Below are positions 1 through 64,000 of a stretch of DNA of 64,000 nt, piece after piece (the first letter of the stretch is position 1; every line of letters starts with the position of its first letter). The stretch comes from Lophium mytilinum (Eukaryota; Ascomycota; Dothideomycetes; Mytilinidiales; Mytilinidiaceae), in the NCBI GenBank assembly GCA_010093605.1, contig MU004182.1:901032-965031 (forward strand). Reading direction: 5' to 3'. The position numbers and the translations under genes are program-made. Below the pieces are notes generated by a model. The model did no database searches, was not told the DNA's origin, and saw nothing but the letters and a program-made list of their open reading frames with translations.

Positions 1-202
1 CTAGTCGCGACCCGATGCAGCGGTTATCACGATGGAAATAGGAACCACTTTGGCGCTGCTGTGCCTCTTTTCCTGTAGCCTTTTATCTACAGGCAGGCCG
101 CCCCAAATCTGGCTGTAACACTAACGCTGCGAACTGTCGTTCTCTTCTTCGCGAGCAGTTATCCTCTCACTCTTATCCACATTTCCCTCCGTAAACGCAA
201 CA

Positions 203-2596
203 ATGGGTAACGTCGTGGCTAGAACTTGGCGGAGCCGCACATTGAGCACCGTACCTCTAGAAATTTCGTATCCAAATGCGTCACTTCCACCCTCAAGGTC
301 TTCGACTGGCCACGAAGACGATGACGAGAAGTCTTGGCAGGATCTCCCTCGAATGGAGAGCTGGCCGAAAAAGGCCAGCCAATTGAAGCAGCGCAATTGG
401 GTTTCCTATCTGTATCTCTTAGTAGACCTTTTATTGGTATTGCTACCAGTATTTTTCATCTGTAGGTGTTTTTAATACTCAGACATTAAGAAGCGTGTCT
501 GACCCACCGACAGTGTTAGGTATTGCCGTAATCACTCTTCATCGGAAGCCCACAAAAGGAAGTTCATTTGGTACCAAAGTAGAGTTTGCAACTCAGCTTG
601 TAGGTGCTACTAACTGCCATAGTGACGTTGCTAATTTGCACTAGGGTCCTACCATCTTTCCGATACTGTTCGCTGCAATCATTGGCCGCAGTATGAAGAT
701 GATTGCTCGATATCTCGCCGAGAAGGGAGCAAAGCTCAGCGTACGTCCTAGTAATGTATTTTGTTGGAGTAGAGCTATACTGACTTAGTGTTGCAGACCT
801 TGGAACTGTTGATGGCGAGCCAGTCTGTCTGGGGGACCGTCGAGAGTCAATTCTTGATGAGACGCCTCACTGTCGTGGGGGCTCACTTACTTATTCTTTG
901 GTCCCTTTCCCCTTTAGGCGGTCAGGCCTCGTTGCGATTGCTCGGGACCGCCGGCGAGGCCAACAATACGTCGCACAAGATTCGATACTTGACCACTGGT
1001 CCTGGCGGGACGCTATGGGGACTTGAAACTGGGTTCGCTGGAGACCAAGTAGCCGCTGATGTGGATGCTTTGTACACCGCAGCTCTTCTTGCTCCTAATT
1101 CAATCAAATTGGGCCCACAGGACACCTGGGGGAACGTCAAGATTCCGTCAATGGTTTCACTAAATGAGTCGACCGCTGATGCTGATGGGTGGATCAGTAC
1201 GCCGATTTCGATGGCAGCCGCCGAAGACTACTCTTCCCTGATGGGACTACCGGTTGTGGGGCGACCTCTAAACGCAAACGCGAACTTCAGCATGGAGTCT
1301 ACATATCTGTCCGTACAGTGTAGCAAGTTCACACAACCGCTTTACCCGAATCCTTTCCATACTATCGACCTATCTGTGGATCCCGTTCAGCTTTCTCGCT
1401 TGATATCAGGGCTCATTCAGAGAGATCTCGGTTCAGACTACAATCCCCTTAAAGGGACAACATTCTTTATGGACACCGATCTACCACTCTACGCCGTCGG
1501 CAGCCCCAATTTATCCGAAGACGATGACCTTGCGCAAATTCGAGCCGAAGGTTTTGTCGGTTTCTTTAACTCATCTGCATCAGCATCAAAGAACGCATCG
1601 GTAACCGCCCGGAGAAACTTGATCTTCGGATCTGTATTTGTCTCTAAAGCAGAGAACTCGACGTTCAGCATTAACAGGGCAAACTGCGAGCTTACGCAAC
1701 ACCACGTTGAATCCGCAGTGGAGTGCGTCAAGGATCAATGCAGTGTCAAAAAGATTAGAAGGTCTCTCACAGATAAACGTCCATCAGAGTATACTGCTTT
1801 CGATACCTATAGTGTAGCCAGTGAGTTTGTTAAGAATTTGGCGAAGGGTCAGAATCGACCCCGCGGATCGTCGCCGACAGAGAGATTCCTGTCCAACTCT
1901 ACTGCGTTTCCATTCTTACAAACAGCCGACTACACAGCTGGGTATTTGAAGGATGATGAGGTGTTTACGGACCTATCCAAAGTGCCAATCGATACTTTCT
2001 CTCGACGACTTAGCCTTATAATCAACACATATTATCAGCTGAGTGTTAGTACTACTGGATACTTCGGCAACCTCCCGCAGAATTTGACGCTTTACGGACC
2101 TGACACACTCCCTGTCAACGACCTAGACACGTATTTGCCGAAGAATCGGTCGGCAACGACCCACTCATTCCCGGACTGGTGGGCCATTTTCCCGGGGGTG
2201 ATGCTTACATTTACCAAGGGGGCGCCCTTTTTAGGGGCGACTACGAATGCAACAATCACTACCCACCAGCAGATTTTTGTTTGCAGCTTCGCATGGATGT
2301 CGCTTCTCTTGGCTGCATCGACCATCATGCTTGCAACGGGCGCCGCAGCCCTTCTGTTGAGACGGAATACCATTGCCCCGGAGATGTTTGGGTTTGTGGC
2401 CAGCATGACATATGAAAACACTCATGTTAAAATACCTTCTGGTGGCAACGTCCTCGACGCAATGGAACGAGCCAGGCTGTTGAAGGATGTCAAAGTTCGC
2501 GTTGGCGATGTACGAGGCGAAGCAGATGTGGGCCATATTGCATTTTCGGCCGGAGTCAAGACTCGAACGTTGGAGAGAGGCAGACTTTACGAATGA
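203..2596 (+). CDS. Multi-pass membrane protein of a Pezizomycotina-wide uncharacterised family
   Basis: Four exons fit perfectly in phase: 203-461, 514-599, 645-740 and 797-2596, giving 746 residues. Introns are 52, 44 and 56 bp with GT-AG ends. Exon 1 supplies a polar N-terminus and the first membrane segment (about residues 69-95, ending VLLPVFFI and continuing LLGIAVITLH after the splice). Exon 3 encodes the family hallmark GPTIFPILFAAIIGRS (about 116-131). A third hydrophobic stretch lies at about 172-190 just before SPLGGQASLR. A long extracytoplasmic-type domain with several N-x-S/T sites follows, then a last membrane segment (about 640-668). I recognise the GPTIFPILFAAI...SPLGGQASLR architecture as a recurrent fungal hypothetical family, but no function is known to me. 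The start at 203 is the first ATG in frame with the N-terminal exon. Confidence 0.8.
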
Positions 2597-3756
2597 GCTT
2601 TACCACCCGATCGCCGTTTCAGTTTCCTCGACCTGCGCCACGATCGATGTAACCCAAGCTGTCTCAAGTGGGCTGTAAAGAACGAATGGAGTCGATGTCT
2701 TACAATACTCTATTTCGCATGATGCGCTAAAGAGCAACGAAATGATCAGGAAGTTGCGCACTATCGTCACTTCGTTGTTTCTTCAGGAAGCGGCCCCATG
2801 ATGAGACGACAGCCTGCCCGGATGCCATTTTGGTTGTGGCGCCAAGGCTCCAAGCCTGAGGCTGAGAATCTCGTCGTCCACAAACTATTCAGGCGAAGAA
2901 GGCTGACTCGACTGAGCGGTGTGTCTCCAGTAGGACCCGGTCTTTTCCTTGAGCGGAGCATTTTCCAAGGTGCTGAACAGACAGGCGCTTCCCGACGACC
3001 AGTACTTTCGCACAGTCGACGATGGATGTGACCTACCAAACGCGGTGGCGCCCGAGAGGTTGAAACTGGCCGTGGGCAACGTCGACGTGGATAGCGGTGT
3101 CTCTCGCAGCGACAACGGACGGGCATCCTTCACCAATCGACCCCTGCTCGCTGTGAGTGGAGCAAGATGGTGCGGCTAATGCGAAACAAGCTGCCCGGCC
3201 CGCCAGATTTTCCGGGGCCAGCGAATCGGCGGCCACCAGCTAGCGGCCACCCCTGAGCTTGAAACATCACCCTCCTGGCTGGCTACCATCGTCAAGTCAG
3301 CGGCCGCACCGAGGGCATTGACGACTATCCTCGCGCGTCAATGTACCTGCATCACCCTAGAGTCGCCGATCAGCGTTGTTTGGCTGCCATGTTTGCCTCC
3401 ATCCTAGCTCCCGCGTTTCAACCCCATAGAACGATTCACAGCGGGACGGTATCCTTACCGTTGTTTGGTTTCCCTTCAACGGGCTCGAAACTTTGTCCAG
3501 AATTAACGGAGCGTAGGTTCAGGGGAAGAGACGATCGGCGCTTTCACGATGTGACCTGAGATTTCTATATAATTGTCTTTCCTTGGCTTTCTAGTATCTT
3601 CATCCTCTCAGCTTTGTCTCGCATTTTCGCATTCTTTCTGTAGATACTCCCGCTTTCGAGCATTTTCTTCTCTTTCTAGCTGGTCTAGTATCTTTTTGCA
3701 TTTAAACGACCACATTCCTTCAAATCATTTACCACAACGCTTTCACGATCTCCAAC
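2597..3756. other. Intergenic, no gene seen
   Basis: About 1.2 kb between two plus-strand genes. Overlapping small frames on both strands (about 2770-3240) look like chance openings in GC-rich DNA and carry no recognisable domain. The last 200 bp before the LPMO start are C/T-rich, typical of a fungal promoter and 5' leader. Confidence 0.5.
3566..3572 (+). promoter_or_regulatory. TATA-like box upstream of the LPMO gene
   Basis: TATATAA lies about 185 bp before the LPMO start codon and is followed by a long C/T-rich tract, the usual layout of a strong fungal promoter with a pyrimidine-rich leader. Assignment is by position only. Confidence 0.35.
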
Positions 3757-4911
3757 ATGTCTCTACGAACTGCATTGACGGCTGTAGCAGCCCTTCTCTT
3801 CGCCTCGTCCGCCAACGCCCACATGATCATGGCAAGCCCTGTTCCATTCAGCGTCGACAAGCTTGACAATGCTCCCATCACAGCTGCGCAGTATCCATGC
3901 AAAATCAATCTTGGCTTCACCGTCTCAACCATGAACAATATGAAGGTTGGCGAGGAACAGACTTTGTCCTTCAAGGGCTCCGCTGTCCATGGAGGTGGCA
4001 GCTGCCAGCTGAGTGTCACGACCGACAAGAGCCCCACCGCGAACTCGAAATTCAAGGTCATCATGTCCATGGAAGGTGGTTGCCCCGGTATCGATGGCCC
4101 CAAGACTTTCCCGTTCAAGATTCCCGACAGCATCCCCAATGGCCAGGTCACTCTGGCCTGGACCTGGTTCTCACGCCTGAGCGGCGGCCCTGAGCTGTAC
4201 ATGAACTGCGCACCCGTCACTGTCACCGGTGGCGCCAGCGACACCAAGGCATTTGACGCTCTTCCCGACATGTTCGTCGCCAACATCGCTACGGCTCAGT
4301 GCACCACCCCCGCGAACTTCAACACCAAGTTCCCCAACCCGGGCCAGAACGTCCTGACCGACGACTCGGCCGCCGCCGCCAACCCGCCAACTGGCGCAGG
4401 CTGTGGCAAGGCCGTTAGTGGTGGAGGAGGAGGAGCCGCCTCCTCAGCAGCCGGCGGTGTCTCATCAGCGGCCGCGACCTCCATGCCCGCAACCTCTGCC
4501 GCAGAAGCCCCCAGCAACACCGGCGGCGTCTTCGCACCCGGCGCCTCCTCCGCGGCCCCAGCCGAAGGCACTTCCACCCTCACGACCCTCGTCACCCTCA
4601 CCGCCTCGCCCTCTGTCCCAGCAGCCGCTACCTCCGCACCCGCAGCTGGTACCGAAGCGCCCGCAGCCGGTACCTCAGCAGCCGCAGCGCCGGTCCCTAC
4701 CACCCCGAGCGGCGGCGGAGAGGGCGCTGATTGCACTACGAACGGCGCAGTTGTGTGCAACGGGGCCACGCAGTTCGGTCTCTGCAACAACGGGCATGTG
4801 GTCTGGCAGGCTGTCGCGGCGGGCACGACTTGCAACAACGGGCAGATTACCAAGAGGCACTGGCGACGGGAGCTGAGAGGCCGTGTGCCGCTGAAGCCGG
4901 AGTCTTTGTAG
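3757..4911 (+). CDS. Secreted lytic polysaccharide monooxygenase, AA11-like, with C-terminal X278-like module
   Basis: Single exon, 384 residues. A signal peptide of 21 residues ends ANA, and the mature protein starts with histidine (HMIMASPVPF), the copper 'histidine brace' of LPMOs. The second brace ligand is probably His78 in AVHGGGSCQ and the axial tyrosine Tyr148 in ELYMNCAP; paired cysteines are conserved around them. This pattern (HM..P.P, AVHGGGSCQ, GGCP, AWTWF) matches AA11-type chitin-active LPMOs. A Ser/Ala/Pro-rich linker with repeated ATSAPAAGT-like units (about 215-320) leads to a small Cys-rich module (about 325-365: DCTTNGAVVCNG...GLCNNGHVVW...GTTCNNGQ) resembling the X278 module found on AA11 enzymes and thought to bind chitin. 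The tail after KRHWRR could be a Kex2-type cut site. Function is inferred: oxidative cleavage of chitin or a related polymer outside the cell. Confidence 0.85.
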   Translation: MSLRTALTAVAALLFASSANAHMIMASPVPFSVDKLDNAPITAAQYPCKINLGFTVSTMNNMKVGEEQTLSFKGSAVHGGGSCQLSVTTDKSPTANSKFKVIMSMEGGCPGIDGPKTFPFKIPDSIPNGQVTLAWTWFSRLSGGPELYMNCAPVTVTGGASDTKAFDALPDMFVANIATAQCTTPANFNTKFPNPGQNVLTDDSAAAANPPTGAGCGKAVSGGGGGAASSAAGGVSSAAATSMPATSAAEAPSNTGGVFAPGASSAAPAEGTSTLTTLVTLTASPSVPAAATSAPAAGTEAPAAGTSAAAAPVPTTPSGGGEGADCTTNGAVVCNGATQFGLCNNGHVVWQAVAAGTTCNNGQITKRHWRRELRGRVPLKPESL

Positions 4912-5265
4912 GATAGTCGGCCGTTCGGTCTGTGATCTTGGGATGGCATGGCAGGCGTGAGAGTTTCATGGACAGGACTCCATGGTCGGAGTAAATATTT
5001 CCTTTCTGTTGGGGATTTCTGGTTTGGTGATACAGTCGCTTCGCATCGCATATCTGGCGTCTTCTTGGGCATTTCTGGGTCGGGGATGGAGTCTTTCTAC
5101 AATATGCATACATACTCTCGCACAGCGCAAGAAGCTGTCGCCAAGTGTCTTTAAAAATTCAAGATCTTGAAATACACACTTGGTATTGCACTACCGTGAT
5201 ATCTTGAACCGTGTTATCCATATAATGCTAGAAACGCCTGATCTCCCTCTTTCATGATCCCACAC
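4912..5265. other. Intergenic between convergent genes
   Basis: A 354-bp spacer between the LPMO stop and the Swc3 stop. It must hold both 3' ends and polyadenylation signals. No open frame with recognisable content was seen. Confidence 0.5.
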
Positions 5266-7045
5266 TCACTGCGGCAGACTGACCTTCCTCGGCCTCCCCA
5301 CTGGCATCTTCTTGCGCTCCGGCCGTACCTCCGCCACTGGCGTTTGCGGCGTCGCACTCCGCTCCCGCCCCCGCTCGCCTACTTCCGCGTCGCGGGGCAG
5401 CCGGAGCGCTAGATACGTCTCCTCAGCCGGCTTTGCGGTATCGAAGACCTCGTTCATGTATTTCTCCACCACGTCAGGCGTGTGCACGGCGCGAGCGAAC
5501 CACTCGATCACGCGGGGGTCGTTGGCCGCGACGAGGGCGGTGACGGGTTGGTAGAGAACTACCTTTGGCTCCTCTTTCTTGGTCTTCTCTTGATCGTTGG
5601 CTGCGCTCGCAGAGTTGTTAGAGGTAGCTGGGCTCGCGCCGTTAGCGGCCGCAAGAGCTCCTTTCGGTGCTGCTTTGGTCGGCTTGGGGGTCGGCGTGGG
5701 CTCCGCGCTGCCTTTCTGGGCCGCGTCGAGCTGCTCCTGGGTTTTGGTGACTAGGAACGATGCTCGTAGCTGGCGGCCGCCTGGGAGGAACTCGAGTATG
5801 CTGTGTTCGGGGAAGTATAGCTTGTCTGCGTTGTTCTCGTGGAACTCGAAGACGATGGGACGCAAAGCAGGTTTCTGAGGTTGGGCTGGGGGCCCGTAAG
5901 GGCTGTTGTGAGGGTTCGATTGGGCAGTGCCGTAGGCGTTGTAAGGAGTCTGAGGTGCGCATGCGGATGGGACGGGTGTAGGAGTGGGTACCACTGGTGT
6001 AGCTGGACTCGGACGTGCTGGGGTAGCTTGTGGAGCTGGAAGTGGAGTTTGAGTCGGCCGTGGTGGAGGTGGAGCAGGCGTGGGAGGGGCTGCTGCTGCT
6101 TGCTTTGCCTGTGCTGCTTTCTGTGTTTCGAGAATCTTGGTCAACCCGTTGATGTGACTCTGGAAGAATTCGAGTTGTTGCGGTGTGGCTTCACCCTTTG
6201 CAACAATCTTCATGACCGACTTCAGTTCGGGATCCGTCCCTGCTCGCTGTGCTAGCATGTGGATGACGGGGTCCGGGGCAGCTTGTGCTCCAGCGGCTGC
6301 CGACGCAGGAGTACCTGGGGCTGGAGTGGGTGTACTAGGGGCGACGGATTGCTTCTGTGGTATCGGAGTTGGCCTAGGCTGTTGATTTGGGGAAGGTTTG
6401 TATTGAGGTGTTGCAGGAGGGTGCAGTGGCTGGTAGGCGAACGTAGAGCCGTACTGCGGAGTGTATCTCGGAGCTGGTGGCGCCATGTCCTTGATGGTGT
6501 AGACTGAGACCGTGAAGATGTGGGGATCCACGGTAAAATTGGCGTCTCCAATCTTGATCATGGACTTGAGAAGCACTTTGTCCCTTGCTAGTGCATCCTT
6601 GTCCTGTTGTGTGCGCTCCTTCAACTTCTTGACATTTGTAGGCTTGGTGTAGTATTTTTTGAAGTGGCAGCCACTGAGCCAAACTTCTCGCGATCGTTTG
6701 AGGGATGCATTGAGGACACCACTAGTGTACAGTAGATTAGCAGGATGCTGATAGCTGGGCATATATTCTCTCATACCTTTGGATGATAGACTGGTACTCG
6801 TCCACGGGCAGGTCGGCCGGTTGGGGTTGACTGAGCGTCGGAAGAGGCTGTCCATCCACCAGCTTTATCGGTAGGGACTCCTGAGCTGGCTCTGGCCCAT
6901 CAACCGGTATTGATACGATCGGTAGGACATCCGATTCTTTCTTCCGTCGCTTTGAAGGGTTGGACTTCGGGGGAGGCGTTTCGACCACGGCCGCTGCTTG
7001 CGCCGCTCTGGCCCGTGTTGTGCGCGTCTCGCGCGTCTCAGCCAT
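5266..7045 (-). CDS. SWC3: SWR1 chromatin-remodelling complex subunit Swc3
   Basis: Two exons on the minus strand: 7045-6777 and 6721-5266, with a 55-bp GT-AG intron; 574 residues. The first exon gives a basic N-terminus (PSKRRKKES) and LPIKLVDGQPLPTLSQPQPADL, and across the splice YQSIIQSGVLNASLKRSREVWL...YYTKP, which I recognise as the Swc3 family domain (about residues 50-190, ending near the FTVDPHIFTVSVYTIKD segment). A long Pro/Ala/Thr-rich low-complexity region follows, then a second ordered block near ALRPIVFEFHENNADKLYFPEHSILEFLPGG. The extreme C-terminus has an AT-hook-like GRPRK (MPVGRPRKVSLPQ). Swc3 belongs to the complex that exchanges H2A for H2A.Z. The start at 7045 (MAETRETR) is preferred over the in-frame ATG at 7078 because the basic N-terminus begins there. 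Confidence 0.85.
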
Positions 7046-7483
7046 ATTGCATTTGTCGCAGGGGCTTTGTATTTGCAATCGGATACCGAGACGAGTAGCC
7101 TGGTGGTAGTGGTGTATGTGGGGTGGGTGCTGGCGCGGTGACGACGTTTACAACGTTGCCGATCATTTTGCGGAGAGACGCGCCTCGCCCTCTGCGCACG
7201 TGACCTAGCGCGGCTGTGGCTAAGTTCAGCTCAAGCCCGGCTCAGCTTCGGCTCAATTCTCCTCAGGTCTGCTCAGCCTTGCTCAGCCTTCCCCGCCGGC
7301 TACGGCACAGTCTCAGGAGCTTCTCGCATTATCCAACTTGATTCTAGTGGAATCACCCTCTGAAATTGGGTCGGAAGGAGCGGGCCTCGGCGCTGACGGG
7401 ATCTGGGCGCCTAATGTAAGCAGCGCATAGTTGATTTCGCATTTTGAGAACACTATCCATCCCACTCGTTGATTGCAGTTATC
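7046..7483. other. Divergent promoter region of SWC3 and the hydrolase
   Basis: A 438-bp region shared by two divergent genes. It contains a run of GCTCA-type repeats (described separately). No other feature could be assigned. Confidence 0.5.
7226..7290. repeat. Degenerate GCTCA-type short tandem repeat
   Basis: Six or so copies of (G/C)CTCA(G/A) occur at roughly 10-bp spacing, ending in two perfect tandem copies of GCTCAGCCTT (7271-7290). It lies in the divergent promoter between SWC3 and the hydrolase. Confidence 0.6.
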
Positions 7484-8312
7484 ATGTCCAACCCAGTATT
7501 TGTGCTTCTTCACGGCGCGTGGCATAGCCCCAAATGTTGGAACCGCCTGATTGCTCAACTAGAAAAGTCGGGCCACTCGGCCGTCGCGCCTGCCCTGCCA
7601 TCCTCTGGATATAATCCACCACTCCCAGACTGGTCGAAAGATGTCGAGATAATTCGCAACACGGTGACCGATCTTGTCCAGGAGCACCATGTGATCGTGG
7701 TCACGCACAGCTTTAGTGGTATGACTGGTGGTACTGCTCTGGAGGGACTCGACAAAGAGACCTGCAAGTCCAAAGGTCTGAAAGGGGGAGTTGTGAGATT
7801 GGTTTACATCATTGCTTTCCTAGTACCAGAGCGATTCCAGCACTCCCCTCAAGGCACTAGAGACAACATGGTGCCGGAGATGATCACTGATCTTGATGTG
7901 CGTCCCATAAGTGACCGCCCGTCTCCATCCTACCATTTTTGACCATATTTAACAGGCCAATTCCGTTACTGTGCGACCAGAAGACGCAAAGGCTATGTTT
8001 TATCAAGACATAGAGGACGATGCAGTTGCCGAGCTTGCGAAAGACCTGCGCCCACAGAGCTTGGGAGCCTTCTGGAGCACGACTACATTTGCTGCTTGGC
8101 GTTATATCCCAACAACTTACGTCCTGTGCACCGGAGACAAGCCATCCACAGTAACTGCTGCACAATACCTGGTTGATTCGGGGAAAGCAAGTGGACCCCA
8201 TAAGATTGATAACTTGATTAAAGTGGACTCTGGGCATTCTCCGTTCATCAGCAACCCAGAATGGACTGCCCAGACCCTGATTGACGAGGCAGGAAGAGAG
8301 TTCCAGGTCTAA
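7484..8312 (+). CDS. Alpha/beta-hydrolase fold protein (AB_hydrolase_6 / EstC-like)
   Basis: Two exons, 7484-7897 and 7956-8312, separated by a 58-bp intron; 256 residues. The N-terminus PVFVLLHGAWHSPKCWN carries the HG oxyanion-hole turn of the fold. The nucleophile elbow is probably THSFSGMTGG with Ser76, and the catalytic histidine lies in DSGHSPFIS near residue 238. The size and the short lid resemble plant methylesterase/EstC-like hydrolases and related fungal hydrolases; the substrate cannot be read from sequence. The start at 7484 (MSNPVF) places the first beta strand at the N-terminus; an ATG five codons upstream (7469) is possible. It lies 3 kb from the AtuA cluster and its promoter lacks the cluster's palindromic site, so membership is doubtful. 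Confidence 0.85.
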
Positions 8313-8896
8313 GATGACTCCAGTATGGATAAGCATAGCATCGAAACAAGATAAGTACGTAATTAACTATGCATGCCAAACTTCAAGATCGTGTCTACCT
8401 AATCTGATTACCTGAACTTCTTTCAGAGCGTTCAACAATTTGGTTGTTGTCCAACCACAGTCAAACGCCCAATTCTGTAAGCAAGCTTCTGTCTGTTTTT
8501 AAAGACGTTCGAGATCAATTCTCTACAACGATTCCTAGAGTCATCGTTAATGCGATCCAAAGCTTTGTAGCTTACTTCCTTAGAAGCCATCATGGCCGTA
8601 TCTAATTGGAAAGGCAGCAATTCCAAAGGAAACGGCCGGTCATCTGATGGTTTGTTCACGAGGCCATTTTCTTTGTAAAACTCTGGGAGCCGAATTGGCT
8701 AGCTGGAAGAAGATTAAAAAACAGACCTCAATAGTCTTGCATTATCACCAATGATTTAGCATCACTATGCCTTTACGGAGGGATAAAAAGACATACTATA
8801 CACACTATGTCAAGCTAGGGAGATTTTATAAAAAAGCCTTTGAATGTGTTGTAAGGTACGCTTTCGATTGTTTAGCAACGGTACAGCCTTTAGACA

Positions 8897-8954
8897 ACAT
8901 TGGAACCTATCAGCCACACGTCACTCTACCCTTGCATGGATGATAAAGTCGCGC
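8897..8954. repeat. Diverged direct repeat, copy A
   Basis: An ungapped 58-bp alignment with 10685-10742 in the same orientation gives 44 identical positions by hand count (about 76%). The shared core includes ACATT-GAACC near the left end and GATGATAAAGT near the right end. The two copies bracket the secreted-protein gene at 9095-10093. Confidence 0.6.
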
Positions 8955-9006
8955 AGATCATCTTTGGGCTGTTTTCAATCGGAGAGTAAGTCTGCTCGAG
9001 AACTGG

Positions 9007-9027
9007 CCCCCCCCCCCCCCCCCCCCC
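9007..9027. repeat. Poly-C homopolymer of about 21 bases
   Basis: An uninterrupted C run of about 21 bases. The true length is uncertain because homopolymers of this size are often miscounted by sequencing. It lies just downstream of the gene ending at 9095 on the minus strand. Confidence 0.8.
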
Positions 9028-9094
9028 AAACATCGTATCAACGGGTGGCGTTCGTTTACCCCCGACATTTGATTTGCGCGCCGATCCCTAGCCC

Positions 9095-10093
9095 CTAATT
9101 GCCCCATGTTATAGTGCGTACTCTCTGAGAAAAGTTGTCTACCACAGAGTAAACAATTGCCACGGTCTGGCCCGTGGTATCGTACTGTGGCAGGGCGTAT
9201 GGCAGATACACTCCACCACGGTCAGGATCATTGAAAAGGTTGGTGAAACTGCTGAAGGGTCCTTGCGGTTGGTCTGCACGTGCCGCAAGCACACCGGCAA
9301 AGTAGGCTGCCTCGCTGAGATAGACATAGCTGTTGTAATGGGTGCTGAAAAAAGGAGATCCGCCATACGTATTCGTTAGTACGGGAGTGGCTGCCGACTC
9401 ATCCGACACGAACGCATCGCCGTTCCAGTACTGGTAGGCCGACAGAGATGAGACGCTCTTCACATTGAGGAGCACTCGAGCAAGGTAGATGTCGGTGTTG
9501 TTGGTGCCGTAGAGGTAGATGTATCCATCTGTGCCATTGATCACACCGCCATTGCTGTAAGCCGCGTGATTGCTGAGTGTCCAGAATTCAACGGCATTGT
9601 CAATGTTTGTGCACACGGGAGTATCGTTTGAGACGTCCATGATGATGGGACGACTGCCGTGGGCGCTCTCTGCGCCGTTGGCGTGGGTGATGTTGGTGAA
9701 GAAGCCTACGCCGTGGGTACTATTGACGCCGATCACATTCGTCACCCATCCGAGCTGGTCTCCAGTATTGCATAAATTCATGCCATTTGGGGGATCGTGA
9801 ACAATGGCCGGATTTGCCGTATGGTCCACAAAGCTGTTCGTTGCTACAAAGACACAGTTGCTCGTCTCGTCCGTGTCGCAGAGTGAGGTGTCGTAGTTCA
9901 TTGTGAATGACTTTGTTCCAACTGTACCCGGAAACCCAGAATCACGGGAGTATTGCTTGCCCGCTGGAGGGTCGTCGCTTGTGACATTGGTCGGGTCCGA
10001 AACAACACTGGCAATGGGTGCTGCTGGAGTCTGAGCGGAGACGAAACTTGCGAGGGCCGTGAAGGCTACGGTGTACGAGGTGAAAAGAAACAT
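9095..10093 (-). CDS. Secreted protein of unknown function, beta-propeller-like (DUF4185/GH43-like fold suspected)
   Basis: Single exon, 332 residues. A clear signal peptide (MFLFTSYTVAFTALASFVSA, cleavage before QTP) is followed by a protein rich in Asn, Ser, Thr, Tyr and N-glycosylation sequons, with no further membrane segment. Repeating blocks such as GYIYLYGTNNTDIYLARV, YQYWNGDAFVSDES and FFSTHYNSYVYLSEAAYF read like successive blades of a five-bladed propeller. They recall DUF4185/DUF5005 or GH43-like secreted proteins, but I cannot identify catalytic residues and do not assign an activity. The protein ends VYSVVDNFSQRVRTITWGN, a complete-looking last strand. The start is set by the signal peptide. 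Confidence 0.8.
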   Translation of the reverse strand: MFLFTSYTVAFTALASFVSAQTPAAPIASVVSDPTNVTSDDPPAGKQYSRDSGFPGTVGTKSFTMNYDTSLCDTDETSNCVFVATNSFVDHTANPAIVHDPPNGMNLCNTGDQLGWVTNVIGVNSTHGVGFFTNITHANGAESAHGSRPIIMDVSNDTPVCTNIDNAVEFWTLSNHAAYSNGGVINGTDGYIYLYGTNNTDIYLARVLLNVKSVSSLSAYQYWNGDAFVSDESAATPVLTNTYGGSPFFSTHYNSYVYLSEAAYFAGVLAARADQPQGPFSSFTNLFNDPDRGGVYLPYALPQYDTTGQTVAIVYSVVDNFSQRVRTITWGN

Positions 10094-10158
10094 TGCGAAA
10101 ATGCTTGGAATTCTTTGGACTGCTTCTTGTTTTCTTCTTCGAATGATCGCCCTCGTCC

Positions 10159-10165
10159 ATTTATA
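10159..10165 (-). promoter_or_regulatory. TATA-like box of the secreted-protein gene
   Basis: TATAAAT read on the minus strand, about 66 bp upstream of the start codon at 10093. The leader between is C/T-rich on the coding strand, as expected for a strongly expressed fungal secreted protein. Confidence 0.4.
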
Positions 10166-10512
10166 GATTTTGCCCCTGCTGTGTCCACCCTGGGGAGCCT
10201 TGATTTATTCTCGCGGATAGGGGCTGACATGTGCAATCAAATGTCGTTTCGCTGGCCGCTTGGAGAAAACGAATTCTCGAATAGTCTTATTCTAATGCAG
10301 ATCTCCACAACCCACAGAGTCTGCCGCAATATCAAAGTTCGGGTTTGTATGTTCAACTGCTTCTCTGAAGAGGCATGATTGGACTACGAAATAATTAATC
10401 GGAAAAGAACTACTGCGAAAAACACCGATATTATGGATAAGTCAATGATCGCACCGACGTTCGATGCTATAAGCGAACATTCATCGTGGCCATAGCATAT
10501 GAGCTGAAATTG

Positions 10513-10544
10513 CAAGCTCTCTCCGTAGCTACGGAGAGAGCTTG
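10513..10544. repeat. Perfect 32-bp palindrome
   Basis: CAAGCTCTCTCCGTAG is followed directly by its exact reverse complement, with no spacer. The symmetry breaks at the next base on each side. It lies 420 bp upstream of the secreted-protein gene and downstream of the first AtuA gene. Confidence 0.9.
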
Positions 10545-10684
10545 TATTGAGGAAGCGTGCAAAGTAACACACCATTGTCGTGCCGAGGCAACTAAAATCT
10601 CACCCTACTTTAACACGTATTACTTGAATCAGAGCTAGTGCTGACGGTTGATCCCGAGACGATGATAGTAGTGTGCTTTGAATG

Positions 10685-10742
10685 ACATTAGAACCCGTTG
10701 GCCATTCGTAGCCCTACCTTTGCAATGATGATAAAGTAGCGC
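10685..10742. repeat. Diverged direct repeat, copy B
   Basis: Partner of 8897-8954 (same orientation, 44 of 58 positions identical by hand alignment). The best conserved part is ATGATAAAGT at the right end. Confidence 0.6.
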
Positions 10743-10886
10743 TCCAAACCGCTCCCAATCACTCAATGTTATTAAAGTCTGGTATCATTGCCATGCCGGA
10801 GCTTGGTAGTATTTATTGGAATAGGACGCTAAATTATACAACAAGAATGCTATCTGAGGTATTGAACAAGAAAGAACTTCGCTCTT

Positions 10887-12915
10887 TTAGATCCTGCCAC
10901 GCTCAAGGAACTTGTTGGGGATATCCACATATTTCGACCGGATGTACTCGCATAGATTCTTGCCCAAGCTGTCATAGCCACTAGTAGCATTGAAACCACG
11001 ATCTAGATGGTCGCGGAGAAGGAAGTGTACGGCGAGGATGTTGGGCATCTCAGATCGATCGATGTTCTTGCCCTTGTCATCCTTGCCCAGCAACTCACGA
11101 AGCTTCTCGACACTAAGCATCGTTCGGAACCACTCGTACTCATCGGCGTTGCGCACGAAGAGACCCAAGTTGGCGTTTGAGGACTTGTCACCAGATCGAC
11201 CCATCACGACGTAGCCTAGAGGAGCACGGGTAGTCGGGCCGAATTGTGATAGATCGACGGGGCTGCGGGTGTTGTATGTAGGTTGGTTGAAGTCGTATGT
11301 CTTCATCTGTGTGGGAGTAGGGATTTCGACGACGGTTCCATCAGGAAGATGAGCAGTTTCCTTGACGAACGACTGAGGCATCAAGCTGACCCAGTACTCG
11401 AAGAATGGCCGTCCAATGGCCTGGCGCATGTCTGGAGCCATGGTAGATCCTGGATAACCTTGGAGCAAGTTCTCAATACAGAAGCGGGCGAAAGAACCCC
11501 GATCGGAGTCGATCATAGCACCTGCGGATAAGAGATCGGGATCTTGGGTCTGGGCGAATATCCTCAAGTCGACGGTAGCCTCGTCCTGAGATTGTGGGTC
11601 TACTGGCACCGAACCAGCAATCTGGAACTTCAGGCAAGTAAATTTTTTTGCGTGGTCACCGAGAGCAGCCAAAGTTTGACGTTCGATCATCTTTGCCTTC
11701 TCCTCGATATTAAGACCGGTAAGGTAGAAGTGAAACTCGGCTTGGTAGCCACCCTTGGCGGTGATACCAACTAAGATACTTTGTTAGCGGTTTGTTGGGA
11801 ATTAGAAATAATAGGAACTGCGTACCTTTGGTGGTAGATGGGGCAGGCATGCCCTTAACACCAGAAACCTTGACGGCATTCTCTCCAACTTGTTCTAGCT
11901 TGACATCCTCGATATATGCGGTCACGTCTGAGTTGTAGTAGTAAGGACCCTGAATCTCGTACAGAAGCTGACTAGCAACGGTAGCGACATTGACAAGACC
12001 GTGCTTGCCCTTCTCCATTGTGATAACGGCCTCGCCGAGGTGGTCAAGAGCAGCAATCGGGTAGCCCATGTCGGTATCGTTGACGCCGAGGTCCTTGAAA
12101 CCGCTGTAGTAGCCACCTGTGGCATAGGTGCTGCACTCGATGATGTGTCCAACCATTAAAGCGCCAGCGAGCTCCTGGACGTCCTCTCGCTTCCAGCCGT
12201 GCCACCACATGGCAGCACCGACAATGGGCGACGCGTCAGCGACACGGCCGCAGACGACGATATCTGCTCCTCCCTCAAAGCAGGCTGCGATACCAGTACC
12301 TCCGAGGTAGCATTGGGCGCAGATCGGGTCGAATCCCCAGTCCTGAATGTTCTTGCCGGCGGGAAGGTTGGGGAAGTTCTCGCCTGTATCGAATTAGATC
12401 GTTGTTCGCCAGAAGCAACTTCTTACGGCTTACCCTTGTTGTACAACTCTAGCATGGCATCAGTGACATCGTCGCCATCCACATATCCAACCTTTAGATC
12501 GACACCGTGCTTGATAATCAACTTCTTGACTGCCTCTGCAAGACCTTGGACATCACTCGCACCGGCATTGACGCAAATCTTAGTCTTGTTCTTCGCTAAC
12601 CACGGGATGGCAGGGTCGAGCTCTTCCAAAAAGTATGGTTCGTAGGCAGCGCCAACTGCAGAAAGCTGCTTCTTGTTGAGTTTGTCCCGCTTGTCGGAGC
12701 CACGGAGGGTCATATTGCACTCGCTCATCCAATCTCCAGTGATGACATCGACTTGCGGCTCATTCTTGGCCATGTCATGAATGGCTCTTTTGCGGTCATA
12801 AACACCTGGACGGCAAGTCACATCAGTAAGTATGCTAGATAAAAGTAGGATATCTCTCACCTCCGGAGCATCCTGCCACATTGATGGGCCTCTTGTGGGT
12901 ACCGTTGGCAGCCAT
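10887..12915 (-). CDS. AtuA/DUF1446 family protein, copy 1 (four exons)
   Basis: Minus-strand exons 12915-12861, 12805-12434, 12383-11826 and 11770-10887 join in phase to 622 residues. The start MAANGTHKRPINVAGCSG leads into GGVYDRKRAIHDMAKNEPQVDVITGDWMSE, the N-terminal DUF1446 (acyclic terpene utilisation A) fold; typical family blocks follow: ICVNAGASD, VGYVDGDDV, GADIVVCGRVADASP, MWWHGW, GHIIECSTYATGGYYSG and LLYEIQGPYYYNSDV. The C-terminal AtuA-like domain contains GRSGDKSSNANLGLFVR (about residue 515). Length equals the usual fungal fused form; in many bacteria the two parts are separate genes. The family is linked genetically to citronellol/geraniol catabolism in Pseudomonas, but its reaction is not established to my knowledge. 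The protein ends ERGRI, without a peroxisomal signal. A second, intronless paralogue lies at 22591. Confidence 0.9.
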
Positions 12916-13649
12916 GTTGAACCAAGAAGACTGGGTATGTGTGAAAAGACTGAATTCAGGGGCAGGGTATCGTGACAGCTCTTAAAAATTCTAGTTCGAA
13001 AGTCGGAACGTAGTGTAGTTCAGGGCCGAGCTGGGCTTGAAAACAGCTTTATATCTCCTGAAAGATCTCAGCCCCCTTTGCCGACTTATCCATCTAAGAG
13101 GAATACGGCACATGACACCCCGCTATGCTTGAGATACCTTGCGGGGAGTATGCAGATAGAAGACGCCGGGGTTAGAAGTCCGGCAACAAAAGCTGGGCTT
13201 TCATGCAGGACCAGCTGGGGGGAACGTCTTCTGTACGGTAGACAATAGCCATACCAATCCAGGCCCAACACGAAGGAGTCCCACTGGGGTTGATTGGATG
13301 AGAATTTAGAGGTGGAGGGGTCGCGGGGTCGAGAAAATGTGGAGTGGCAACTGGTGGGACATGGCTACTGATTCATCCCGCTAATCACCATAATCCGAGA
13401 CGCTAATGAGTCATTAGGCCACAATTCTGAGTGTACCCCGCGACTTTCTGACTTGTTAGACGTGCCGAAGACACGCTGGGAATCGATGAAGGGCCAGGCA
13501 CACATTCAAGGGCCGCGGATATACGTCGGGCCAGTCATTATCCCGTGAGCGGCGAGAAGTCTTACCACAACAGAGTAGTTTAATTCAAACACATTGCGCT
13601 GAGAATGAGCTATAGTTCTGTACAGACTTCTATGATATACGCGTCGTTC
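12916..13649. other. Promoter region of AtuA copy 1
   Basis: 734 bp between AtuA copy 1 and the ABM gene, both on the minus strand. A TATAAAG on the minus strand (13053-13047) is about 135 bp before the AtuA start. It also contains the perfect palindrome CTAATGAGTCATTAG and a nearby TGATTCAT (13369-13376). No gene seen. Confidence 0.6.
13403..13417. promoter_or_regulatory. Palindromic bZIP-like site, cluster motif 1
   Basis: CTAATGAGTCATTAG, two perfect 7-bp half-sites around a central base, containing an AP-1-type TGAGTCA core. Identity with the site at 22290-22304 (opposite strand) continues six bases outward (GAGACG), with only the central base different. It lies about 490 bp upstream of AtuA copy 1. 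Confidence 0.7.
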
Positions 13650-14431
13650 TTATAGGTTAGAAGACGGTCTCTCTTTGTGAAGGTAGCCAGCTACAACTTT
13701 GAGGAATGCAAACTTTAGGTTTGTCCTGATATCGCCGTACTTTGCCTTATTGTTTGTCACAGCTGCACTTTTCGCGTGGACATCCCAAAGATACTTCTCG
13801 CTCTCGTACACTTCGACGGTCCTGATGGTGTTTTCCTGATCCTTGTCTTTCAGGATTGCGTACGCCAATGTGCCTGGCTCGTTGTTCTGGCTCTCGGACG
13901 TGACGGCCTTCCAGCCGTCGAATGCGCCTGCTCTTGTCCCATCCTTATAATCGAGTGTCGCAAACACAATATAGGGATTGCTCGCCTTATTGCTTTCCGG
14001 TCTGGTGAAGGAGAAGGCAGTTTCCGTTGTGTAGACTTTCGTGGGAGCCGCGAACAGCGAAGTTTCCGTAGTGAAGGTCTTTATCAACTCTTGAACCGCA
14101 TCCGAAGCCAGGTGAGCGTCGACTGTGGCCTGGTCGGCATATCTAGGATGGTCAGCATGTTGTTGCCGTATTATTGCTTTATTGAACTAACTCTTCAATA
14201 GCGTAGACAGACAAGTCGTCCTGGGGATCAGTCGAAACTGTTACGGCGTATCTGACGACTCCAGGCTCCTGAGCTTGCGAGTAGTGGCCGACTTTGGTGA
14301 GCGCATCGATGAGCTATACGCCGGCATGTTAGTCAATCATCTACCGACAAGAGCTTGCTAGAGAGACATGCCTTCCGCTTGGCCTCTTTTGAAGCCGCAG
14401 CGAGATGCCCGATCACAACAATGGAAGGCAT
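13650..14431 (-). CDS. Tandem ABM-fold (dimeric alpha-beta barrel) protein
   Basis: Minus-strand exons 14431-14372, 14313-14192 and 14142-13650 give 224 residues. The first intron needs a GC-AG pair (donor AAG|GCATGT, acceptor GTATAG) because no GT donor keeps the frame; the second is GT-AG. Residues 1-100 (MPSIVVIGHLAAASKEAK...LIDALTKVGHYSQAQEPG...YAVTVSTD...VYAIEEYADQATVDAHLAS) form an antibiotic-biosynthesis-monooxygenase-like half-barrel; residues 110-215 look like a second, more divergent copy (YIVFATLDYKDGTRAG...NEPGTLAYAILKDKD...VEVYESEKYLWDVHAKSAA). Such proteins are cofactor-free oxygenases, isomerases or decarboxylases, or binding proteins. It lies between AtuA copy 1 and the MFS pump, so a role in the same pathway is likely. 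The C-terminus PSSNL is at best a weak PTS1 variant. Confidence 0.8.
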
Positions 14432-14938
14432 TTTGACGATTGAGCAGATGTCGAGGAGGAAAACGCCATCAAGGTGTCCAGCGATTCATTTTGTCCCCTC
14501 CACTAGGCTGCACGTGCGGACAAGCTAGCGGGAACGAGTTGCTAAAGCACGGCATCATAGGACCGTCGGAATGTGTCCAGGTGGGAGTCGAATGGGGTTG
14601 TGGGGAACTGCCTAAGGTGGAGGTCAAGGAAGTAGGTTCCCGAAGGTCACGTGCCGCTACAGCTTAGCGCTCCTGCGCTGTGATCTTTGCTTTTACCGAG
14701 CTTCTCTCCCCTTTCTCATCACATCCTCGATATGTCCAACCGTACGGAGTTAAGCATTTGCTTCTAGCTTACTCCTCCCACGGCCAGTCTGTCAGCAGCA
14801 CGTGGAAACAGAACACATTCAAAAAAGCGCCATAAAATGTGTAAACGACCAAGTGGCTAGCTTGAACAACTTTCATAAGAATACGGCTAGGCGATGCTTT
14901 CAGATGCTCGGATCTCTTCGATAGCAGATTGGGAGAAC
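14432..14938. other. Promoter region of the ABM gene
   Basis: 507 bp upstream of the ABM gene and downstream of the MFS gene. A CACGTG E-box-like site lies near 14649, and GATTCATT (14483-14490) resembles part of the cluster motif but lacks its palindrome. No gene seen. Confidence 0.45.
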
Positions 14939-16984
14939 TTAAACGACATCTTTCTCCTGAACGACATCATGCTCCAGATTCCCTCCGATGGTCTTGCCAT
15001 GCATCCTCCTCTCGATCTTGCTGGTAAGATGCTTCTTAGGATCCTTAGTAAACAGAGACCCAATGATGGCGATACCTCCGAAGCCCAGGGACGCCAAGTA
15101 GACTGTCTTGAACGCAGCCGCATACGCGAACGGAACAGAACCTGCTACTGCGGTGATGACGGCCGTTGTTATGCCTGGAACTTCCGCCAACTTTCCTGTG
15201 CTCACCGCTGCTAGTACTGCGGGAACTTCTGATGAGGGCAGCCCAGCTGCGACGGCTGCACCACCTACCATGGAAGGTAGGGTCTCAGACAGCCTGTTTG
15301 TCAAGATGGTCGAATACACAGCGACAGCAATTGATCCACCAGCTGCTCGGATTGATGCCAGCATGCCAGACGAAAGGCCAATGTCTTCTGCGTGGCAGAA
15401 CAGTGGGGCCATAGACAAAGCAGCAAGCTCGATAAATCCGACGAAGAACGGTCCGAGAATGGTGAATGCAATACCCATACTCTTCGTACTCGGTGTCAGG
15501 GACGAGAGGGCCGATACGAACGAGACCATCCCACAGGCTGATATGATTGTCCAATATCGAGCATTGCCGAAGTAGCGGATCATGCCTCCAGCGCATACCT
15601 GGCCGAGTGCCGTAGCGGCACTGACAGTGCACTGAAAACAGAAGGTCAGTGTAGCTCATAGAGAGCCTGAATGCTGCTGAATTGCTTACAGATAGCCATC
15701 CGGCATAATTCACATCACTAGTGTACATTGTGGAAACCTGTTGTGGCCCTGTCGCATGGGTCAGCTTTGATTCATGCACTAGGAGTGCTATACTCACATA
15801 GAAGAACGGCTGAGTAGTAGAACATGCTAGCGACGGTTGCGCAAGTTACCAAGCTGATGAAACCTCGGTTTCTGAAGAGCTTCATTGGCATCAAAGGATA
15901 TTTTTGATTCCCGAAGGCCTCCCAGCAGCCGAACGAAATCAGTAGAACTACACCAATCACCATGGTACTAATCACGGCTGCAGATTTCCATGGGAACAGC
16001 CCGCCTCCCTATGTTTTCACGGTTAGAAATCCGAGATATTAAACGTACAAATCGCAATACTGGGTTAGAAGAAAGACTTACCCAGGAAAGACCCATCAAA
16101 AACAAAGTGAGGCCAGAGATCCACAAGAACATGCCGACAAAATCCAATTCCTTAGCTTGAGACATCTTTGATTTGTGCTCGTGCAACATCTCGAAAGTTG
16201 GTGGATGGTAGAAGAAGAATAGGAGGACGACAGCCAAACCGGTAGTAATTAGGTTAAGGTAGTATGTCCATCTCCACCCTAGGGAAGGGTCCTGGATGAA
16301 TGCTCTAGCGATTTTTGGTCCAAAGGTGGCAATCGGTGCTGATGTCGCGAAGATAAAGGACATGACAGCAGGGCGGTACTTATTTGGTACCAATTCGCCG
16401 ACTGCGACGCCAAAGCTGAGCTGAATGCATTCTCCGAGACCATAGACCACGCTCGCGAGAATCAAAGCTGTGATGTTCTGAGCTGTGCAGCCTACGATAA
16501 CACCGATGAAGCAAACGACATTGCCACCGATGAAAAACCAGCGACGTCCTGCTTTACGTTAATTACTGCCGAGCGAGAGCTGAGGAGGCAGAACTGACCA
16601 AACAAATCACTCAATCGACCAGAGACCAAGAACATGCAGCTTTCAGCCAGAGTTCTCCCAATATTGACCCATGCAATGTTCTTGTCTGGCCCGATGTCTT
16701 CATTGATGTAGGTCAAGACATTTGTAGGCAGGATTAGGAAGATGTAGGCCGACATTTGGGCAAGACAGAGTCCCTTTACGCTGTTAGAACGGGATCTGCA
16801 AAGAGAGAGTGAGAAGAGTTCTTACAGCCATCGTTCCTAGGAATGGTAGACTGTAAAAGTAATTATTGGGTATAGTATCGCCACGCGCCACCTCATTGAT
16901 GGAAAGAGTCTCCTCTTGCGAGGAGGTCTCGTCTTCAACAATTTCGTTCTTTTCTGCCATGTTCTTATGGGATTGCGGATCCAT
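14939..16984 (-). CDS. MFS transporter, TRI12 / trichothecene-efflux-pump type
   Basis: Six minus-strand exons: 16984-16826, 16773-16599, 16548-16082, 16008-15798, 15748-15690 and 15631-14939; 587 residues. The first intron uses an AAG acceptor after a CTAAC branch sequence, giving PFLGTMA|GLCLAQMSAYIF. Family marks are the loop 2-3 motif GRLSDLFG|RRWFFIGGN (split by intron 2), FINEDIGPD-like YINEDIGPDKNIAWV, GECIQLSFGVAVGELVPNKYRP and a long C-terminal cytoplasmic tail. The pattern of about 14 hydrophobic helices with TRI12-like motifs points to a fungal DHA-type proton antiporter. In this cluster it could import the pathway's substrate or export a toxic intermediate. The start at 16984 (MDPQSHKN) was chosen; 16960 (MAEKNE) is possible. 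Its promoter holds a copy of the cluster motif. Confidence 0.85.
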
Positions 16985-17436
16985 GTGGACCGCGTACGAG
17001 ACGGGGGAGGTACTGCTCGACGTTGACGCGTTGGAGAGGAAAGGAAAGCCCAAGAGCTCAATTAGGGAAAGATGTGCGAGTATCAAGGGACGACAGAGAG
17101 CTGTGTGGAAGTGATGTCTATCACAATGCCCAGAGAACTAGTCTCATGACCAGGAAGGGAGCTCCATACATATAGCAAACGCCTCGTCCTTAGTCCCTCG
17201 CCCTCATTTGGCGTAATCTCAGGGCCTACGGGCATTCTAAACACCCTGAGCGCCTATTCGGTCCCCGCATCCTCCGGGGCCTCCGCACGTTCTCTAAGCG
17301 ATGATATGGGGTTTGGGGATAATAGTGGGGACCGGGGAAACCCTGCAGGTCAATATGGTCACCGACGAGCCCGGAAAACGATTTGCAGATCGTAGCGTGC
17401 CTCGAAAATGCCCTTTCGACTCATGTCTTGCAGGCA

Positions 17437-17447
17437 CTAATGATTCA
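17437..17447 (+). promoter_or_regulatory. bZIP-like half-palindrome, cluster motif 2
   Basis: CTAATGATTCA, one full half-site plus core of the palindrome seen at 13403 and 22290, preceded by CA as at 22288. It lies about 450 bp upstream of the MFS transporter. Confidence 0.55.
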
Positions 17448-17458
17448 GGTGAAGCAAT

Positions 17459-17465
17459 TGACTCA
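17459..17465 (+). promoter_or_regulatory. AP-1-type TGACTCA site
   Basis: TGACTCA, a textbook bZIP/AP-1-like heptamer, 11 bp after motif 2 in the MFS promoter. Alone it could be a general Gcn4/CPC1-type site; paired with motif 2 it suggests bZIP control. Confidence 0.45.
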
Positions 17466-17732
17466 GGTAAAGCGCTAGAGGAGGCGACGACGAGTCAATG
17501 GAATCCCGAATTAGCGCCACCGCAACATCACTCGCCGACGACTCAGCAGAACGCGTCGCAAAGAGCTCTACCATTCGTGCCACTTCTTCCGATGCACAAC
17601 CTCAGGTCTCATATCACATGGTTATGGATTCTTCTCGTTCTTCAATAAGATAGGCTAATCTAACAGTCATCTTAGACTTTCAGACATCTACAGTAGCTAG
17701 TCTTCCTGCGAGGTGAACCCAAAAGACAGTCA

Positions 17733-18612
17733 TCAGCAGATCCATCCACCATCAACTGAATGTATCGCCCCTGTTATGAAAGTGGACTCGTCGCCTAGAA
17801 GGAAGGCTACCAAACTTGCTACCTCTGATGGCTTCCCAGGCCTATTCAGTGCAGTATGGGCATAATTATCAAAAGTGACATTTGGGTTCCCGGCTCCCGC
17901 GATCTCTCGTGCCTTGGCGACCATTGGAGTCTCTATCGTTCCACTAGATCTCCTTTCAGCTTTCACAATCTTAGTTCGAGCGTGGTCGTATCACTTACGG
18001 AGCAATGGCATTTACCCTGATGCCTTTAGACCCCATGTCTTTTGCGGCACTTCGAGTAAGACCGACCACGCCATGTTTACTAGCTGAATACGAAGCATTC
18101 TTCGCTCGGCCTGATATGCCCGCCACTGAAGCAGCATTGACGATGGAGCCACCATTTTCCATGTTCTGGAGCTGCGCTCTTTGGCAGTACCTGTCGAGTC
18201 GCCAAGTTAAGACCCATATTATTAGGGGAAAATGTGGCACTAACATTAGACCGGTAAGGTTGACCCCGATTACAAAATCCCAATCAGAATCTTCAATCTC
18301 CGCAGCCGTTTTTATGCCAATAGCGTTCCCAGTCACTCCAGCCAGATTGGCAGCACCATTCAATTTTCCAAACTTCGAGACCGTTGCGTCGATCCACGCG
18401 TCTACCTGCTTCCGGTCCCGGACGTCCATTTTGAACGTCATGACCTCTCCACCTGCAGAGCGGATCTCCTTCGCAGCTTCGTCTAATGGTCCTTCCTGCA
18501 CATCCCCGATGGATACCTTGGCGCCCCTTGAAGCTAGTAGTTTTGCTGTAACGAGGCCGATGCCAGATGCGCCACCAGATACAACAATCACCTTGTCCTT
18601 TAGAGAAGACAT
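17733..18612 (-). CDS. Classical short-chain dehydrogenase/reductase
   Basis: Minus-strand exons 18612-18245, 18190-17999 and 17943-17733 give 256 residues. The cofactor motif GGASGIG (about 13-19) and the acidic residue ending the next strand (SIGDVQ, Asp at the strand end) suggest NAD(H) preference. The NNAG equivalent is NLAG. The catalytic serine lies in IVNAASVAG and Tyr/Lys in SYSASKHG. The C-terminal FITGAIHSVDGGW is the usual FabG-like ending. Both splice junctions restore conserved SDR text: NLTGLM|YCQRAQL and AIAP|GTIETPM. By family it oxidises or reduces a secondary alcohol or ketone; in this cluster a 3-hydroxyacyl-CoA or hydroxylated terpenoid/aromatic intermediate is plausible. 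It shares a 371-bp divergent promoter with CoA ligase 1. The C-terminus GGWIC is not a PTS1. Confidence 0.9.
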
Positions 18613-18983
18613 TGTATTGGCTTGGATAGTGGCGGAACTGCCTACGATTTGAATTGAATAAAGCGGCCCCTGCAGCTTGCGCCGTGCGGAGTACGTCAAG
18701 GACCGAGCACTACCACCAGTAGCAGATTGTGGAGAAAGGAAAGTATTGCCGAGTTCAAAATACTACATCGTCAAGTACTCGCAGTTGCACTTGTCAGCTT
18801 TATGGAGCAATGTTCGGCAACTGGTTGAAATCCCCGCGTCCAAAGCTGGATAATGTCTCCCGATCACGTGCTTTAGCACTTACACAGCTCCACTTACTCG
18901 TAATTTTAGTATCCGCATCCCTTTTAGAGGATCTTTGCGCCTGTATCAAAGTGACGGTATACAGTACGTCTCCTTTAGTCGCG
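18613..18983. other. Bidirectional promoter between the SDR and CoA ligase 1
   Basis: 371 bp between divergent start codons. A CACGTG lies near 18866. I did not see the cluster's palindromic bZIP-like motif here, so these two genes may be driven by another site. Confidence 0.5.
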
Positions 18984-21010
18984 ATGCCAGCTTCAAAGAT
19001 ATACCGTTCGAACTATCCCCGTCCTCATGTTCCGACAAATCTCAGTATATCTCAATATCTTCAGCTATACAACCCAGATGATGCAGCCGCCGACAAAACT
19101 ATCTTCCAAGACGATTGGACGGGAAAGAGTCTAACATATTCTGGGCTGAGAACTCAAAGTGCTAAAGGCGCCTTCGGTCTAAGACAGTTACTCAATCTGG
19201 AGGAGGGAGGAGTTGGTGTGTTGTAATCTTCCCTACATTCGTGCCGTTCACACCGTTTAATTTCTCCCAGTGCTCATATGCGCTCCGAACTCAGTAAGTG
19301 AGCCCTCGGCACGGCATTTCGAGCACTCCGGACTGATGAAGCAATTAGGTGGACGTCGTACTATTGATTCATGCAGTCTTGTGGTGTGGTGGGACTGCAG
19401 TGTAAGCTCGACAGGCAACTAGAACGCCCCAGATTCTGATGCTCCGCTTTTAGACTTGTCAATCCGCTTAGCACCTCGTACGAGGTAGCCCACTGCCTCG
19501 GGATATCTGAGCCTAAGATCCTAGTCGCCGACTCGAGCACATGGCCAACCTTGTTCACTGCAAGTCAGACAGTCCCGGCGGCTGGGACATTCGCCACGTT
19601 GTCTCTAGATGCAGGACCGTGTCCCTTCCCGTCGGTATGTCCTTCCTGTCTCACCTTCCCCGCCCTCGAACTAAGCTGATAGCTTCCAGGCTATTCGTCT
19701 ACCCCAGATCTTCCAGACTAACAATGCCTTACCACCTCTGGACTTGTCAGAGCGGGACAGCCGCGATTATACGGCATGCGTCTGCTTTAGCTCTGGAACC
19801 AGTGGCAAGGCGAAGGGAGTGGAGCTGTCCCACTACAATCTCGTTGCGTCCATGGCAGGGATCCGATCGTCGGATACCACTCTCTGGAACGAGACTATCA
19901 GACAAGTTTTCTTTGCCCCTCTATGCCACATATATGGTGCGTGACGAAGTGGTCTGAAGAAGCTAAACTGATCCTAATCATGGCATAGGACTCGTGAGTG
20001 CCGCTCTGATGGGAGCATCGATTGGCTACTATACCATGTTGATGAAGAAGTACACACTAGGAAGACTTCTCGAGCTCTCTGCGAAAGTTAATGCCAATAC
20101 CCTACGCATCCTTCCGACCATTGCGGTTGCGATCACTAAGGATCATGGGTTCGACCTCGCACAGTTACAGAGTATCAAGTTGATCATGTGCGCTGGAGCA
20201 ACATTGCCCCCGAAGATCATCGAATTCTTCAATCAACGGTTTCCGGGCGCTCCTATCTTCCAAGGCTATGGAATGACAGAAACGAACATTACCACTCTAA
20301 GACCTGAGCAGGCTCACATGATAGGCAGCGTCGGAAAGCTTTTTGCTAACCTCGAGGCTAGGTTGGTCGACGATGATATGAATGACGTGGAGTTTGGCGA
20401 GGAAGGCGAGATGCTCCTCCGTGGGCCGACAGTCTTTCGCAGGTATATGAAAAACCAGGCAGCCACAGATGAGACCTTCCATGAGGGCTGGATGAAGACC
20501 GGTGACATTCTGCGGTCCGATGAAAATGGGTTCTTCTATCTGACCGAACGCAAGAAGGTACGTCCACCGGAAAGGGAGAGAGGTCTTTCGCTAATGCCGT
20601 GTCTAATAGGAATTGATCAAGTACAAAGGGTATGCAAGCTCGTTGTAGTTGAGAGAACATCTAACTGATTCGATTCTAGTAACCAAGTTGCACCGGCGGA
20701 ACTCGAAGCGTACCTTGGAGGCCACCCTTACGTTAGAGAGTGTGCTGTATGTGCACTTTGGGATGAAGACCAGGGCACTGAAGTTCCCATCGCATACGTC
20801 GTTTTGACTGATGAAGGAAGAGCGGCGAGCGAGAACATTGCTTCCACGCTGGCAGAGATCCAGAAGCACGTCGACAGCAAAGTCTCGCCCTACAAGAAGC
20901 TCAGAGGAGGTGTCGTAGCACTCGACGAGATACCAAAAACGGGCACGGGCAAGGTGCTCCGACGTCTGCTGCCCGCAAGACTAGCAAAAGAACGATCATC
21001 AAAGCTTTAG
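18984..21010 (+). CDS. 4CL-like acyl/aryl-CoA ligase 1 with peroxisomal SKL
   Basis: Eight exons, all in phase: 18984-19215, 19271-19293, 19349-19401, 19454-19634, 19690-19936, 19989-20557, 20610-20629 and 20680-21010; 551 residues. Two exons are only 23 and 20 bp. ANL-superfamily motifs are complete: P-loop CFSSGTSGKAKGVELSH, the HIYG turn, FQGYGMTETN, GWMKTGDI, the hinge ELIKYKG|NQVAPAELE and the C-terminal catalytic lysine in PKTGTGKVLRR. Architecture and length match 4-coumarate-CoA-ligase-like fungal enzymes, which make CoA thioesters from carboxylic acids with ATP; the substrate is not predictable. The protein ends RSSKL, a canonical PTS1, so peroxisomal import is expected. It is divergently transcribed from the SDR and converges on enoyl-CoA hydratase 1, 32 bp away. 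Confidence 0.9.
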
Positions 21011-21042
21011 AAATATACAATTACAAGTTCCACATCACACCC

Positions 21043-21879
21043 CTATAACCTGCTAGCCTTCCACACTGGCGATCGCTTCTCACTAAACGCCTTCAACCCT
21101 TCCAGTATATTTTCACCCTTCTGCAACTCCGCAAACTCCCTATCCATCGTGATCCCTACCGCCTCCTCCACCGCCGCCGTCTCCCACCCCTGCCTGATTC
21201 CAGCCCGCGTACAGATAATAGCATCAGGACTGTTCACCGCAATCGCCGTCGCGTACTTGACCGCCTCCGCTACCAGCTCACTCTTCGGCACAACCTTATT
21301 CACAAGTCCCCACGCCAGCGCCTCCTTCGCCGTGACATTCCGCCCCGTCAGCGCAAACTCGCTCGCCCGCTGCAGCCCAATCGTGCGAATAAGCCGTGGT
21401 AGCGCGCCCCCGATCGGCGAGATCCCGCGCTTGACCTCCGGCAGGCCGAAGTACGCCTCCTCGGCCGCGACCACGAGATCGCAGTTGACGATGAACTCAG
21501 TCCCGCCGCCCATCGCGAGGCCGTTGACGGCCGCAATCACGGGCTTCTTGCCGAGCCGTCGCGAGAGGGGAGTGAAGGCTGGCGCGTTGCCCATGCGGCT
21601 GTTGGGGTCGGCGTCGGCGTCCATGGAGGAGTTCCATTCTTTGAGGTCGGCGCCGGCGCTGAAGGCGCGCCCGGTTCCTGTGATGATGGCGACGGAGAGG
21701 TTGGGCTCGGCGTCGAGCCATTTCCAGACGGCGTCCATTTCCCATTGCGCGGTCGTGTTCATGCAGTTGAGGTCTTTGGGGCGGTTCATGGTGATGAGGA
21801 GGACGCGGGGCGCGGGATAGGAGAGGAGGAGGAAGGTGGGTGTTGGTGGTGGAGGGGTGGTGGTTGGTAGAGAAGCCAT
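21043..21879 (-). CDS. Enoyl-CoA hydratase/isomerase family protein 1 with SRL C-terminus
   Basis: Single exon, 278 residues. Crotonase-fold marks: oxyanion-hole segment GRAFSAGADLKEW and AAVNGLAMGGGTEFIVNCDLV. Both glutamates used by true hydratases seem present, one in GGGTEF and one in FGLPEVKRG, which supports hydration of a 2-enoyl-CoA rather than mere CoA-ester binding. The C-terminus WKASRL is a good PTS1 (SRL). A Thr/Pro-rich leader (TTTPPPPTPT) precedes the first strand. It shares a 711-bp divergent promoter with AtuA copy 2 that contains the full palindromic motif. Confidence 0.9.
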   Translation of the reverse strand: MASLPTTTPPPPTPTFLLLSYPAPRVLLITMNRPKDLNCMNTTAQWEMDAVWKWLDAEPNLSVAIITGTGRAFSAGADLKEWNSSMDADADPNSRMGNAPAFTPLSRRLGKKPVIAAVNGLAMGGGTEFIVNCDLVVAAEEAYFGLPEVKRGISPIGGALPRLIRTIGLQRASEFALTGRNVTAKEALAWGLVNKVVPKSELVAEAVKYATAIAVNSPDAIICTRAGIRQGWETAAVEEAVGITMDREFAELQKGENILEGLKAFSEKRSPVWKASRL

Positions 21880-22590
21880 TGTGGGATGCTGGAGGGAGAG
21901 GGTTCACGCGTAGTGAGAGGGTTATTCTGATGGTAAGAAAGGAAAATGTTCCAACGCTGAACCAATGAACGCTGGTACAATCTAACGCTGTGACTTCGTT
22001 GAATAGCAAGCAATGCGAAGGAATGAAGAAAACCAGGTGTGGTGTTGAGAGTGGAAAAGTACCGCGAGTCATGAGAATTATTGCAAAGAAACGACAATCA
22101 GTCTCACGATTCGTGTGCAGACCTCGGGAGACCCTGCTAATGCACTGTAGCAGGCGCCTCTACCGTGCCGTCTCGACGGGTGTAAGACTCCGTAGGTGGC
22201 GGCAGGCGGTGAGATAAAGATGGAGGACGAGTCGTGGAGTACCCCACGGGGAGCATTAGTCGCAGGTGGAGACCCTTTAACCCCGTTCACTAATGATTCA
22301 TTAGCGTCTCTCCCAATTGCGGGGAAGAAGCCGCAAACCACCCACGCCGCGATCTGCCAACGCGAAACTGCATCAAGTCATGCTCTTGTTCCTGCTTGGC
22401 GGCGTCAAACTGACTCTCGCTGTCCCCTCATTCATGCCAGGTGGAGGGGAGCACGGGTAGAACGGCGACGGCGACGGCGTTACTTCAAGGCAATGCTCCG
22501 CAGGCACTGCGTAGGTAGCTTGTTCTATCAAAATATATCGAAGTCATACCACAATCACCTTTCTTATCGTCCCTTCTCGAAGTATCCGAG
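21880..22590. other. Bidirectional promoter between enoyl-CoA hydratase 1 and AtuA copy 2
   Basis: 711 bp between divergent start codons, holding the full palindromic cluster motif about 290 bp before the AtuA copy 2 start and about 410 bp before the hydratase start. No gene seen inside. Confidence 0.6.
22290..22304. promoter_or_regulatory. Palindromic bZIP-like site, cluster motif 3
   Basis: CTAATGATTCATTAG, the same 15-bp palindrome as at 13403-13417 with a different central base; six further bases (CGTCTC, 22305-22310) match the flank of the first site on the opposite strand. It serves the divergent pair enoyl-CoA hydratase 1 / AtuA copy 2. Confidence 0.7.
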
Positions 22591-24450
22591 ATGAGCTCCC
22601 AAAACACCACAACACGTCGGCCCATCCGCATAGGCAATGCCTCCGGCGCAATCGGAGACGGCATTGACCAGGTCTACCGCCTCGCTCGCGACGGCAACGT
22701 GGACGCAATTACGGCCGACTACCTCGCAGAATTCAACATTGCCTGGAAAGCGATTGAGTTGACTACGGAGCCAGACCTGGGGTACGAGCCCAACTTTCTC
22801 GACCAGCTAGCATGGCAAGATGGCGCCGCTGCGAAGCTGTTGCGGAGGAAGAGAATCAAGGTTGCGCATGACGGTGGAGCGTTGAACCCCAAAGGGCTGG
22901 CCGAAAAGGTTCATGCCTACTTCTTGAGCTTAGGCATTGAAGACATGAGGATTGCATGGGTCAGTGGTGATGATGTGACAGCGTTGGTTAGGGGGGAGAA
23001 CTTTGGCGCACTACAACACTTGGATTTGCGAGGGGTAAAACTGGATGTCAAGACTGAAAAGGTGTTAGCCGCCAATGTATACACTGGACAAGCAGGTGTG
23101 GTGCGGGCCCTCGAAGCTGGGGCTGACATTGTCATCTGTGGGAGGTGTTGCGATGCCTCTCCAGTCATGGGTCTTGCGTATTGGTGGCACAACTGGAAAT
23201 CCACGGACTACGATGCCATGGCAGGAAGTCTTATCGCTGGACACCTCATCGAATGCGGAGCGTATGTGACGGGAGGAAACTACTGCGGGTTCAAAGAGAT
23301 TCCTCAACGCTACTCCTTCGGGTACCCCATCGCCGAGATAGCTGCAAATGGATCCGTGGTTATTACCATGCCAGAAAACAGCAACGGAGCTGTGACCGTG
23401 GACACCACCAAGGCACAGCTGTTGTACGAGATTCAGGGGCCCTTCTATCTCAACGCCGACGTTATAGCTCGCATAGATGGTGCTGTTTTGGAACAAGTGG
23501 GAAAGAATAGGGTCAGACTGTCTGGAATCAAAGGATCTGCACCACCTCCGACATCAAAACTAGCAATCAGCCTCTTTGGCGGTTGGCAAGCCGAGCTATC
23601 AGCATACAGTGCAGGGCTGGATACTGTAGAAAAATTCGACATGATGAAAGATCAAGTGCGACGATACATCAACCCGGACGAGTTCACGACTTTCAGCATG
23701 GAGACATACGGAGTAGCGCCTCAGGATCCGAAGTCCCAAAAGGAATGCACAGTGCAGCTTCGGATGTTTGCCCAGGCACCGGAGAAGGAAGCGATAACAG
23801 AGTTCAAAAGAGCAATCCTTTACAATGGTATCCAGGGGTATTGCGGGTTACATCTGCATATGGACTGGAGGACGATGGAGCCGCGGATGTATCTCAAATA
23901 CTTTCCAACTCTTGTCCCGCAAGATGGTACTCCGCTGGCAGTCCATTTCGTAGGCGAGCCGGGCAACGTCTTAGATGTACCCGCAAAGCGGATCGAGGAT
24001 TGTGCGGAAGAGGTTCCAGTGCAGCCAGACTACGAGGGAAGGCATCAAGCCGTGAACCTAGCCACTTTCGGAGAGACAGTGCGTCGTCCTTTCGGCGATC
24101 TAGTCTTTGGGCGTTCGGGTGACAAGGGCGGAAACGCTAATGTTGGTATCTGGGTAAGAGACGCCAAAGCCTGGCCATGGCTTCAAAGTTTCTTGACCTC
24201 AAAGAAGGTGAAAGAGCTGCTAGGCGATGATTGGAGTGAAAAGTACTCGGTCGAGCGATGCGAATTTGAGCATCTAATGGCTGTCCATTTCGTGGTCCGC
24301 GGAATCCTCCAAGATGGCGTCTCTAGCAGCAGTATCTTGGATGGGTTTGGCAAGAGTTTTGGGGAGTTCATTAGGGCGCGATATGTAGATATCCCGAAAG
24401 GTCTTCTTGAAGTTGAGCAAAGGAGGAGACAACCTCAAGCACAACTTTGA
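22591..24450 (+). CDS. AtuA/DUF1446 family protein, copy 2 (intronless)
   Basis: Single exon, 619 residues. N-terminal text RPIRIGNASGAIGDGID, VDAITADYLAEFN, VAHDGGALNPKGLAEKV, VSGDDVT, GADIVICGRCCDASP, YWWHNW, GHLIECGAYVTGGNYCGF and LLYEIQGPFYLNADV defines the DUF1446/AtuA domain (about 12-460). The C-terminal domain carries GRSGDKGGNANVGIWVR (about 506-522) and ends FGEFIRARYVDIPKGLLE. The match to copy 1 runs the whole length but is clearly diverged, and the intron content differs completely (none versus three), so this is an old paralogue rather than a recent tandem duplicate. The end QAQL is not a standard PTS1. A 15-bp bZIP-like palindrome lies upstream. The reaction of this family is unknown to me. 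Confidence 0.92.
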   Translation: MSSQNTTTRRPIRIGNASGAIGDGIDQVYRLARDGNVDAITADYLAEFNIAWKAIELTTEPDLGYEPNFLDQLAWQDGAAAKLLRRKRIKVAHDGGALNPKGLAEKVHAYFLSLGIEDMRIAWVSGDDVTALVRGENFGALQHLDLRGVKLDVKTEKVLAANVYTGQAGVVRALEAGADIVICGRCCDASPVMGLAYWWHNWKSTDYDAMAGSLIAGHLIECGAYVTGGNYCGFKEIPQRYSFGYPIAEIAANGSVVITMPENSNGAVTVDTTKAQLLYEIQGPFYLNADVIARIDGAVLEQVGKNRVRLSGIKGSAPPPTSKLAISLFGGWQAELSAYSAGLDTVEKFDMMKDQVRRYINPDEFTTFSMETYGVAPQDPKSQKECTVQLRMFAQAPEKEAITEFKRAILYNGIQGYCGLHLHMDWRTMEPRMYLKYFPTLVPQDGTPLAVHFVGEPGNVLDVPAKRIEDCAEEVPVQPDYEGRHQAVNLATFGETVRRPFGDLVFGRSGDKGGNANVGIWVRDAKAWPWLQSFLTSKKVKELLGDDWSEKYSVERCEFEHLMAVHFVVRGILQDGVSSSSILDGFGKSFGEFIRARYVDIPKGLLEVEQRRRQPQAQL

Positions 24451-24832
24451 GGTCCACCCCAGACATGGACGAAATGAGAAGTTCTACTTAACACCATTGA
24501 AGAGAACGCAACGCATAGAAGTAGTGATGAAGTTGAGAGGTTGATCGCGAGTCTGGTCTTGATTGGTCTGTCGATGACGACAATAGAACAAATGCTCTAG
24601 TGCCGCCGAGTGAAGGTCCGGAAATGCTACACCGACCCCACATCCCCTCCCATCTTCCACGCCCACCCATGCCGCGACCGTCGACATTACCTAGGCAATC
24701 CGAAAGCGGCATGGGCTCTCTTGACGTCTTCCCCGGGCTGAGGCCGGTTGAATTCATAGCTACCTTCTTGACCGACTCTTTACTTACGTCGTTGCGTACA
24801 TTTGCTACCCAAAACATTCTCGAAAAGCACCA
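24451..24832. other. Intergenic between AtuA copy 2 and the MaoC gene
   Basis: 382 bp between two plus-strand genes. It contains TTGAATTCATAG near 24749, which resembles the cluster motif but has an extra base in the core. No gene seen. Confidence 0.5.
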
Positions 24833-25968
24833 ATGACCTCCTCAAGTGACAAGGTCGTCAAGAACGCCGCCGGTCGGTATGACAACGTTGATTTCAAGAA
24901 GGCTATAGGGTACAAGTACGCTCCCATTAAGGCCGCCTATCTTCGACGCGATGTCCTCCTTTTCGTACGAAACTTCTCCCCAAACCCTCACTATACTAGT
25001 ACTGATTGTCAAGCAGGCCAACGCAATTGGAGTAACCAAAGACGAGCCACACTTTCTCTACGAACTACATCCCAAATTCGCAGCCTTTCCTACCTTCCCT
25101 ATAAATCTAGCATTCAAGCAGGATGACCAAGACGTGTTCGACTTCATCCAGCGAACCGTGTCAGCCGACGTACCCGGCGTCCCCCCATTCGACCCCAAAA
25201 GATCCGTAGATGGCGAGCGTGGCATCGAGATCATTCGGCCGATACCCACGTCCTCAAAGGGCCTTGACTTGGAGATCAATGGCTCGATCGTTGGAGTGTA
25301 CGACAAGGGAGGCAACATGATACTGGAAGCCGAGCATCTGCTGCGGGACGCGAAGACAGACACCGTCTATGCGAAATTGACCAACGTAGCGTTCGGGATC
25401 GGACAGGGCGGATATGGGGGCCCTCGAGGACCCGCTACTAAATCTTACCCGCCTCCAGAGCGTGCACCAGATGCAGTGCATGTCTTCCAGACGTCGCCGG
25501 AGCAGGCGCTCTTGTATCGGCTGTGTGGGGATTACAACCCGATACACGCTGATGATGAGTTTGCGAAGGCTGGTGGGTTCAAGGGCGCTTTCATGCAGGG
25601 CTTGGGTACTTGGAATATCGCGGCCCATGGTATCCTGAGGGAAGCTGGCGGGAGTGATCCGGCACGGTTTCGTAGCTTCAAGGCGAGGTTTGCGAATATC
25701 GTGTACCCTGGTATGTTCCGCTGTAACTCTTGTTGTCTCGAAGTGCTAACTTTGTCTAGGTGATGCTCTGGAGACGCGTATGTGGAAAGTAGGGACAAAC
25801 GATGGAGTAGATGAGTTCATCTTCCAAACAATAGTCCAATCAGACGGACGTATTGCCCTGTAAGTCTAGATCATAGAGTAAGACGTTCTACACGAAGCTA
25901 ATGGCGAACCCAGATCCAATGGTTTTGCTACCATTAACCAGGCGAGTCCGCTGAAAAGTAGTCTTTAG
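24833..25968 (+). CDS. MaoC-like / hydratase-2 (double hot-dog) enoyl-CoA hydratase
   Basis: Four exons: 24833-24964, 25017-25710, 25760-25859 and 25914-25968; 326 residues. The first splice restores YLRRDVLLF|ANAIGVTKDEPHFLYELHP, text typical of the N-terminal half of peroxisomal hydratase 2 proteins. The second hot dog has the active-site signature YRLCGDYNPIHAD (about 210-222) with the catalytic Asp and His, then GGFKGAFMQGL. These enzymes hydrate trans-2-enoyl-CoA to (3R)-hydroxyacyl-CoA, opposite in stereochemistry to the two crotonase-type hydratases in the cluster. The last residues LKSSL form a possible weak PTS1 (SSL). It is a stand-alone protein here, whereas in fungal beta-oxidation the domain usually sits at the end of Fox2. 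It converges on enoyl-CoA hydratase 2. Confidence 0.88.
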
Positions 25969-26061
25969 CCTTAAATCTAATGCATATCTTGTCTCCATAC
26001 TCAGAAATGAAAAATATATAATCTTGAAAAGGTCTTTCAAATCATCTAGGATATACAACAT

Positions 26062-27041
26062 CTACAAATACGAAGGCAACCACCTCGGATCCCTCTTCTC
26101 CCTATACGCTGCCAACCCCTCCGCAGCATTCTTACTCCTCAACATAGCCTCACTATATATCTCCTGCCCTCGCATCGTCGCGCGACTAACGCCTGTTTCC
26201 CACGCTTCTCGTGCCGCCAGCCTCGAGATGATAACGCTATCAGGGCTCTTCTCCGCAATCTCAACCGCATACGCAATGGCCCTCTCAAGCAACTTCTCCT
26301 GCGGTACAATCTCCTTCACCAATCCCCAACTCACCGCCTCCTCCACCGACATCCGTCTCCCAGTCAGGATCAGATCCATAGTCCTGTGATTTCCAAAGAG
26401 AAGCATCGCCCGCGGCAGAGCACCAGCAAGCGCAGAGACACCTCGTAGGACCTCTGGGAGGGCGAACGTAGCGTTTGGCGACGCGAATATCACGTCTGCG
26501 TTTAGGATTGCCTCGAAGCCGCCTCCTGTTATCGGTATCAGCATCTACCATGCAGTAATCGGATTCCTTTCGAGATATGAGGCCTACCGTGTGCGTGTCC
26601 ATTACAAGCCACCACAATCGGCTTCTTGCCCGTCCGATTGCTCATCCCCGCGAATCCGCCGTGCGGGTAGTCGTGCGCAACGTCGTTGGTTTTGATGAGG
26701 TCGAGGCGCTGCTTGAGGTCCATGCCTGCGCAGAAGGCCTTTTTGCCAGCCTATCTCCCCAACCTATATAAGCTTTTCCTCCCATACGATCTGATGTGGA
26801 TGTATATAGCACTTACGCCCGTGAACACCGCACATCTAAGCTCCGGCTCTGCATCGTACCACTTCCACAACGCACCCAGCTCGATGGTCGCTTCGACAGG
26901 GAGGCAGTTCATGTACTGCGCACGGTTTATGGTGACTTGGAGGATGTGTTTCGCCGGGAAGGAGATGAGCGAGTGCTCCACGCGGGGGTAAGGGTTTTCG
27001 AGCCACGCGGGGACGGGGTCTTTGGTGCGTGGGGTCGTCAT
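26062..27041 (-). CDS. Enoyl-CoA hydratase/isomerase family protein 2
   Basis: Minus-strand exons 27041-26817, 26750-26588 and 26525-26062 give 283 residues. Splices restore FTG|AGKKAFCAGMDLKQ (oxyanion hole) and ACNGHAHG|GGFEAILNADV. Glu is kept in both catalytic positions (GGFEA and FALPEVLRG), as in paralogue 1. The C-terminus RDPRWLPSYL aligns with the SRL end of paralogue 1, but SYL is not a recognised PTS1, so its location may differ or depend on a partner. It shares a 638-bp divergent promoter with CoA ligase 2. The start MTTPRTKDPVPAWL at 27041 is the first ATG that leaves a normal N-terminus; an in-frame extension upstream looks non-coding. Confidence 0.88.
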
Positions 27042-27261
27042 CGCGGAAGGTAGATGTATCAAATGGAAGCAATTGAACAAGCTGGGTGTATGCTCTCCAA
27101 TTGACAAGATACGAAGAAATGCGAAAACCAACAAGAAGAACAGAAATCCACGATCGTCCAACGCGCCAAAGCCTCGAAGCCTAACTTCTGTTCCGCTCCA
27201 CGGGTCATCGACGCATGCATCCTGCACCGCTGAATCGCTAAATCATACCTCGGCGCTTGCT

Positions 27262-27270
27262 TGAATCATT
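27262..27270 (-). promoter_or_regulatory. bZIP-like core, cluster motif 4
   Basis: TGAATCATT on the plus strand, i.e. AATGATTCA on the minus strand, equal to the core of motifs 2 and 3. It lies about 220 bp upstream of enoyl-CoA hydratase 2. Confidence 0.4.
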
Positions 27271-27340
27271 GCCCTTAGTGAGGCACTGCGGCGGTGTACC
27301 TGGGGTATCTTTTTCCCACAGTGACGGCGGCTCTCGGAAC

Positions 27341-27353
27341 TGATTCATTAGTG
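27341..27353 (-). promoter_or_regulatory. bZIP-like half-palindrome, cluster motif 5
   Basis: TGATTCATTAGTG on the plus strand reads CACTAATGAATCA on the minus strand, matching the CACTAATGA(T/A)TCA found at 17435-17447 and 22288-22300. It lies between the divergent genes for enoyl-CoA hydratase 2 and CoA ligase 2. Confidence 0.55.
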
Positions 27354-27679
27354 GGATGCAGGGTGCGTGCAGGGGTAGCTAGGATGCGCGCGGGGCGGCT
27401 GGGGTAAGCTATTGTGGGGCACGTTGGCAAGCGGATATCAGAACGCGGAGGTGGAGAGGTGGGGAAGAAGCGGTGCGAGTAAGGTGTTTACACAAATGTA
27501 CCTATGTACGACAGTACCGTGGGGTAGGCTGCGGAAAGGACGGCTTCGAGGTGGACGAAGCTCTTCGTCACCTCGTTGGAGCTGTTTTTCTGGTTGGAAA
27601 GCTCGTTGCTGCGTTGTGATCGTGAAGTTTGAGCATCGCGATCTTTTCAATTCGTCATCAAACACTCAATCCAGCCGAA

Positions 27680-29518
27680 ATGCGCGTCTACAAAGCCCCC
27701 CAAACCATTGACATCCCTCAAGACCTTAATCTCACCGAGCTCCTCCACACAAGCAACGACCCACCTCTCCCTCCTTCCCACCTCATCACGAAAGATAGCC
27801 TTACCAACCGGAGCATTACCATCGGAGAGCTTCGCCAGCGTGCAGGAAGAATAGCAAATGGACTGAACTCGACTCTCAAACCCCACGATCAGAGCAGGTG
27901 GGCTGTGATTCTGCCAAACAGCGTCGAGTATCTGGAGGTCTTCCATGCGGTGCTCTGGGTCGGCGGAGTGGCGTGCCCTATAAATCATGCTATCAAGGCG
28001 GAAGAGATTGGCCATGCGTTTTCGGTCACGAGGCCAGATTTCGTTATCGTATACGGGCCAGCGCTATCGAAGGTGCTCGAAGCAGTGGAGGTTGCCAGGA
28101 GGGAGTTGGCTACTGAGGGAGTGACATGGGATACACCTAAGATTGTGACTGTGATTGAGAGTGCCGATGGATTTAAGCATATTCCTGACGACTTTCTTGC
28201 CCCGGAGAAATTAGCCATTCCGCATTTCAGCGATACGAAAAGGTGAGCTGTGGTGTTGAGAGATAGTCAGACTGTGACTAAGCTAATCTGGTGGTCAGCC
28301 GTCTCGCAACAATACACCTCTCATCTGGAACTACGGGCAAACCAAAAGGCGTAGAGTTAACACAGTAAGTAGATCAACGTAGTAGTTGGTGCTGATGCTG
28401 ACATGATTTCAAGCTTTAATTTCGTATCCAACGTGTATCAACTTCGTGCTCACGACCCGGCACAGTTCCACCGTGGCAGCCGTGTTGTTGCCTTTACTCC
28501 ATTCGCGCACATCGGAAACACAACAATACCCTTATTTCTCGGCCCGTTCATGGGCATGATGCATCATGGTGAGTTATACGTAAACTCATGTCTAGTTCCT
28601 TGCTAATTGTGGCGCGAAATAGCCATGCCTGCGTACGATCTTGAAACATTCGGACAGCTTGTAGATTCAAATAAAGCCACGATATTCCAGGGTGTTCCCT
28701 CCGTTGTTCTTTCGTTTGCGAATACGGACATTGCCGATAGGTTCGATTTTTCAAAGGCGGAAGTAATAAACGTCGGTGGACCGCCTTTCAAACGGGACAT
28801 GCTTGAAAGGCTGTTGAATAAGGCGCCATGGAGGTTGAACCAGGTTTACGGGATGACGGAAGGCGCTGGGTATGTTGCGTACCAGAGATCTACCGACAAT
28901 CAACTGGAAGGGGTCGTAGGGCCTCTAGTGCCAAACATAGAAGTAGCGTTGCGTATCAACGAGGGAAAAGATGATGCGCCTGAAAACGGCCCAGGCGAAC
29001 TATGGTTGAGGGGCCCCAATATTACGAGGGGATATGCTTTCAACACCGAGGCAAATCAATCGGCGTTCCCCCAGGAGGGATGGTATAATACAGGAGATGT
29101 TTGTACGGTTTCAAGAGATGGGGTGATCGCGGTGGTCGGGCGGACGAAAGAGCTGATCAAGTACAAGGGCTTCCAAGTGAGCCCTGCCGAGCTGGAGTCG
29201 TATCTCAACTCCCATTCCCATGTTGCTGAAGCAGGTGTGGGGCCTGTGTTTGACGAGAGCCAGCTCACGGAGCTACCGACAGCGTACGTAATCCTGAAGG
29301 ATCATTTAGTCCTTGAGAAGGATAAAAGAACGGCTTTGAAGGAGATTCATGCAACGGTGGATGACCGCGTGAGTGGATATAAAAAACTCAGAGGCGGTGT
29401 TTGGGAGGTGAAACTGTTGCCCAAGAACCCAACGGGCAAGATCCTGAGGAAGCAACTCCAAGACCACAAGTCGGGTCTGAGTTCTCTAGATAGAGGGGAT
29501 AGAAGATCAAAATTGTAA
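27680..29518 (+). CDS. 4CL-like acyl/aryl-CoA ligase 2 with peroxisomal SKL
   Basis: Four exons, 27680-28242, 28299-28364, 28414-28568 and 28623-29518, join in phase to 559 residues. ANL motifs: P-loop HLSSGTTGKPKGVELTH (the third exon begins inside the final His codon), PFAHIGN, QVYGMTEGAGY, GELWLRGPN, GWYNTGDV, ELIKYKGFQVSPAELE and the catalytic lysine PKNPTGKILRK. The C-terminus DRRSKL is a canonical PTS1. It differs from ligase 1 in intron pattern (three versus seven) and through most of the sequence, so the two probably prefer different acids or act at different points. The start at 27680 (MRVYKAPQTIDIP) is preferred to 27629 because homologues I know begin close to this text. It is the last gene whose promoter carries the cluster motif. 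Confidence 0.9.
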
Positions 29519-29636
29519 AGAGAATGGGGACGTCGTACCAATACAAAATAATGCAAGCCGCAAAGCACGACAAAATGCCAGAGTCCTACGGACAAGTACA
29601 CAATCAGTCGGTGCTGTGGTGGTGTATCTGAAACCC

Positions 29637-31030
29637 TCAAGGATTCGAGTGAGACCATTGAGCCGTGCCACCACATGAGGAAGCTTTCTTAAACTCGTCT
29701 ATTCTAGCCATATTCCATCCCGAGTCCCAGGTCAACTCTGTGTCCCTGTCCGGTGACTGGCTGTGGCCCAGACGAAAGTGGTGAGCAAGTTGGCAAGTTG
29801 TGTTGTGGTGAACGTATTGGAAACAGTAGCGGTCGGTATTGCATGCGTCTTTACATTGATCCAGAGTCTTGTCAAACAGTGGTTTAGGATTCACGCCATC
29901 GTCTTCCGACATATTCGTCCAGTTGTAGGCTATCGGGGTGATAGAGGGCTCTACTATTGCACCATACAGCTCTTCAAAGAGCAGTGGTGTCTAGCAGTGT
30001 GAGCACGTGCCCTCGGGAGGTTGATTAGAACTCGTTATTAAGAACTCACAGTTGAATTTCTCTTCATTTCCCAATCCCACAGGTCGCCCACATCCTTATC
30101 GCTTAAGTGGTGAAGTGTGATGATAGGCTCACACCATTGCTCCGGCCCAAAACGAAGTGTAGAGACCTTCTCTCCGTTTATCAGCGGCCAGTAACCCTTC
30201 AAAGTGATGCCGATGTCTTTGAATACTCTAGCTAGGACTTCGTCTCCGCAGCATTCTCCCTTCATATCCAGTCCAAATTGATGGTTGCCCACAGAGTATT
30301 CGTCTCTGAATTTCCGGCCATATGATGCCAGCTCTCCAAGTGCTTTCCGGGAGAGGATCAACCCACTACCGCCGTGACCGAAGACAGGCTTCTTCGCGGG
30401 CCACACGGGAGATCCCATATATAACGGCTGCTCGGGATCCAGATGCGAGAGGAAGCGCAAAAGGTTATCCCAGACAACATACGTGTCTAGCTCAATAAAC
30501 ACATACCAGTCTTTCTGCCTCGGCGTCTTCCATGTTAACTCCATCATGGGCAAGAACTTGTATTTGTCCAGCTTCCAGCCGTCCCCGCTCTTGCCAACAC
30601 GCTGGCCCGACGCCTTCTGCTGCTTGATGCTGTCATAGATTTTGAAGTCCGGGTTGTCGTGCTCGTATTGCTCGGAGAAGTTCTCGAGCGCATCGATGAG
30701 GTGATGGCCGTGGGCAGTTTCCTCGAAGTCGGAGAAGATGAGAAGGTCTGGGACACACGAGGTGACAGTACGGAGGTGAATTGGAAGCTTGGATTCGACC
30801 TCGCCTGCACCAAGCTTGAGCACAACTTGGATCTTATCGAATGCATGCTTGGGCAGCGCTTTGCAGGCATCAAGCGCCGAGTGATTCTTGGATAGCAGGT
30901 AGGCGGCGTCGTCCCATGTGTCGAAGCCGCGCGGGCCGGGTAGTGAAGGTATTGATGGTAGGCCAAAGTACGAATAACATAGAAATGCGATGAGCACTGT
31001 GAGCACGAGCCTGCGTGGTCTGTTCTTCAT
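29637..31030 (-). CDS. Golgi-type glycosyltransferase, GT31/Fringe-like, with C-terminal PAN/Apple-like domain
   Basis: Minus-strand exons 31030-30050 and 29990-29637 give 444 residues. A short basic cytosolic tail and one N-terminal anchor (MKNRPRRLVLTVLIAFLCYSYFG) make it a type II membrane protein. The catalytic domain has WYVFIELDTYVVW (DxD-type metal site, Glu-Leu-Asp), LYMGSPVW, FGHGGSGLILSR and GECCGDEVLARVFKDIGI, as in fungal GT31-like proteins of unknown acceptor. After the intron, a Cys-rich segment (LDQCKDACNTDRYCFQYVHH...CQLAHHF) looks like a PAN/Apple carbohydrate- or protein-binding fold. Two further in-frame ATGs lie upstream (31159 and 31189), but their extension is not membrane-like; 31030 puts the anchor at the N-terminus. 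The glycan target is unknown. Confidence 0.82.
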
Positions 31031-31773
31031 GTTGATTGCTGTGTAAGGCTGACGTGTGGATCGTGTACCCCAAGCTCCACCAACCGGAACGCCAAGCGGG
31101 GTGGAGCGAGAGCCAGCAACGTTCCTCCGACCCGTGACCTTCTGACAACTCCATTTCCCCATCGTGCTCGCCTCAAACCAGACTGACACCTCGATTCAGA
31201 CGGCAATCACTTCGTAGCGAGGGACTCTCTTATTGTGGCGCTTCTTCGAACGGGTGTCATCGTTGAGTGGCTCTTCACGACAGCCATTAATGCCCACGGC
31301 AGGTCTCGCCCAGCCTTGTTTGGTTCTGATTTGCTCCTCTAGAAATATGGCTTTCGTCCCGCTCTGGTACTGATGCCTTTTTACTTGGCGATGGGGCTGA
31401 GACGATGCGTTTTTACTTCAGCTCGTCGGCATTTGCCATGCACGATATCACCCCTAGCTTTCACTGGATGCCACCCTCGTATAACTCCTGCTTTCTCGTT
31501 TACCCTTCCGCCACCGGACTTGGCTTTCTATAGTGCTTCAAACCTTCTTTCTGCCAACTCTTAACTGCGCCTTTTGAGGAGGTGTCGCAGTCCAGGGCAG
31601 CTCAGCCGTGGCGTTCTTGTTGGGAATAGCGGAGAGGCACCTAGGGGCGGCCCACATATAAGGCTGTACCTTTCCTACAGCACTTTCCTTTTTCACATTC
31701 TGTCCATTGTAAAAGTGAACAACTTTAAGTAATATACTACATTCGTTGAAGAAACACCTCCCAGTCTTTCATC
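31031..31773. other. Divergent promoter region
   Basis: 743 bp between the glycosyltransferase (minus) and the Cys-rich secreted protein (plus). A TATAAGG at 31657-31663 is about 111 bp before the latter's start. No supported gene. Confidence 0.5.
31657..31663 (+). promoter_or_regulatory. TATA-like box of the Cys-rich secreted protein gene
   Basis: TATAAGG at a typical distance (about 111 bp) upstream of the ATG, followed by a C/T-rich leader and an A-rich stretch before the start codon. Confidence 0.4.
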
Positions 31774-32504
31774 ATGAAGCTATCTACCGTCCTACTCCCA
31801 GCCATCTTTGCGTGCGGCACCCTCGCCGAAGATTTCTTCAGATTCGCCCAGGGCGGCATGTTTGACAAGAGAGTATCATGTGGTCGAGGCAATACGTGCC
31901 GGGAAGCTTGCGGCGGTGGAGCAACCGAGTGCGGCTCCAGTGGAACATATTGCTACGATCCGACTCTAGGAGAGGTTGGTAGTATTCCAATCCTTTACAT
32001 TCGAAACTAACACAGTCTGAATTGGTAGACTTGCTGCGGAGACTCTGGATACTACTGTGCTGCCGGGAAGTACTGTGCACCGATCGACGGATACTGTTGC
32101 TTCAACGTAAGTACACTACCTCGCTGATAGATCGATCGGTCTTAGGCACTAATAGTACGCAGGGCGAGACGCCTGAGCAATGCGCTGTCCGACAGACTCT
32201 GACCTTCCCTGCTGTCTCCGCAACGGTCTTCTCTTCCGTCGAAGCCTCGAGCGCATCCTCAACCCCTGTGGTCGAGCCCTCGTCGATCGACTCCTCTTCG
32301 GTCTTCGTGCCCTCTTCAGTCATCGCGCCTTTGACCTCCGCTCCTAGCCTAGTGCCAACTACATCGACCGGCAACGCGTCCTTCTCTACTGCTACACTAG
32401 CTACTACCAGCGCTGCTCAGTTTACTGGCGCGGCTGTGAAGAAGGACAGTACGCTAGGAGCGTTCATCATGGGCGCTCTAGGTCTGCTGGCTGCCGCAGT
32501 CTAA
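31774..32504 (+). CDS. Small secreted cysteine-rich protein, probably GPI-anchored
   Basis: Three exons, 31774-31974, 32029-32106 and 32163-32504; 206 residues. A signal peptide (MKLSTVLLPAIFACGTLA) precedes a compact cysteine domain (about 30-95) with roughly a dozen Cys: VSCGRGNTCREACGGGATECG, then TCCGDSGYYCAAGKYC and GYCC, a spacing also seen in fungal granulin- or chitin-binding-like folds. A Ser/Thr/Val-rich, probably O-glycosylated stalk follows (about 105-185), then a short hydrophobic C-terminus (GAFIMGALGLLAAAV) typical of GPI-anchor signals. I know similar proteins as uncharacterised cell-wall proteins. Both introns are phase 0 and flank the second cysteine block. Confidence 0.85.
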
Positions 32505-33072
32505 GTCCTATACTATGTCTCGTGCATGCCGCCATCTAGGTGGCCCTCACGTTCCTTACGATGGGTAGGCACGAGGTCAGAGCCTCACACTCGTGGTGAC
32601 ATAATGGGTAGCATATTTAGTACGGAATAAGTTGATGGATATTCATGGGCCAACATTGTGTAATATTGGGACATGATCATGGAATAATATATCGCAATTG
32701 GCTACACTTTTGATCACTGCAGATGAAGATTTGATTTATGACAATTGATCTGTTGCATACCAGCCAGCATGTATGTGAGGCTGTGAAGGACTTCTGACAG
32801 TGGCAAGTAGATGTAAGCAAGGCAGTGTAAGAGGCAGCCTGATTTGAAGCATGTGGAATCTTACATCTCGTCACGATCCTGTTCCGACATACCGAGGGTG
32901 TCTCCATGATATATCGACGTCGCCAGAATGTCACAGCTCATAGCTCGATTCACACACAGATTCCTTTTCCTTATTTCACCCATTATGGGTGGCTCCGACG
33001 GGGTATAACTGTATTCAAAATACCATCCCGAGTCCCTAGGATCCGGACTTCGTAGAAAAACCTTTTCTCCTC
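32505..33072. other. Intergenic between convergent genes
   Basis: 568 bp between the Cys-rich protein and GRC3. No open frame of interest; it contains the 3' ends of both transcripts. Confidence 0.5.
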
Positions 33073-35206
33073 CTACTTGAACCGCCTCAATTTCCGCAAC
33101 ATGTGCAACTTTCCCCACCCCTCCACCTCCTCCGCGTCTGCCACCCACGGGCCCATAATGATACCGCTTTTTCCAACACGCCACGCCGCGTCTTTGTCCG
33201 GATTCAGGCCCATAACGCCCTTCTTCCTCGCCATTTGGTCAAACTGTGTGTCCTCTAGGTACGCCCACGCGGGGTGGTCACAACATCCAAAAACAAGCAC
33301 TGTCTTTTGCGGGTCAAGTTCCGCAACAAGGGCACTATGCGTAGACGGAACGAGGATCTCGAGAGCCCGCGTATGAGCGTCAAAGCCCCGAATGAGTGCT
33401 GTGCACACCACTTTGGTCGTCCCTGGATCCAGGGGGGTAACCACGTTGTTCTGGTCCGGCGGGAAGTACGGAATGCCAGCTAACCGTGCAGGAATGGAAG
33501 AAGCTGGGCCGTAATGGGCTCGAAGCGTCACGTCTTCGGGGGCGCAAGGGAGATTCCCGTACTGGGCTTGGATGGCGGGGTCTGAAGTCTCCACAATGGT
33601 AATGAGTGAGCCATTAAGAATGGTGGCAATGCAGCTGGCGTCGGTCCATTCGCTTAGCATTAGGACCCCGATAAAATCGAGAGAGTCTGACGGGTCAGGG
33701 CCATAATGAACGTCCCAGGGGCTGGTCCGGGAGAGCGTAGTAGGGTTGTATATCCGCTGTCCGGTAACCTCATCAAGGTCCTCGCAGTGGAAGTACGACA
33801 GCATGTGCATGCTTGCCAGCCTAGAGTCTGTTCGGAGTGGTATCGCATTTGGGTGCGCTTCAATGGCGCTAAATTCTATGCCATCCTTCTCGCAGGCTGC
33901 TCGTACTGGGCCGAGAAATTGCTCATCGGGCCGTCCTTCTCGTTGACCAGAATAGAAATAAGAAATGCTCGTGGGACGTATGTGACTGATGGTTCGAAGG
34001 AAAGGGTCGATGTCGTTGCTGAGCGCCCAGGCTGGAGTGTTGATTACAAGTATAGCCTTAGAATGATGGGAGTGAAGTGCCTCATATCGCTTTATAAGAT
34101 CGCTAACGCAGAGGAAGAAGTACTCGGGGTACTCCGCAATAGCGTTCAGGGGCATACAATGTGACCATATTATGTGGTTGTCTTTTCCGTCATCAGGTAT
34201 TGGGGCTGGATGACTATATGAAGGCCCGAAATTGAGCTTCCTTACCTCAACCAAAGCAATCTGGCCTTGCGGTGTATATTCCGGTTTGGAGGCATCCAGA
34301 TCCAAAAAGAACACAGAAGCCTCAGATTCGTCTTTCATCGAAGTCAACATATGATTGATCGAACAGTTCGCGTACGTATTTTTTCCGCTGTGTTTTGTTC
34401 CCGCAATCATTATTTTTGGGCTTTTAATAACGCATAACTTTAGAATGAGGCCTGGCGACAGAGCGGCCACTGGGATGAACGAGCGCTTGAGTTCGTCACC
34501 CACATTCCGATAGGCTGTTGTAAAGGAGCGGCGAAAATCTTGATTCTTTGCGACTGCCCCGATTTTCGTGAATAAATCGGAAAATTGTTCCAATAGCTTC
34601 ATACTGGGGCATGTTCTCATGCGAACAACAGAGCTTCCAATTGCCTCAACAACTGGCAAAGAGTGTGTACATAGAGCGAAGACGCGTTGTGGCGAGTTCT
34701 TTGCCTTTAAGACGGCACCATTAAGAATAACAACGCCTGATTCGATGAAAATATCGTAGACTCCAATGTTTACAATAGTCTCGCGGTGCCGAAGTTCGAT
34801 CGTTAGCTCCTCGTAGGTGTCAATTAATATATTGGTTTGGTTTCCCTTCCATGTCGTCAAGGGTGCGTCGACTCGAGGGTTCTCTTCGGAGCTGTCGTGT
34901 TCTTTATCCAGCTCGTACGTAGGGTTAGCATCCTCAAGCGGATTATAGTCCGAGCTGCTAGCGGAGGGTTGCTCGCTTTTGAGCTCTACAACCACACTTT
35001 TGAATGCGAGATCCACGTAACCTGACGAAGTCTCTAAAGTGCGCTGACGGGCTGCTGCAAAAGCGCTCACTGGTCGAGCTTCTGCCAATTTTGCTACAGA
35101 CACTATCAGGAAATGAAAGCTTAGAATAAGTGAGAAGAGAAGGCTTACTATTAGCTTTATCACCGCGGGGAGGACTCTCTTCAGCTCTCCTCTTCAAAGA
35201 CGGCAT
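33073..35206 (-). CDS. GRC3: Polynucleotide 5'-hydroxyl kinase Grc3
   Basis: Minus-strand exons 35206-35149 and 35102-33073 give 695 residues. The N-terminus MPSLKRRAEESPPRGDKAN is basic, as expected for a nucleolar protein. Family text includes GVYDIFIESGVVILNGA, the P-loop region IMIAGTKHSGKNTYANCSINHML, FFLDLDASKPEYTPQGQIALVEV, and the C-terminal VGKSGIIMGPW...GWGKLHMLRKLRRF. Grc3/NOL9 phosphorylates RNA 5' ends during ITS2 processing with Las1. The P-loop is unusual: the residue after the GK lysine is Asn instead of Ser/Thr, and the following LDLD(P)GQPE block reads LDLDASKPE. The frame is intact over the normal length, so the gene is probably functional but may have altered metal/ATP handling. 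It is divergent from RPA34. Confidence 0.85.
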
Positions 35207-35421
35207 GGCGCCGCTCTGTGCGCTGTTGAGCTAAGCAGGTGCAGATACTTTTCCTCCCAGACGGTAGAGCTTTGAGGCGGCGTGGACGGAAGGTTAACGC
35301 GACGTGAAGGTGACTAAGCAGAATGAGTAGCGGCTTGGCCGATACGGTCTGTGCACGTCTCAAAACTTTTTTACAAGTGGAGTGCGAAACATCAACGCCG
35401 AACGATGACACCGTTTTTGCA

Positions 35422-36752
35422 ATGAAGGAGGCCACGAAGAAGAAAGTGCTTCTGCCGAAGGGCCGGACAAGCTCAAAGAAGGATACGAAGGTCCTACCGC
35501 CGCCAGCAAAGAAATATCATCTGAGTGCGGAGACCATTGACGACAGCGACAGCAGCGACGCCGAAACTGGAGCTGAGACAAACAAGCTTGAGACACCTAC
35601 TAGCAAGAAGCCGCTCATATCGACAACGAGGATTGAGCCTCCGAAACCCAAGTCGAAGCTCAATGGACACATCGAAAAGGCTTCGAACAAAATTCAGCCA
35701 GTGAATGGCGCAACGAAGCCTAAGAGCGCGGAAGTTTCTCCAGTGGACAGTGACAGCGATAGCAATAGCGGAACAGAAAAGGAGGTTCGGTCGGGAAGCG
35801 ACAGCGCCAGTACGAAAGACAGTGAAAGCGAAAGCGGCGGAGACAGCGAGAGCGGGGATGACGAGAATGAAGTCGCAGAAGAGAGGCTTGTCGCTCAATT
35901 AGCAAATGCGTATGCGAAGCACCGCTGTCAGTCGTTGTGGCAACGCTGATGAATAGTATAGTCAACCCGCCCCCGCTCGAAGCCACACGGTCCAGCTTCA
36001 GGCCGCTCGTCCATTCGAACCTCCGCAAGGCTTCAATGCCGTGTCCGCACGTCCAGCAGCGTCGTCGAATGTAATGGAACTTTTCAATCAAGGCAGCGCA
36101 TCCGAGAAGAAGCAAATATGGCACATTACAGTCCCGGAAGGAGTATCAATTGAGTCCCTGAAGGAGGTTGCATACAACAAAATCGCGAACGGCGACGCAG
36201 TCATAAACCACAAGGGCGCTGAATATGGATTTAAGACCCAAAAGAAGGGAGAAGAAGGCATCACTAAAGTCATGTTGCCGGGGCCTGAAGGCTACACAAC
36301 AGGTTGGTGCAATTATTCCTGTTCAAGATATGAATTGTGTCTCTAACAGTCTAGTCCCTACCCGAATCGCACGCACCCTCAACCTTCAGCAGATAATTCA
36401 GTTGCCAAAACTCAGCTTGGCGCAAGCAAATCAAGGCAGTGGCTCCAAGACTCCCTCTACTAAAGCTCCACGGCCACAGCCAAAAGGGCTTCGGATGCGA
36501 TTTCTTCCGTCTGGGTTTGGTGATGTGGAACCAGGGACGATCGGCTCATCAGACAGCGAGGCTGAGGTGAGGAAGCCGAGTAGTGCCAATAAACTCCATC
36601 CTCCTAAGAAGCGAAAACACGAAGACACGAATGGAGACCAACACGAGAAGCCGAAGAAGGCCAAGAAGTCAAAAGACCCAGAACATGAGAAACGGAAAGC
36701 GGAGAAGAAGGCTCGGAAAAGAGAAAGAGATGAAGCCAGGGTTGGTGCATGA
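35422..36752 (+). CDS. RPA34: RNA polymerase I subunit Rpa34.5 family
   Basis: Three exons, 35422-35909, 35962-36302 and 36355-36752, give 408 residues. The N-terminal half is Lys/Ser/Asp/Glu-rich and disordered (LLPKGRTSSKKDTK, repeated DSDSDSNSG and SESESGGDSESG), a likely casein-kinase-2 target. The second exon gives RPFEPPQGFNAVSA...KKQIWHITVPEGVSIESLKEVAYNKIANGDAVINHKGAEYGF, which I recognise as the dimerisation module of Rpa34.5 (partner of Rpa49). The third gives TRIARTLNLQQII and a Lys-rich tail (PPKKRKHEDTNG, KKAKKSKDPEHEKRKAEKKARKR), the nucleolar basic tail typical of the family. The start at 35422 is preferred; an in-frame ATG at 35323 would add 33 residues and leave only 116 bp to GRC3. 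Confidence 0.82.
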
Positions 36753-37753
36753 GGGAAGGGGCTTGGCCTTCATAGTGTACCAACTCTAGCACAGCCTCGC
36801 CTTCACGAAAGACGAAAGCTTACTAAGCAAACTAATTGTCGCCAGATCTGTGGTAATGCCGTTCCCAGTCGCAGGAAGAAGTTCATGGCGGCGGCAGAGG
36901 GCACGAGACATAGGAGGCTCCGACGCGATATGCGATACGGATGTTCAGTCAGGTCGTGCAGTATGGGGAACATCGTTAGCGGGTACGACATGTCATCGCT
37001 GAGCAGTCAACGACTGATGTTCACTAAATCGCCGGTGGTAGTATCACCTCTGCTTGAGGGTGGTAGAAGGCGATAGGATCGTCTACGCCGTAGCGCAGAC
37101 GGACTGTGAGGCAGGAGGCAGGATTAAGGAACAAGTACCATGTGAAGACGAGGGGTATGATACAAGTAGCTTGTATGTATGTACAAGACCATACGTCCCC
37201 TGTAGCTTGGCAATCAAAACGTGAAATCTTGATCTATTTAGCATTTCACTGTGTCGAGGTTTGAAAAGCAATACATCAGGCAAACTCGGCCCTTTCCGAC
37301 TAAGCGCGACAGTTGACAGCCCGGTGTGCCGGGGCTATTTTAGATAGAGATGCGATAGGCGTTTGATGGTGTTGTTCTTGGCAACGCCGGCCTTGACGCA
37401 GGAGAAGGGGATCGTCGCGCTTTCGCGATGCTAGACTCCAAAAATCAAGACTCCCATATCATGCGCTCCGAAACCCAAACCTCCCAGCACACTATGGCCA
37501 GCCGGTAGACGCTCCGCTGCCCTCGTGACGCCCCTACTCACTGCTTCCGGCCTGCTGCCCGCAGTTTTTCCACTAGCAGGTAAACAACACATCTTTCACC
37601 GCACACACGTATCCCTGCTATCCAGTGTCAACGCGACCAGTTGTCGGCGCAACGCCCGCTCCGTCTCTATCACCCAGTCACTTGCTCTAACACCTCATAG
37701 ACCTGGCCGCCTTTCATCTCATAGTAACGCGCCTTCGCCGCTGAAACCTCCGT
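36753..37753. other. Intergenic, no gene seen
   Basis: 1.0 kb between two plus-strand genes. The final 300 bp are C/T-rich, consistent with promoter and 5' leader of the ApsB-like gene. Nothing else recognised. Confidence 0.5.
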
Positions 37754-40700
37754 TTGAAGCACATGCAGTCAACACCTCCCCGGACTACCACCCCGGACGG
37801 CGCTCTCAATCTACAGCGCGCCGATCCTCCCCTTAATCCGCAGCAAGATATTTCTGCCGATGGACCCAGCATGTCTCGCGACGCCCAGGAAGGAGAGGAC
37901 GTGAAGTTATTCGACCAGTCCGACGCTGAACTCCCTCCGCTGCCCGTCGATGATGACGACAGCATTCTCCTCCGGGCCCCGAGTGACTCTGGGGACAGCC
38001 ATGTAGCCAGCGAAGGGAGCGCATTGATGGACCCAGAAATGAAGCGCCAATTGATGGATATTGAATCGAGTTTTATACCAGAGCCGTCGATACATATGGA
38101 GGCACCGCCGCCTGTTGGCGTAGACGACACATACTTGTTTGGGGGATCACCAGGACATACCAGGCCGCAGTCGCAAGTTTCTCTGCACCAGAAGAGTGCA
38201 GTGACTAGCAACACAGACGTTTCGGGCGACCATGCGACACACGATTCGTCCCTGTTATCCAACTCTCCTCCCACGCCCGCAGACGCATATAAAACACCCG
38301 GTCCGAGAAGAGAGGACGCTGACTCACAGGCCGGCCACGAATTAGATGAGGAAACAACGACTTCGGAGCCTCTGCCGTCGTCTCCGGCCGCAGCAGCAGC
38401 ACAGCGCAACATGTCGCGCGTGGCATCGAATCCTACATTCACCAAAGAATTTGTCGAGGGAGAGAGCGGTGCAGATTTAGCGGCGCACGATAAAGAGCCC
38501 GGGGAACAAGACTCTCTGGACGCCCAGCGACCGACCTCCAGCGCATCCACAGTTAAGGCGCCCGATTTCTCACCATATGAGGATGGTTCCTCCATGTCAA
38601 CCGAGCACCAAGATATGAGCATTGAAAACATCACTATTCCTATGTCTACAGCGTCTTCGAACGGCGATCGTATAAGTAAACGCCCTAGCTTTCTCCAGAA
38701 TCGGCACGCGAGCCAGAGGTCCTCCCTTTCTTCATTTACGAATCGCTCAGATTTGTCGGGTGAAGGGAATAGTGAAGCCACCTTAGGTGCAGATTACGCG
38801 CTGCAGAGTGGAGGAGCAGTGCCAAGTTCGAGTCAAAATCGCCCTAGCTTTGGCTTGTCGCGGCTTCCCAGCCTAGGAAGCATTGCTTCCTCGGTGTCGG
38901 GCTACAGCGACTCCAACCCTGCTTGGGATCGCACACGAAGCATCAGCAGCACTTCGGTTCTAGCAGGCTTGCAGACAGATAAGAATCTTGGAAGACTGGA
39001 CGAAGAAAGGCCAACGTCAACAACGCCTCCTGCTACACCAAGAGCTCCCAGCGTCAAGCCCATTGCGCCAAGCGATACAGTCATTGCCAGGCACGTTCAG
39101 GATATCCGCGTGCCGGACACTATTGCCCGGGAATACCGAGAGAAACACCTCCGCTCTCCCGATAAAAGGCAGAGCTCAGCTATGCAGTTTCATAGCCGAA
39201 GCAAGCACAACCTTACTCTCAAGGAACAGAACAGCAAAATCGACAAGCTTAGCAAGGAGAACTTTGACCTAAAACTGAAGATTCACTTTCTTGACCAAGC
39301 GCTCCAGAATCGCTCCGATGAAGGGGTCAAGGAAATGATCTCCAAGAATGTGCAGCTTCAAACAGATCTTGCCAATGAAAAGAAAGAGAGCCAGTCTATG
39401 CGACGTAAGATTCGAGAGTTAGAACGGAAGCTAAAAGCTCAAGAGGATGGACTAGCAGCGGCGCGAGAGACGACCAGCGGCTCCGAAGAAGACAAGAGTG
39501 ACCAGGATTCGAGGCAAGCGGACTTAGAAGAAGAGATATCTTGGCTGAGAGAGCGGCTCGAGACCACTGAGACCGTAGTAGAGCAGCTACGCGAAGACAA
39601 TCTGGCCAAGGAGGTCGAGAAGAGGCGCATGGCAGAATACATCAAATCCATGGGTGAAAGGAACGTTTCGGAGCCATCAGCGGGCATCAATGAAGCCATG
39701 GGCATCTGGAAAGAGGATCTTGAGGACGAGAAAGCCCGTCGCGAACAGGCTGAGACCGAAGCAGACAAGCTGCGGGAAGAAGTTCTACGTCTCAAAGAGC
39801 AATATCAGCCAGCCGCGACCCATCATAACGTCAAGAACGTCTACAACATCAGCAAACGTAACCTTACGTCCTACACTACTCGCTCACACTCAGGTTCAGA
39901 CGGTACCAATGATCAGGCTGGGGGAACAAGCGGCACAAGTAGCACCCTTGTCGATCAGCTTCGCAACGAGAATTCTGAACTACGACGAGATCTCGGAGCC
40001 CAGACGTCGATGCTCACATCTCGAAATCGTGAGCGTGAACGACTACAGCAGGAGATTGAGGACTTGAAACTTACCGCCCGTCGTGGCGACGGTGTCAGAT
40101 CCGTTGCCGGCGACAGCATTTTTGAACGATCGATATCTCGCGCTCACCAGCGATCTACCTCGAGGGCTAGCAGAGACACCCGAGTAACTCAATTGAGTGA
40201 TGCCGAGCGGGATGATTACGAGGGCAAATGCGCAGCTCTCCGAGATGAAGTCTCGCAAACAAAGTTGGTCAACCAAGATCTTGAGAGGGAACTAAACCAA
40301 CATCTCAACATTCTCGAAGAAGCTGAGAAAGAGATGGATGAGCTGAAGAAAGACATCGAATTACAATCAGAGGATCTGCAAGCTCTACAAGCAGAACGTG
40401 ACGAAGCTTTAGAGGCGTTTCAAGATAAAGAACAAGAGTGTGAGAGGTTAAGAGAAGAGGCTATCAGCACCATCGAGAGACTCGAGGATGAAATTGAGCA
40501 AAAAGAACAAGAACGGAACCGACTCATCACTGAGATAGAAAACCAAAATGAGGACTTTACCGCTCTACAACAAGAGATGAAGAATGTCAGCGAGAGCTTG
40601 GTTCAGCTCGAGGATGACCGCGAGGCGAGCTTACGGAAAATTCAACATCTCGAGCAGGAGCTAGACGACGCGAACTCCGAACTCGAAAGTCTTGACAAGC

Positions 40701-42331
40701 GGCTTCGCGATGCCAACTCAAAGATCGAGAGGCTTGAAATCCAAATCGAGTCGTGCCAAGGCGAGATCTCATTCCTCCGAGAAGAACAAGAAGGCGATAA
40801 GATCAAAATCGGTGAACTTGAATCTGCACTCAACACCGCGACCACAACTATCCAAGACGAGAAGGAGAGATTCCGGGACCTCGAACAACGTCTGACAGAA
40901 GAGAGGCGTCAACGCGAGCTTCTGGATAGCCAAGAGAAGGAGGAATTGCAGAAGGTGCTCACAGACTTGAATCTGCAAACATCAAAGGCAAAGGACGAGG
41001 TGAGGAGACTGCGAAAGAACCTCTCTCTCAAGGAAGTCGAAGCATCCACATGGAAGCAACGTCTAGACGAGCTTGAGAGTAACCTTCGTGAGGCCCTCGG
41101 TAACCTTGACGGCACCAAGTCCAGCCTGCTAAAGGTACCCAACATAATTGCACTATCACCCCGATATATATTAATCACCATCGTTCAGGACATTACTAAA
41201 CTGCAGCGGGACCTTGACTCTACAATCCAGGAGCTTGAAAGCACGAAGAATGATCTCGCAGAAAAGGACAGGCTTCTGCGGAATCGTGACGCGTTACTGG
41301 AGAGCGCTGGGTTGGAAAGTCGGAGGCTATCCGATCTGCTCGAGCGGGAGCGCCAAGCGCGACGACAAGACCAATCGCAATTCGACAACGCGAAAAGAGG
41401 TCATCAGACCGTCTCACGGACGATTCAGCAGCACGAAACTCGGGTGCTTGAACTCGAAACAGCGCGTAACCAAGAACGCCACAAGAACTCGACTATGGAA
41501 CGTCAGTACAAGGACCAGCTTCTTGAGCGTAACAATCTCCTACTTGCACTCTGGAATCGCCTCTCGACTCTTTGTGGGGGAGAATGGGCTCGCAGCAATA
41601 GTCTCGTAGCGGGTGAACTACCGTCGCTTGAGATCATCGCGCGAAATCTACCTGGCTTCAGCAAGAATGTTATTCTAGCTGTCAAGACTGTCGAGAATAT
41701 CGTCGGTAACTTCCGCCAGCGCATCCGCGGGATCGAGAAGGACTTGTGGAAAGACTACCAGACACTAGAGCACACGCTCGACATACGTATGAAGCGGATG
41801 GACCAGCTCGACAAGATCGCCATTGCGCAACGGCAGAGTATCGGCCGGCCATCCACGGTAAGAGGCGGGCTGCTTGAGACGAATGGCATAGAGGTGACGA
41901 AGTTGAAGAACGAGAACAAGATGCTGAAGGCTGAGCTGCAACTCAATCGGCAGATACAGCCACAGGGCGACTCTCAGTCTCAGCGCTCGCCGTCGGTTAG
42001 TGGGCGCAGCTCTGCTCGCGCCAGCATGGCGGCATCTCTTCTTCGTCATCACTCCACGAGCGCGGTCGAAGCTCTACAACAGCAGGAGCCCCAGCAGTAC
42101 CCACCTGTGAGCGCACCCCTACAGCCAAGCGAGCAGCGATGGATCCATCGACTCAAGGAGCTCGAAAGACGACTAAAAGCAGAGCGCGAGGCACGGTTAC
42201 TTGACCGCAGCGGGGCACGGAAGAGGCTAGAAGAAAGCAGTGCAGAGAAAGAAGAGCTACGGCTGCAGCTTGAGCGGGAGAAAGATCGGCGCGGGAGTGT
42301 GGACGATCTTGGTGGGCACGGAAGTGACTGA
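37754..42331 (+). CDS. Spindle pole body / MTOC protein, ApsB-Mto1 family (CM1 domain)
   Basis: Exons 37754-41134 and 41189-42331 give 1507 residues. The intervening 54 bp (GTACCC...TTCAG) has splice borders, is a multiple of three and has no stop; its translation is hydrophobic inside a coiled coil, so I treat it as an intron. Residues 1-450 are disordered, Ser/Pro/Asp-rich. The centrosomin motif 1 follows (about 480-545: NLTLKEQNSKIDKLSKENF and DLKLKIHFLDQAL), which recruits gamma-tubulin complexes. A coiled coil extends to about 1290, then FRQRIRGIEKDLWKDYQTLEHTLDIR and, at about 1440-1492, QRWIHRLKELERRLKAEREA continuing RLLDRSGARKRLEE, the Mto2-binding-type C-terminus. The combination identifies the Mto1/ApsB group (cytoplasmic and septal microtubule organising centres). 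An alternative ATG is 37763. Confidence 0.88.
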   Translation: MKHMQSTPPRTTTPDGALNLQRADPPLNPQQDISADGPSMSRDAQEGEDVKLFDQSDAELPPLPVDDDDSILLRAPSDSGDSHVASEGSALMDPEMKRQLMDIESSFIPEPSIHMEAPPPVGVDDTYLFGGSPGHTRPQSQVSLHQKSAVTSNTDVSGDHATHDSSLLSNSPPTPADAYKTPGPRREDADSQAGHELDEETTTSEPLPSSPAAAAAQRNMSRVASNPTFTKEFVEGESGADLAAHDKEPGEQDSLDAQRPTSSASTVKAPDFSPYEDGSSMSTEHQDMSIENITIPMSTASSNGDRISKRPSFLQNRHASQRSSLSSFTNRSDLSGEGNSEATLGADYALQSGGAVPSSSQNRPSFGLSRLPSLGSIASSVSGYSDSNPAWDRTRSISSTSVLAGLQTDKNLGRLDEERPTSTTPPATPRAPSVKPIAPSDTVIARHVQDIRVPDTIAREYREKHLRSPDKRQSSAMQFHSRSKHNLTLKEQNSKIDKLSKENFDLKLKIHFLDQALQNRSDEGVKEMISKNVQLQTDLANEKKESQSMRRKIRELERKLKAQEDGLAAARETTSGSEEDKSDQDSRQADLEEEISWLRERLETTETVVEQLREDNLAKEVEKRRMAEYIKSMGERNVSEPSAGINEAMGIWKEDLEDEKARREQAETEADKLREEVLRLKEQYQPAATHHNVKNVYNISKRNLTSYTTRSHSGSDGTNDQAGGTSGTSSTLVDQLRNENSELRRDLGAQTSMLTSRNRERERLQQEIEDLKLTARRGDGVRSVAGDSIFERSISRAHQRSTSRASRDTRVTQLSDAERDDYEGKCAALRDEVSQTKLVNQDLERELNQHLNILEEAEKEMDELKKDIELQSEDLQALQAERDEALEAFQDKEQECERLREEAISTIERLEDEIEQKEQERNRLITEIENQNEDFTALQQEMKNVSESLVQLEDDREASLRKIQHLEQELDDANSELESLDKRLRDANSKIERLEIQIESCQGEISFLREEQEGDKIKIGELESALNTATTTIQDEKERFRDLEQRLTEERRQRELLDSQEKEELQKVLTDLNLQTSKAKDEVRRLRKNLSLKEVEASTWKQRLDELESNLREALGNLDGTKSSLLKVPNIIALSPRYILITIVQDITKLQRDLDSTIQELESTKNDLAEKDRLLRNRDALLESAGLESRRLSDLLERERQARRQDQSQFDNAKRGHQTVSRTIQQHETRVLELETARNQERHKNSTMERQYKDQLLERNNLLLALWNRLSTLCGGEWARSNSLVAGELPSLEIIARNLPGFSKNVILAVKTVENIVGNFRQRIRGIEKDLWKDYQTLEHTLDIRMKRMDQLDKIAIAQRQSIGRPSTVRGGLLETNGIEVTKLKNENKMLKAELQLNRQIQPQGDSQSQRSPSVSGRSSARASMAASLLRHHSTSAVEALQQQEPQQYPPVSAPLQPSEQRWIHRLKELERRLKAEREARLLDRSGARKRLEESSAEKEELRLQLEREKDRRGSVDDLGGHGSD

Positions 42332-44063
42332 CGGAAGTCTAGTGCGCAACTTGTACTACTACACACAGGGTTTATCTAGCGTAGGAGTCGGTCGTACAGG
42401 CGTTTTTCTTTGTATCAGAATGTTCGTTGGTGTCTGGGTGCAGCTTGGGTTGGCTGGCGTTTTCCTCATACGCGAGGGGGAGCAGGGCGTTCGAGGGTGA
42501 CAAAAGGAATTTTGGTATTGCTTAGATGGTAGAAGATATCATATCGCACGTTTGAGGTACATACGTTGTCTATATGACAACTGCAAAATCGATGTTATGA
42601 ATGCGGTTGTATTTGTGTGCTCGAATACGTGGGCGCTTACGAATCTTGGTACATAGGATCTTGTTATGACTGCCCCAATATACCGCTATCGACAGTCCAC
42701 GAGGTGGCCGTTTCATCAAAAGTATTCCATATCTAGCCTAATTGGCAGTCTCGATTTAGGGAGTCTGTTGTAGGCCCCTAATCAGGCGTTAGCCACCAAA
42801 CGACTCCAAGTATCCGCTCGTTGTGACTTCATGAAAGCTACAAAGCCAGTTCATACTCCCAAATCCGCTTGGAGACTACAAATTATACCTCCAAGTTCGG
42901 GTCTAGAACGGTCTGTCGAGAGCCATCTACTCCGATCAAAATCAAGATTCTAGTTCGCCGAAATGTATACCAAAGCGACATAAATTTTAATAAGAACGTT
43001 TATGCATCAAGACAGCATGGGAGGCTCTGAAGCGTAATGATACGACGTCTGAAAGGTATGGGCATACTTTCAGCGCAGTTGACAGAGTTGTTCACAAGTG
43101 TGTGCGGGAGGGTGGACTTCAGATATCAGGGACATGCTGTATGCTCCAGACTATATATCAGGCAAGCTCTGGGTGTCTACTGTAAGCACCGTGCTGTAGC
43201 GGGGAGAGCTTCGCAATTGCGAAACAGCATGCCAATAACATAAATCGTAGTATGAGATGTTTATGGCAAGATACATGCACAGCTAAAACAGTCAAATCCT
43301 CGTGCATATACATCTATTCGCTCCGTATCGTATCAGTCTGCTGTCCTCCATACCACCCTTTACAAAAGCTCGAAGGGCCCACTACCCTCTCCATAGCTCA
43401 TTCAGCGACGCTTGCTACTACTTAAGCTTATCTACTCACCTCGACGCTGCCTTCATCCTTCCTCCATCTTCCAACCACTATCTTCCTGCACCACCACTCT
43501 ACTCAGGGTCCGTCTTTCAACAACCCTTAATATCTTCCTCTTCTTGTTGATACCGAGAAGCAACAACCTGCTGCTTGTCAACTTCGTAAGACCTCCTCCC
43601 ATCCGCTGGCCCTCTCCACATACACACCCATATCGACCTGGACGCTTCTTGCGGACTTGACTCATCACCTCACCAGGACCCTTATCATCAGACTGATTCC
43701 TTCCTCTACCCATTCTTGTTCGGGCTCTTTCCTTATCATTTGCTCAACCAAGCGGGACGAGCTGCGCAACTGCTTCACCTCACCTGATTTTGAAGTCTCC
43801 CACACTCCTCTAACATCTCTCAGGCCTCTACCTCAACCAATCTCTCACCCTCCACAAACCAGCCACATCTCAATATCTGCTTTCCAACCAAACTAGCCTA
43901 TCAAGCCACCCCCAAGTCCTTCTTCTGCATCCCACTGCTTTGCTTGCGCCAGTCCAGCATCGTCAATCGTTCCATCTTCGCGCAGTCTTGCACTTGCTTC
44001 GAAGGTGGGCACTCACTCTTTACTGTACGCATCTTCCTTCCCATGTATTAATACCAATCCCAG
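42332..44063. other. Long intergenic region, probably including a 5' leader
   Basis: 1.7 kb without a supported gene. From about 43300 to 44060 the plus strand is strongly C/T-rich, consistent with a long promoter/5' UTR for the coiled-coil gene that follows. Small frames here lack domain content. Confidence 0.5.
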
Positions 44064-46070
44064 ATGGCCAAGCCGGACTACGAGAAGCCCCCGTCGGCTA
44101 ACACGAGGAAGGGTCAGATTCCGCCGTCGTCGTCAGCAAAGTCGAGCGACGCAAAGTCTAAGCCTCCGAAAAAGCTGACCTACCGCGAGCGTGCGCAGAA
44201 AGAGCGGGAAAAAGAGCGCGAGCGGGAGAAAAAAGCGAAGCAGAAAGAGGCCGTGCTGATCAAGAAGGCTAAGGCGAAGGAGGCGGAACTACTCAAGAAA
44301 GCTAAAGAGGAAGAGGTTGCACGGGCTGAAAAAGCGAAGCAGGCGAAGGAAAGAGCACGATTGGCGAGGCTTGACAGAGAGTTTAGGGAGGCTCAACGGT
44401 TGATCGAGAAAGAGGAGAGGAAGGCTGCTGAAGCTGCTGCGAAGGCGGAGAGGGATAAGGCTGCAGAAGCTGCTGCTGAACTGGAGAAGGAGAAAGCTGC
44501 ACAACTAGCAGCCAAAGCGGAAAAGGAGAAGGAGAAAGAGAACACGAAGGGCAAAAAGATTGCTCCGATACCATCATCACACAGCTCGCGAGCTAGTACG
44601 CCGACGTCAAACGAAAACATGACTATCCCCGACGCAGGTTGGTCTTTCTCGAAGGTCCCTTCCAACGGTCCCGAGATCTGGGATGTTGATGAAGGTTCAG
44701 TCGTGAACCCTTCGAGCTCGGTGTCGCAACAGAGAGACCTGGTCGCCGAGCCTAGCACCCAAGGCAGACAAGGTCCTCAAGGCAGCGGCAACGAAATCCG
44801 TTCATCGGATCATCGGTTTCAGGCTACCCTCAATGGCGACGAGGGTCCATCGAGGTGCACGGCCATGTCCAGGGCATCCGGAGGTTCTTTCAATGTGTTC
44901 GATGCCGAGCTGCAAGATCTCAAGAGACAGAATGAAACTCTTAAGATTAATCTTGCGGAACGAGAGGCAGTGATTGCCAAGGTTCTGCGAGAATCAGCCG
45001 AGACTCGAAAAGATAAAGCTACCGTTGAGCTGAAACTGGCTACGAAAGATCAAGAGTTGAAGGAAGCCGTCCAAGAGCACCTCAACCAGGAGGAGGCTTG
45101 GAAGCAGCAGGGCCAAGTGTGGAAGGGCGACTATGACTCAGTCTGTAAGGAAAGAGACGCTATGAAGGAAGAAACGGATGAGCAGGCGAAGCAGGCTGAG
45201 GGTAAACGAGTGACTCTGGAAGTTGAACGAGATATTGCTCGGACCGATCTGAACAAGATGTACAAGGCCCACGAGATTGCCCAGGATCGTGCCGAGAAGG
45301 AGAAGCAAGCCCGCGAAGCAATCTCTAGTCTTCTCGAGACAGCAAATTCTACAATTGCAGAGCTGAATGACCAACTGGAATTGCTCGAGTCGAAGGTAGA
45401 AGAACTGCAGAGCGCAAAGTTGCCTACTCCTCCCCGCGACGGCGATCCCGGAGAAGCGCAGAAGCAGCTCCAGCAAGAAAGAGACGCTATCAGAGAGGAA
45501 CGAGAGGCCGTCAAGAAGGAAAGAGACTCTATGAGAATCGAACGCGACACAGCAAAGACCATGCTAGATGCTTTGCAGCTCCAACATAATGCCGACAAAC
45601 GGAGCCACCGCCTCGAATTAGTCGACTTGAGGGCCGAGAACAAGAAGCTCAAGAAGAGGCGTGGAGATGTCGACGACTCAAGCTCCGAAAGTGATCCCGA
45701 AGACTCTTTGGTGAAGCCAGATTTCAAGCAGAAGTACGAAGACCTCTTCGCCAAGTACAAGATTCTCATGGATGGAACTGTGGAGGGAAGTACCTTGAAG
45801 AGGAAGTACGATGAGATGCAAAATGAGCATCAAACATCATCGGTGGAGACCGCAAAACAGCTCGAAGCGGCACAAACGAAGTGCAAGAACATCTCCGACA
45901 CCTACATCAAGGTCAACCGCAAATATGGCAAGCTTCGAGCAGCAGTGGCTGACGTGGGTCAAATGTTTGGAGGAATGACCGGGGATGACTTCGGCAATGC
46001 GGGTCGTGCAATCAAGAGGCTCAAGCGTGAGCTTCTGGAGGTCGATGATCCGCCGACTCAGAGTGAGTGA
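44064..46070 (+). CDS. Highly charged coiled-coil protein, function unknown
   Basis: Single exon, 668 residues, with a Kozak-like context. Residues 38-165 form a very regular Lys/Glu/Arg/Ala helix (REREKKAKQKEAVLIKKAKA and similar units), then a disordered Ser/Pro linker (165-285), a second long coiled coil (about 290-520) with leucine heptads, an acidic patch (DDSSSESDPEDS) and a final helical block (FKQKYEDLFAKYKILMDG...YGKLRAAVADVGQMFGG). The acidic patch and the basic KLKKRRGD next to it would suit a nuclear or cytoskeletal scaffold, but I do not recognise the family and assign no role. Length and codon use look ordinary. Confidence 0.8.
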   Translation: MAKPDYEKPPSANTRKGQIPPSSSAKSSDAKSKPPKKLTYRERAQKEREKEREREKKAKQKEAVLIKKAKAKEAELLKKAKEEEVARAEKAKQAKERARLARLDREFREAQRLIEKEERKAAEAAAKAERDKAAEAAAELEKEKAAQLAAKAEKEKEKENTKGKKIAPIPSSHSSRASTPTSNENMTIPDAGWSFSKVPSNGPEIWDVDEGSVVNPSSSVSQQRDLVAEPSTQGRQGPQGSGNEIRSSDHRFQATLNGDEGPSRCTAMSRASGGSFNVFDAELQDLKRQNETLKINLAEREAVIAKVLRESAETRKDKATVELKLATKDQELKEAVQEHLNQEEAWKQQGQVWKGDYDSVCKERDAMKEETDEQAKQAEGKRVTLEVERDIARTDLNKMYKAHEIAQDRAEKEKQAREAISSLLETANSTIAELNDQLELLESKVEELQSAKLPTPPRDGDPGEAQKQLQQERDAIREEREAVKKERDSMRIERDTAKTMLDALQLQHNADKRSHRLELVDLRAENKKLKKRRGDVDDSSSESDPEDSLVKPDFKQKYEDLFAKYKILMDGTVEGSTLKRKYDEMQNEHQTSSVETAKQLEAAQTKCKNISDTYIKVNRKYGKLRAAVADVGQMFGGMTGDDFGNAGRAIKRLKRELLEVDDPPTQSE

Positions 46071-46681
46071 TCGGAACATTCGAAGGCTGGGGTGCGACTG
46101 CCAGGGGAGTGTTGGTTGGAAGGTCGGGGGTTGCAGGTAATGACGGTCTTCTTGATGGAATCAATCTTGCAAGGCATAGCACATCTGATCGTGCGTCTAA
46201 ATTGGATATGGAGGCTTGGAGCGATGGAGCTTTGCGGATTCATAGGTTTGGGCGAACTCGGTCTATTTGGTTTCTTTGGGCATTTACCACTCATCCTAGA
46301 TAGGATAAGAACTTCTTCACGAATTCCTGATGACTGCTTCGCGTGTATCATGTCCGGTGTACGCGTGTATGCCACTGCTTGGGTTGCCCTAACGCATTTT
46401 CAGAACTCAAAAGGGGAGAGAGGCTGTTCACTTTGGGCCCTGTAATAAGTCGTTAGGGCACTTCAAACAGTGGTGAATAGGTGCACTCGAGACAGAGTGC
46501 TTGAAGGGTGTGCCACTTTTTTCATGCCTAGCGTGACGGGGAAGCTTTTGCCGACCTCTTCGGCAAAACTTGACGCGGTCACTGTCGCGTTCTTTGAGCG
46601 TTATCACCAATTATCAACTCCAGGTCATCCGGCTCTCTCCCTCACTCCTCCCAGCTCCAACGCCTTTACAACACCCAGAAC
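46071..46681. other. Intergenic, no gene seen
   Basis: 611 bp between the coiled-coil gene and APC11. No supported feature. Confidence 0.5.
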
Positions 46682-47144
46682 ATGAAGGTCGTCATCAAGC
46701 AGTGGAATGCTGTGGCCGCGTGGCGCTGGGACATGCCCGACGACGACGTCTGTGGCATATGCCGAAATCCATACGATAGCACCTGTTCTAAGTGCAAATT
46801 TCCTGGCGACGAATGTCCCCTGCGTACGTCTATCCTACGTTCATTGAAGCTATCCACTAAACAGTCTTAGTTCTTGGGGAATGCAATCACTCTTTCCACA
46901 TGGTCAGTTGACCTACGCCTGCTTCTGTGGCGCATTGCTTACAGGTTTGGCAGCACTGTATATTCTCGTGGCTTCGGCAGGAGAGTTCGCAGGAGAAATG
47001 TCCTATGTGCCGGCAGCGTAAGGTTTCATTCTTGTCTTTGTAGTATTTGTACTAACAAAGCTTGACGCAGCGTTCAAGAGCAAGGCACAAGATGCGACGG
47101 GAGAGGCTCCCGAGCCTGACAACGACTCGGCTCTACCAACCTGA
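46682..47144 (+). CDS. APC11: Anaphase-promoting complex RING-H2 subunit Apc11
   Basis: Four short exons, 46682-46823, 46871-46902, 46954-47017 and 47071-47144, give 103 residues. The start MKVVIKQWNAVAAWRWDMPD is the invariant Apc11 N-terminus. The RING-H2 finger is complete after splicing: CGIC, CSKC, CNHSFH|MHC and CPMC, with FSWLRQESSQEK between the last two metal pairs. The Cys/His ligands follow the family order C-C-(C-C)-C-H-H-C-C-C. Apc11 is the catalytic ubiquitin-ligase subunit of the APC/C and binds the E2. The C-terminal exon (FKSKAQDATGEAPEPDNDSALPT) is a longer acidic tail than in yeast or human, as in other filamentous fungi. The open frame at the first exon alone reads through into intron text, which explains why simple frame scans miss this gene. 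Confidence 0.93.
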
Positions 47145-47669
47145 TACCTCAAATGTCACTTTAAGCACAACATATACCCTAACGACGACAACGTAAAGGG
47201 TCTGTAGCACGGCCAAAGAGGGATCTTCCACAGACGATTCTCGCAACCTTGGCAACAAGCACGACCGAAGTTGCAAGTAAGGACGACTCACAGTATCGCT
47301 GTGGACACTTCTCTTATGCCCAGAATATCTCTCAAAGACGTCGAGAAGACAGACTGTACAGCAAAATCGACGTCGGAGGAGAAGAGGTCGATCCAAGTGA
47401 TCGCATGCTGTCGGGTGTTGACGGAATGAGTGGCACATAGCGGCTATCTATAGCGCGACTCGCAACAACTACATAGCATACGCCACTGAAATACACATAC
47501 CTATATGAATCAAAAGTCTCGTATCATAAAAGCCCAAAAGACCTCAATCACTAACCCCCACCAAGCCTCTTTAAGGCGATAAGGCTGAACCCTTATCGAT
47601 AAAGCTTCCCCAGCACCCCAGCTTCAAGCTTGAGCATTGTCCCAACCCCCAACATCCACCACAACCAAA
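47145..47669. other. Intergenic, no gene seen
   Basis: 525 bp between APC11 and the next plus-strand gene. Nothing recognised. Confidence 0.45.
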
Positions 47670-48452
47670 ATGTCGAGTCCAAACCGAACCCTCCTCCCCT
47701 CTCCCTTCCCAGACGAAGCCACCTCAAACCCTCGCTCCCCCTCTCCTCACCAAACCCAAGACGCCGTCCCAGAACCCTCCCCCAACGAACCCTACCCCGA
47801 GGCAGAGGCAGACGCGTCCTACGTCGAACCCACCTCAACAACCCTCCTCCCGCCGCCCTCCTTCTCCCCCTTCTTCACCCTCATCGAAGACGCCGCCACC
47901 GGTGAACACTACCACCCCTCGCTGCACTACCTCTTCGCCGACGATGACCCCATCCTGCTAACCGCGGCCTCGATGCGCGCACTCGGCGTCGACGAGGCTG
48001 CGCTGCTGTCCGATCCCCAACAACCTGACAGCCCTGACGACCCGGACGATATCAGGGAATCGCCGCTGCCGCCACCGCTGCCGGGCGTCACGGAGCGCTA
48101 CCTCGTCGTCGACGTGGGCGCGGACGGGCAGGCGATCACGGATGCGCAGAGCTTGAGCACAGAGTGGCAGGTGACGGAGACGGCGGTGCGGGCGGCGCCG
48201 AGTTGGGATGAGGAGGCGGGTGGGGAGGGGTTGATGCTCGTGGTGGGTGGGGTGGAGGTGAAGCAGGTGGGGAAGCGGGTTGGGGCGCCGGGGGAGGCGA
48301 GGCTGGCGGAGGCGAGGGGGGCTGTTGGGGGGAATGTGCTCGCGGGGTTAGAGAAGATTGTGGGGCAGTTTGATGGGGAGTTGGAGGTGTTGAGGAGGGT
48401 AGTTGGAGAGAAGGAGGTAGAGAGGGAGGGGTTGGAGAGGAGGGAGAGTTGA
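47670..48452 (+). CDS. Conserved-looking fungal protein of unknown function
   Basis: Single exon, 260 residues, start in a good AAAATG context. The first 50 residues are Pro/Ser/Glu-rich and disordered. A folded-looking core (about 55-190) contains FSPFFTLIEDAATGEHYHPSLHYLFADDDP, LLTAASMRALGVDE, TERYLVVDVGADGQ, and a Gly/Val-rich strand region LMLVVGGVEV. A C-terminal helix (LAGLEKIVGQFDGELEVLRRVVGEKE) may be a coiled coil. The core reminds me of a widespread Pezizomycotina protein without known function. High GC at third positions agrees with coding. No role is assigned. Confidence 0.75.
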   Translation: MSSPNRTLLPSPFPDEATSNPRSPSPHQTQDAVPEPSPNEPYPEAEADASYVEPTSTTLLPPPSFSPFFTLIEDAATGEHYHPSLHYLFADDDPILLTAASMRALGVDEAALLSDPQQPDSPDDPDDIRESPLPPPLPGVTERYLVVDVGADGQAITDAQSLSTEWQVTETAVRAAPSWDEEAGGEGLMLVVGGVEVKQVGKRVGAPGEARLAEARGAVGGNVLAGLEKIVGQFDGELEVLRRVVGEKEVEREGLERRES

Positions 48453-48678
48453 GAGATGCGACGATACGGAGTTTTAGGAAAAGGAGGATGGGCATATGCA
48501 TTGGATGGGGGAGGCTGGCGTTTGATATGGGGTTATGGATTTCGTTCGTTCTTTCATATCTCGCGTTATGGACTACACCGGACTCATCTCACGATGCATC
48601 ATCTAGTCGCTCAAACATCTCCCTCTTACAAGAAAGTGCGCCTCTCTAAACAACTTTCATCAGTCAAAATCACAACCC

Positions 48679-49410
48679 TCACCACCCGATATCCACACCC
48701 CACCGATCCACAAACCTCCCACTCTCCATCTCCTCTTTCTCAAGCAACTTCATCATATCCCCCACGCTCTCCTCCGCACTAATCGCCCCCTCCTCCTTCC
48801 AATCCACCAACCCACTCTCCACCCGCCCCGGATGCACCAGCAAAAACCATACATCCGGCACATCAACACTAAAACTCTTCACGACCGCATTTAGCGCCGC
48901 TTTCGACGCTCTATACGCATACCCACCACCCGTCGTATTATACGACAAAGAGCCCATCCGCGAGCCCATCACAACAACCCGCGGCGATGCAGCAAGACGC
49001 AAACTAGGAAGTAGAGCCCGAATTACTAGGAACGTGCCGAGGGTATTGGTCTCAAACGTCCGTATCATAGTCGCAGCATCCATGGCATCTATCGACTCAG
49101 TAGCTGGTACGTCGCCAGGGTGTGCAGCGACGGCAGAGGGGACGAGGCCGCGGATGCCGACGCTGTGGATGAGGAGGTCGATTGGCGTGTTCTTTAATCT
49201 GGATGAAAGGTCTTGCAGGGAGGCTTCGGAAGAGACGTCGAGGGTGTGTGGTGAGTACTGCGCCTCTTCTTGTGGGGGGATTTCGTGGTGGTCTACTGCT
49301 ATTATGCGGGGAGGAGCTGGGAGGGAGAGGTAGTGTTTTAGGAATGCGAGACCGATGCCCGAGGCGGCGCCTGTGATGAGGATTGTGGGCATTGTGGGTA
49401 ATGAGGCCAC
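48679..49410 (-). CDS. Short-chain dehydrogenase (C-factor-like atypical SDR)
   Basis: Single exon, 243 residues. The Rossmann motif is ILITGAASGIGLAFL (TGxxxGxG), NNAG is replaced by HSVG, and the catalytic residues lie in VVVMGSRMGS (Ser) and YAYRASKAALN (Tyr/Lys). The protein is short, and the segment after LVHPGRVESGL lacks the usual FITG...DGG ending, like C-factor-type SDRs. Substrate unknown. It is outside the metabolic cluster and converges on the preceding unknown gene. The first ATG at 49410 gives MASLPTMPTILITG; 49392 (MPTILITG) is equally good. Confidence 0.85.
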   Translation of the reverse strand: MASLPTMPTILITGAASGIGLAFLKHYLSLPAPPRIIAVDHHEIPPQEEAQYSPHTLDVSSEASLQDLSSRLKNTPIDLLIHSVGIRGLVPSAVAAHPGDVPATESIDAMDAATMIRTFETNTLGTFLVIRALLPSLRLAASPRVVVMGSRMGSLSYNTTGGGYAYRASKAALNAVVKSFSVDVPDVWFLLVHPGRVESGLVDWKEEGAISAEESVGDMMKLLEKEEMESGRFVDRWGVDIGW

Positions 49411-50690
49411 CCAGGGCCGGTGCTTTGGTTACAAAAGGGAGAAGAAGTGACGTTGAGAGTGTTGTTGATGTTTATTCTGGACGCGATGAGACGACGTGGG
49501 GTAATGAGAAGCGGGCCGATAGAAGCATTCTAGCGTATCAAATGCAGGTGGCAGGGGAGGCATATGGTGGCATGAACTGCGGGGCATCAGACCCCGATCT
49601 GAGGCCGATTTAGCCTCCACTCTATCTAGGTAGGCACGGTAGGTTTGCCTTGAAACGAAACAGGTGAGAACCCTAGCTAAATGGTGGGAATACTAGCCCA
49701 CTAGGCCTAGAGAAGTGCTTTCTGTGGGCCAGTAAGGGCCCGCAATTCAATGGTGATGTTAATATACGCAGGCGCTTCCCGTTGCCAACGAGCGCGGTAC
49801 CTGTACGGCAGTGATACGGCATCTTACAAGACACCGTTCAAGAACCACCTTCCATGACTAGTTCTACCTTTTCTTCCACGTAGCGTGCTCCAATATCTCA
49901 ATATAAAGACTCTCTCTCTTCTCAATCAAACAAATGCCCAGGGACGTCGACCCGATATATCTCTATCTTCTCTGGGCCCACGGAACCGACTGGAACGAAG
50001 AACATTGGGAGGGATTGCGGGGAAAAAGGACTGGCATGGATCTGATTGTCGAAAGATTACAAGGTGCGAAGGGATGAGCCGATACGCGAGTACCTTTTCT
50101 GCAAAACCCGCACATGTCTCTGGTCCCCTTGCGCGATTCTTCCTGGTTAGATCACGCATATGCCGACAAATCGAGTATCATCAACCAGCCACGATCACAG
50201 TGCGCGATGCGATTAAACATCCAGGAACTCGAGTACTTAATTTACATATTTAGTCCGTACCAACTAGTCCATTAGGGGACGATATGCAGCGTTGAAAGAG
50301 AAAAGGTTACTTTTAGAACTGGTTGCACAGCCCCGACAACCAACACGAATCACCAACACCGAGACCAACCCCCGAAGACCAACACCACACACCCAAAACG
50401 TACCCAGGCAGGGTAATATTTCTCGTAGAGGCCTAGGCCAACTGAGATAAATTGAGACCTCATGGTCTGATGCGTTCGTCACGTGATATCATCTTACTGA
50501 GTAGCAAGGGAGCCCAAGTCATAAATTCCATCACGTAGGATTGGAATGTACCCCTTTTGAGACAACGCGTTCGGTAGCGTTCCAGATAAGAAGATGTATT
50601 CGTTGCTTACTTGAGGGCCTGAGTGCCGCTCATGAACATTTTCTCGAGTTTTCAACTCTATTCATTCATTTATTTTGGCAAACCGGTCCG
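49411..50690. other. Intergenic, divergent promoters
   Basis: 1.28 kb between the SDR (minus) and the GT34 enzyme (plus). A loose run of CCAACA-like words occurs at about 50338-50400. No RNA gene or coding feature could be supported. Confidence 0.45.
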
Positions 50691-52433
50691 ATGGAAGATT
50701 CGTTACTGCCGACGTTAGCCTCGCCACGCAATATGGCCTCTAGCTTCCGAAGTCGCGGACGATATGGAAATAGCTGTCTGCGGCCGCTCCTCTTCGCGGT
50801 CGTGTGCGTAGTGATGGTGTACATGGCATCGACAATGCTAGAAAGCCCGAGCGTGAGGAGGATAGAAGAAGAAGGCTTGCCAGACCCAAGCCGGGGACGA
50901 TTCGAAGACAGGCCGAAGACTCATACGACGAGCGGGAAACCGACGAATGCAACGGGGGCGCCGAGACCGCAGGAGAAGACGTGGAAGGAGAAGATCTCGG
51001 AAATAAACCCGTGGGCGAAACACGGTGATGTTGAACCGAATACGAACACAACGGCCCTGGAATCTGAATTGCTCATCTATCCCGACGAGTCCTCTCTAGG
51101 TGCTAGGGTGCGGATTGGGAAAGTGATGATGCAGTTTGGTCACCCTTCGCCGGTATACGATCGCGCGCTGCGGTCGCACGAGCGGCACAACAAGATACAC
51201 AATTACCCGCTGCACATCCTGCGTTATCCAATGCTTGATGGCATATGGGCGAAGGCGGCGTACATCCAATATGTGCTTCTTCGTGAGATGAGCAAGCCGG
51301 AGCCGGACCGACTGCAGTGGTTGTTCTGGGTGGATTCGGATACCATAATCATGAACCCGCTGATGCCGATCGAAGCGCTACTACCGCCGGACGACCCGGA
51401 GTGGGATGATGTGAATCTACTCGTAGCTCATGACTGGAACGGATTGAACGCTGGGGTGTTTCCGGTACGCGTCTGCGACTGGAGCGTGGAGCTCTTCTCT
51501 GCGGTACTTGCGCTGCGTTTCTATAAACCGGACGTCGACCTGCCTTACGCGGAGCAGAGTGCCATAGATTATCTGATCCAGGACGAGAGACTCAGTCCAA
51601 ATGTAATCAAAACGCCGCAACGATGGTTCAACGCGTATCAGCCCAAGTTCGGGAGCGACAATGTGGAGTTCTGGCAAGCGAGAAAGGGAGACATGCTTGT
51701 GCATTTTCCTGGAAATGACAATCGGGACGAGCGGATGCGGCAGTGGCTTGACATGGCAGAGAGACATAAGTGGGACATTGAGCTTCAAAACACTCTGTAT
51801 CCCGAGGAGGCGGCCGACTTCTGGGAGGAAGAGAAGAAAAAGCGGGTTGAAGTGAGGAAGAGAGCAGAAGCTTCCAGGAAGGACATGTCGATATATCTGG
51901 AGGAGCTGAATGAGCGGGTATCGAAATTCGGCAGGAAGCTAACAGACGACGACTTCCATGCGTTGGAGGATCAAATTTCGAAGACCAAAGAGGTCATGAA
52001 TGACCAGAAGACGAAGAACAACGTCCACAGGCTGGAGGCCGAGTTCCAGAATCTTAAAAAGGTGCGTCCTGGCGTCCCGTGTGGTATATTCTGGTGTTAA
52101 GGATGTGATGAGCTAACGTAGTATAATGTTTGATAGGAAGCTACAACATTGCGTGAACTCATCGAATCGATTGAGACGCTGAAGCAAGAGGAACAGCGAC
52201 AGAAAGAGAAGGAGAGAGAAGAGCATAAGAAGAAAAAGGAAGAAGAGCAGGAAGAGCTCAGGAGAAAGATAGAAGCCGCAGCAAAGGAGAAAGAGCAGCA
52301 TACACCATCTCCCCCGCATGCCCCGGGGCCCCCAAAGCCGCCACATCTCCCAGGAAGTACAGCCACGGACGAGTCCGACGCAGATGGGACATATTCTACC
52401 AAGGAAATGCAAGACAAGAGAGACCTCGCGTGA
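50691..52433 (+). CDS. GT34-family glycosyltransferase (Gma12/Mnn10-like), type II membrane protein
   Basis: Two exons, 50691-52061 and 52137-52433, give 555 residues. The N-terminus has a short cytosolic part and one anchor (LRPLLFAVVCVVMVYMAS, about residues 29-46), then a stem. The catalytic domain has KAAYIQYVLLREM, WLFWVDSDTIIMNPL (DxD metal site), VAHDWNGLNAGVFPVR, QSAIDYLIQDE and LVHFPGND, all standard for GT34. Related enzymes add alpha-1,2-galactose or alpha-1,6-mannose to Golgi N-glycans. Beyond the usual end of the domain (about 385) this protein has about 150 extra residues of Lys/Glu-rich coiled coil and a Pro-rich tail (HTPSPPHAPGPPKPPH), an unusual addition for this family. The ATG at 50691 is chosen because upstream frame content is not membrane-like. 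Confidence 0.85.
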
Positions 52434-54769
52434 GCGTATTGCAAGCGTGGGGAAATCGTCAAGATTGTAGTTGTAAAACATAGAAGAGAAGAGAGGAAAA
52501 CGGAAGAAGCTCCCGGTGATTCTGTTACTCATGGAAGTACAACCGAAATATCCAGAAGGGTTGTCATAGAGGTGGATAAGGTAGACGTCAGGACTAGGTA
52601 GAAAGAAGACACGACACGGAAGGCCTCAGCAAATGAAGTGGCATGGATAGGGAAACACTGCGGGGTGCGGAGGCTAGTCCCAGGAGGGTCTCTAGCGGAC
52701 GCGGCACAATGTCTAGCTACTGAAATATATAGACTATTGCAAGCATGATAGCGACGTGTTCAACATGGAGGTCGGCAAAGCTAATGTCGGGTTCGAAACC
52801 GTCTGTGATAGCAGCTGCCGGCATCTGCCATGTGCTTCCCAAGGCCACCTTTGAATTGATGATATGTGGGTGCTGCTGTGAGGCGGTTGTTACGCGGCGT
52901 TTGTTGAGGCCTAGGCCCAACATGTTGGTTTTCATGGCCTCGTACAGGTGGTGTTGGGGTACGCGGTGAATCCAAATAGTAAGAGGCGCAAAATATAGGA
53001 GAAGTGGATATGAAGATGAGCTCCTTGAAACCTGGGGCGTGAGGCTAGGTAATGAAGCTGGCGATGGAGTATACAAGTCCGATTAGCGAGAGACAGGCCG
53101 GGAACCGATCGGAGGGCGTTAGCGGGCTTGTAGCACAAGTGAAACCTCAATTGCCATGACGTGCAAAGGGAAGAGGGTAAGCAGTGTGGCCTTTCCCACC
53201 GTTGCTAGATTGGGGCTTTGTTTGGCGGGAGGAGGCGTCGTGGGGCGGCCGGAGAGATTCAAGCAGGCGTGGCAGGGTGGGCTCAACACCATGGCACGGC
53301 TCGAAGATGCAGCACATGAAGAAATGCGGAGCTTCACGCTTGTGCGGTAGTGGGCGAATGAGAGGCGCGGGTTGTGCGCGACGATGATGCAAGGCCAGTT
53401 GGCGTCCGTGGGAGAGCCGGACAATCGCTCGGTCTCCCCACCGGGAAGATCATCTCTAGGCGATTAACAGCCGCTCATTGGCTACACGTCGACGAAGTTG
53501 CAGACGGCGGGGCACTCGAAGACAGCGGGAGTCGACTCCGACTGCAGTGTGTGTGAAGTGATAAGAGGTGGCTGACTGAGAAACGCAGATACAGCTCTCC
53601 AGAATGTTGCGAGCCAGAGACGACGTGGTAATCGGAGAGTTGATCGCGACCTTCACGACACCACCATCAGAACTCGACGCGCTGGGAATACAGGGTTCAA
53701 GGGTAGCTCGAGCGGGAGATGCACGGCTTGACGGACAGGGTCCAGTTGGTGCATCATCACTCGCGGACTTGTGCAACGCAAGATCCGAGGGATGCTCATC
53801 GTGAAGGGTGCCAGGTTGAAGCTTGCTACTGTATGACGAAGCCTGCTAGATTGAAGATGCGAGATTGAACCTGCTGGATTGAACGTGCCAGATGGAAGCC
53901 TGCCGCGTGTAAACCACTTCACCCGACGCTGTGCTCCATGGAGGTTTCTTGATAGAGTTCGTTGGGGAGAAAGAGGCGCTGTGCTATGGTCGTCCTTTGG
54001 CAAAGAACGACGCACGGTTGAGTACTTCCGTAGCCTTCGTGGCGTGCTATCTTGATGGACTGAGGACTGACATGCATGGCTTGCAGGGGAGCCCGCTCCA
54101 GATGCCAAACTTGATGTCGCCGAGGATCGACATGCGCTTAACGAGCACGGCCAGCGAGCTAGCTGGCCTCTTCGGGACATTATGACGGGGGATGCGCCGC
54201 CCATTGGTCGCTGCCATCAGGATTCCTCCGATTGTGATTGTTGGCCGTCGTGCTGCTTGCATCTCACGCTGCTGCACTCTCACCACAAACAAGAGTCGCT
54301 CGACGCTTCCAGCTGCATCGTCGACGCAAGCCACGCAATGATGCCCTCACCTTTGCTCTCCGCCACGGCTGGCTGGTGCAGCTGCATCAGCCTTCACCAC
54401 AGCTGCTGGCGATGCCAATCCGCTTTCGAGCCCCATGCCGTGCCGCTTGACCGCGATCAGCCTCGCCTTGATGCCAATCCTGCTCGAATTCGGTCTCGAT
54501 CCCAACCCCAGCTACGCCACCCAGCTGCACGCCAACGCGTCCGGCACGCCCAACTCCCGCCGCATCCAAGAGCTTGCAAAGCCAGGCGCGCGGAGAGGCC
54601 CTGTATATCCATGATGCTGTGGCCAGCCGCCTGGGGGAACCGTACCAGGGGATTCCTGTCCATGTTCCAAATACCGCCCTCCCGAAGCTTTGGCAGACCA
54701 AGACAGTAGGCGCCCATCCCGCCCATCTCAAACACTGTCTCCACTGCTGTTGAGCGAGCATCCTAAATT
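52434..54769. other. 2.3-kb gap without a supported gene
   Basis: Small frames at 53119-53424, 53653-54204 and 54182-54709 have no recognisable motif and skewed composition. Degenerate GATTGAA-type repeats occur at 53806-53904. The last kilobase may include promoter and 5' leader of the DUF8004 gene. Confidence 0.45.
53806..53904. repeat. Degenerate short tandem repeat (GCTGGATTGAA-like)
   Basis: Eight or so imperfect units such as CCAGGTTGAA, GCTAGATTGAA, GAGATTGAA, GCTGGATTGAA and CCAGATGGAA follow each other at about 10-14 bp spacing. Confidence 0.5.
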
Positions 54770-57700
54770 ATGGTCGAGCGGCCGCCAGTCCCCAGCCGCT
54801 GCTCCTCCCTACGCTCACGCTCTGCATCCAGCAACAGCTTCCACAGCTCTCACGATTCCCAAGACAGCACAAGCAACGGCACCAATTCCAGCTCCCGGGA
54901 ACAGGCCAAGCCGAGCACGCAGGGCCAGATCCCAGCCGTGTCCCGCGTCAGTTTGGACGGCCCGTCGTTGGACCTGGCTGATATCCTAGCTGAGGCGAAG
55001 GCGACCCAGTCTCTTAAGCTCGACTCGGTCCCAAACTTCTCACGCGTGAGAACTTCTGCCAATTTCGACCTCCCAGAGGACGTGCCAGAGGACGCAATGG
55101 CACCAATGCGGGTCTCCCGGAGAGCTCCCACGGGCCCTGGTGCCATGAGGAATCCTACGCGCCAGGAAAAGGTCAAGCGATGGGACGGCGAAACTAAGAC
55201 CGTCGAAGAATGGGATGGGCTACGAAGGGTGAGAAGCTCTAGTTACATACGTCGGAACTTCGCTAATCATTCGCATCTTTCAGGACCACGAGTTGTGGTA
55301 CGAACACGGTGACTGCCATGTTCATCTCTATGCCAGAGGAGCTTCGCGACGCGGCCCTTCATTTCGTGTCCCCTTCAAAGCTTTACGGGATGCCAATTGC
55401 GGTGCCATGTTCAGTCTCTGCTTTGCACAAATGGCCCCGGAAACGCCAGGTAGCCCTTCCTCGCGCATCCCCACCAAAGGCTCTTGTGATCTCTACATAC
55501 CAGCGCCAGACGAATCCTCCAGAGAGGCGTCCTTCCAGTGGCATCTTACAACGCGCAACTTCTTCGCCTTTGTTCTTAGCAAACCGCTTGTTGGAACCCA
55601 TCTCGGCAAGACTCTGGTCGATTTGCAGGAGAGAATGCACCTTTTCCGGTCTGGACAGATCAACAACCACGAGGACTTCTTGGTCTACATTGACGACATG
55701 GGATATCGCAACTTTGTCGACACCCCCGATTACGCTCTCTCAATGCTGTATTATGCCGAGCACTATCAGCTCCGTGACCTTTGGGTGGACGCTTTCGCCC
55801 ACTGTGTCGGAATGAACGACCGACTGTGTCTGAGTCCCGAGTTTGAAGTCAGTACTATTTGATCACACGTAGCTTTTGTATAGCTGACATCATTCTAGCA
55901 CATACGTCGTGTGACGAAGGCGCTCATAACAAGAGCCTACCTTGAAATGGACCTTCATTTGGGACGAGTGGCTGCGGCTCTGAGCCATTTCCTCGAGGAT
56001 GACTTGTCAGCTTCTAATCTTGGCCTCAGTCAGGGAGCGCGAGCTCATCTGGACCGCTTTCGATCTTTCCTCCAGAGCTTCTACGTCGAAAAGTTTGGAT
56101 ATTGGCCGCCTCCTGAAGGCGCTTCATACTCAAAGTCCCTCTATAGATCCATGTACTTCGACTTCCGGAGTCTATATGACTACTTGGTGGACGTAGAGTC
56201 AGCCGACACCATTCAGACCCAGAAGCCGGCAAGCGGGGGAATATGTGTCCTGCAGAATGTCCACGCATTTGACAGGCGACACAAATTTACTCCACTACCT
56301 CATCCACTGCCAAGACTGCCATTTGTCTCTAGCCAGGCTAATCGGACGCAATCTCAACGAGCATTAGTAGCTTTCAAGCTCGGCTCCAAGAATGCCAAGA
56401 CGGATGTTTACCTCACCACGCGAGCGGCGCTGACTGCAGCTACAAACACGACTGATATCTCGGTTACTACATCTCCCCTTGTTGTGTCATATATGCGCTT
56501 CGAGCGTGAGTGCGCGGTGAAGCAGCGGGAAGAGAAGGTGTCGATAGCAGATGCGAGGAAAGTCCGGTGGCTATTGATATACGGCGCCCTCCAGATTCTC
56601 ATTTCAGCAATTCGAGCGCCAAAAGAAGTGCGCGATACCGAGGAGGCAAATTACCCATTATGCTGCCTCGTTGCCGGAACCCCACCCTGGAAAATTGGAG
56701 CCAACGCATTGAGGACACCCGTAGTGCCATCGGCCAATGCGACTGAAGCTTTTACCACTTATCTCTCGGAAGTGGTAAAGGCGGATGAAGATTCCTACTT
56801 GACCGACGATATGACTCCTCTAACTAACATTCAACCGGACTGTGAGATGGGAGATTATTTTACTCACACCAATAACGACGTTGGTTCAACTTCTTCTCTA
56901 CAGCATCAGCTTCCTGTGGAAGTTCCGGCGCCTCTTCGCGTAGCCCCCCCACTCCTTCGCAATACATCAATCAAATCCATGAAGCAGTTTGCAGTATCTC
57001 GCTTCTCTCGCCGCAACAGCGTGTTAGTCAAGGCACCTACTCAGCCGTTTTGTGAGATTATCGTGCACGGTTATGGGAACGGATTGAATCAAACGATCAT
57101 CGACCCTCCGTCTTCAACCGCGTCTCCCCGATCAGAGTCCCCTCAGCAACTAGCCAGCGTTGTTCCTACCATATCTATGGACCCCTCCCCAACCCTCGAG
57201 GCGTCAGGAAGGTCCGTTTCGAGTAGGCAGAGTCGCCGTGCCACGAGACCTATGCACCTCGAACTCAATTGCGATTCGCTCCCTGATATGGAGCGTACTC
57301 CTACCTTGGATACTTTCCAGATTGACGGCGTCCAGGAACTCAATGCATCAGGCTCAGCGAGCACCAGTTCGGATACCAGTTCGCCCATGACTCCAGTCTT
57401 TAGCCGGGCCAGCTCAACATCATCAGCATCTAGTTACGGGCCATCAAATCAAGAAGTCGACAGCAAGGCTGTGAGCGAATGCAGCAACGTTCTTGGTGGG
57501 CTGGTCTCGATGGATAGCCCAACCTCGAAATACAGCTCGGTCCCCAACTCCCCTGTATCTCCCACAGCACGTGGACGAAAGCTTCGTTTCAGTTTCGGCA
57601 GCGCGTCTAGCGATGCCGCACCAATATATCTCCAGCAAGTCAATAGAGCACCATCGCTCGCCGGTTTCGACTTTGGACTCGATGGTACTTCCGAGACTAC

Positions 57701-58004
57701 CCCTTCGCTTAAACACTCCCCTTCTATCGACTCCTACAAGATTCCCACCGAAGCAATGCCACAGCTTCTCCGCCACAGCATCTCTCTCGAATCGTTCGAC
57801 ACCATGCGCAAAGCCGCGCCGGCTGTAGACATCTACGCCGCGCTGCAGATGCTCCCGCGTAGTGCTACGTCTCAAGAGGAACGGATTGAGGAATATGCGG
57901 AAGAGTCCGCACCTTCGCCGTCCGTTTCCACACCTCCCCAGTTCGCGAACAAAGTTCAAAAACCTAAGCTCAAGAAGAGATTGAGCCTCAGGATGTGGGG
58001 CTAG
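54770..58004 (+). CDS. DUF8004 domain-containing protein
   Basis: Three exons, 54770-55228, 55284-55847 and 55899-58004, give 1042 residues. The N-terminal 90 residues are Ser/Arg-rich and disordered. The conserved core starts with DLPEDVPEDAMAPMRVSRR, RRAPTGPGAMRNPTRQEKVK, RWDGETKTVEEWDGLRR|DHELW and runs through CHVHLYARGASRRGPSFRVP, FFAFVLSKPLVGTHLGKTLV, ALSMLYYAEHYQLRDLWVDA, and VRWLLIYGALQILISAIRAP (to about 640). I recognise this as the Pezizomycotina DUF8004 family; no function is known to me. The remaining 400 residues are Ser/Pro-rich with many SP/TP sites, ending KKRLSLRMWG. Both introns are phase 0. Confidence 0.87.
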
Positions 58005-59891
58005 ACCTTGTACAGCGTCATATTTGCTTATTTTTTGTGAGCGTTCTTGCCATTAGCGATACTTAAATTGTCTCGTTCAAGCGTTTTCGTCTTGCTGCTC
58101 GCCTCGATCTCCGCTATCTCTTACCACAACATTTGATACCCACACACTCGCTCGAGTTTCTTTAGTTATCTTTGCGCTTTTGGTGCTTGGGCTAGATTGG
58201 CGCTATTTCGAACCATTGTTGACATGGATCGAAGTTACTTGTAATGTCTCATTTAATCGAAGCGTCGTTGGGATGGAGTAAGGGAAGGAAGCGTTGCGAA
58301 CGGGAATGAGGCCATCGAATATAGAAACGGGTGAGGCTTGACTCAACCGAAACCTATATCACACATATATTATACCCTATATCTTCAACCCCGCTAGCTT
58401 GCAGCCCTACCAGTGTAGCCTAATCGAGCGATGTTTGGAGCGCGTCGTCTTGGTGGGGCCTCTAACCAGCTTTAGCCTACGCACTAACGATAGCACTCAT
58501 GGACCAATGAAGACGTAGAACATGGCACCAGCTTCGACTGATATCAACATTAGGAAGAATTGTCTTCGGAACGGCTCCGATGCGGTATCATCGACATGCC
58601 CACTCACCTTTTCAAATCGTCAACACATGACTCGGAGACGGTAGACGATTACGTATGTACTTCTGAGAAAACATGGATCAGGACCTGCTGTTCCCAACCT
58701 AGCATGCTATTTACGCTCCACGCGTATTTCGTCCTAAGGCGGATTATAGCTATCTTCTGCCAAATGCAGCCTCTCCTCCAAGATCTCACCGAGTACCTCG
58801 TTAAACAACGCGAGGGCTGCCCCCGATCTTCCACGGAGCAGACGATGACTCCGACATACCTTCAACTTTTGTACCATTCAACCATACTCTCCAATACGTA
58901 GGCGCCAGAAAGCATTGGAAGATGAAACATGGTTAACCACGGAACCAGAGTGAGGCGACTTAGGCGAGGCGTGGGGCGCTCGGACCTGTTCATCTTAATT
59001 CAGACGGCTCACAAAAAGGTTAGCGTTAGCCGCCCAACCCTTTTCTTCTTGACACTTGCGCTTTCCCTCCCTTCAAAAGCTACTTTGCAAACGTTCTTGC
59101 AGAGCATGGAATTCCTTTCCGTTTTTTCAAAAGATGAGTTGGTGGTGATACAGAGCGACGAGAGCGGCTATTCACTCCACACGGGCTACGCGTTGTCCTG
59201 TGTTGTGTCAGGGGCACCTGTTTTGGACCCCAAACATGGCCATCCGAAGCCCAATCAGGCCAAGCTGTTTTTCAACGACATTTGGTGGAGATGCTCGACA
59301 ACAACAAGTACTGCTTGACAGGCTTTGCTACGAATCTTTCAATGCCTCAATACAGCTGCTCTCACGTGGAAGCACAAGGTCATCACATTGAATATGCTCA
59401 AGAAGGATAAGATCAGCATATTACTCTATCGATTATCGATACCCTTTCCAGATCTTCTGTTGACTTCAACTCAACAAAGGTAGTACTGAGGTAAGGATAA
59501 AAGAGTGATCATCACCACTCACGCAACCTAAATTGCTCCGGTCATAATGTATTCATCAATTGCTTTTTCCAGTATACTCAACAGGCCATGGTGCCAGCTT
59601 TTTGTGCACATCCGTCCTGTATGAACTCCTCTCCTCTCAAACTACTATGCCCCTTACTTGATAGTGCGACAATCGTCGGCGGTCGTCAGCAAATACCAAG
59701 AACAGAACAGCTAGACAGCAGAAAGCTGTCACCCCTTCTCATTGCACACGAATACTCCAAGAAGACCCATCTTCCACGGCACCAGCTCAACAAACCCCAA
59801 TTCCCGGTCGTTTATCGTCATTGTCCCCGGCCGTTTGAAAGCCGCGCTCAACCCACGAAGTCAGGATCCCGCCAACGCCGTAAAACTCAGG
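58005..59891. other. 1.9-kb intergenic region, no gene seen
   Basis: Frames at 58560-58901, 58929-59318 and 59588-59929 show no recognisable domain. A short palindrome TATCGATTATCGATA lies at 59427-59441. Both flanking genes point into this gap. Confidence 0.45.
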
Positions 59892-60896
59892 TTATGACGC
59901 ATCGACCTTATCCACAATACTCTCGATAGCCATACTCCTCGTCGACGGCGTCGTCGGCGTGGGCGGCGCCCTGGCCTCAACCTTTTTCGCCGGCGGCACA
60001 GGCAGCTGCGGCCTCTCCACGGCAACAGGCGTCGGCGGCTCAGGCTCCGCATCCGCCATCTCCTCATCCTCCCCACCCACGACCTCATCCACCTCCTTCA
60101 GCCAACTCGTCTTCAGCACCTCCATCGGCGGATCCAGATCCCCGGGTTTCCCCCCGCGCCGCGCCTCGGCCGCCGACATCTTGCGCTCGCCGCGCTTGTG
60201 CGGGTGGAAGTGCATGCGGCGCAGGTGGCTGGCGGCGTTGTAGCACTCGTTGTACTTCTTGCCCGACTGGCAGGCCTTGCAGTTCGCGAGGAAAGTCTGG
60301 TCTGGCGACGTGTCGATGGTCATCCAGACCTTGCGCGCCTTGCGGTGCACGCGGTTCGTGTGCCGCCGCAGCTCGTGCTCGCTGCGGAAGCCGTCCGGGT
60401 AGTCGTTGCAGGTGGGGCATTTCAGGCGCAGGACCTTCCTTGGGGGGGTCTTGGGCGGCGCGAAGGCGTTGTTGGTGTTGTTGTTGGGCGATGTCGGGCT
60501 GGCGGTGGTGCTGTTGCCGGGCTCGGGTTTTGGCGGTGCGGGTGCGGCGACGGCGGCGGTGGCGGGGGCTGTAGCTGCTGGAGTGAGGATGGGGACGGGG
60601 TCCTGGGGAGGAGCAGCTGTCGCGGGCGATGGTGGTGGTGGAACCGGAGCTTGAATTGGTGGTGGTGGAGCTGGAGGCTGCTGGGAGAGGACGGGGGCCG
60701 TCGAGGCGGCCGCCGCGGAGGCCTTTGCCAATTCGGCCTGCTTCGCCTCTTGCTTCGCCTTTGCCCTCGACTTCGCGGCAGCCATTGGGTCTTCGCGACG
60801 CTCACAGGCAGCAGATTCGACGGCCGGCACGGGGTGGCGCGAGGGCTTCAACGGGCAGATCGACGGGGTTCCGGGGTAGAGCAGCAGCAGCAGCAC
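59892..60896 (-). CDS. C2H2-type zinc-finger protein, DUF7896-like
   Basis: One exon as drawn, 334 residues; an upstream exon cannot be excluded. An Ala/Pro-rich low-complexity N-terminal half (about 40-150) precedes the conserved part: KCPTCNDYPDGFRSEHELRRH with TNRVH (a C2H2 finger), KARKVWMTIDTSPDQTFLAN, CKACQSGKKYNECYNAASHL and RRMHFHPHKRG (a second, wider Cys/His set). This two-part arrangement matches the DUF7896-type fungal regulators. The rest is acidic and Pro-rich. DNA binding is inferred from the fingers only. Start uncertain: 60896 opens the frame, but MAAAKSRAKAKQ at 60785 is a reasonable alternative. It is the last gene before the AT-rich block. Confidence 0.75.
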   Translation of the reverse strand: MLLLLLYPGTPSICPLKPSRHPVPAVESAACERREDPMAAAKSRAKAKQEAKQAELAKASAAAASTAPVLSQQPPAPPPPIQAPVPPPPSPATAAPPQDPVPILTPAATAPATAAVAAPAPPKPEPGNSTTASPTSPNNNTNNAFAPPKTPPRKVLRLKCPTCNDYPDGFRSEHELRRHTNRVHRKARKVWMTIDTSPDQTFLANCKACQSGKKYNECYNAASHLRRMHFHPHKRGERKMSAAEARRGGKPGDLDPPMEVLKTSWLKEVDEVVGGEDEEMADAEPEPPTPVAVERPQLPVPPAKKVEARAPPTPTTPSTRSMAIESIVDKVDAS

Positions 60897-61499
60897 AAGC
60901 AGCAGACGTCAGAGGGTCGATATGTATCGCAGCGGGAGCGGCGGAGGGGCGGAGCGATGTCGTAGCTAGTGAATCGGGGGAGGATCATACATGGCCCTGG
61001 CACAGTAGTATGTAGTAGGGTGCGGGGGGGGGAAGATTTTGGAGTCGTGGGTGGTCTGCCTTCTGCCTGATATTTGCAGAGAGAGAGAGAAGAGAGCTCG
61101 CACTCGCCCGGGGCTGGCAGCACGCACACGCAGCAAGCAAAAGCAGCAGCAGGGCAGGGCGGGCAGATCAGTGGTGGGTGGTGCGCGCGCGAGGCTGAGC
61201 TTCAGCCCTCTTGTAAGCCTCGCTCCCCAGCCGGCGGCCTTGTCTTTTTGCAGACGCAGCCACGTCCGAGAGCGGATGAGCCAGCTGACGGCCGATTCGT
61301 TCGCTGAGGGGGGGAGTCCCCCGATTTCCAAGGGTTTCCAAGGTTTCCTCAGCCTGGAGACATGCGCCGGCCCTGCGAGTGGCCAGACCGCCCGCCTGCA
61401 GAAGGGAATGCCAGCGAGCTGCAGTGGAAAGAGTGGACCGCTTTGATAGCCCAAAAAGAAACCCGCACTGCACTCTGCGAGGTGCGCACACGCTGTTAA
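60897..61499. other. GC-rich promoter/leader region of the zinc-finger gene
   Basis: About 600 bp with microsatellite-like CAG, GA and G runs (for example CAG units near 60883-60902, a GA run near 61079-61097, a G run near 61024). No independent gene could be supported. It ends abruptly at the AT-rich block. Confidence 0.5.
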
Positions 61500-61546
61500 G
61501 ATTATTGACCGTGCGTAGTAGTAGATCGCTTTAGGAGCTGAAGTAA

Positions 61547-61572
61547 GGGTGGACCAAGTAGAAAGTCCACCC
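61547..61572. repeat. Short inverted repeat at the edge of the AT-rich block
   Basis: GGGTGGAC (61547-61554) and GTCCACCC (61565-61572) are perfect 8-bp arms around a 10-bp loop, exactly where the GC-rich DNA gives way to the AT-rich block. Confidence 0.6.
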
Positions 61573-62984
61573 GCTCATGCATGTATATAGTCTAGTCTAA
61601 GCCCTAGATAGTAAATAAATCTATTAAGTTTTAATAGGTTATAAGCCCGGCGCTTTACAGCGTACTAAGTAACTATCTATTAAATCTATACTCTTTAGAT
61701 TCTACTTAAAACTAGAAGAGTTATAAGAATTATATACCTATAGATATATATAAGTAACTTATAAGTAAATATATTATCTCTAAAATATAAAAGTATTATC
61801 TAAAGAATATAAAATAAATTATTACTATAGGTATAAAGGTAAAAGTATTATCTTTAAGATATAGATTTTATCTATAGAATATAAAACTACTTATAGCTAT
61901 AGGTATAAAGTAAGGTAAAAGATAGTCTACTAATACTACTTAAATATCCCTTATAAAAGTAAAGTAAGAAGAATATAAATAGTAAGAAAAAGAAATAACT
62001 TATTATAAAACTACTATAAATGTAGTAAGTAAGTAACTCCTTACTATTTAATAATAAGTTATAGTAGTAAGGGGTAAGTAGAATATAATATAATTAGGTA
62101 GGTTTCTACTTCTTTAGAAAAGTTTTCCTACTAAGTAGATAGTTCTTAGACTTATAGTTCTTAATCTAGTAGAATATAAAAGTCTCTAGCGTATTCTAGA
62201 TAATAGCTTTAGATATTCTATAACTACTCTTTAAGATTATTTATATTCTTATTATTATTTCTTTCTTAGAGGTCTTTATCTTTATATTTTTCTCTTAAAG
62301 AGCTACTTACTACTTTAATTATACTAAAAGCTACTAAAGTACCTAGAATAAGTTTATTTTATATAGAAATAACTACCTAGAATAGTAGTAAGAAGTAGAA
62401 AAGAGAGTTAAAGTAAGTAGAAAAGAAGGGGAGAAAGTGCTAAAAGGCTACTAATAACCTTTCTACTGCTGCATTAACGTTAATATTAAAAAAAAGCGCA
62501 ATAGTAAGCTTTATCTTTAATAAAGCTAGTAAATAGTCTAGGGGTAGTAAATAACTATAAACTTAAAGCTACTACTATAGATAGTTATTTATTATAAGTT
62601 TTAATAAAACCTGCCTTAAGTAAAGCGCTTTAAGTATCTATTATAGCCTCTTCTACCTAAATCTACCTTCTAGCTAGAAAGAGTATATTAAGAGGCGTAT
62701 AGGTAGTAGAAAATAATAACCTTTTAAATAACCCTTTAAATAACTCTTTAGATAATAATAATAATAAATCCTCTAATAATAACTAAAATAATAGTTAAAC
62801 CTCTTAAGCATAGTAAGTATAAACTAAACCCGCGCACTAAGTATATATTAAGCCTTTTTAGGCACTACTAAATTCTTTTCTATAAGAATTCCCATTTATT
62901 CTATTAACTAATAGTAAGATAAATATTTAAAATATTATTAACTACTATAGAAGCCCCTCCGGGGCTTTCTCTTAAACTATTAGA

Positions 62985-63098
62985 GCGCCTACCGGGGCGG
63001 TAGTAGTATTCTTAATATCTAGGCCTAGATAACTATACTTAGCGCCTACCGGGGCGGTAGTAGTATTCTTAATATCTAGGCCTAGATAACTATACTTA
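62985..63098. repeat. Two perfect 57-bp tandem copies inside the AT-rich block
   Basis: The unit starting GCGCCTACCGGGGCGGTAG is repeated exactly at 63042, and a third copy begins (GCGCC) at 63099. Each unit contains two dyads: CTACCG-GGG-CGGTAG and the palindrome TATCTAGGCCTAGATA. Just upstream, 62951-62967 is another hairpin (AAGCCCC-TCC-GGGGCTT). Confidence 0.85.
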
Positions 63099-64000
63099 GC
63101 GCCCCTCTATAAACTATAGAAATCTATTTAACTAAATATTAGTATAGTTATAACTACTATTAGATTAATATCTAAACTTAACGGCCTAAATTTATATCGC
63201 CGCTAGAGTAACTAAATAGAACGGGCGTTAAGAATTAGATAATTTTAGGGTTTTATTAGTAGTGCCTATAATTATTTTAGCTCTAATAACCTATAGTTTA
63301 TAAAGATAGATAGCTAGTATAAGAGTCTACTAGAGTAAGGCTATAAAGAAGAAATATAGCTATTAGTAGAAGAAGTAAGAATATTTAAGAAGTTATAGAG
63401 TCTTTTAGAAAAAAAGTATATATAGAAGGGGGGTATAATATACTATACTCTTTAATAGTATTAGTATAGGGCGACTTATATAAACCTTAGGTTAGTAAAA
63501 GCTTTTATTAAAGAGCTTAAACTAATTTAAGATTACCTCCGGGCCCTTTATTTAAATTATATAAAGAAGGGTTTTAAAGTTAACTTCTAGTTCCTAAATA
63601 ACCTTAGTACCTAGTTCTAATACTTAGTTACTATAAAATTAAATAAACTAGCTATAATTAACCCCTATAAGTCTATAGACTTTAACTACCTAGCCTTATA
63701 GTTTATTAAGGAAGAGAAGCGTATAGAAGTAAAAGAAGACGCTATTACTACTATAGCCTAGTATACTTATACCGCGCTTATAGTAATAATACCCGCGGCG
63801 GCAAGTACTAGGTTAATAGCTATAGTAGAGAAAGTAATAACGCGCTTTAAGAAAGTAAAGAGTAAGCTTTTCTATAAGTATTATAAGAAACCCGGATATA
63901 TATAGAAAGTTAGATTTACTAGTTACTAGAATTACCTAGATAATAAGAAATACTATCCCGCTAATAGAGTTAATAAGGGTAGAAAGGGGGGTAAGAAAAG

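Follow-up and report, generated by a model that had tools for sequence, protein, structure and literature searches.

The genome of Lophium mytilinum carries ten adjoining genes that, judged by the sequences of their relatives in other fungi, form a conserved cluster and not a local accident, and that probably serve the breakdown of a carboxylic acid. Our reading, to which we assign a probability of about one half, is that filamentous ascomycetes share this cluster for catabolism and that the acid is cleaved by AtuA proteins acting as lyases. The cluster lies in a window of 64,000 nt (assembly GCA_010093605.1, contig MU004182.1, positions 901,032-965,031, forward strand), and all positions below refer to that window.

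Independent gene modelling of positions 10887-29518 gave ten genes without an internal stop in any translation (Table 1), and a gene finder run over the whole window and over the gap regions placed no further gene between them; one low-scoring antisense model within the hydratase 2 gene was disregarded. The preliminary description had named these ten genes by class with no unrelated gene between them, had seen three enzyme classes in pairs, and had noted the absence of polyketide synthases, peptide synthetases and terpene synthases. The gene models, the empty gaps and Pfam agree with it: AtuA with AtuA_ferredoxin, AMP-binding and ECH_1 each occur twice, and the scanned proteins of the window, several models outside the cluster having been scanned in part, showed no domain of a PKS, NRPS or terpene synthase. 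The models of AtuA-1, AtuA-2 and 4CL-B are identical over their full lengths to P0121 (L. mytilinum, 622 aa), the database protein P0001 (619 aa) and P0241 (L. mytilinum, 559 aa), respectively. For the ABM gene an alternative last exon scored higher; the chosen exon agrees with P0260. Both catalytic glutamate motifs are present in crotonase-1 (GGGTE, LPE) and in crotonase-2 (GGGFE, LPE). A scan of nine proteins, those of Table 1 other than the ABM protein and the transporter, against NCBIfam at E 1e-10 found no model for AtuA-1, AtuA-2, hydratase 2 or the alpha/beta hydrolase, and for the other five the best 25 matches each were all under the curated cut-offs. The alpha/beta hydrolase gene, which lies beyond the span first described and has a DUF4185 gene between it and the cluster, may also be a member.

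Table 1. Genes of the cluster and one candidate neighbour, with positions in the 64,000-nt window
Gene	Position	Strand	Protein and exons	Domains and motifs	C-terminus
Alpha/beta hydrolase (candidate extra member)	7484..8313	+	256 aa, 2 exons, intact	PF12697, 82.9 bits	
AtuA-1	10887..12915	-	622 aa, 4 exons	PF07287, 537 bits; PF23544 (AtuA + ferredoxin-like)	GRI, no PTS1
Tandem ABM-fold protein	13650..14431	-	209 aa	PF03992 in two stretches	SNL
TRI12-like MFS transporter	14939..16960	-	579 aa, 6 exons	PF06609, 264 bits	no PTS1
Classical SDR	17733..18612	-	256 aa, 3 exons	adh_short; YSASK, GGASGIG	no PTS1
4CL-A, AMP-forming CoA ligase	18984..21010	+	551 aa, 8 exons	PF00501, PF13193	SKL
Crotonase-1	21043..21879	-	278 aa, single exon	PF00378 (ECH_1)	SRL
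AtuA-2	22591..24450	+	619 aa, single exon	PF07287, 522 bits; PF23544 (AtuA + ferredoxin-like)	AQL
Stand-alone hydratase 2 (hotdog, MaoC)	24833..25968 (end checked)	+	326 aa, 4 exons	PF22622 (MFE-2_hydrat-2_N), PF01575 (MaoC); GDYNPIH	SSL
Crotonase-2	26062..27041	-	283 aa, 3 exons	PF00378 (ECH_1)	SYL
4CL-B, AMP-forming CoA ligase	27680..29518	+	559 aa, 4 exons	AMP-binding	SKL

The members of the three pairs share 37%, 31% and 42% identity, and AtuA-1 and AtuA-2 fall into separate, well-supported clades of the AtuA tree. Recent tandem duplication is ruled out as the origin of the pairs by these identities and the tree, which mark them as old.

We regard the cluster as conserved because orthologues of six members, namely AtuA-1, AtuA-2, 4CL-A, 4CL-B, hydratase 2 and the ABM protein, are pairwise linked in other fungi, in some cases within fused gene models. 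The carriers are probably filamentous ascomycetes. Linkage was read from contigs matched by equal size together with gene numbers, which for large contigs means co-location on one scaffold only, and the orthologue lists stop at the top 120 of 4095-4399 proteins; the counts are therefore lower bounds and silent on species without linkage. Within these lists, orthologues of AtuA-2 and 4CL-B occur on the same contig at least 35 times outside this one, against 0.16 coincidences in a shift control that applies to both list pairs involving 4CL-B, and 39 of the 119 other listed 4CL-B orthologues are co-located with a listed orthologue of AtuA-1 or AtuA-2. P0100 is a fused model of AtuA-2 with a 4CL-A orthologue (57% identity to 4CL-A), P0066 and P0117 join AtuA-2 to a hydratase 2 orthologue (66-70% identity to hydratase 2), and P0260 joins 4CL-B to an ABM orthologue (41% identity to the ABM protein). 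Linkage of the SDR through another fused model, P0251, was rejected, its SDR part having no match to the cluster SDR at E 1e-4. The synteny proposed as a check in the preliminary description is therefore borne out for these six members, with one counter-example: in Fusarium zealandicum AtuA-2 (gene 1610) is on a different contig from AtuA-1 and 4CL-B (genes 9455 and 9453). A TauD-type gene observed in Neoarthrinium is, like the alpha/beta hydrolase gene, a further candidate for the core set.

The predicted structure of AtuA-2 (pLDDT 91.8) matches chains A and B of PDB entry 9evf. Its N-terminal AtuA domain follows the fold of CmlA (chain A) along its length, and its C-terminal domain matches the fold of CmlB (chain B) modestly (E 5e-3), with no sequence match to CmlB up to E 1. 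AtuA-2 and CmlA are about 14% identical overall; the stretch that aligns contains 23 residues invariant among AtuA proteins, of which 12 are identical in CmlA and 11 differ, H218 being a lysine there. Citramalate lyase CmlA/CmlB (PDB 9erq, 9evf) binds ADP and consists of two subunits, whereas the fungal AtuA-2 holds both folds in a single chain, has orthologues that often carry a PTS1, and is encoded beside CoA ligases and hydratases. The modelled structure suggests that the AtuA enzymes are single-chain relatives of CmlA/CmlB, and it is because of this match that we propose a lyase reaction for them; the preliminary description had assigned them none. A common fold with CmlA/CmlB is not proof of a common reaction. 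In Pseudomonas the lyase step is reportedly carried out by LiuE; AtuA is put forward as a lyase there only tentatively in the accessible part of the source paper. In enterobacteria and Dictyoglomus a DUF1446 gene lies downstream of methylaspartate ammonia-lyase, a setting in which no citramalate-cleaving enzyme was identified (PMC4682846). The authors of that paper were unable to find conditions under which the glutamate genes are expressed, and the lack of activity is accordingly little evidence on DUF1446 itself. That locus has the domain family, by name, in common with the present one, but its other genes belong to glutamate fermentation, in the place of the CoA ligases and crotonases seen here.

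In the scheme that we propose, the acid would be taken up by the TRI12-type transporter and converted to CoA thioesters by the two PTS1-bearing ligases. The two SidH-type crotonases and hydratase 2 would hydrate a carbon-carbon double bond whose beta carbon is probably substituted. The AtuA enzymes would then cut the 3-hydroxy acid or its thioester in an ATP-driven reaction that releases a two-carbon (acetyl) unit, and the carbonyl compound left over would pass to the SDR. Such a route would need neither the thiolase of beta-oxidation nor its acyl-CoA dehydrogenase or oxidase, and the cluster indeed encodes none of these enzymes. The cluster also contains no regulator, oxygenase or carboxylase and hence no hint at the substrate from that side; we infer a beta-branched or C5-dicarboxylate-like acid rather than a plain aromatic one.

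The cluster had been called peroxisomal in type, and this holds in part. Canonical PTS1 ends are present on both ligases and on crotonase-1, and a strict PTS1 occurs in 95 of 120 listed orthologues of 4CL-B and in 40 of 120 of AtuA-2, whose own end is not a strict PTS1; AtuA-1 (0 of 51 listed close orthologues), the SDR and the transporter do not fit the description. In the proposed scheme AtuA-2 would act in the peroxisome, with AtuA-1 probably cytosolic. It is possible, and we suggest it only tentatively, that the cluster represents an undescribed, mostly peroxisomal fungal route for beta-branched acids, in which ATP-driven retro-aldol cleavage replaces dehydrogenase and thiolase and single-chain CmlAB fusions work in the peroxisome (AtuA-2) and the cytosol (AtuA-1).

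Degradation is likely to be the direction of the pathway rather than biosynthesis. The ligases and crotonases might instead tailor a precursor from elsewhere into a metabolite exported by the TRI12-like pump, in the manner of SidI and SidH for fusarinine-type siderophores, which we consider rather unlikely. ABM-fold proteins are frequent in secondary metabolism, which counts for such a cluster, as does the description of TRI12 as an efflux-pump family. Both crotonases are also SidH-like: the best PDB match of crotonase-1 is SidH (7oeq, 291.7 bits; runner-up 154.9), as is that of crotonase-2 (217.7 bits; runner-up 135.5). SidH-type crotonases make up a larger fungal subfamily, with two more in this genome, and resemblance to SidH is therefore a poor guide to the substrate, for the catabolic reading as well. 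To our knowledge, AtuA has no part in the fusarinine/TAFC pathway. SidI and SidH are reported to be peroxisomal siderophore enzymes (PMC3709128), and a peroxisomal 4CL-like ligase and SidH-type crotonase are common to both systems, but the cluster has no SidF-type acyltransferase. SidF-type matches (PF13523) are confined to contigs C12 and C5, none being near the cluster, which rules out the siderophore pathway. Against biosynthesis in general, Pfam detected no acyltransferase domain among the scanned proteins, in addition to the missing synthases, and linkage of the core over many named genera would better fit a nutrient pathway.

It is unlikely that the cluster degrades the side chain of an aromatic acid resembling cinnamate or phenylpropanoids, through ligase and hydratase and then retro-aldol or beta-oxidative removal of acetyl-CoA. 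Among solved structures 4CL-B comes closest to plant 4-coumarate-CoA ligases (194 bits in the PDB), but luciferase-type enzymes are nearly tied with them (189 bits), and both scores are modest. The accessible part of PMC8140964 describes hydroxycinnamate degradation in A. niger by HcsA, FoxA and KatA, with a PTS1-bearing ligase and with hcsA and katA as neighbours. That peroxisomal pathway shares a PTS1-bearing 4CL-like ligase and hydratases with the cluster; AtuA is not named for A. niger in that part of the paper, and Pfam found no thiolase or multifunctional hydratase/dehydrogenase (FoxA- or KatA-type) among the cluster proteins scanned. Cinnamates would moreover need neither a CmlAB-type lyase nor two types of hydratase.

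A fungal Atu pathway acting on citronellate- or geranate-like acids is decidedly improbable. The cluster shares the AtuA family, an acyl-CoA synthetase and a crotonase with the Atu pathway of Pseudomonas and Thauera, and for the role of AtuE (isohexenylglutaconyl-CoA hydratase) it offers two crotonases, whose nearest solved relative is SidH. It differs in its two AtuA proteins, two ligases and additional hotdog hydratase, and above all in the absence of the defining geranyl-CoA carboxylase (AtuC/AtuF): the carboxyltransferase matches found are on contigs C13 and C10 and not on C2, which carries the cluster. The Atu intermediate requires carboxylation, and the missing carboxylase rules out membership of the terpene pathway itself. 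Bacterial AtuA relatives are often flanked by biotin carboxylase (48 of 80 loci) and crotonase (41 of 80), which is consistent with an Atu-like setting; a separate tblastn comparison with the cluster (E 1e-12, at which distant hotdog or ABM proteins might escape) found a crotonase in 39 of these loci, 4CL in 22, SDR in 9, and hydratase 2, ABM, TRI12 or a second AtuA in 0, so the bacterial loci are not copies of the cluster. The flank queries included two proteins of locus L103 with frames set by the longest ORF, a choice that went wrong in two of four loci because of their high G+C and served for nothing else.

That the genes are neighbours by chance or shared chromosomal history, without joint function, is highly improbable: no common promoter motif in the cluster rose above shuffles, and gene order differs between species (4CL-B adjoins AtuA-2 by gene number in Thyridium curvatum, not in L. 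mytilinum), but linkage of AtuA-2 and 4CL-B far above the shift control, kept despite changed gene order, is the outcome expected from selection for linkage, and 20-kb stretches around eight other AtuA loci of the genome hold no predicted gene like the non-AtuA members (blastp, E 1e-6).

The earlier statement that no described fungal pathway is known with this set of genes is supported: among the matches listed in the open-access literature, with subscription journals and preprints outside that scope, there was neither a fungal AtuA cluster nor a CmlAB paper. Filamentous fungi commonly have DUF1446/AtuA proteins, with about ten loci in this genome and listed orthologues in many genera. Their annotation derives from a bacterial terpene pathway, which the cluster alone cannot run because the key carboxylase is missing. 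The tie to an ADP-binding citramalate lyase offers a testable reaction in its place, and the conserved cluster offers a setting for it in terms of acid, CoA intermediates and compartment. If the proposal is correct, this would be the first reaction of the AtuA family in eukaryotes and a second fungal way of shortening branched acids, with relevance to plant-biomass breakdown and to engineered C-C cleavage.

The two AtuA/DUF1446 proteins of Lophium mytilinum, AtuA-1 and AtuA-2, and the enzymes encoded around them form a real conserved gene cluster, to which we assign a probability of about 95%. Homology searches were made with AtuA-2, AtuA-1 and the 4CL-like CoA ligase 4CL-B, keeping the best 120 proteins of each, often with gene numbers; co-location was scored by equal-sized contigs between the lists, with shifted sizes as control. 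Among these best 120, AtuA-2 and 4CL-B orthologues have at least 35 contigs in common, not counting that of the window (seven are under 11 kb), AtuA-1 and 4CL-B orthologues at least seven, and AtuA-1 and AtuA-2 at least eight, one of which rests on a remote AtuA-1-like protein whose contig spans 5.1 Mb. The control gave 0.16 coincidences for both 4CL-B pairs taken together. Within the same best 120, 39 of the 119 other 4CL-B proteins are co-located with an AtuA-1 or AtuA-2 from the lists and the remaining 80 are not, and AtuA-1 linkage is seen for 11/50 close orthologues (at least 63% identity) versus 1/69 more distant ones. Gene numbers consistent with linkage occur, for example, in Thyridium curvatum (E0L32_003416 and 003417), Fusarium decemcellulare (FDECE_8730 and 8731), Neonectria ditissima (AK830_g8366 and g8368) and Verticillium albo-atrum (ACHAQA_006221 and 006223). 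Fused gene models show direct neighbors: AtuA-2 with the MaoC hotdog protein hydratase 2 (P0066, P0117), AtuA-2 with the second ligase, 4CL-A (P0100), and 4CL-B with the tandem ABM protein (P0260). Contrary to the refuting outcome named in the preliminary description (homologues scattered in related species), AtuA-1, AtuA-2, 4CL-A, 4CL-B, hydratase 2 and ABM are linked pairwise elsewhere; the counter-example is Fusarium zealandicum, where AtuA-1 and 4CL-B lie on one contig and AtuA-2 on a different one. A Neoarthrinium moseri gene model (P0141, JX266_010190) fuses AtuA-1 to a TauD-type dioxygenase (PF02668), a domain not seen among the scanned window proteins, so some relatives may have an additional oxidation step.

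The window corresponds to C2:901032-965031 of a 43.2-Mb genome in 24 contigs, and AtuA-1 and 4CL-B match database proteins of Lophium mytilinum with full identity. Gene models came from a purpose-written intron-aware gene finder, with junctions corrected by eye. All ten genes originally named are present, at the outer coordinates given for the whole set, with no internal stops and the expected Pfam domains; adjacent genes are 32 to 772 bases apart, and the gene finder placed no extra gene in the gaps, as had been claimed. On the left lie DUF4185, intact alpha/beta hydrolase and Swc3 genes, and on the right Fringe-like glycosyltransferase and CLP1-type genes. The hydrolase could supply the acid through ester cleavage. 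The AT-rich end of the window looks like a RIP-degraded repeat region.

Features outside the cluster (window coordinates)
Feature	Position	Strand	Remark
Intact alpha/beta hydrolase gene	7484-8313	+	Outside the coordinates of the preliminary description
DUF4185 protein, signal-peptide-like start	9095-10093	-	Between hydrolase and cluster
AT-rich region	about 61600-64000		GC 28% in 62001-64000; diverged repeats

AtuA is not always in such company. The genome has about ten AtuA loci (contigs C2, C4, C5, C7, C8, C10 and C11), and eight 20-kb stretches around the other matches held no predicted gene resembling the non-AtuA cluster members, ligases and crotonases included; a weak C4 match yielded no AtuA model. 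AtuA-1 and AtuA-2 share 37% identity. A tree of 54 proteins groups the 12 AtuA-2 proteins in one clade (100/100) and the 18 bacterial proteins in another (100/100), and the window AtuA-1 falls in a separate 21-member fungal clade (100/100) with paralogues of this and other genomes; support is lower for the deeper forks among the fungal proteins (93/83, 92/75). Within the examined flanks of 80 bacterial AtuA loci, we found a crotonase at 41, biotin carboxylase at 48, carboxyltransferase at 44 and a 4CL-like ligase at 22; the AtuA-crotonase association is therefore old. What distinguishes the fungal cluster from the bacterial loci is its lack of a carboxylase and its second AtuA. A crotonase lies directly upstream on the same strand in 25 of the 80 bacterial loci, a set in which 73 have at least 900 bases of upstream sequence.

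No thiolase, acyl-CoA dehydrogenase, acyl-CoA oxidase or carboxylase was found by Pfam among the cluster proteins, which argues against complete beta-oxidation inside the cluster; the lack of a carboxylase, and of any carboxyltransferase match on contig C2, argues against the bacterial acyclic terpene utilization (Atu) pathway. Genes at other places in the genome could still contribute beta-oxidation-type or carboxylase enzymes. Both crotonases retain the two glutamate motifs, and the nearest solved structure of each is the mevalonyl-CoA hydratase SidH (crotonase-1, 291.7 bits, runner-up 154.9; crotonase-2, 217.7 bits, runner-up 135.5), which acts at a methyl-branched carbon. This likeness is suggestive only, because the genome has two further SidH-like genes, 51% and 56-58% identical to crotonase-1. 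Hydratase 2 retains GDYNPIH, the SDR YSASK, and both ligases their AMP-binding and C-terminal lysine motifs.

The "peroxisomal-type" label holds in part. Strict PTS1 ends occur in 95/120 4CL-B and 40/120 AtuA-2 orthologues (best 120 each) and in 0/51 close AtuA-1 orthologues among the matches listed, against a 0.3% background. The window proteins end in SKL (4CL-A, 4CL-B), SRL (crotonase-1), SYL (crotonase-2), SNL (ABM) and SSL (hydratase 2); AtuA-2 ends in AQL, not a strict PTS1. Judging from these C-termini, the pathway probably runs for the most part in peroxisomes, with AtuA-1, the SDR and the TRI12 transporter probably outside them.

In our model, the substrate acid would be activated, then hydrated, and then cut by an ATP-driven lyase, with the route split over two compartments. 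That this conserved unit works in the catabolic direction is the likelier case. The AtuA proteins almost certainly have a fold like that of the two-subunit citramalate lyase CmlA/CmlB; lyase chemistry is reasonably probable, and a beta-branched or C5-dicarboxylate-like substrate is a tentative suggestion. In enterobacteria, an unassigned DUF1446 gene lies downstream of methylaspartate ammonia-lyase, in a setting where the citramalate-cleaving enzyme was reportedly not found (PMC4682846); going by the 9erq/9evf entry names, the DUF1446 gene may encode it. Among the matches listed from open-access literature, no paper described a fungal AtuA cluster, in line with the initial claim. One study reports that the black yeast Cladophialophora immunda is enriched in the acyclic terpene utilization, AMP-binding and TRI12 families, which fits the cluster, though the relevant passages name no such cluster (PMC5595782). 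The AtuA-citramalate lyase link was drawn by the depositors of 9erq/9evf; what we add is its extension to fungi, the fused C-terminal domain and the present cluster.
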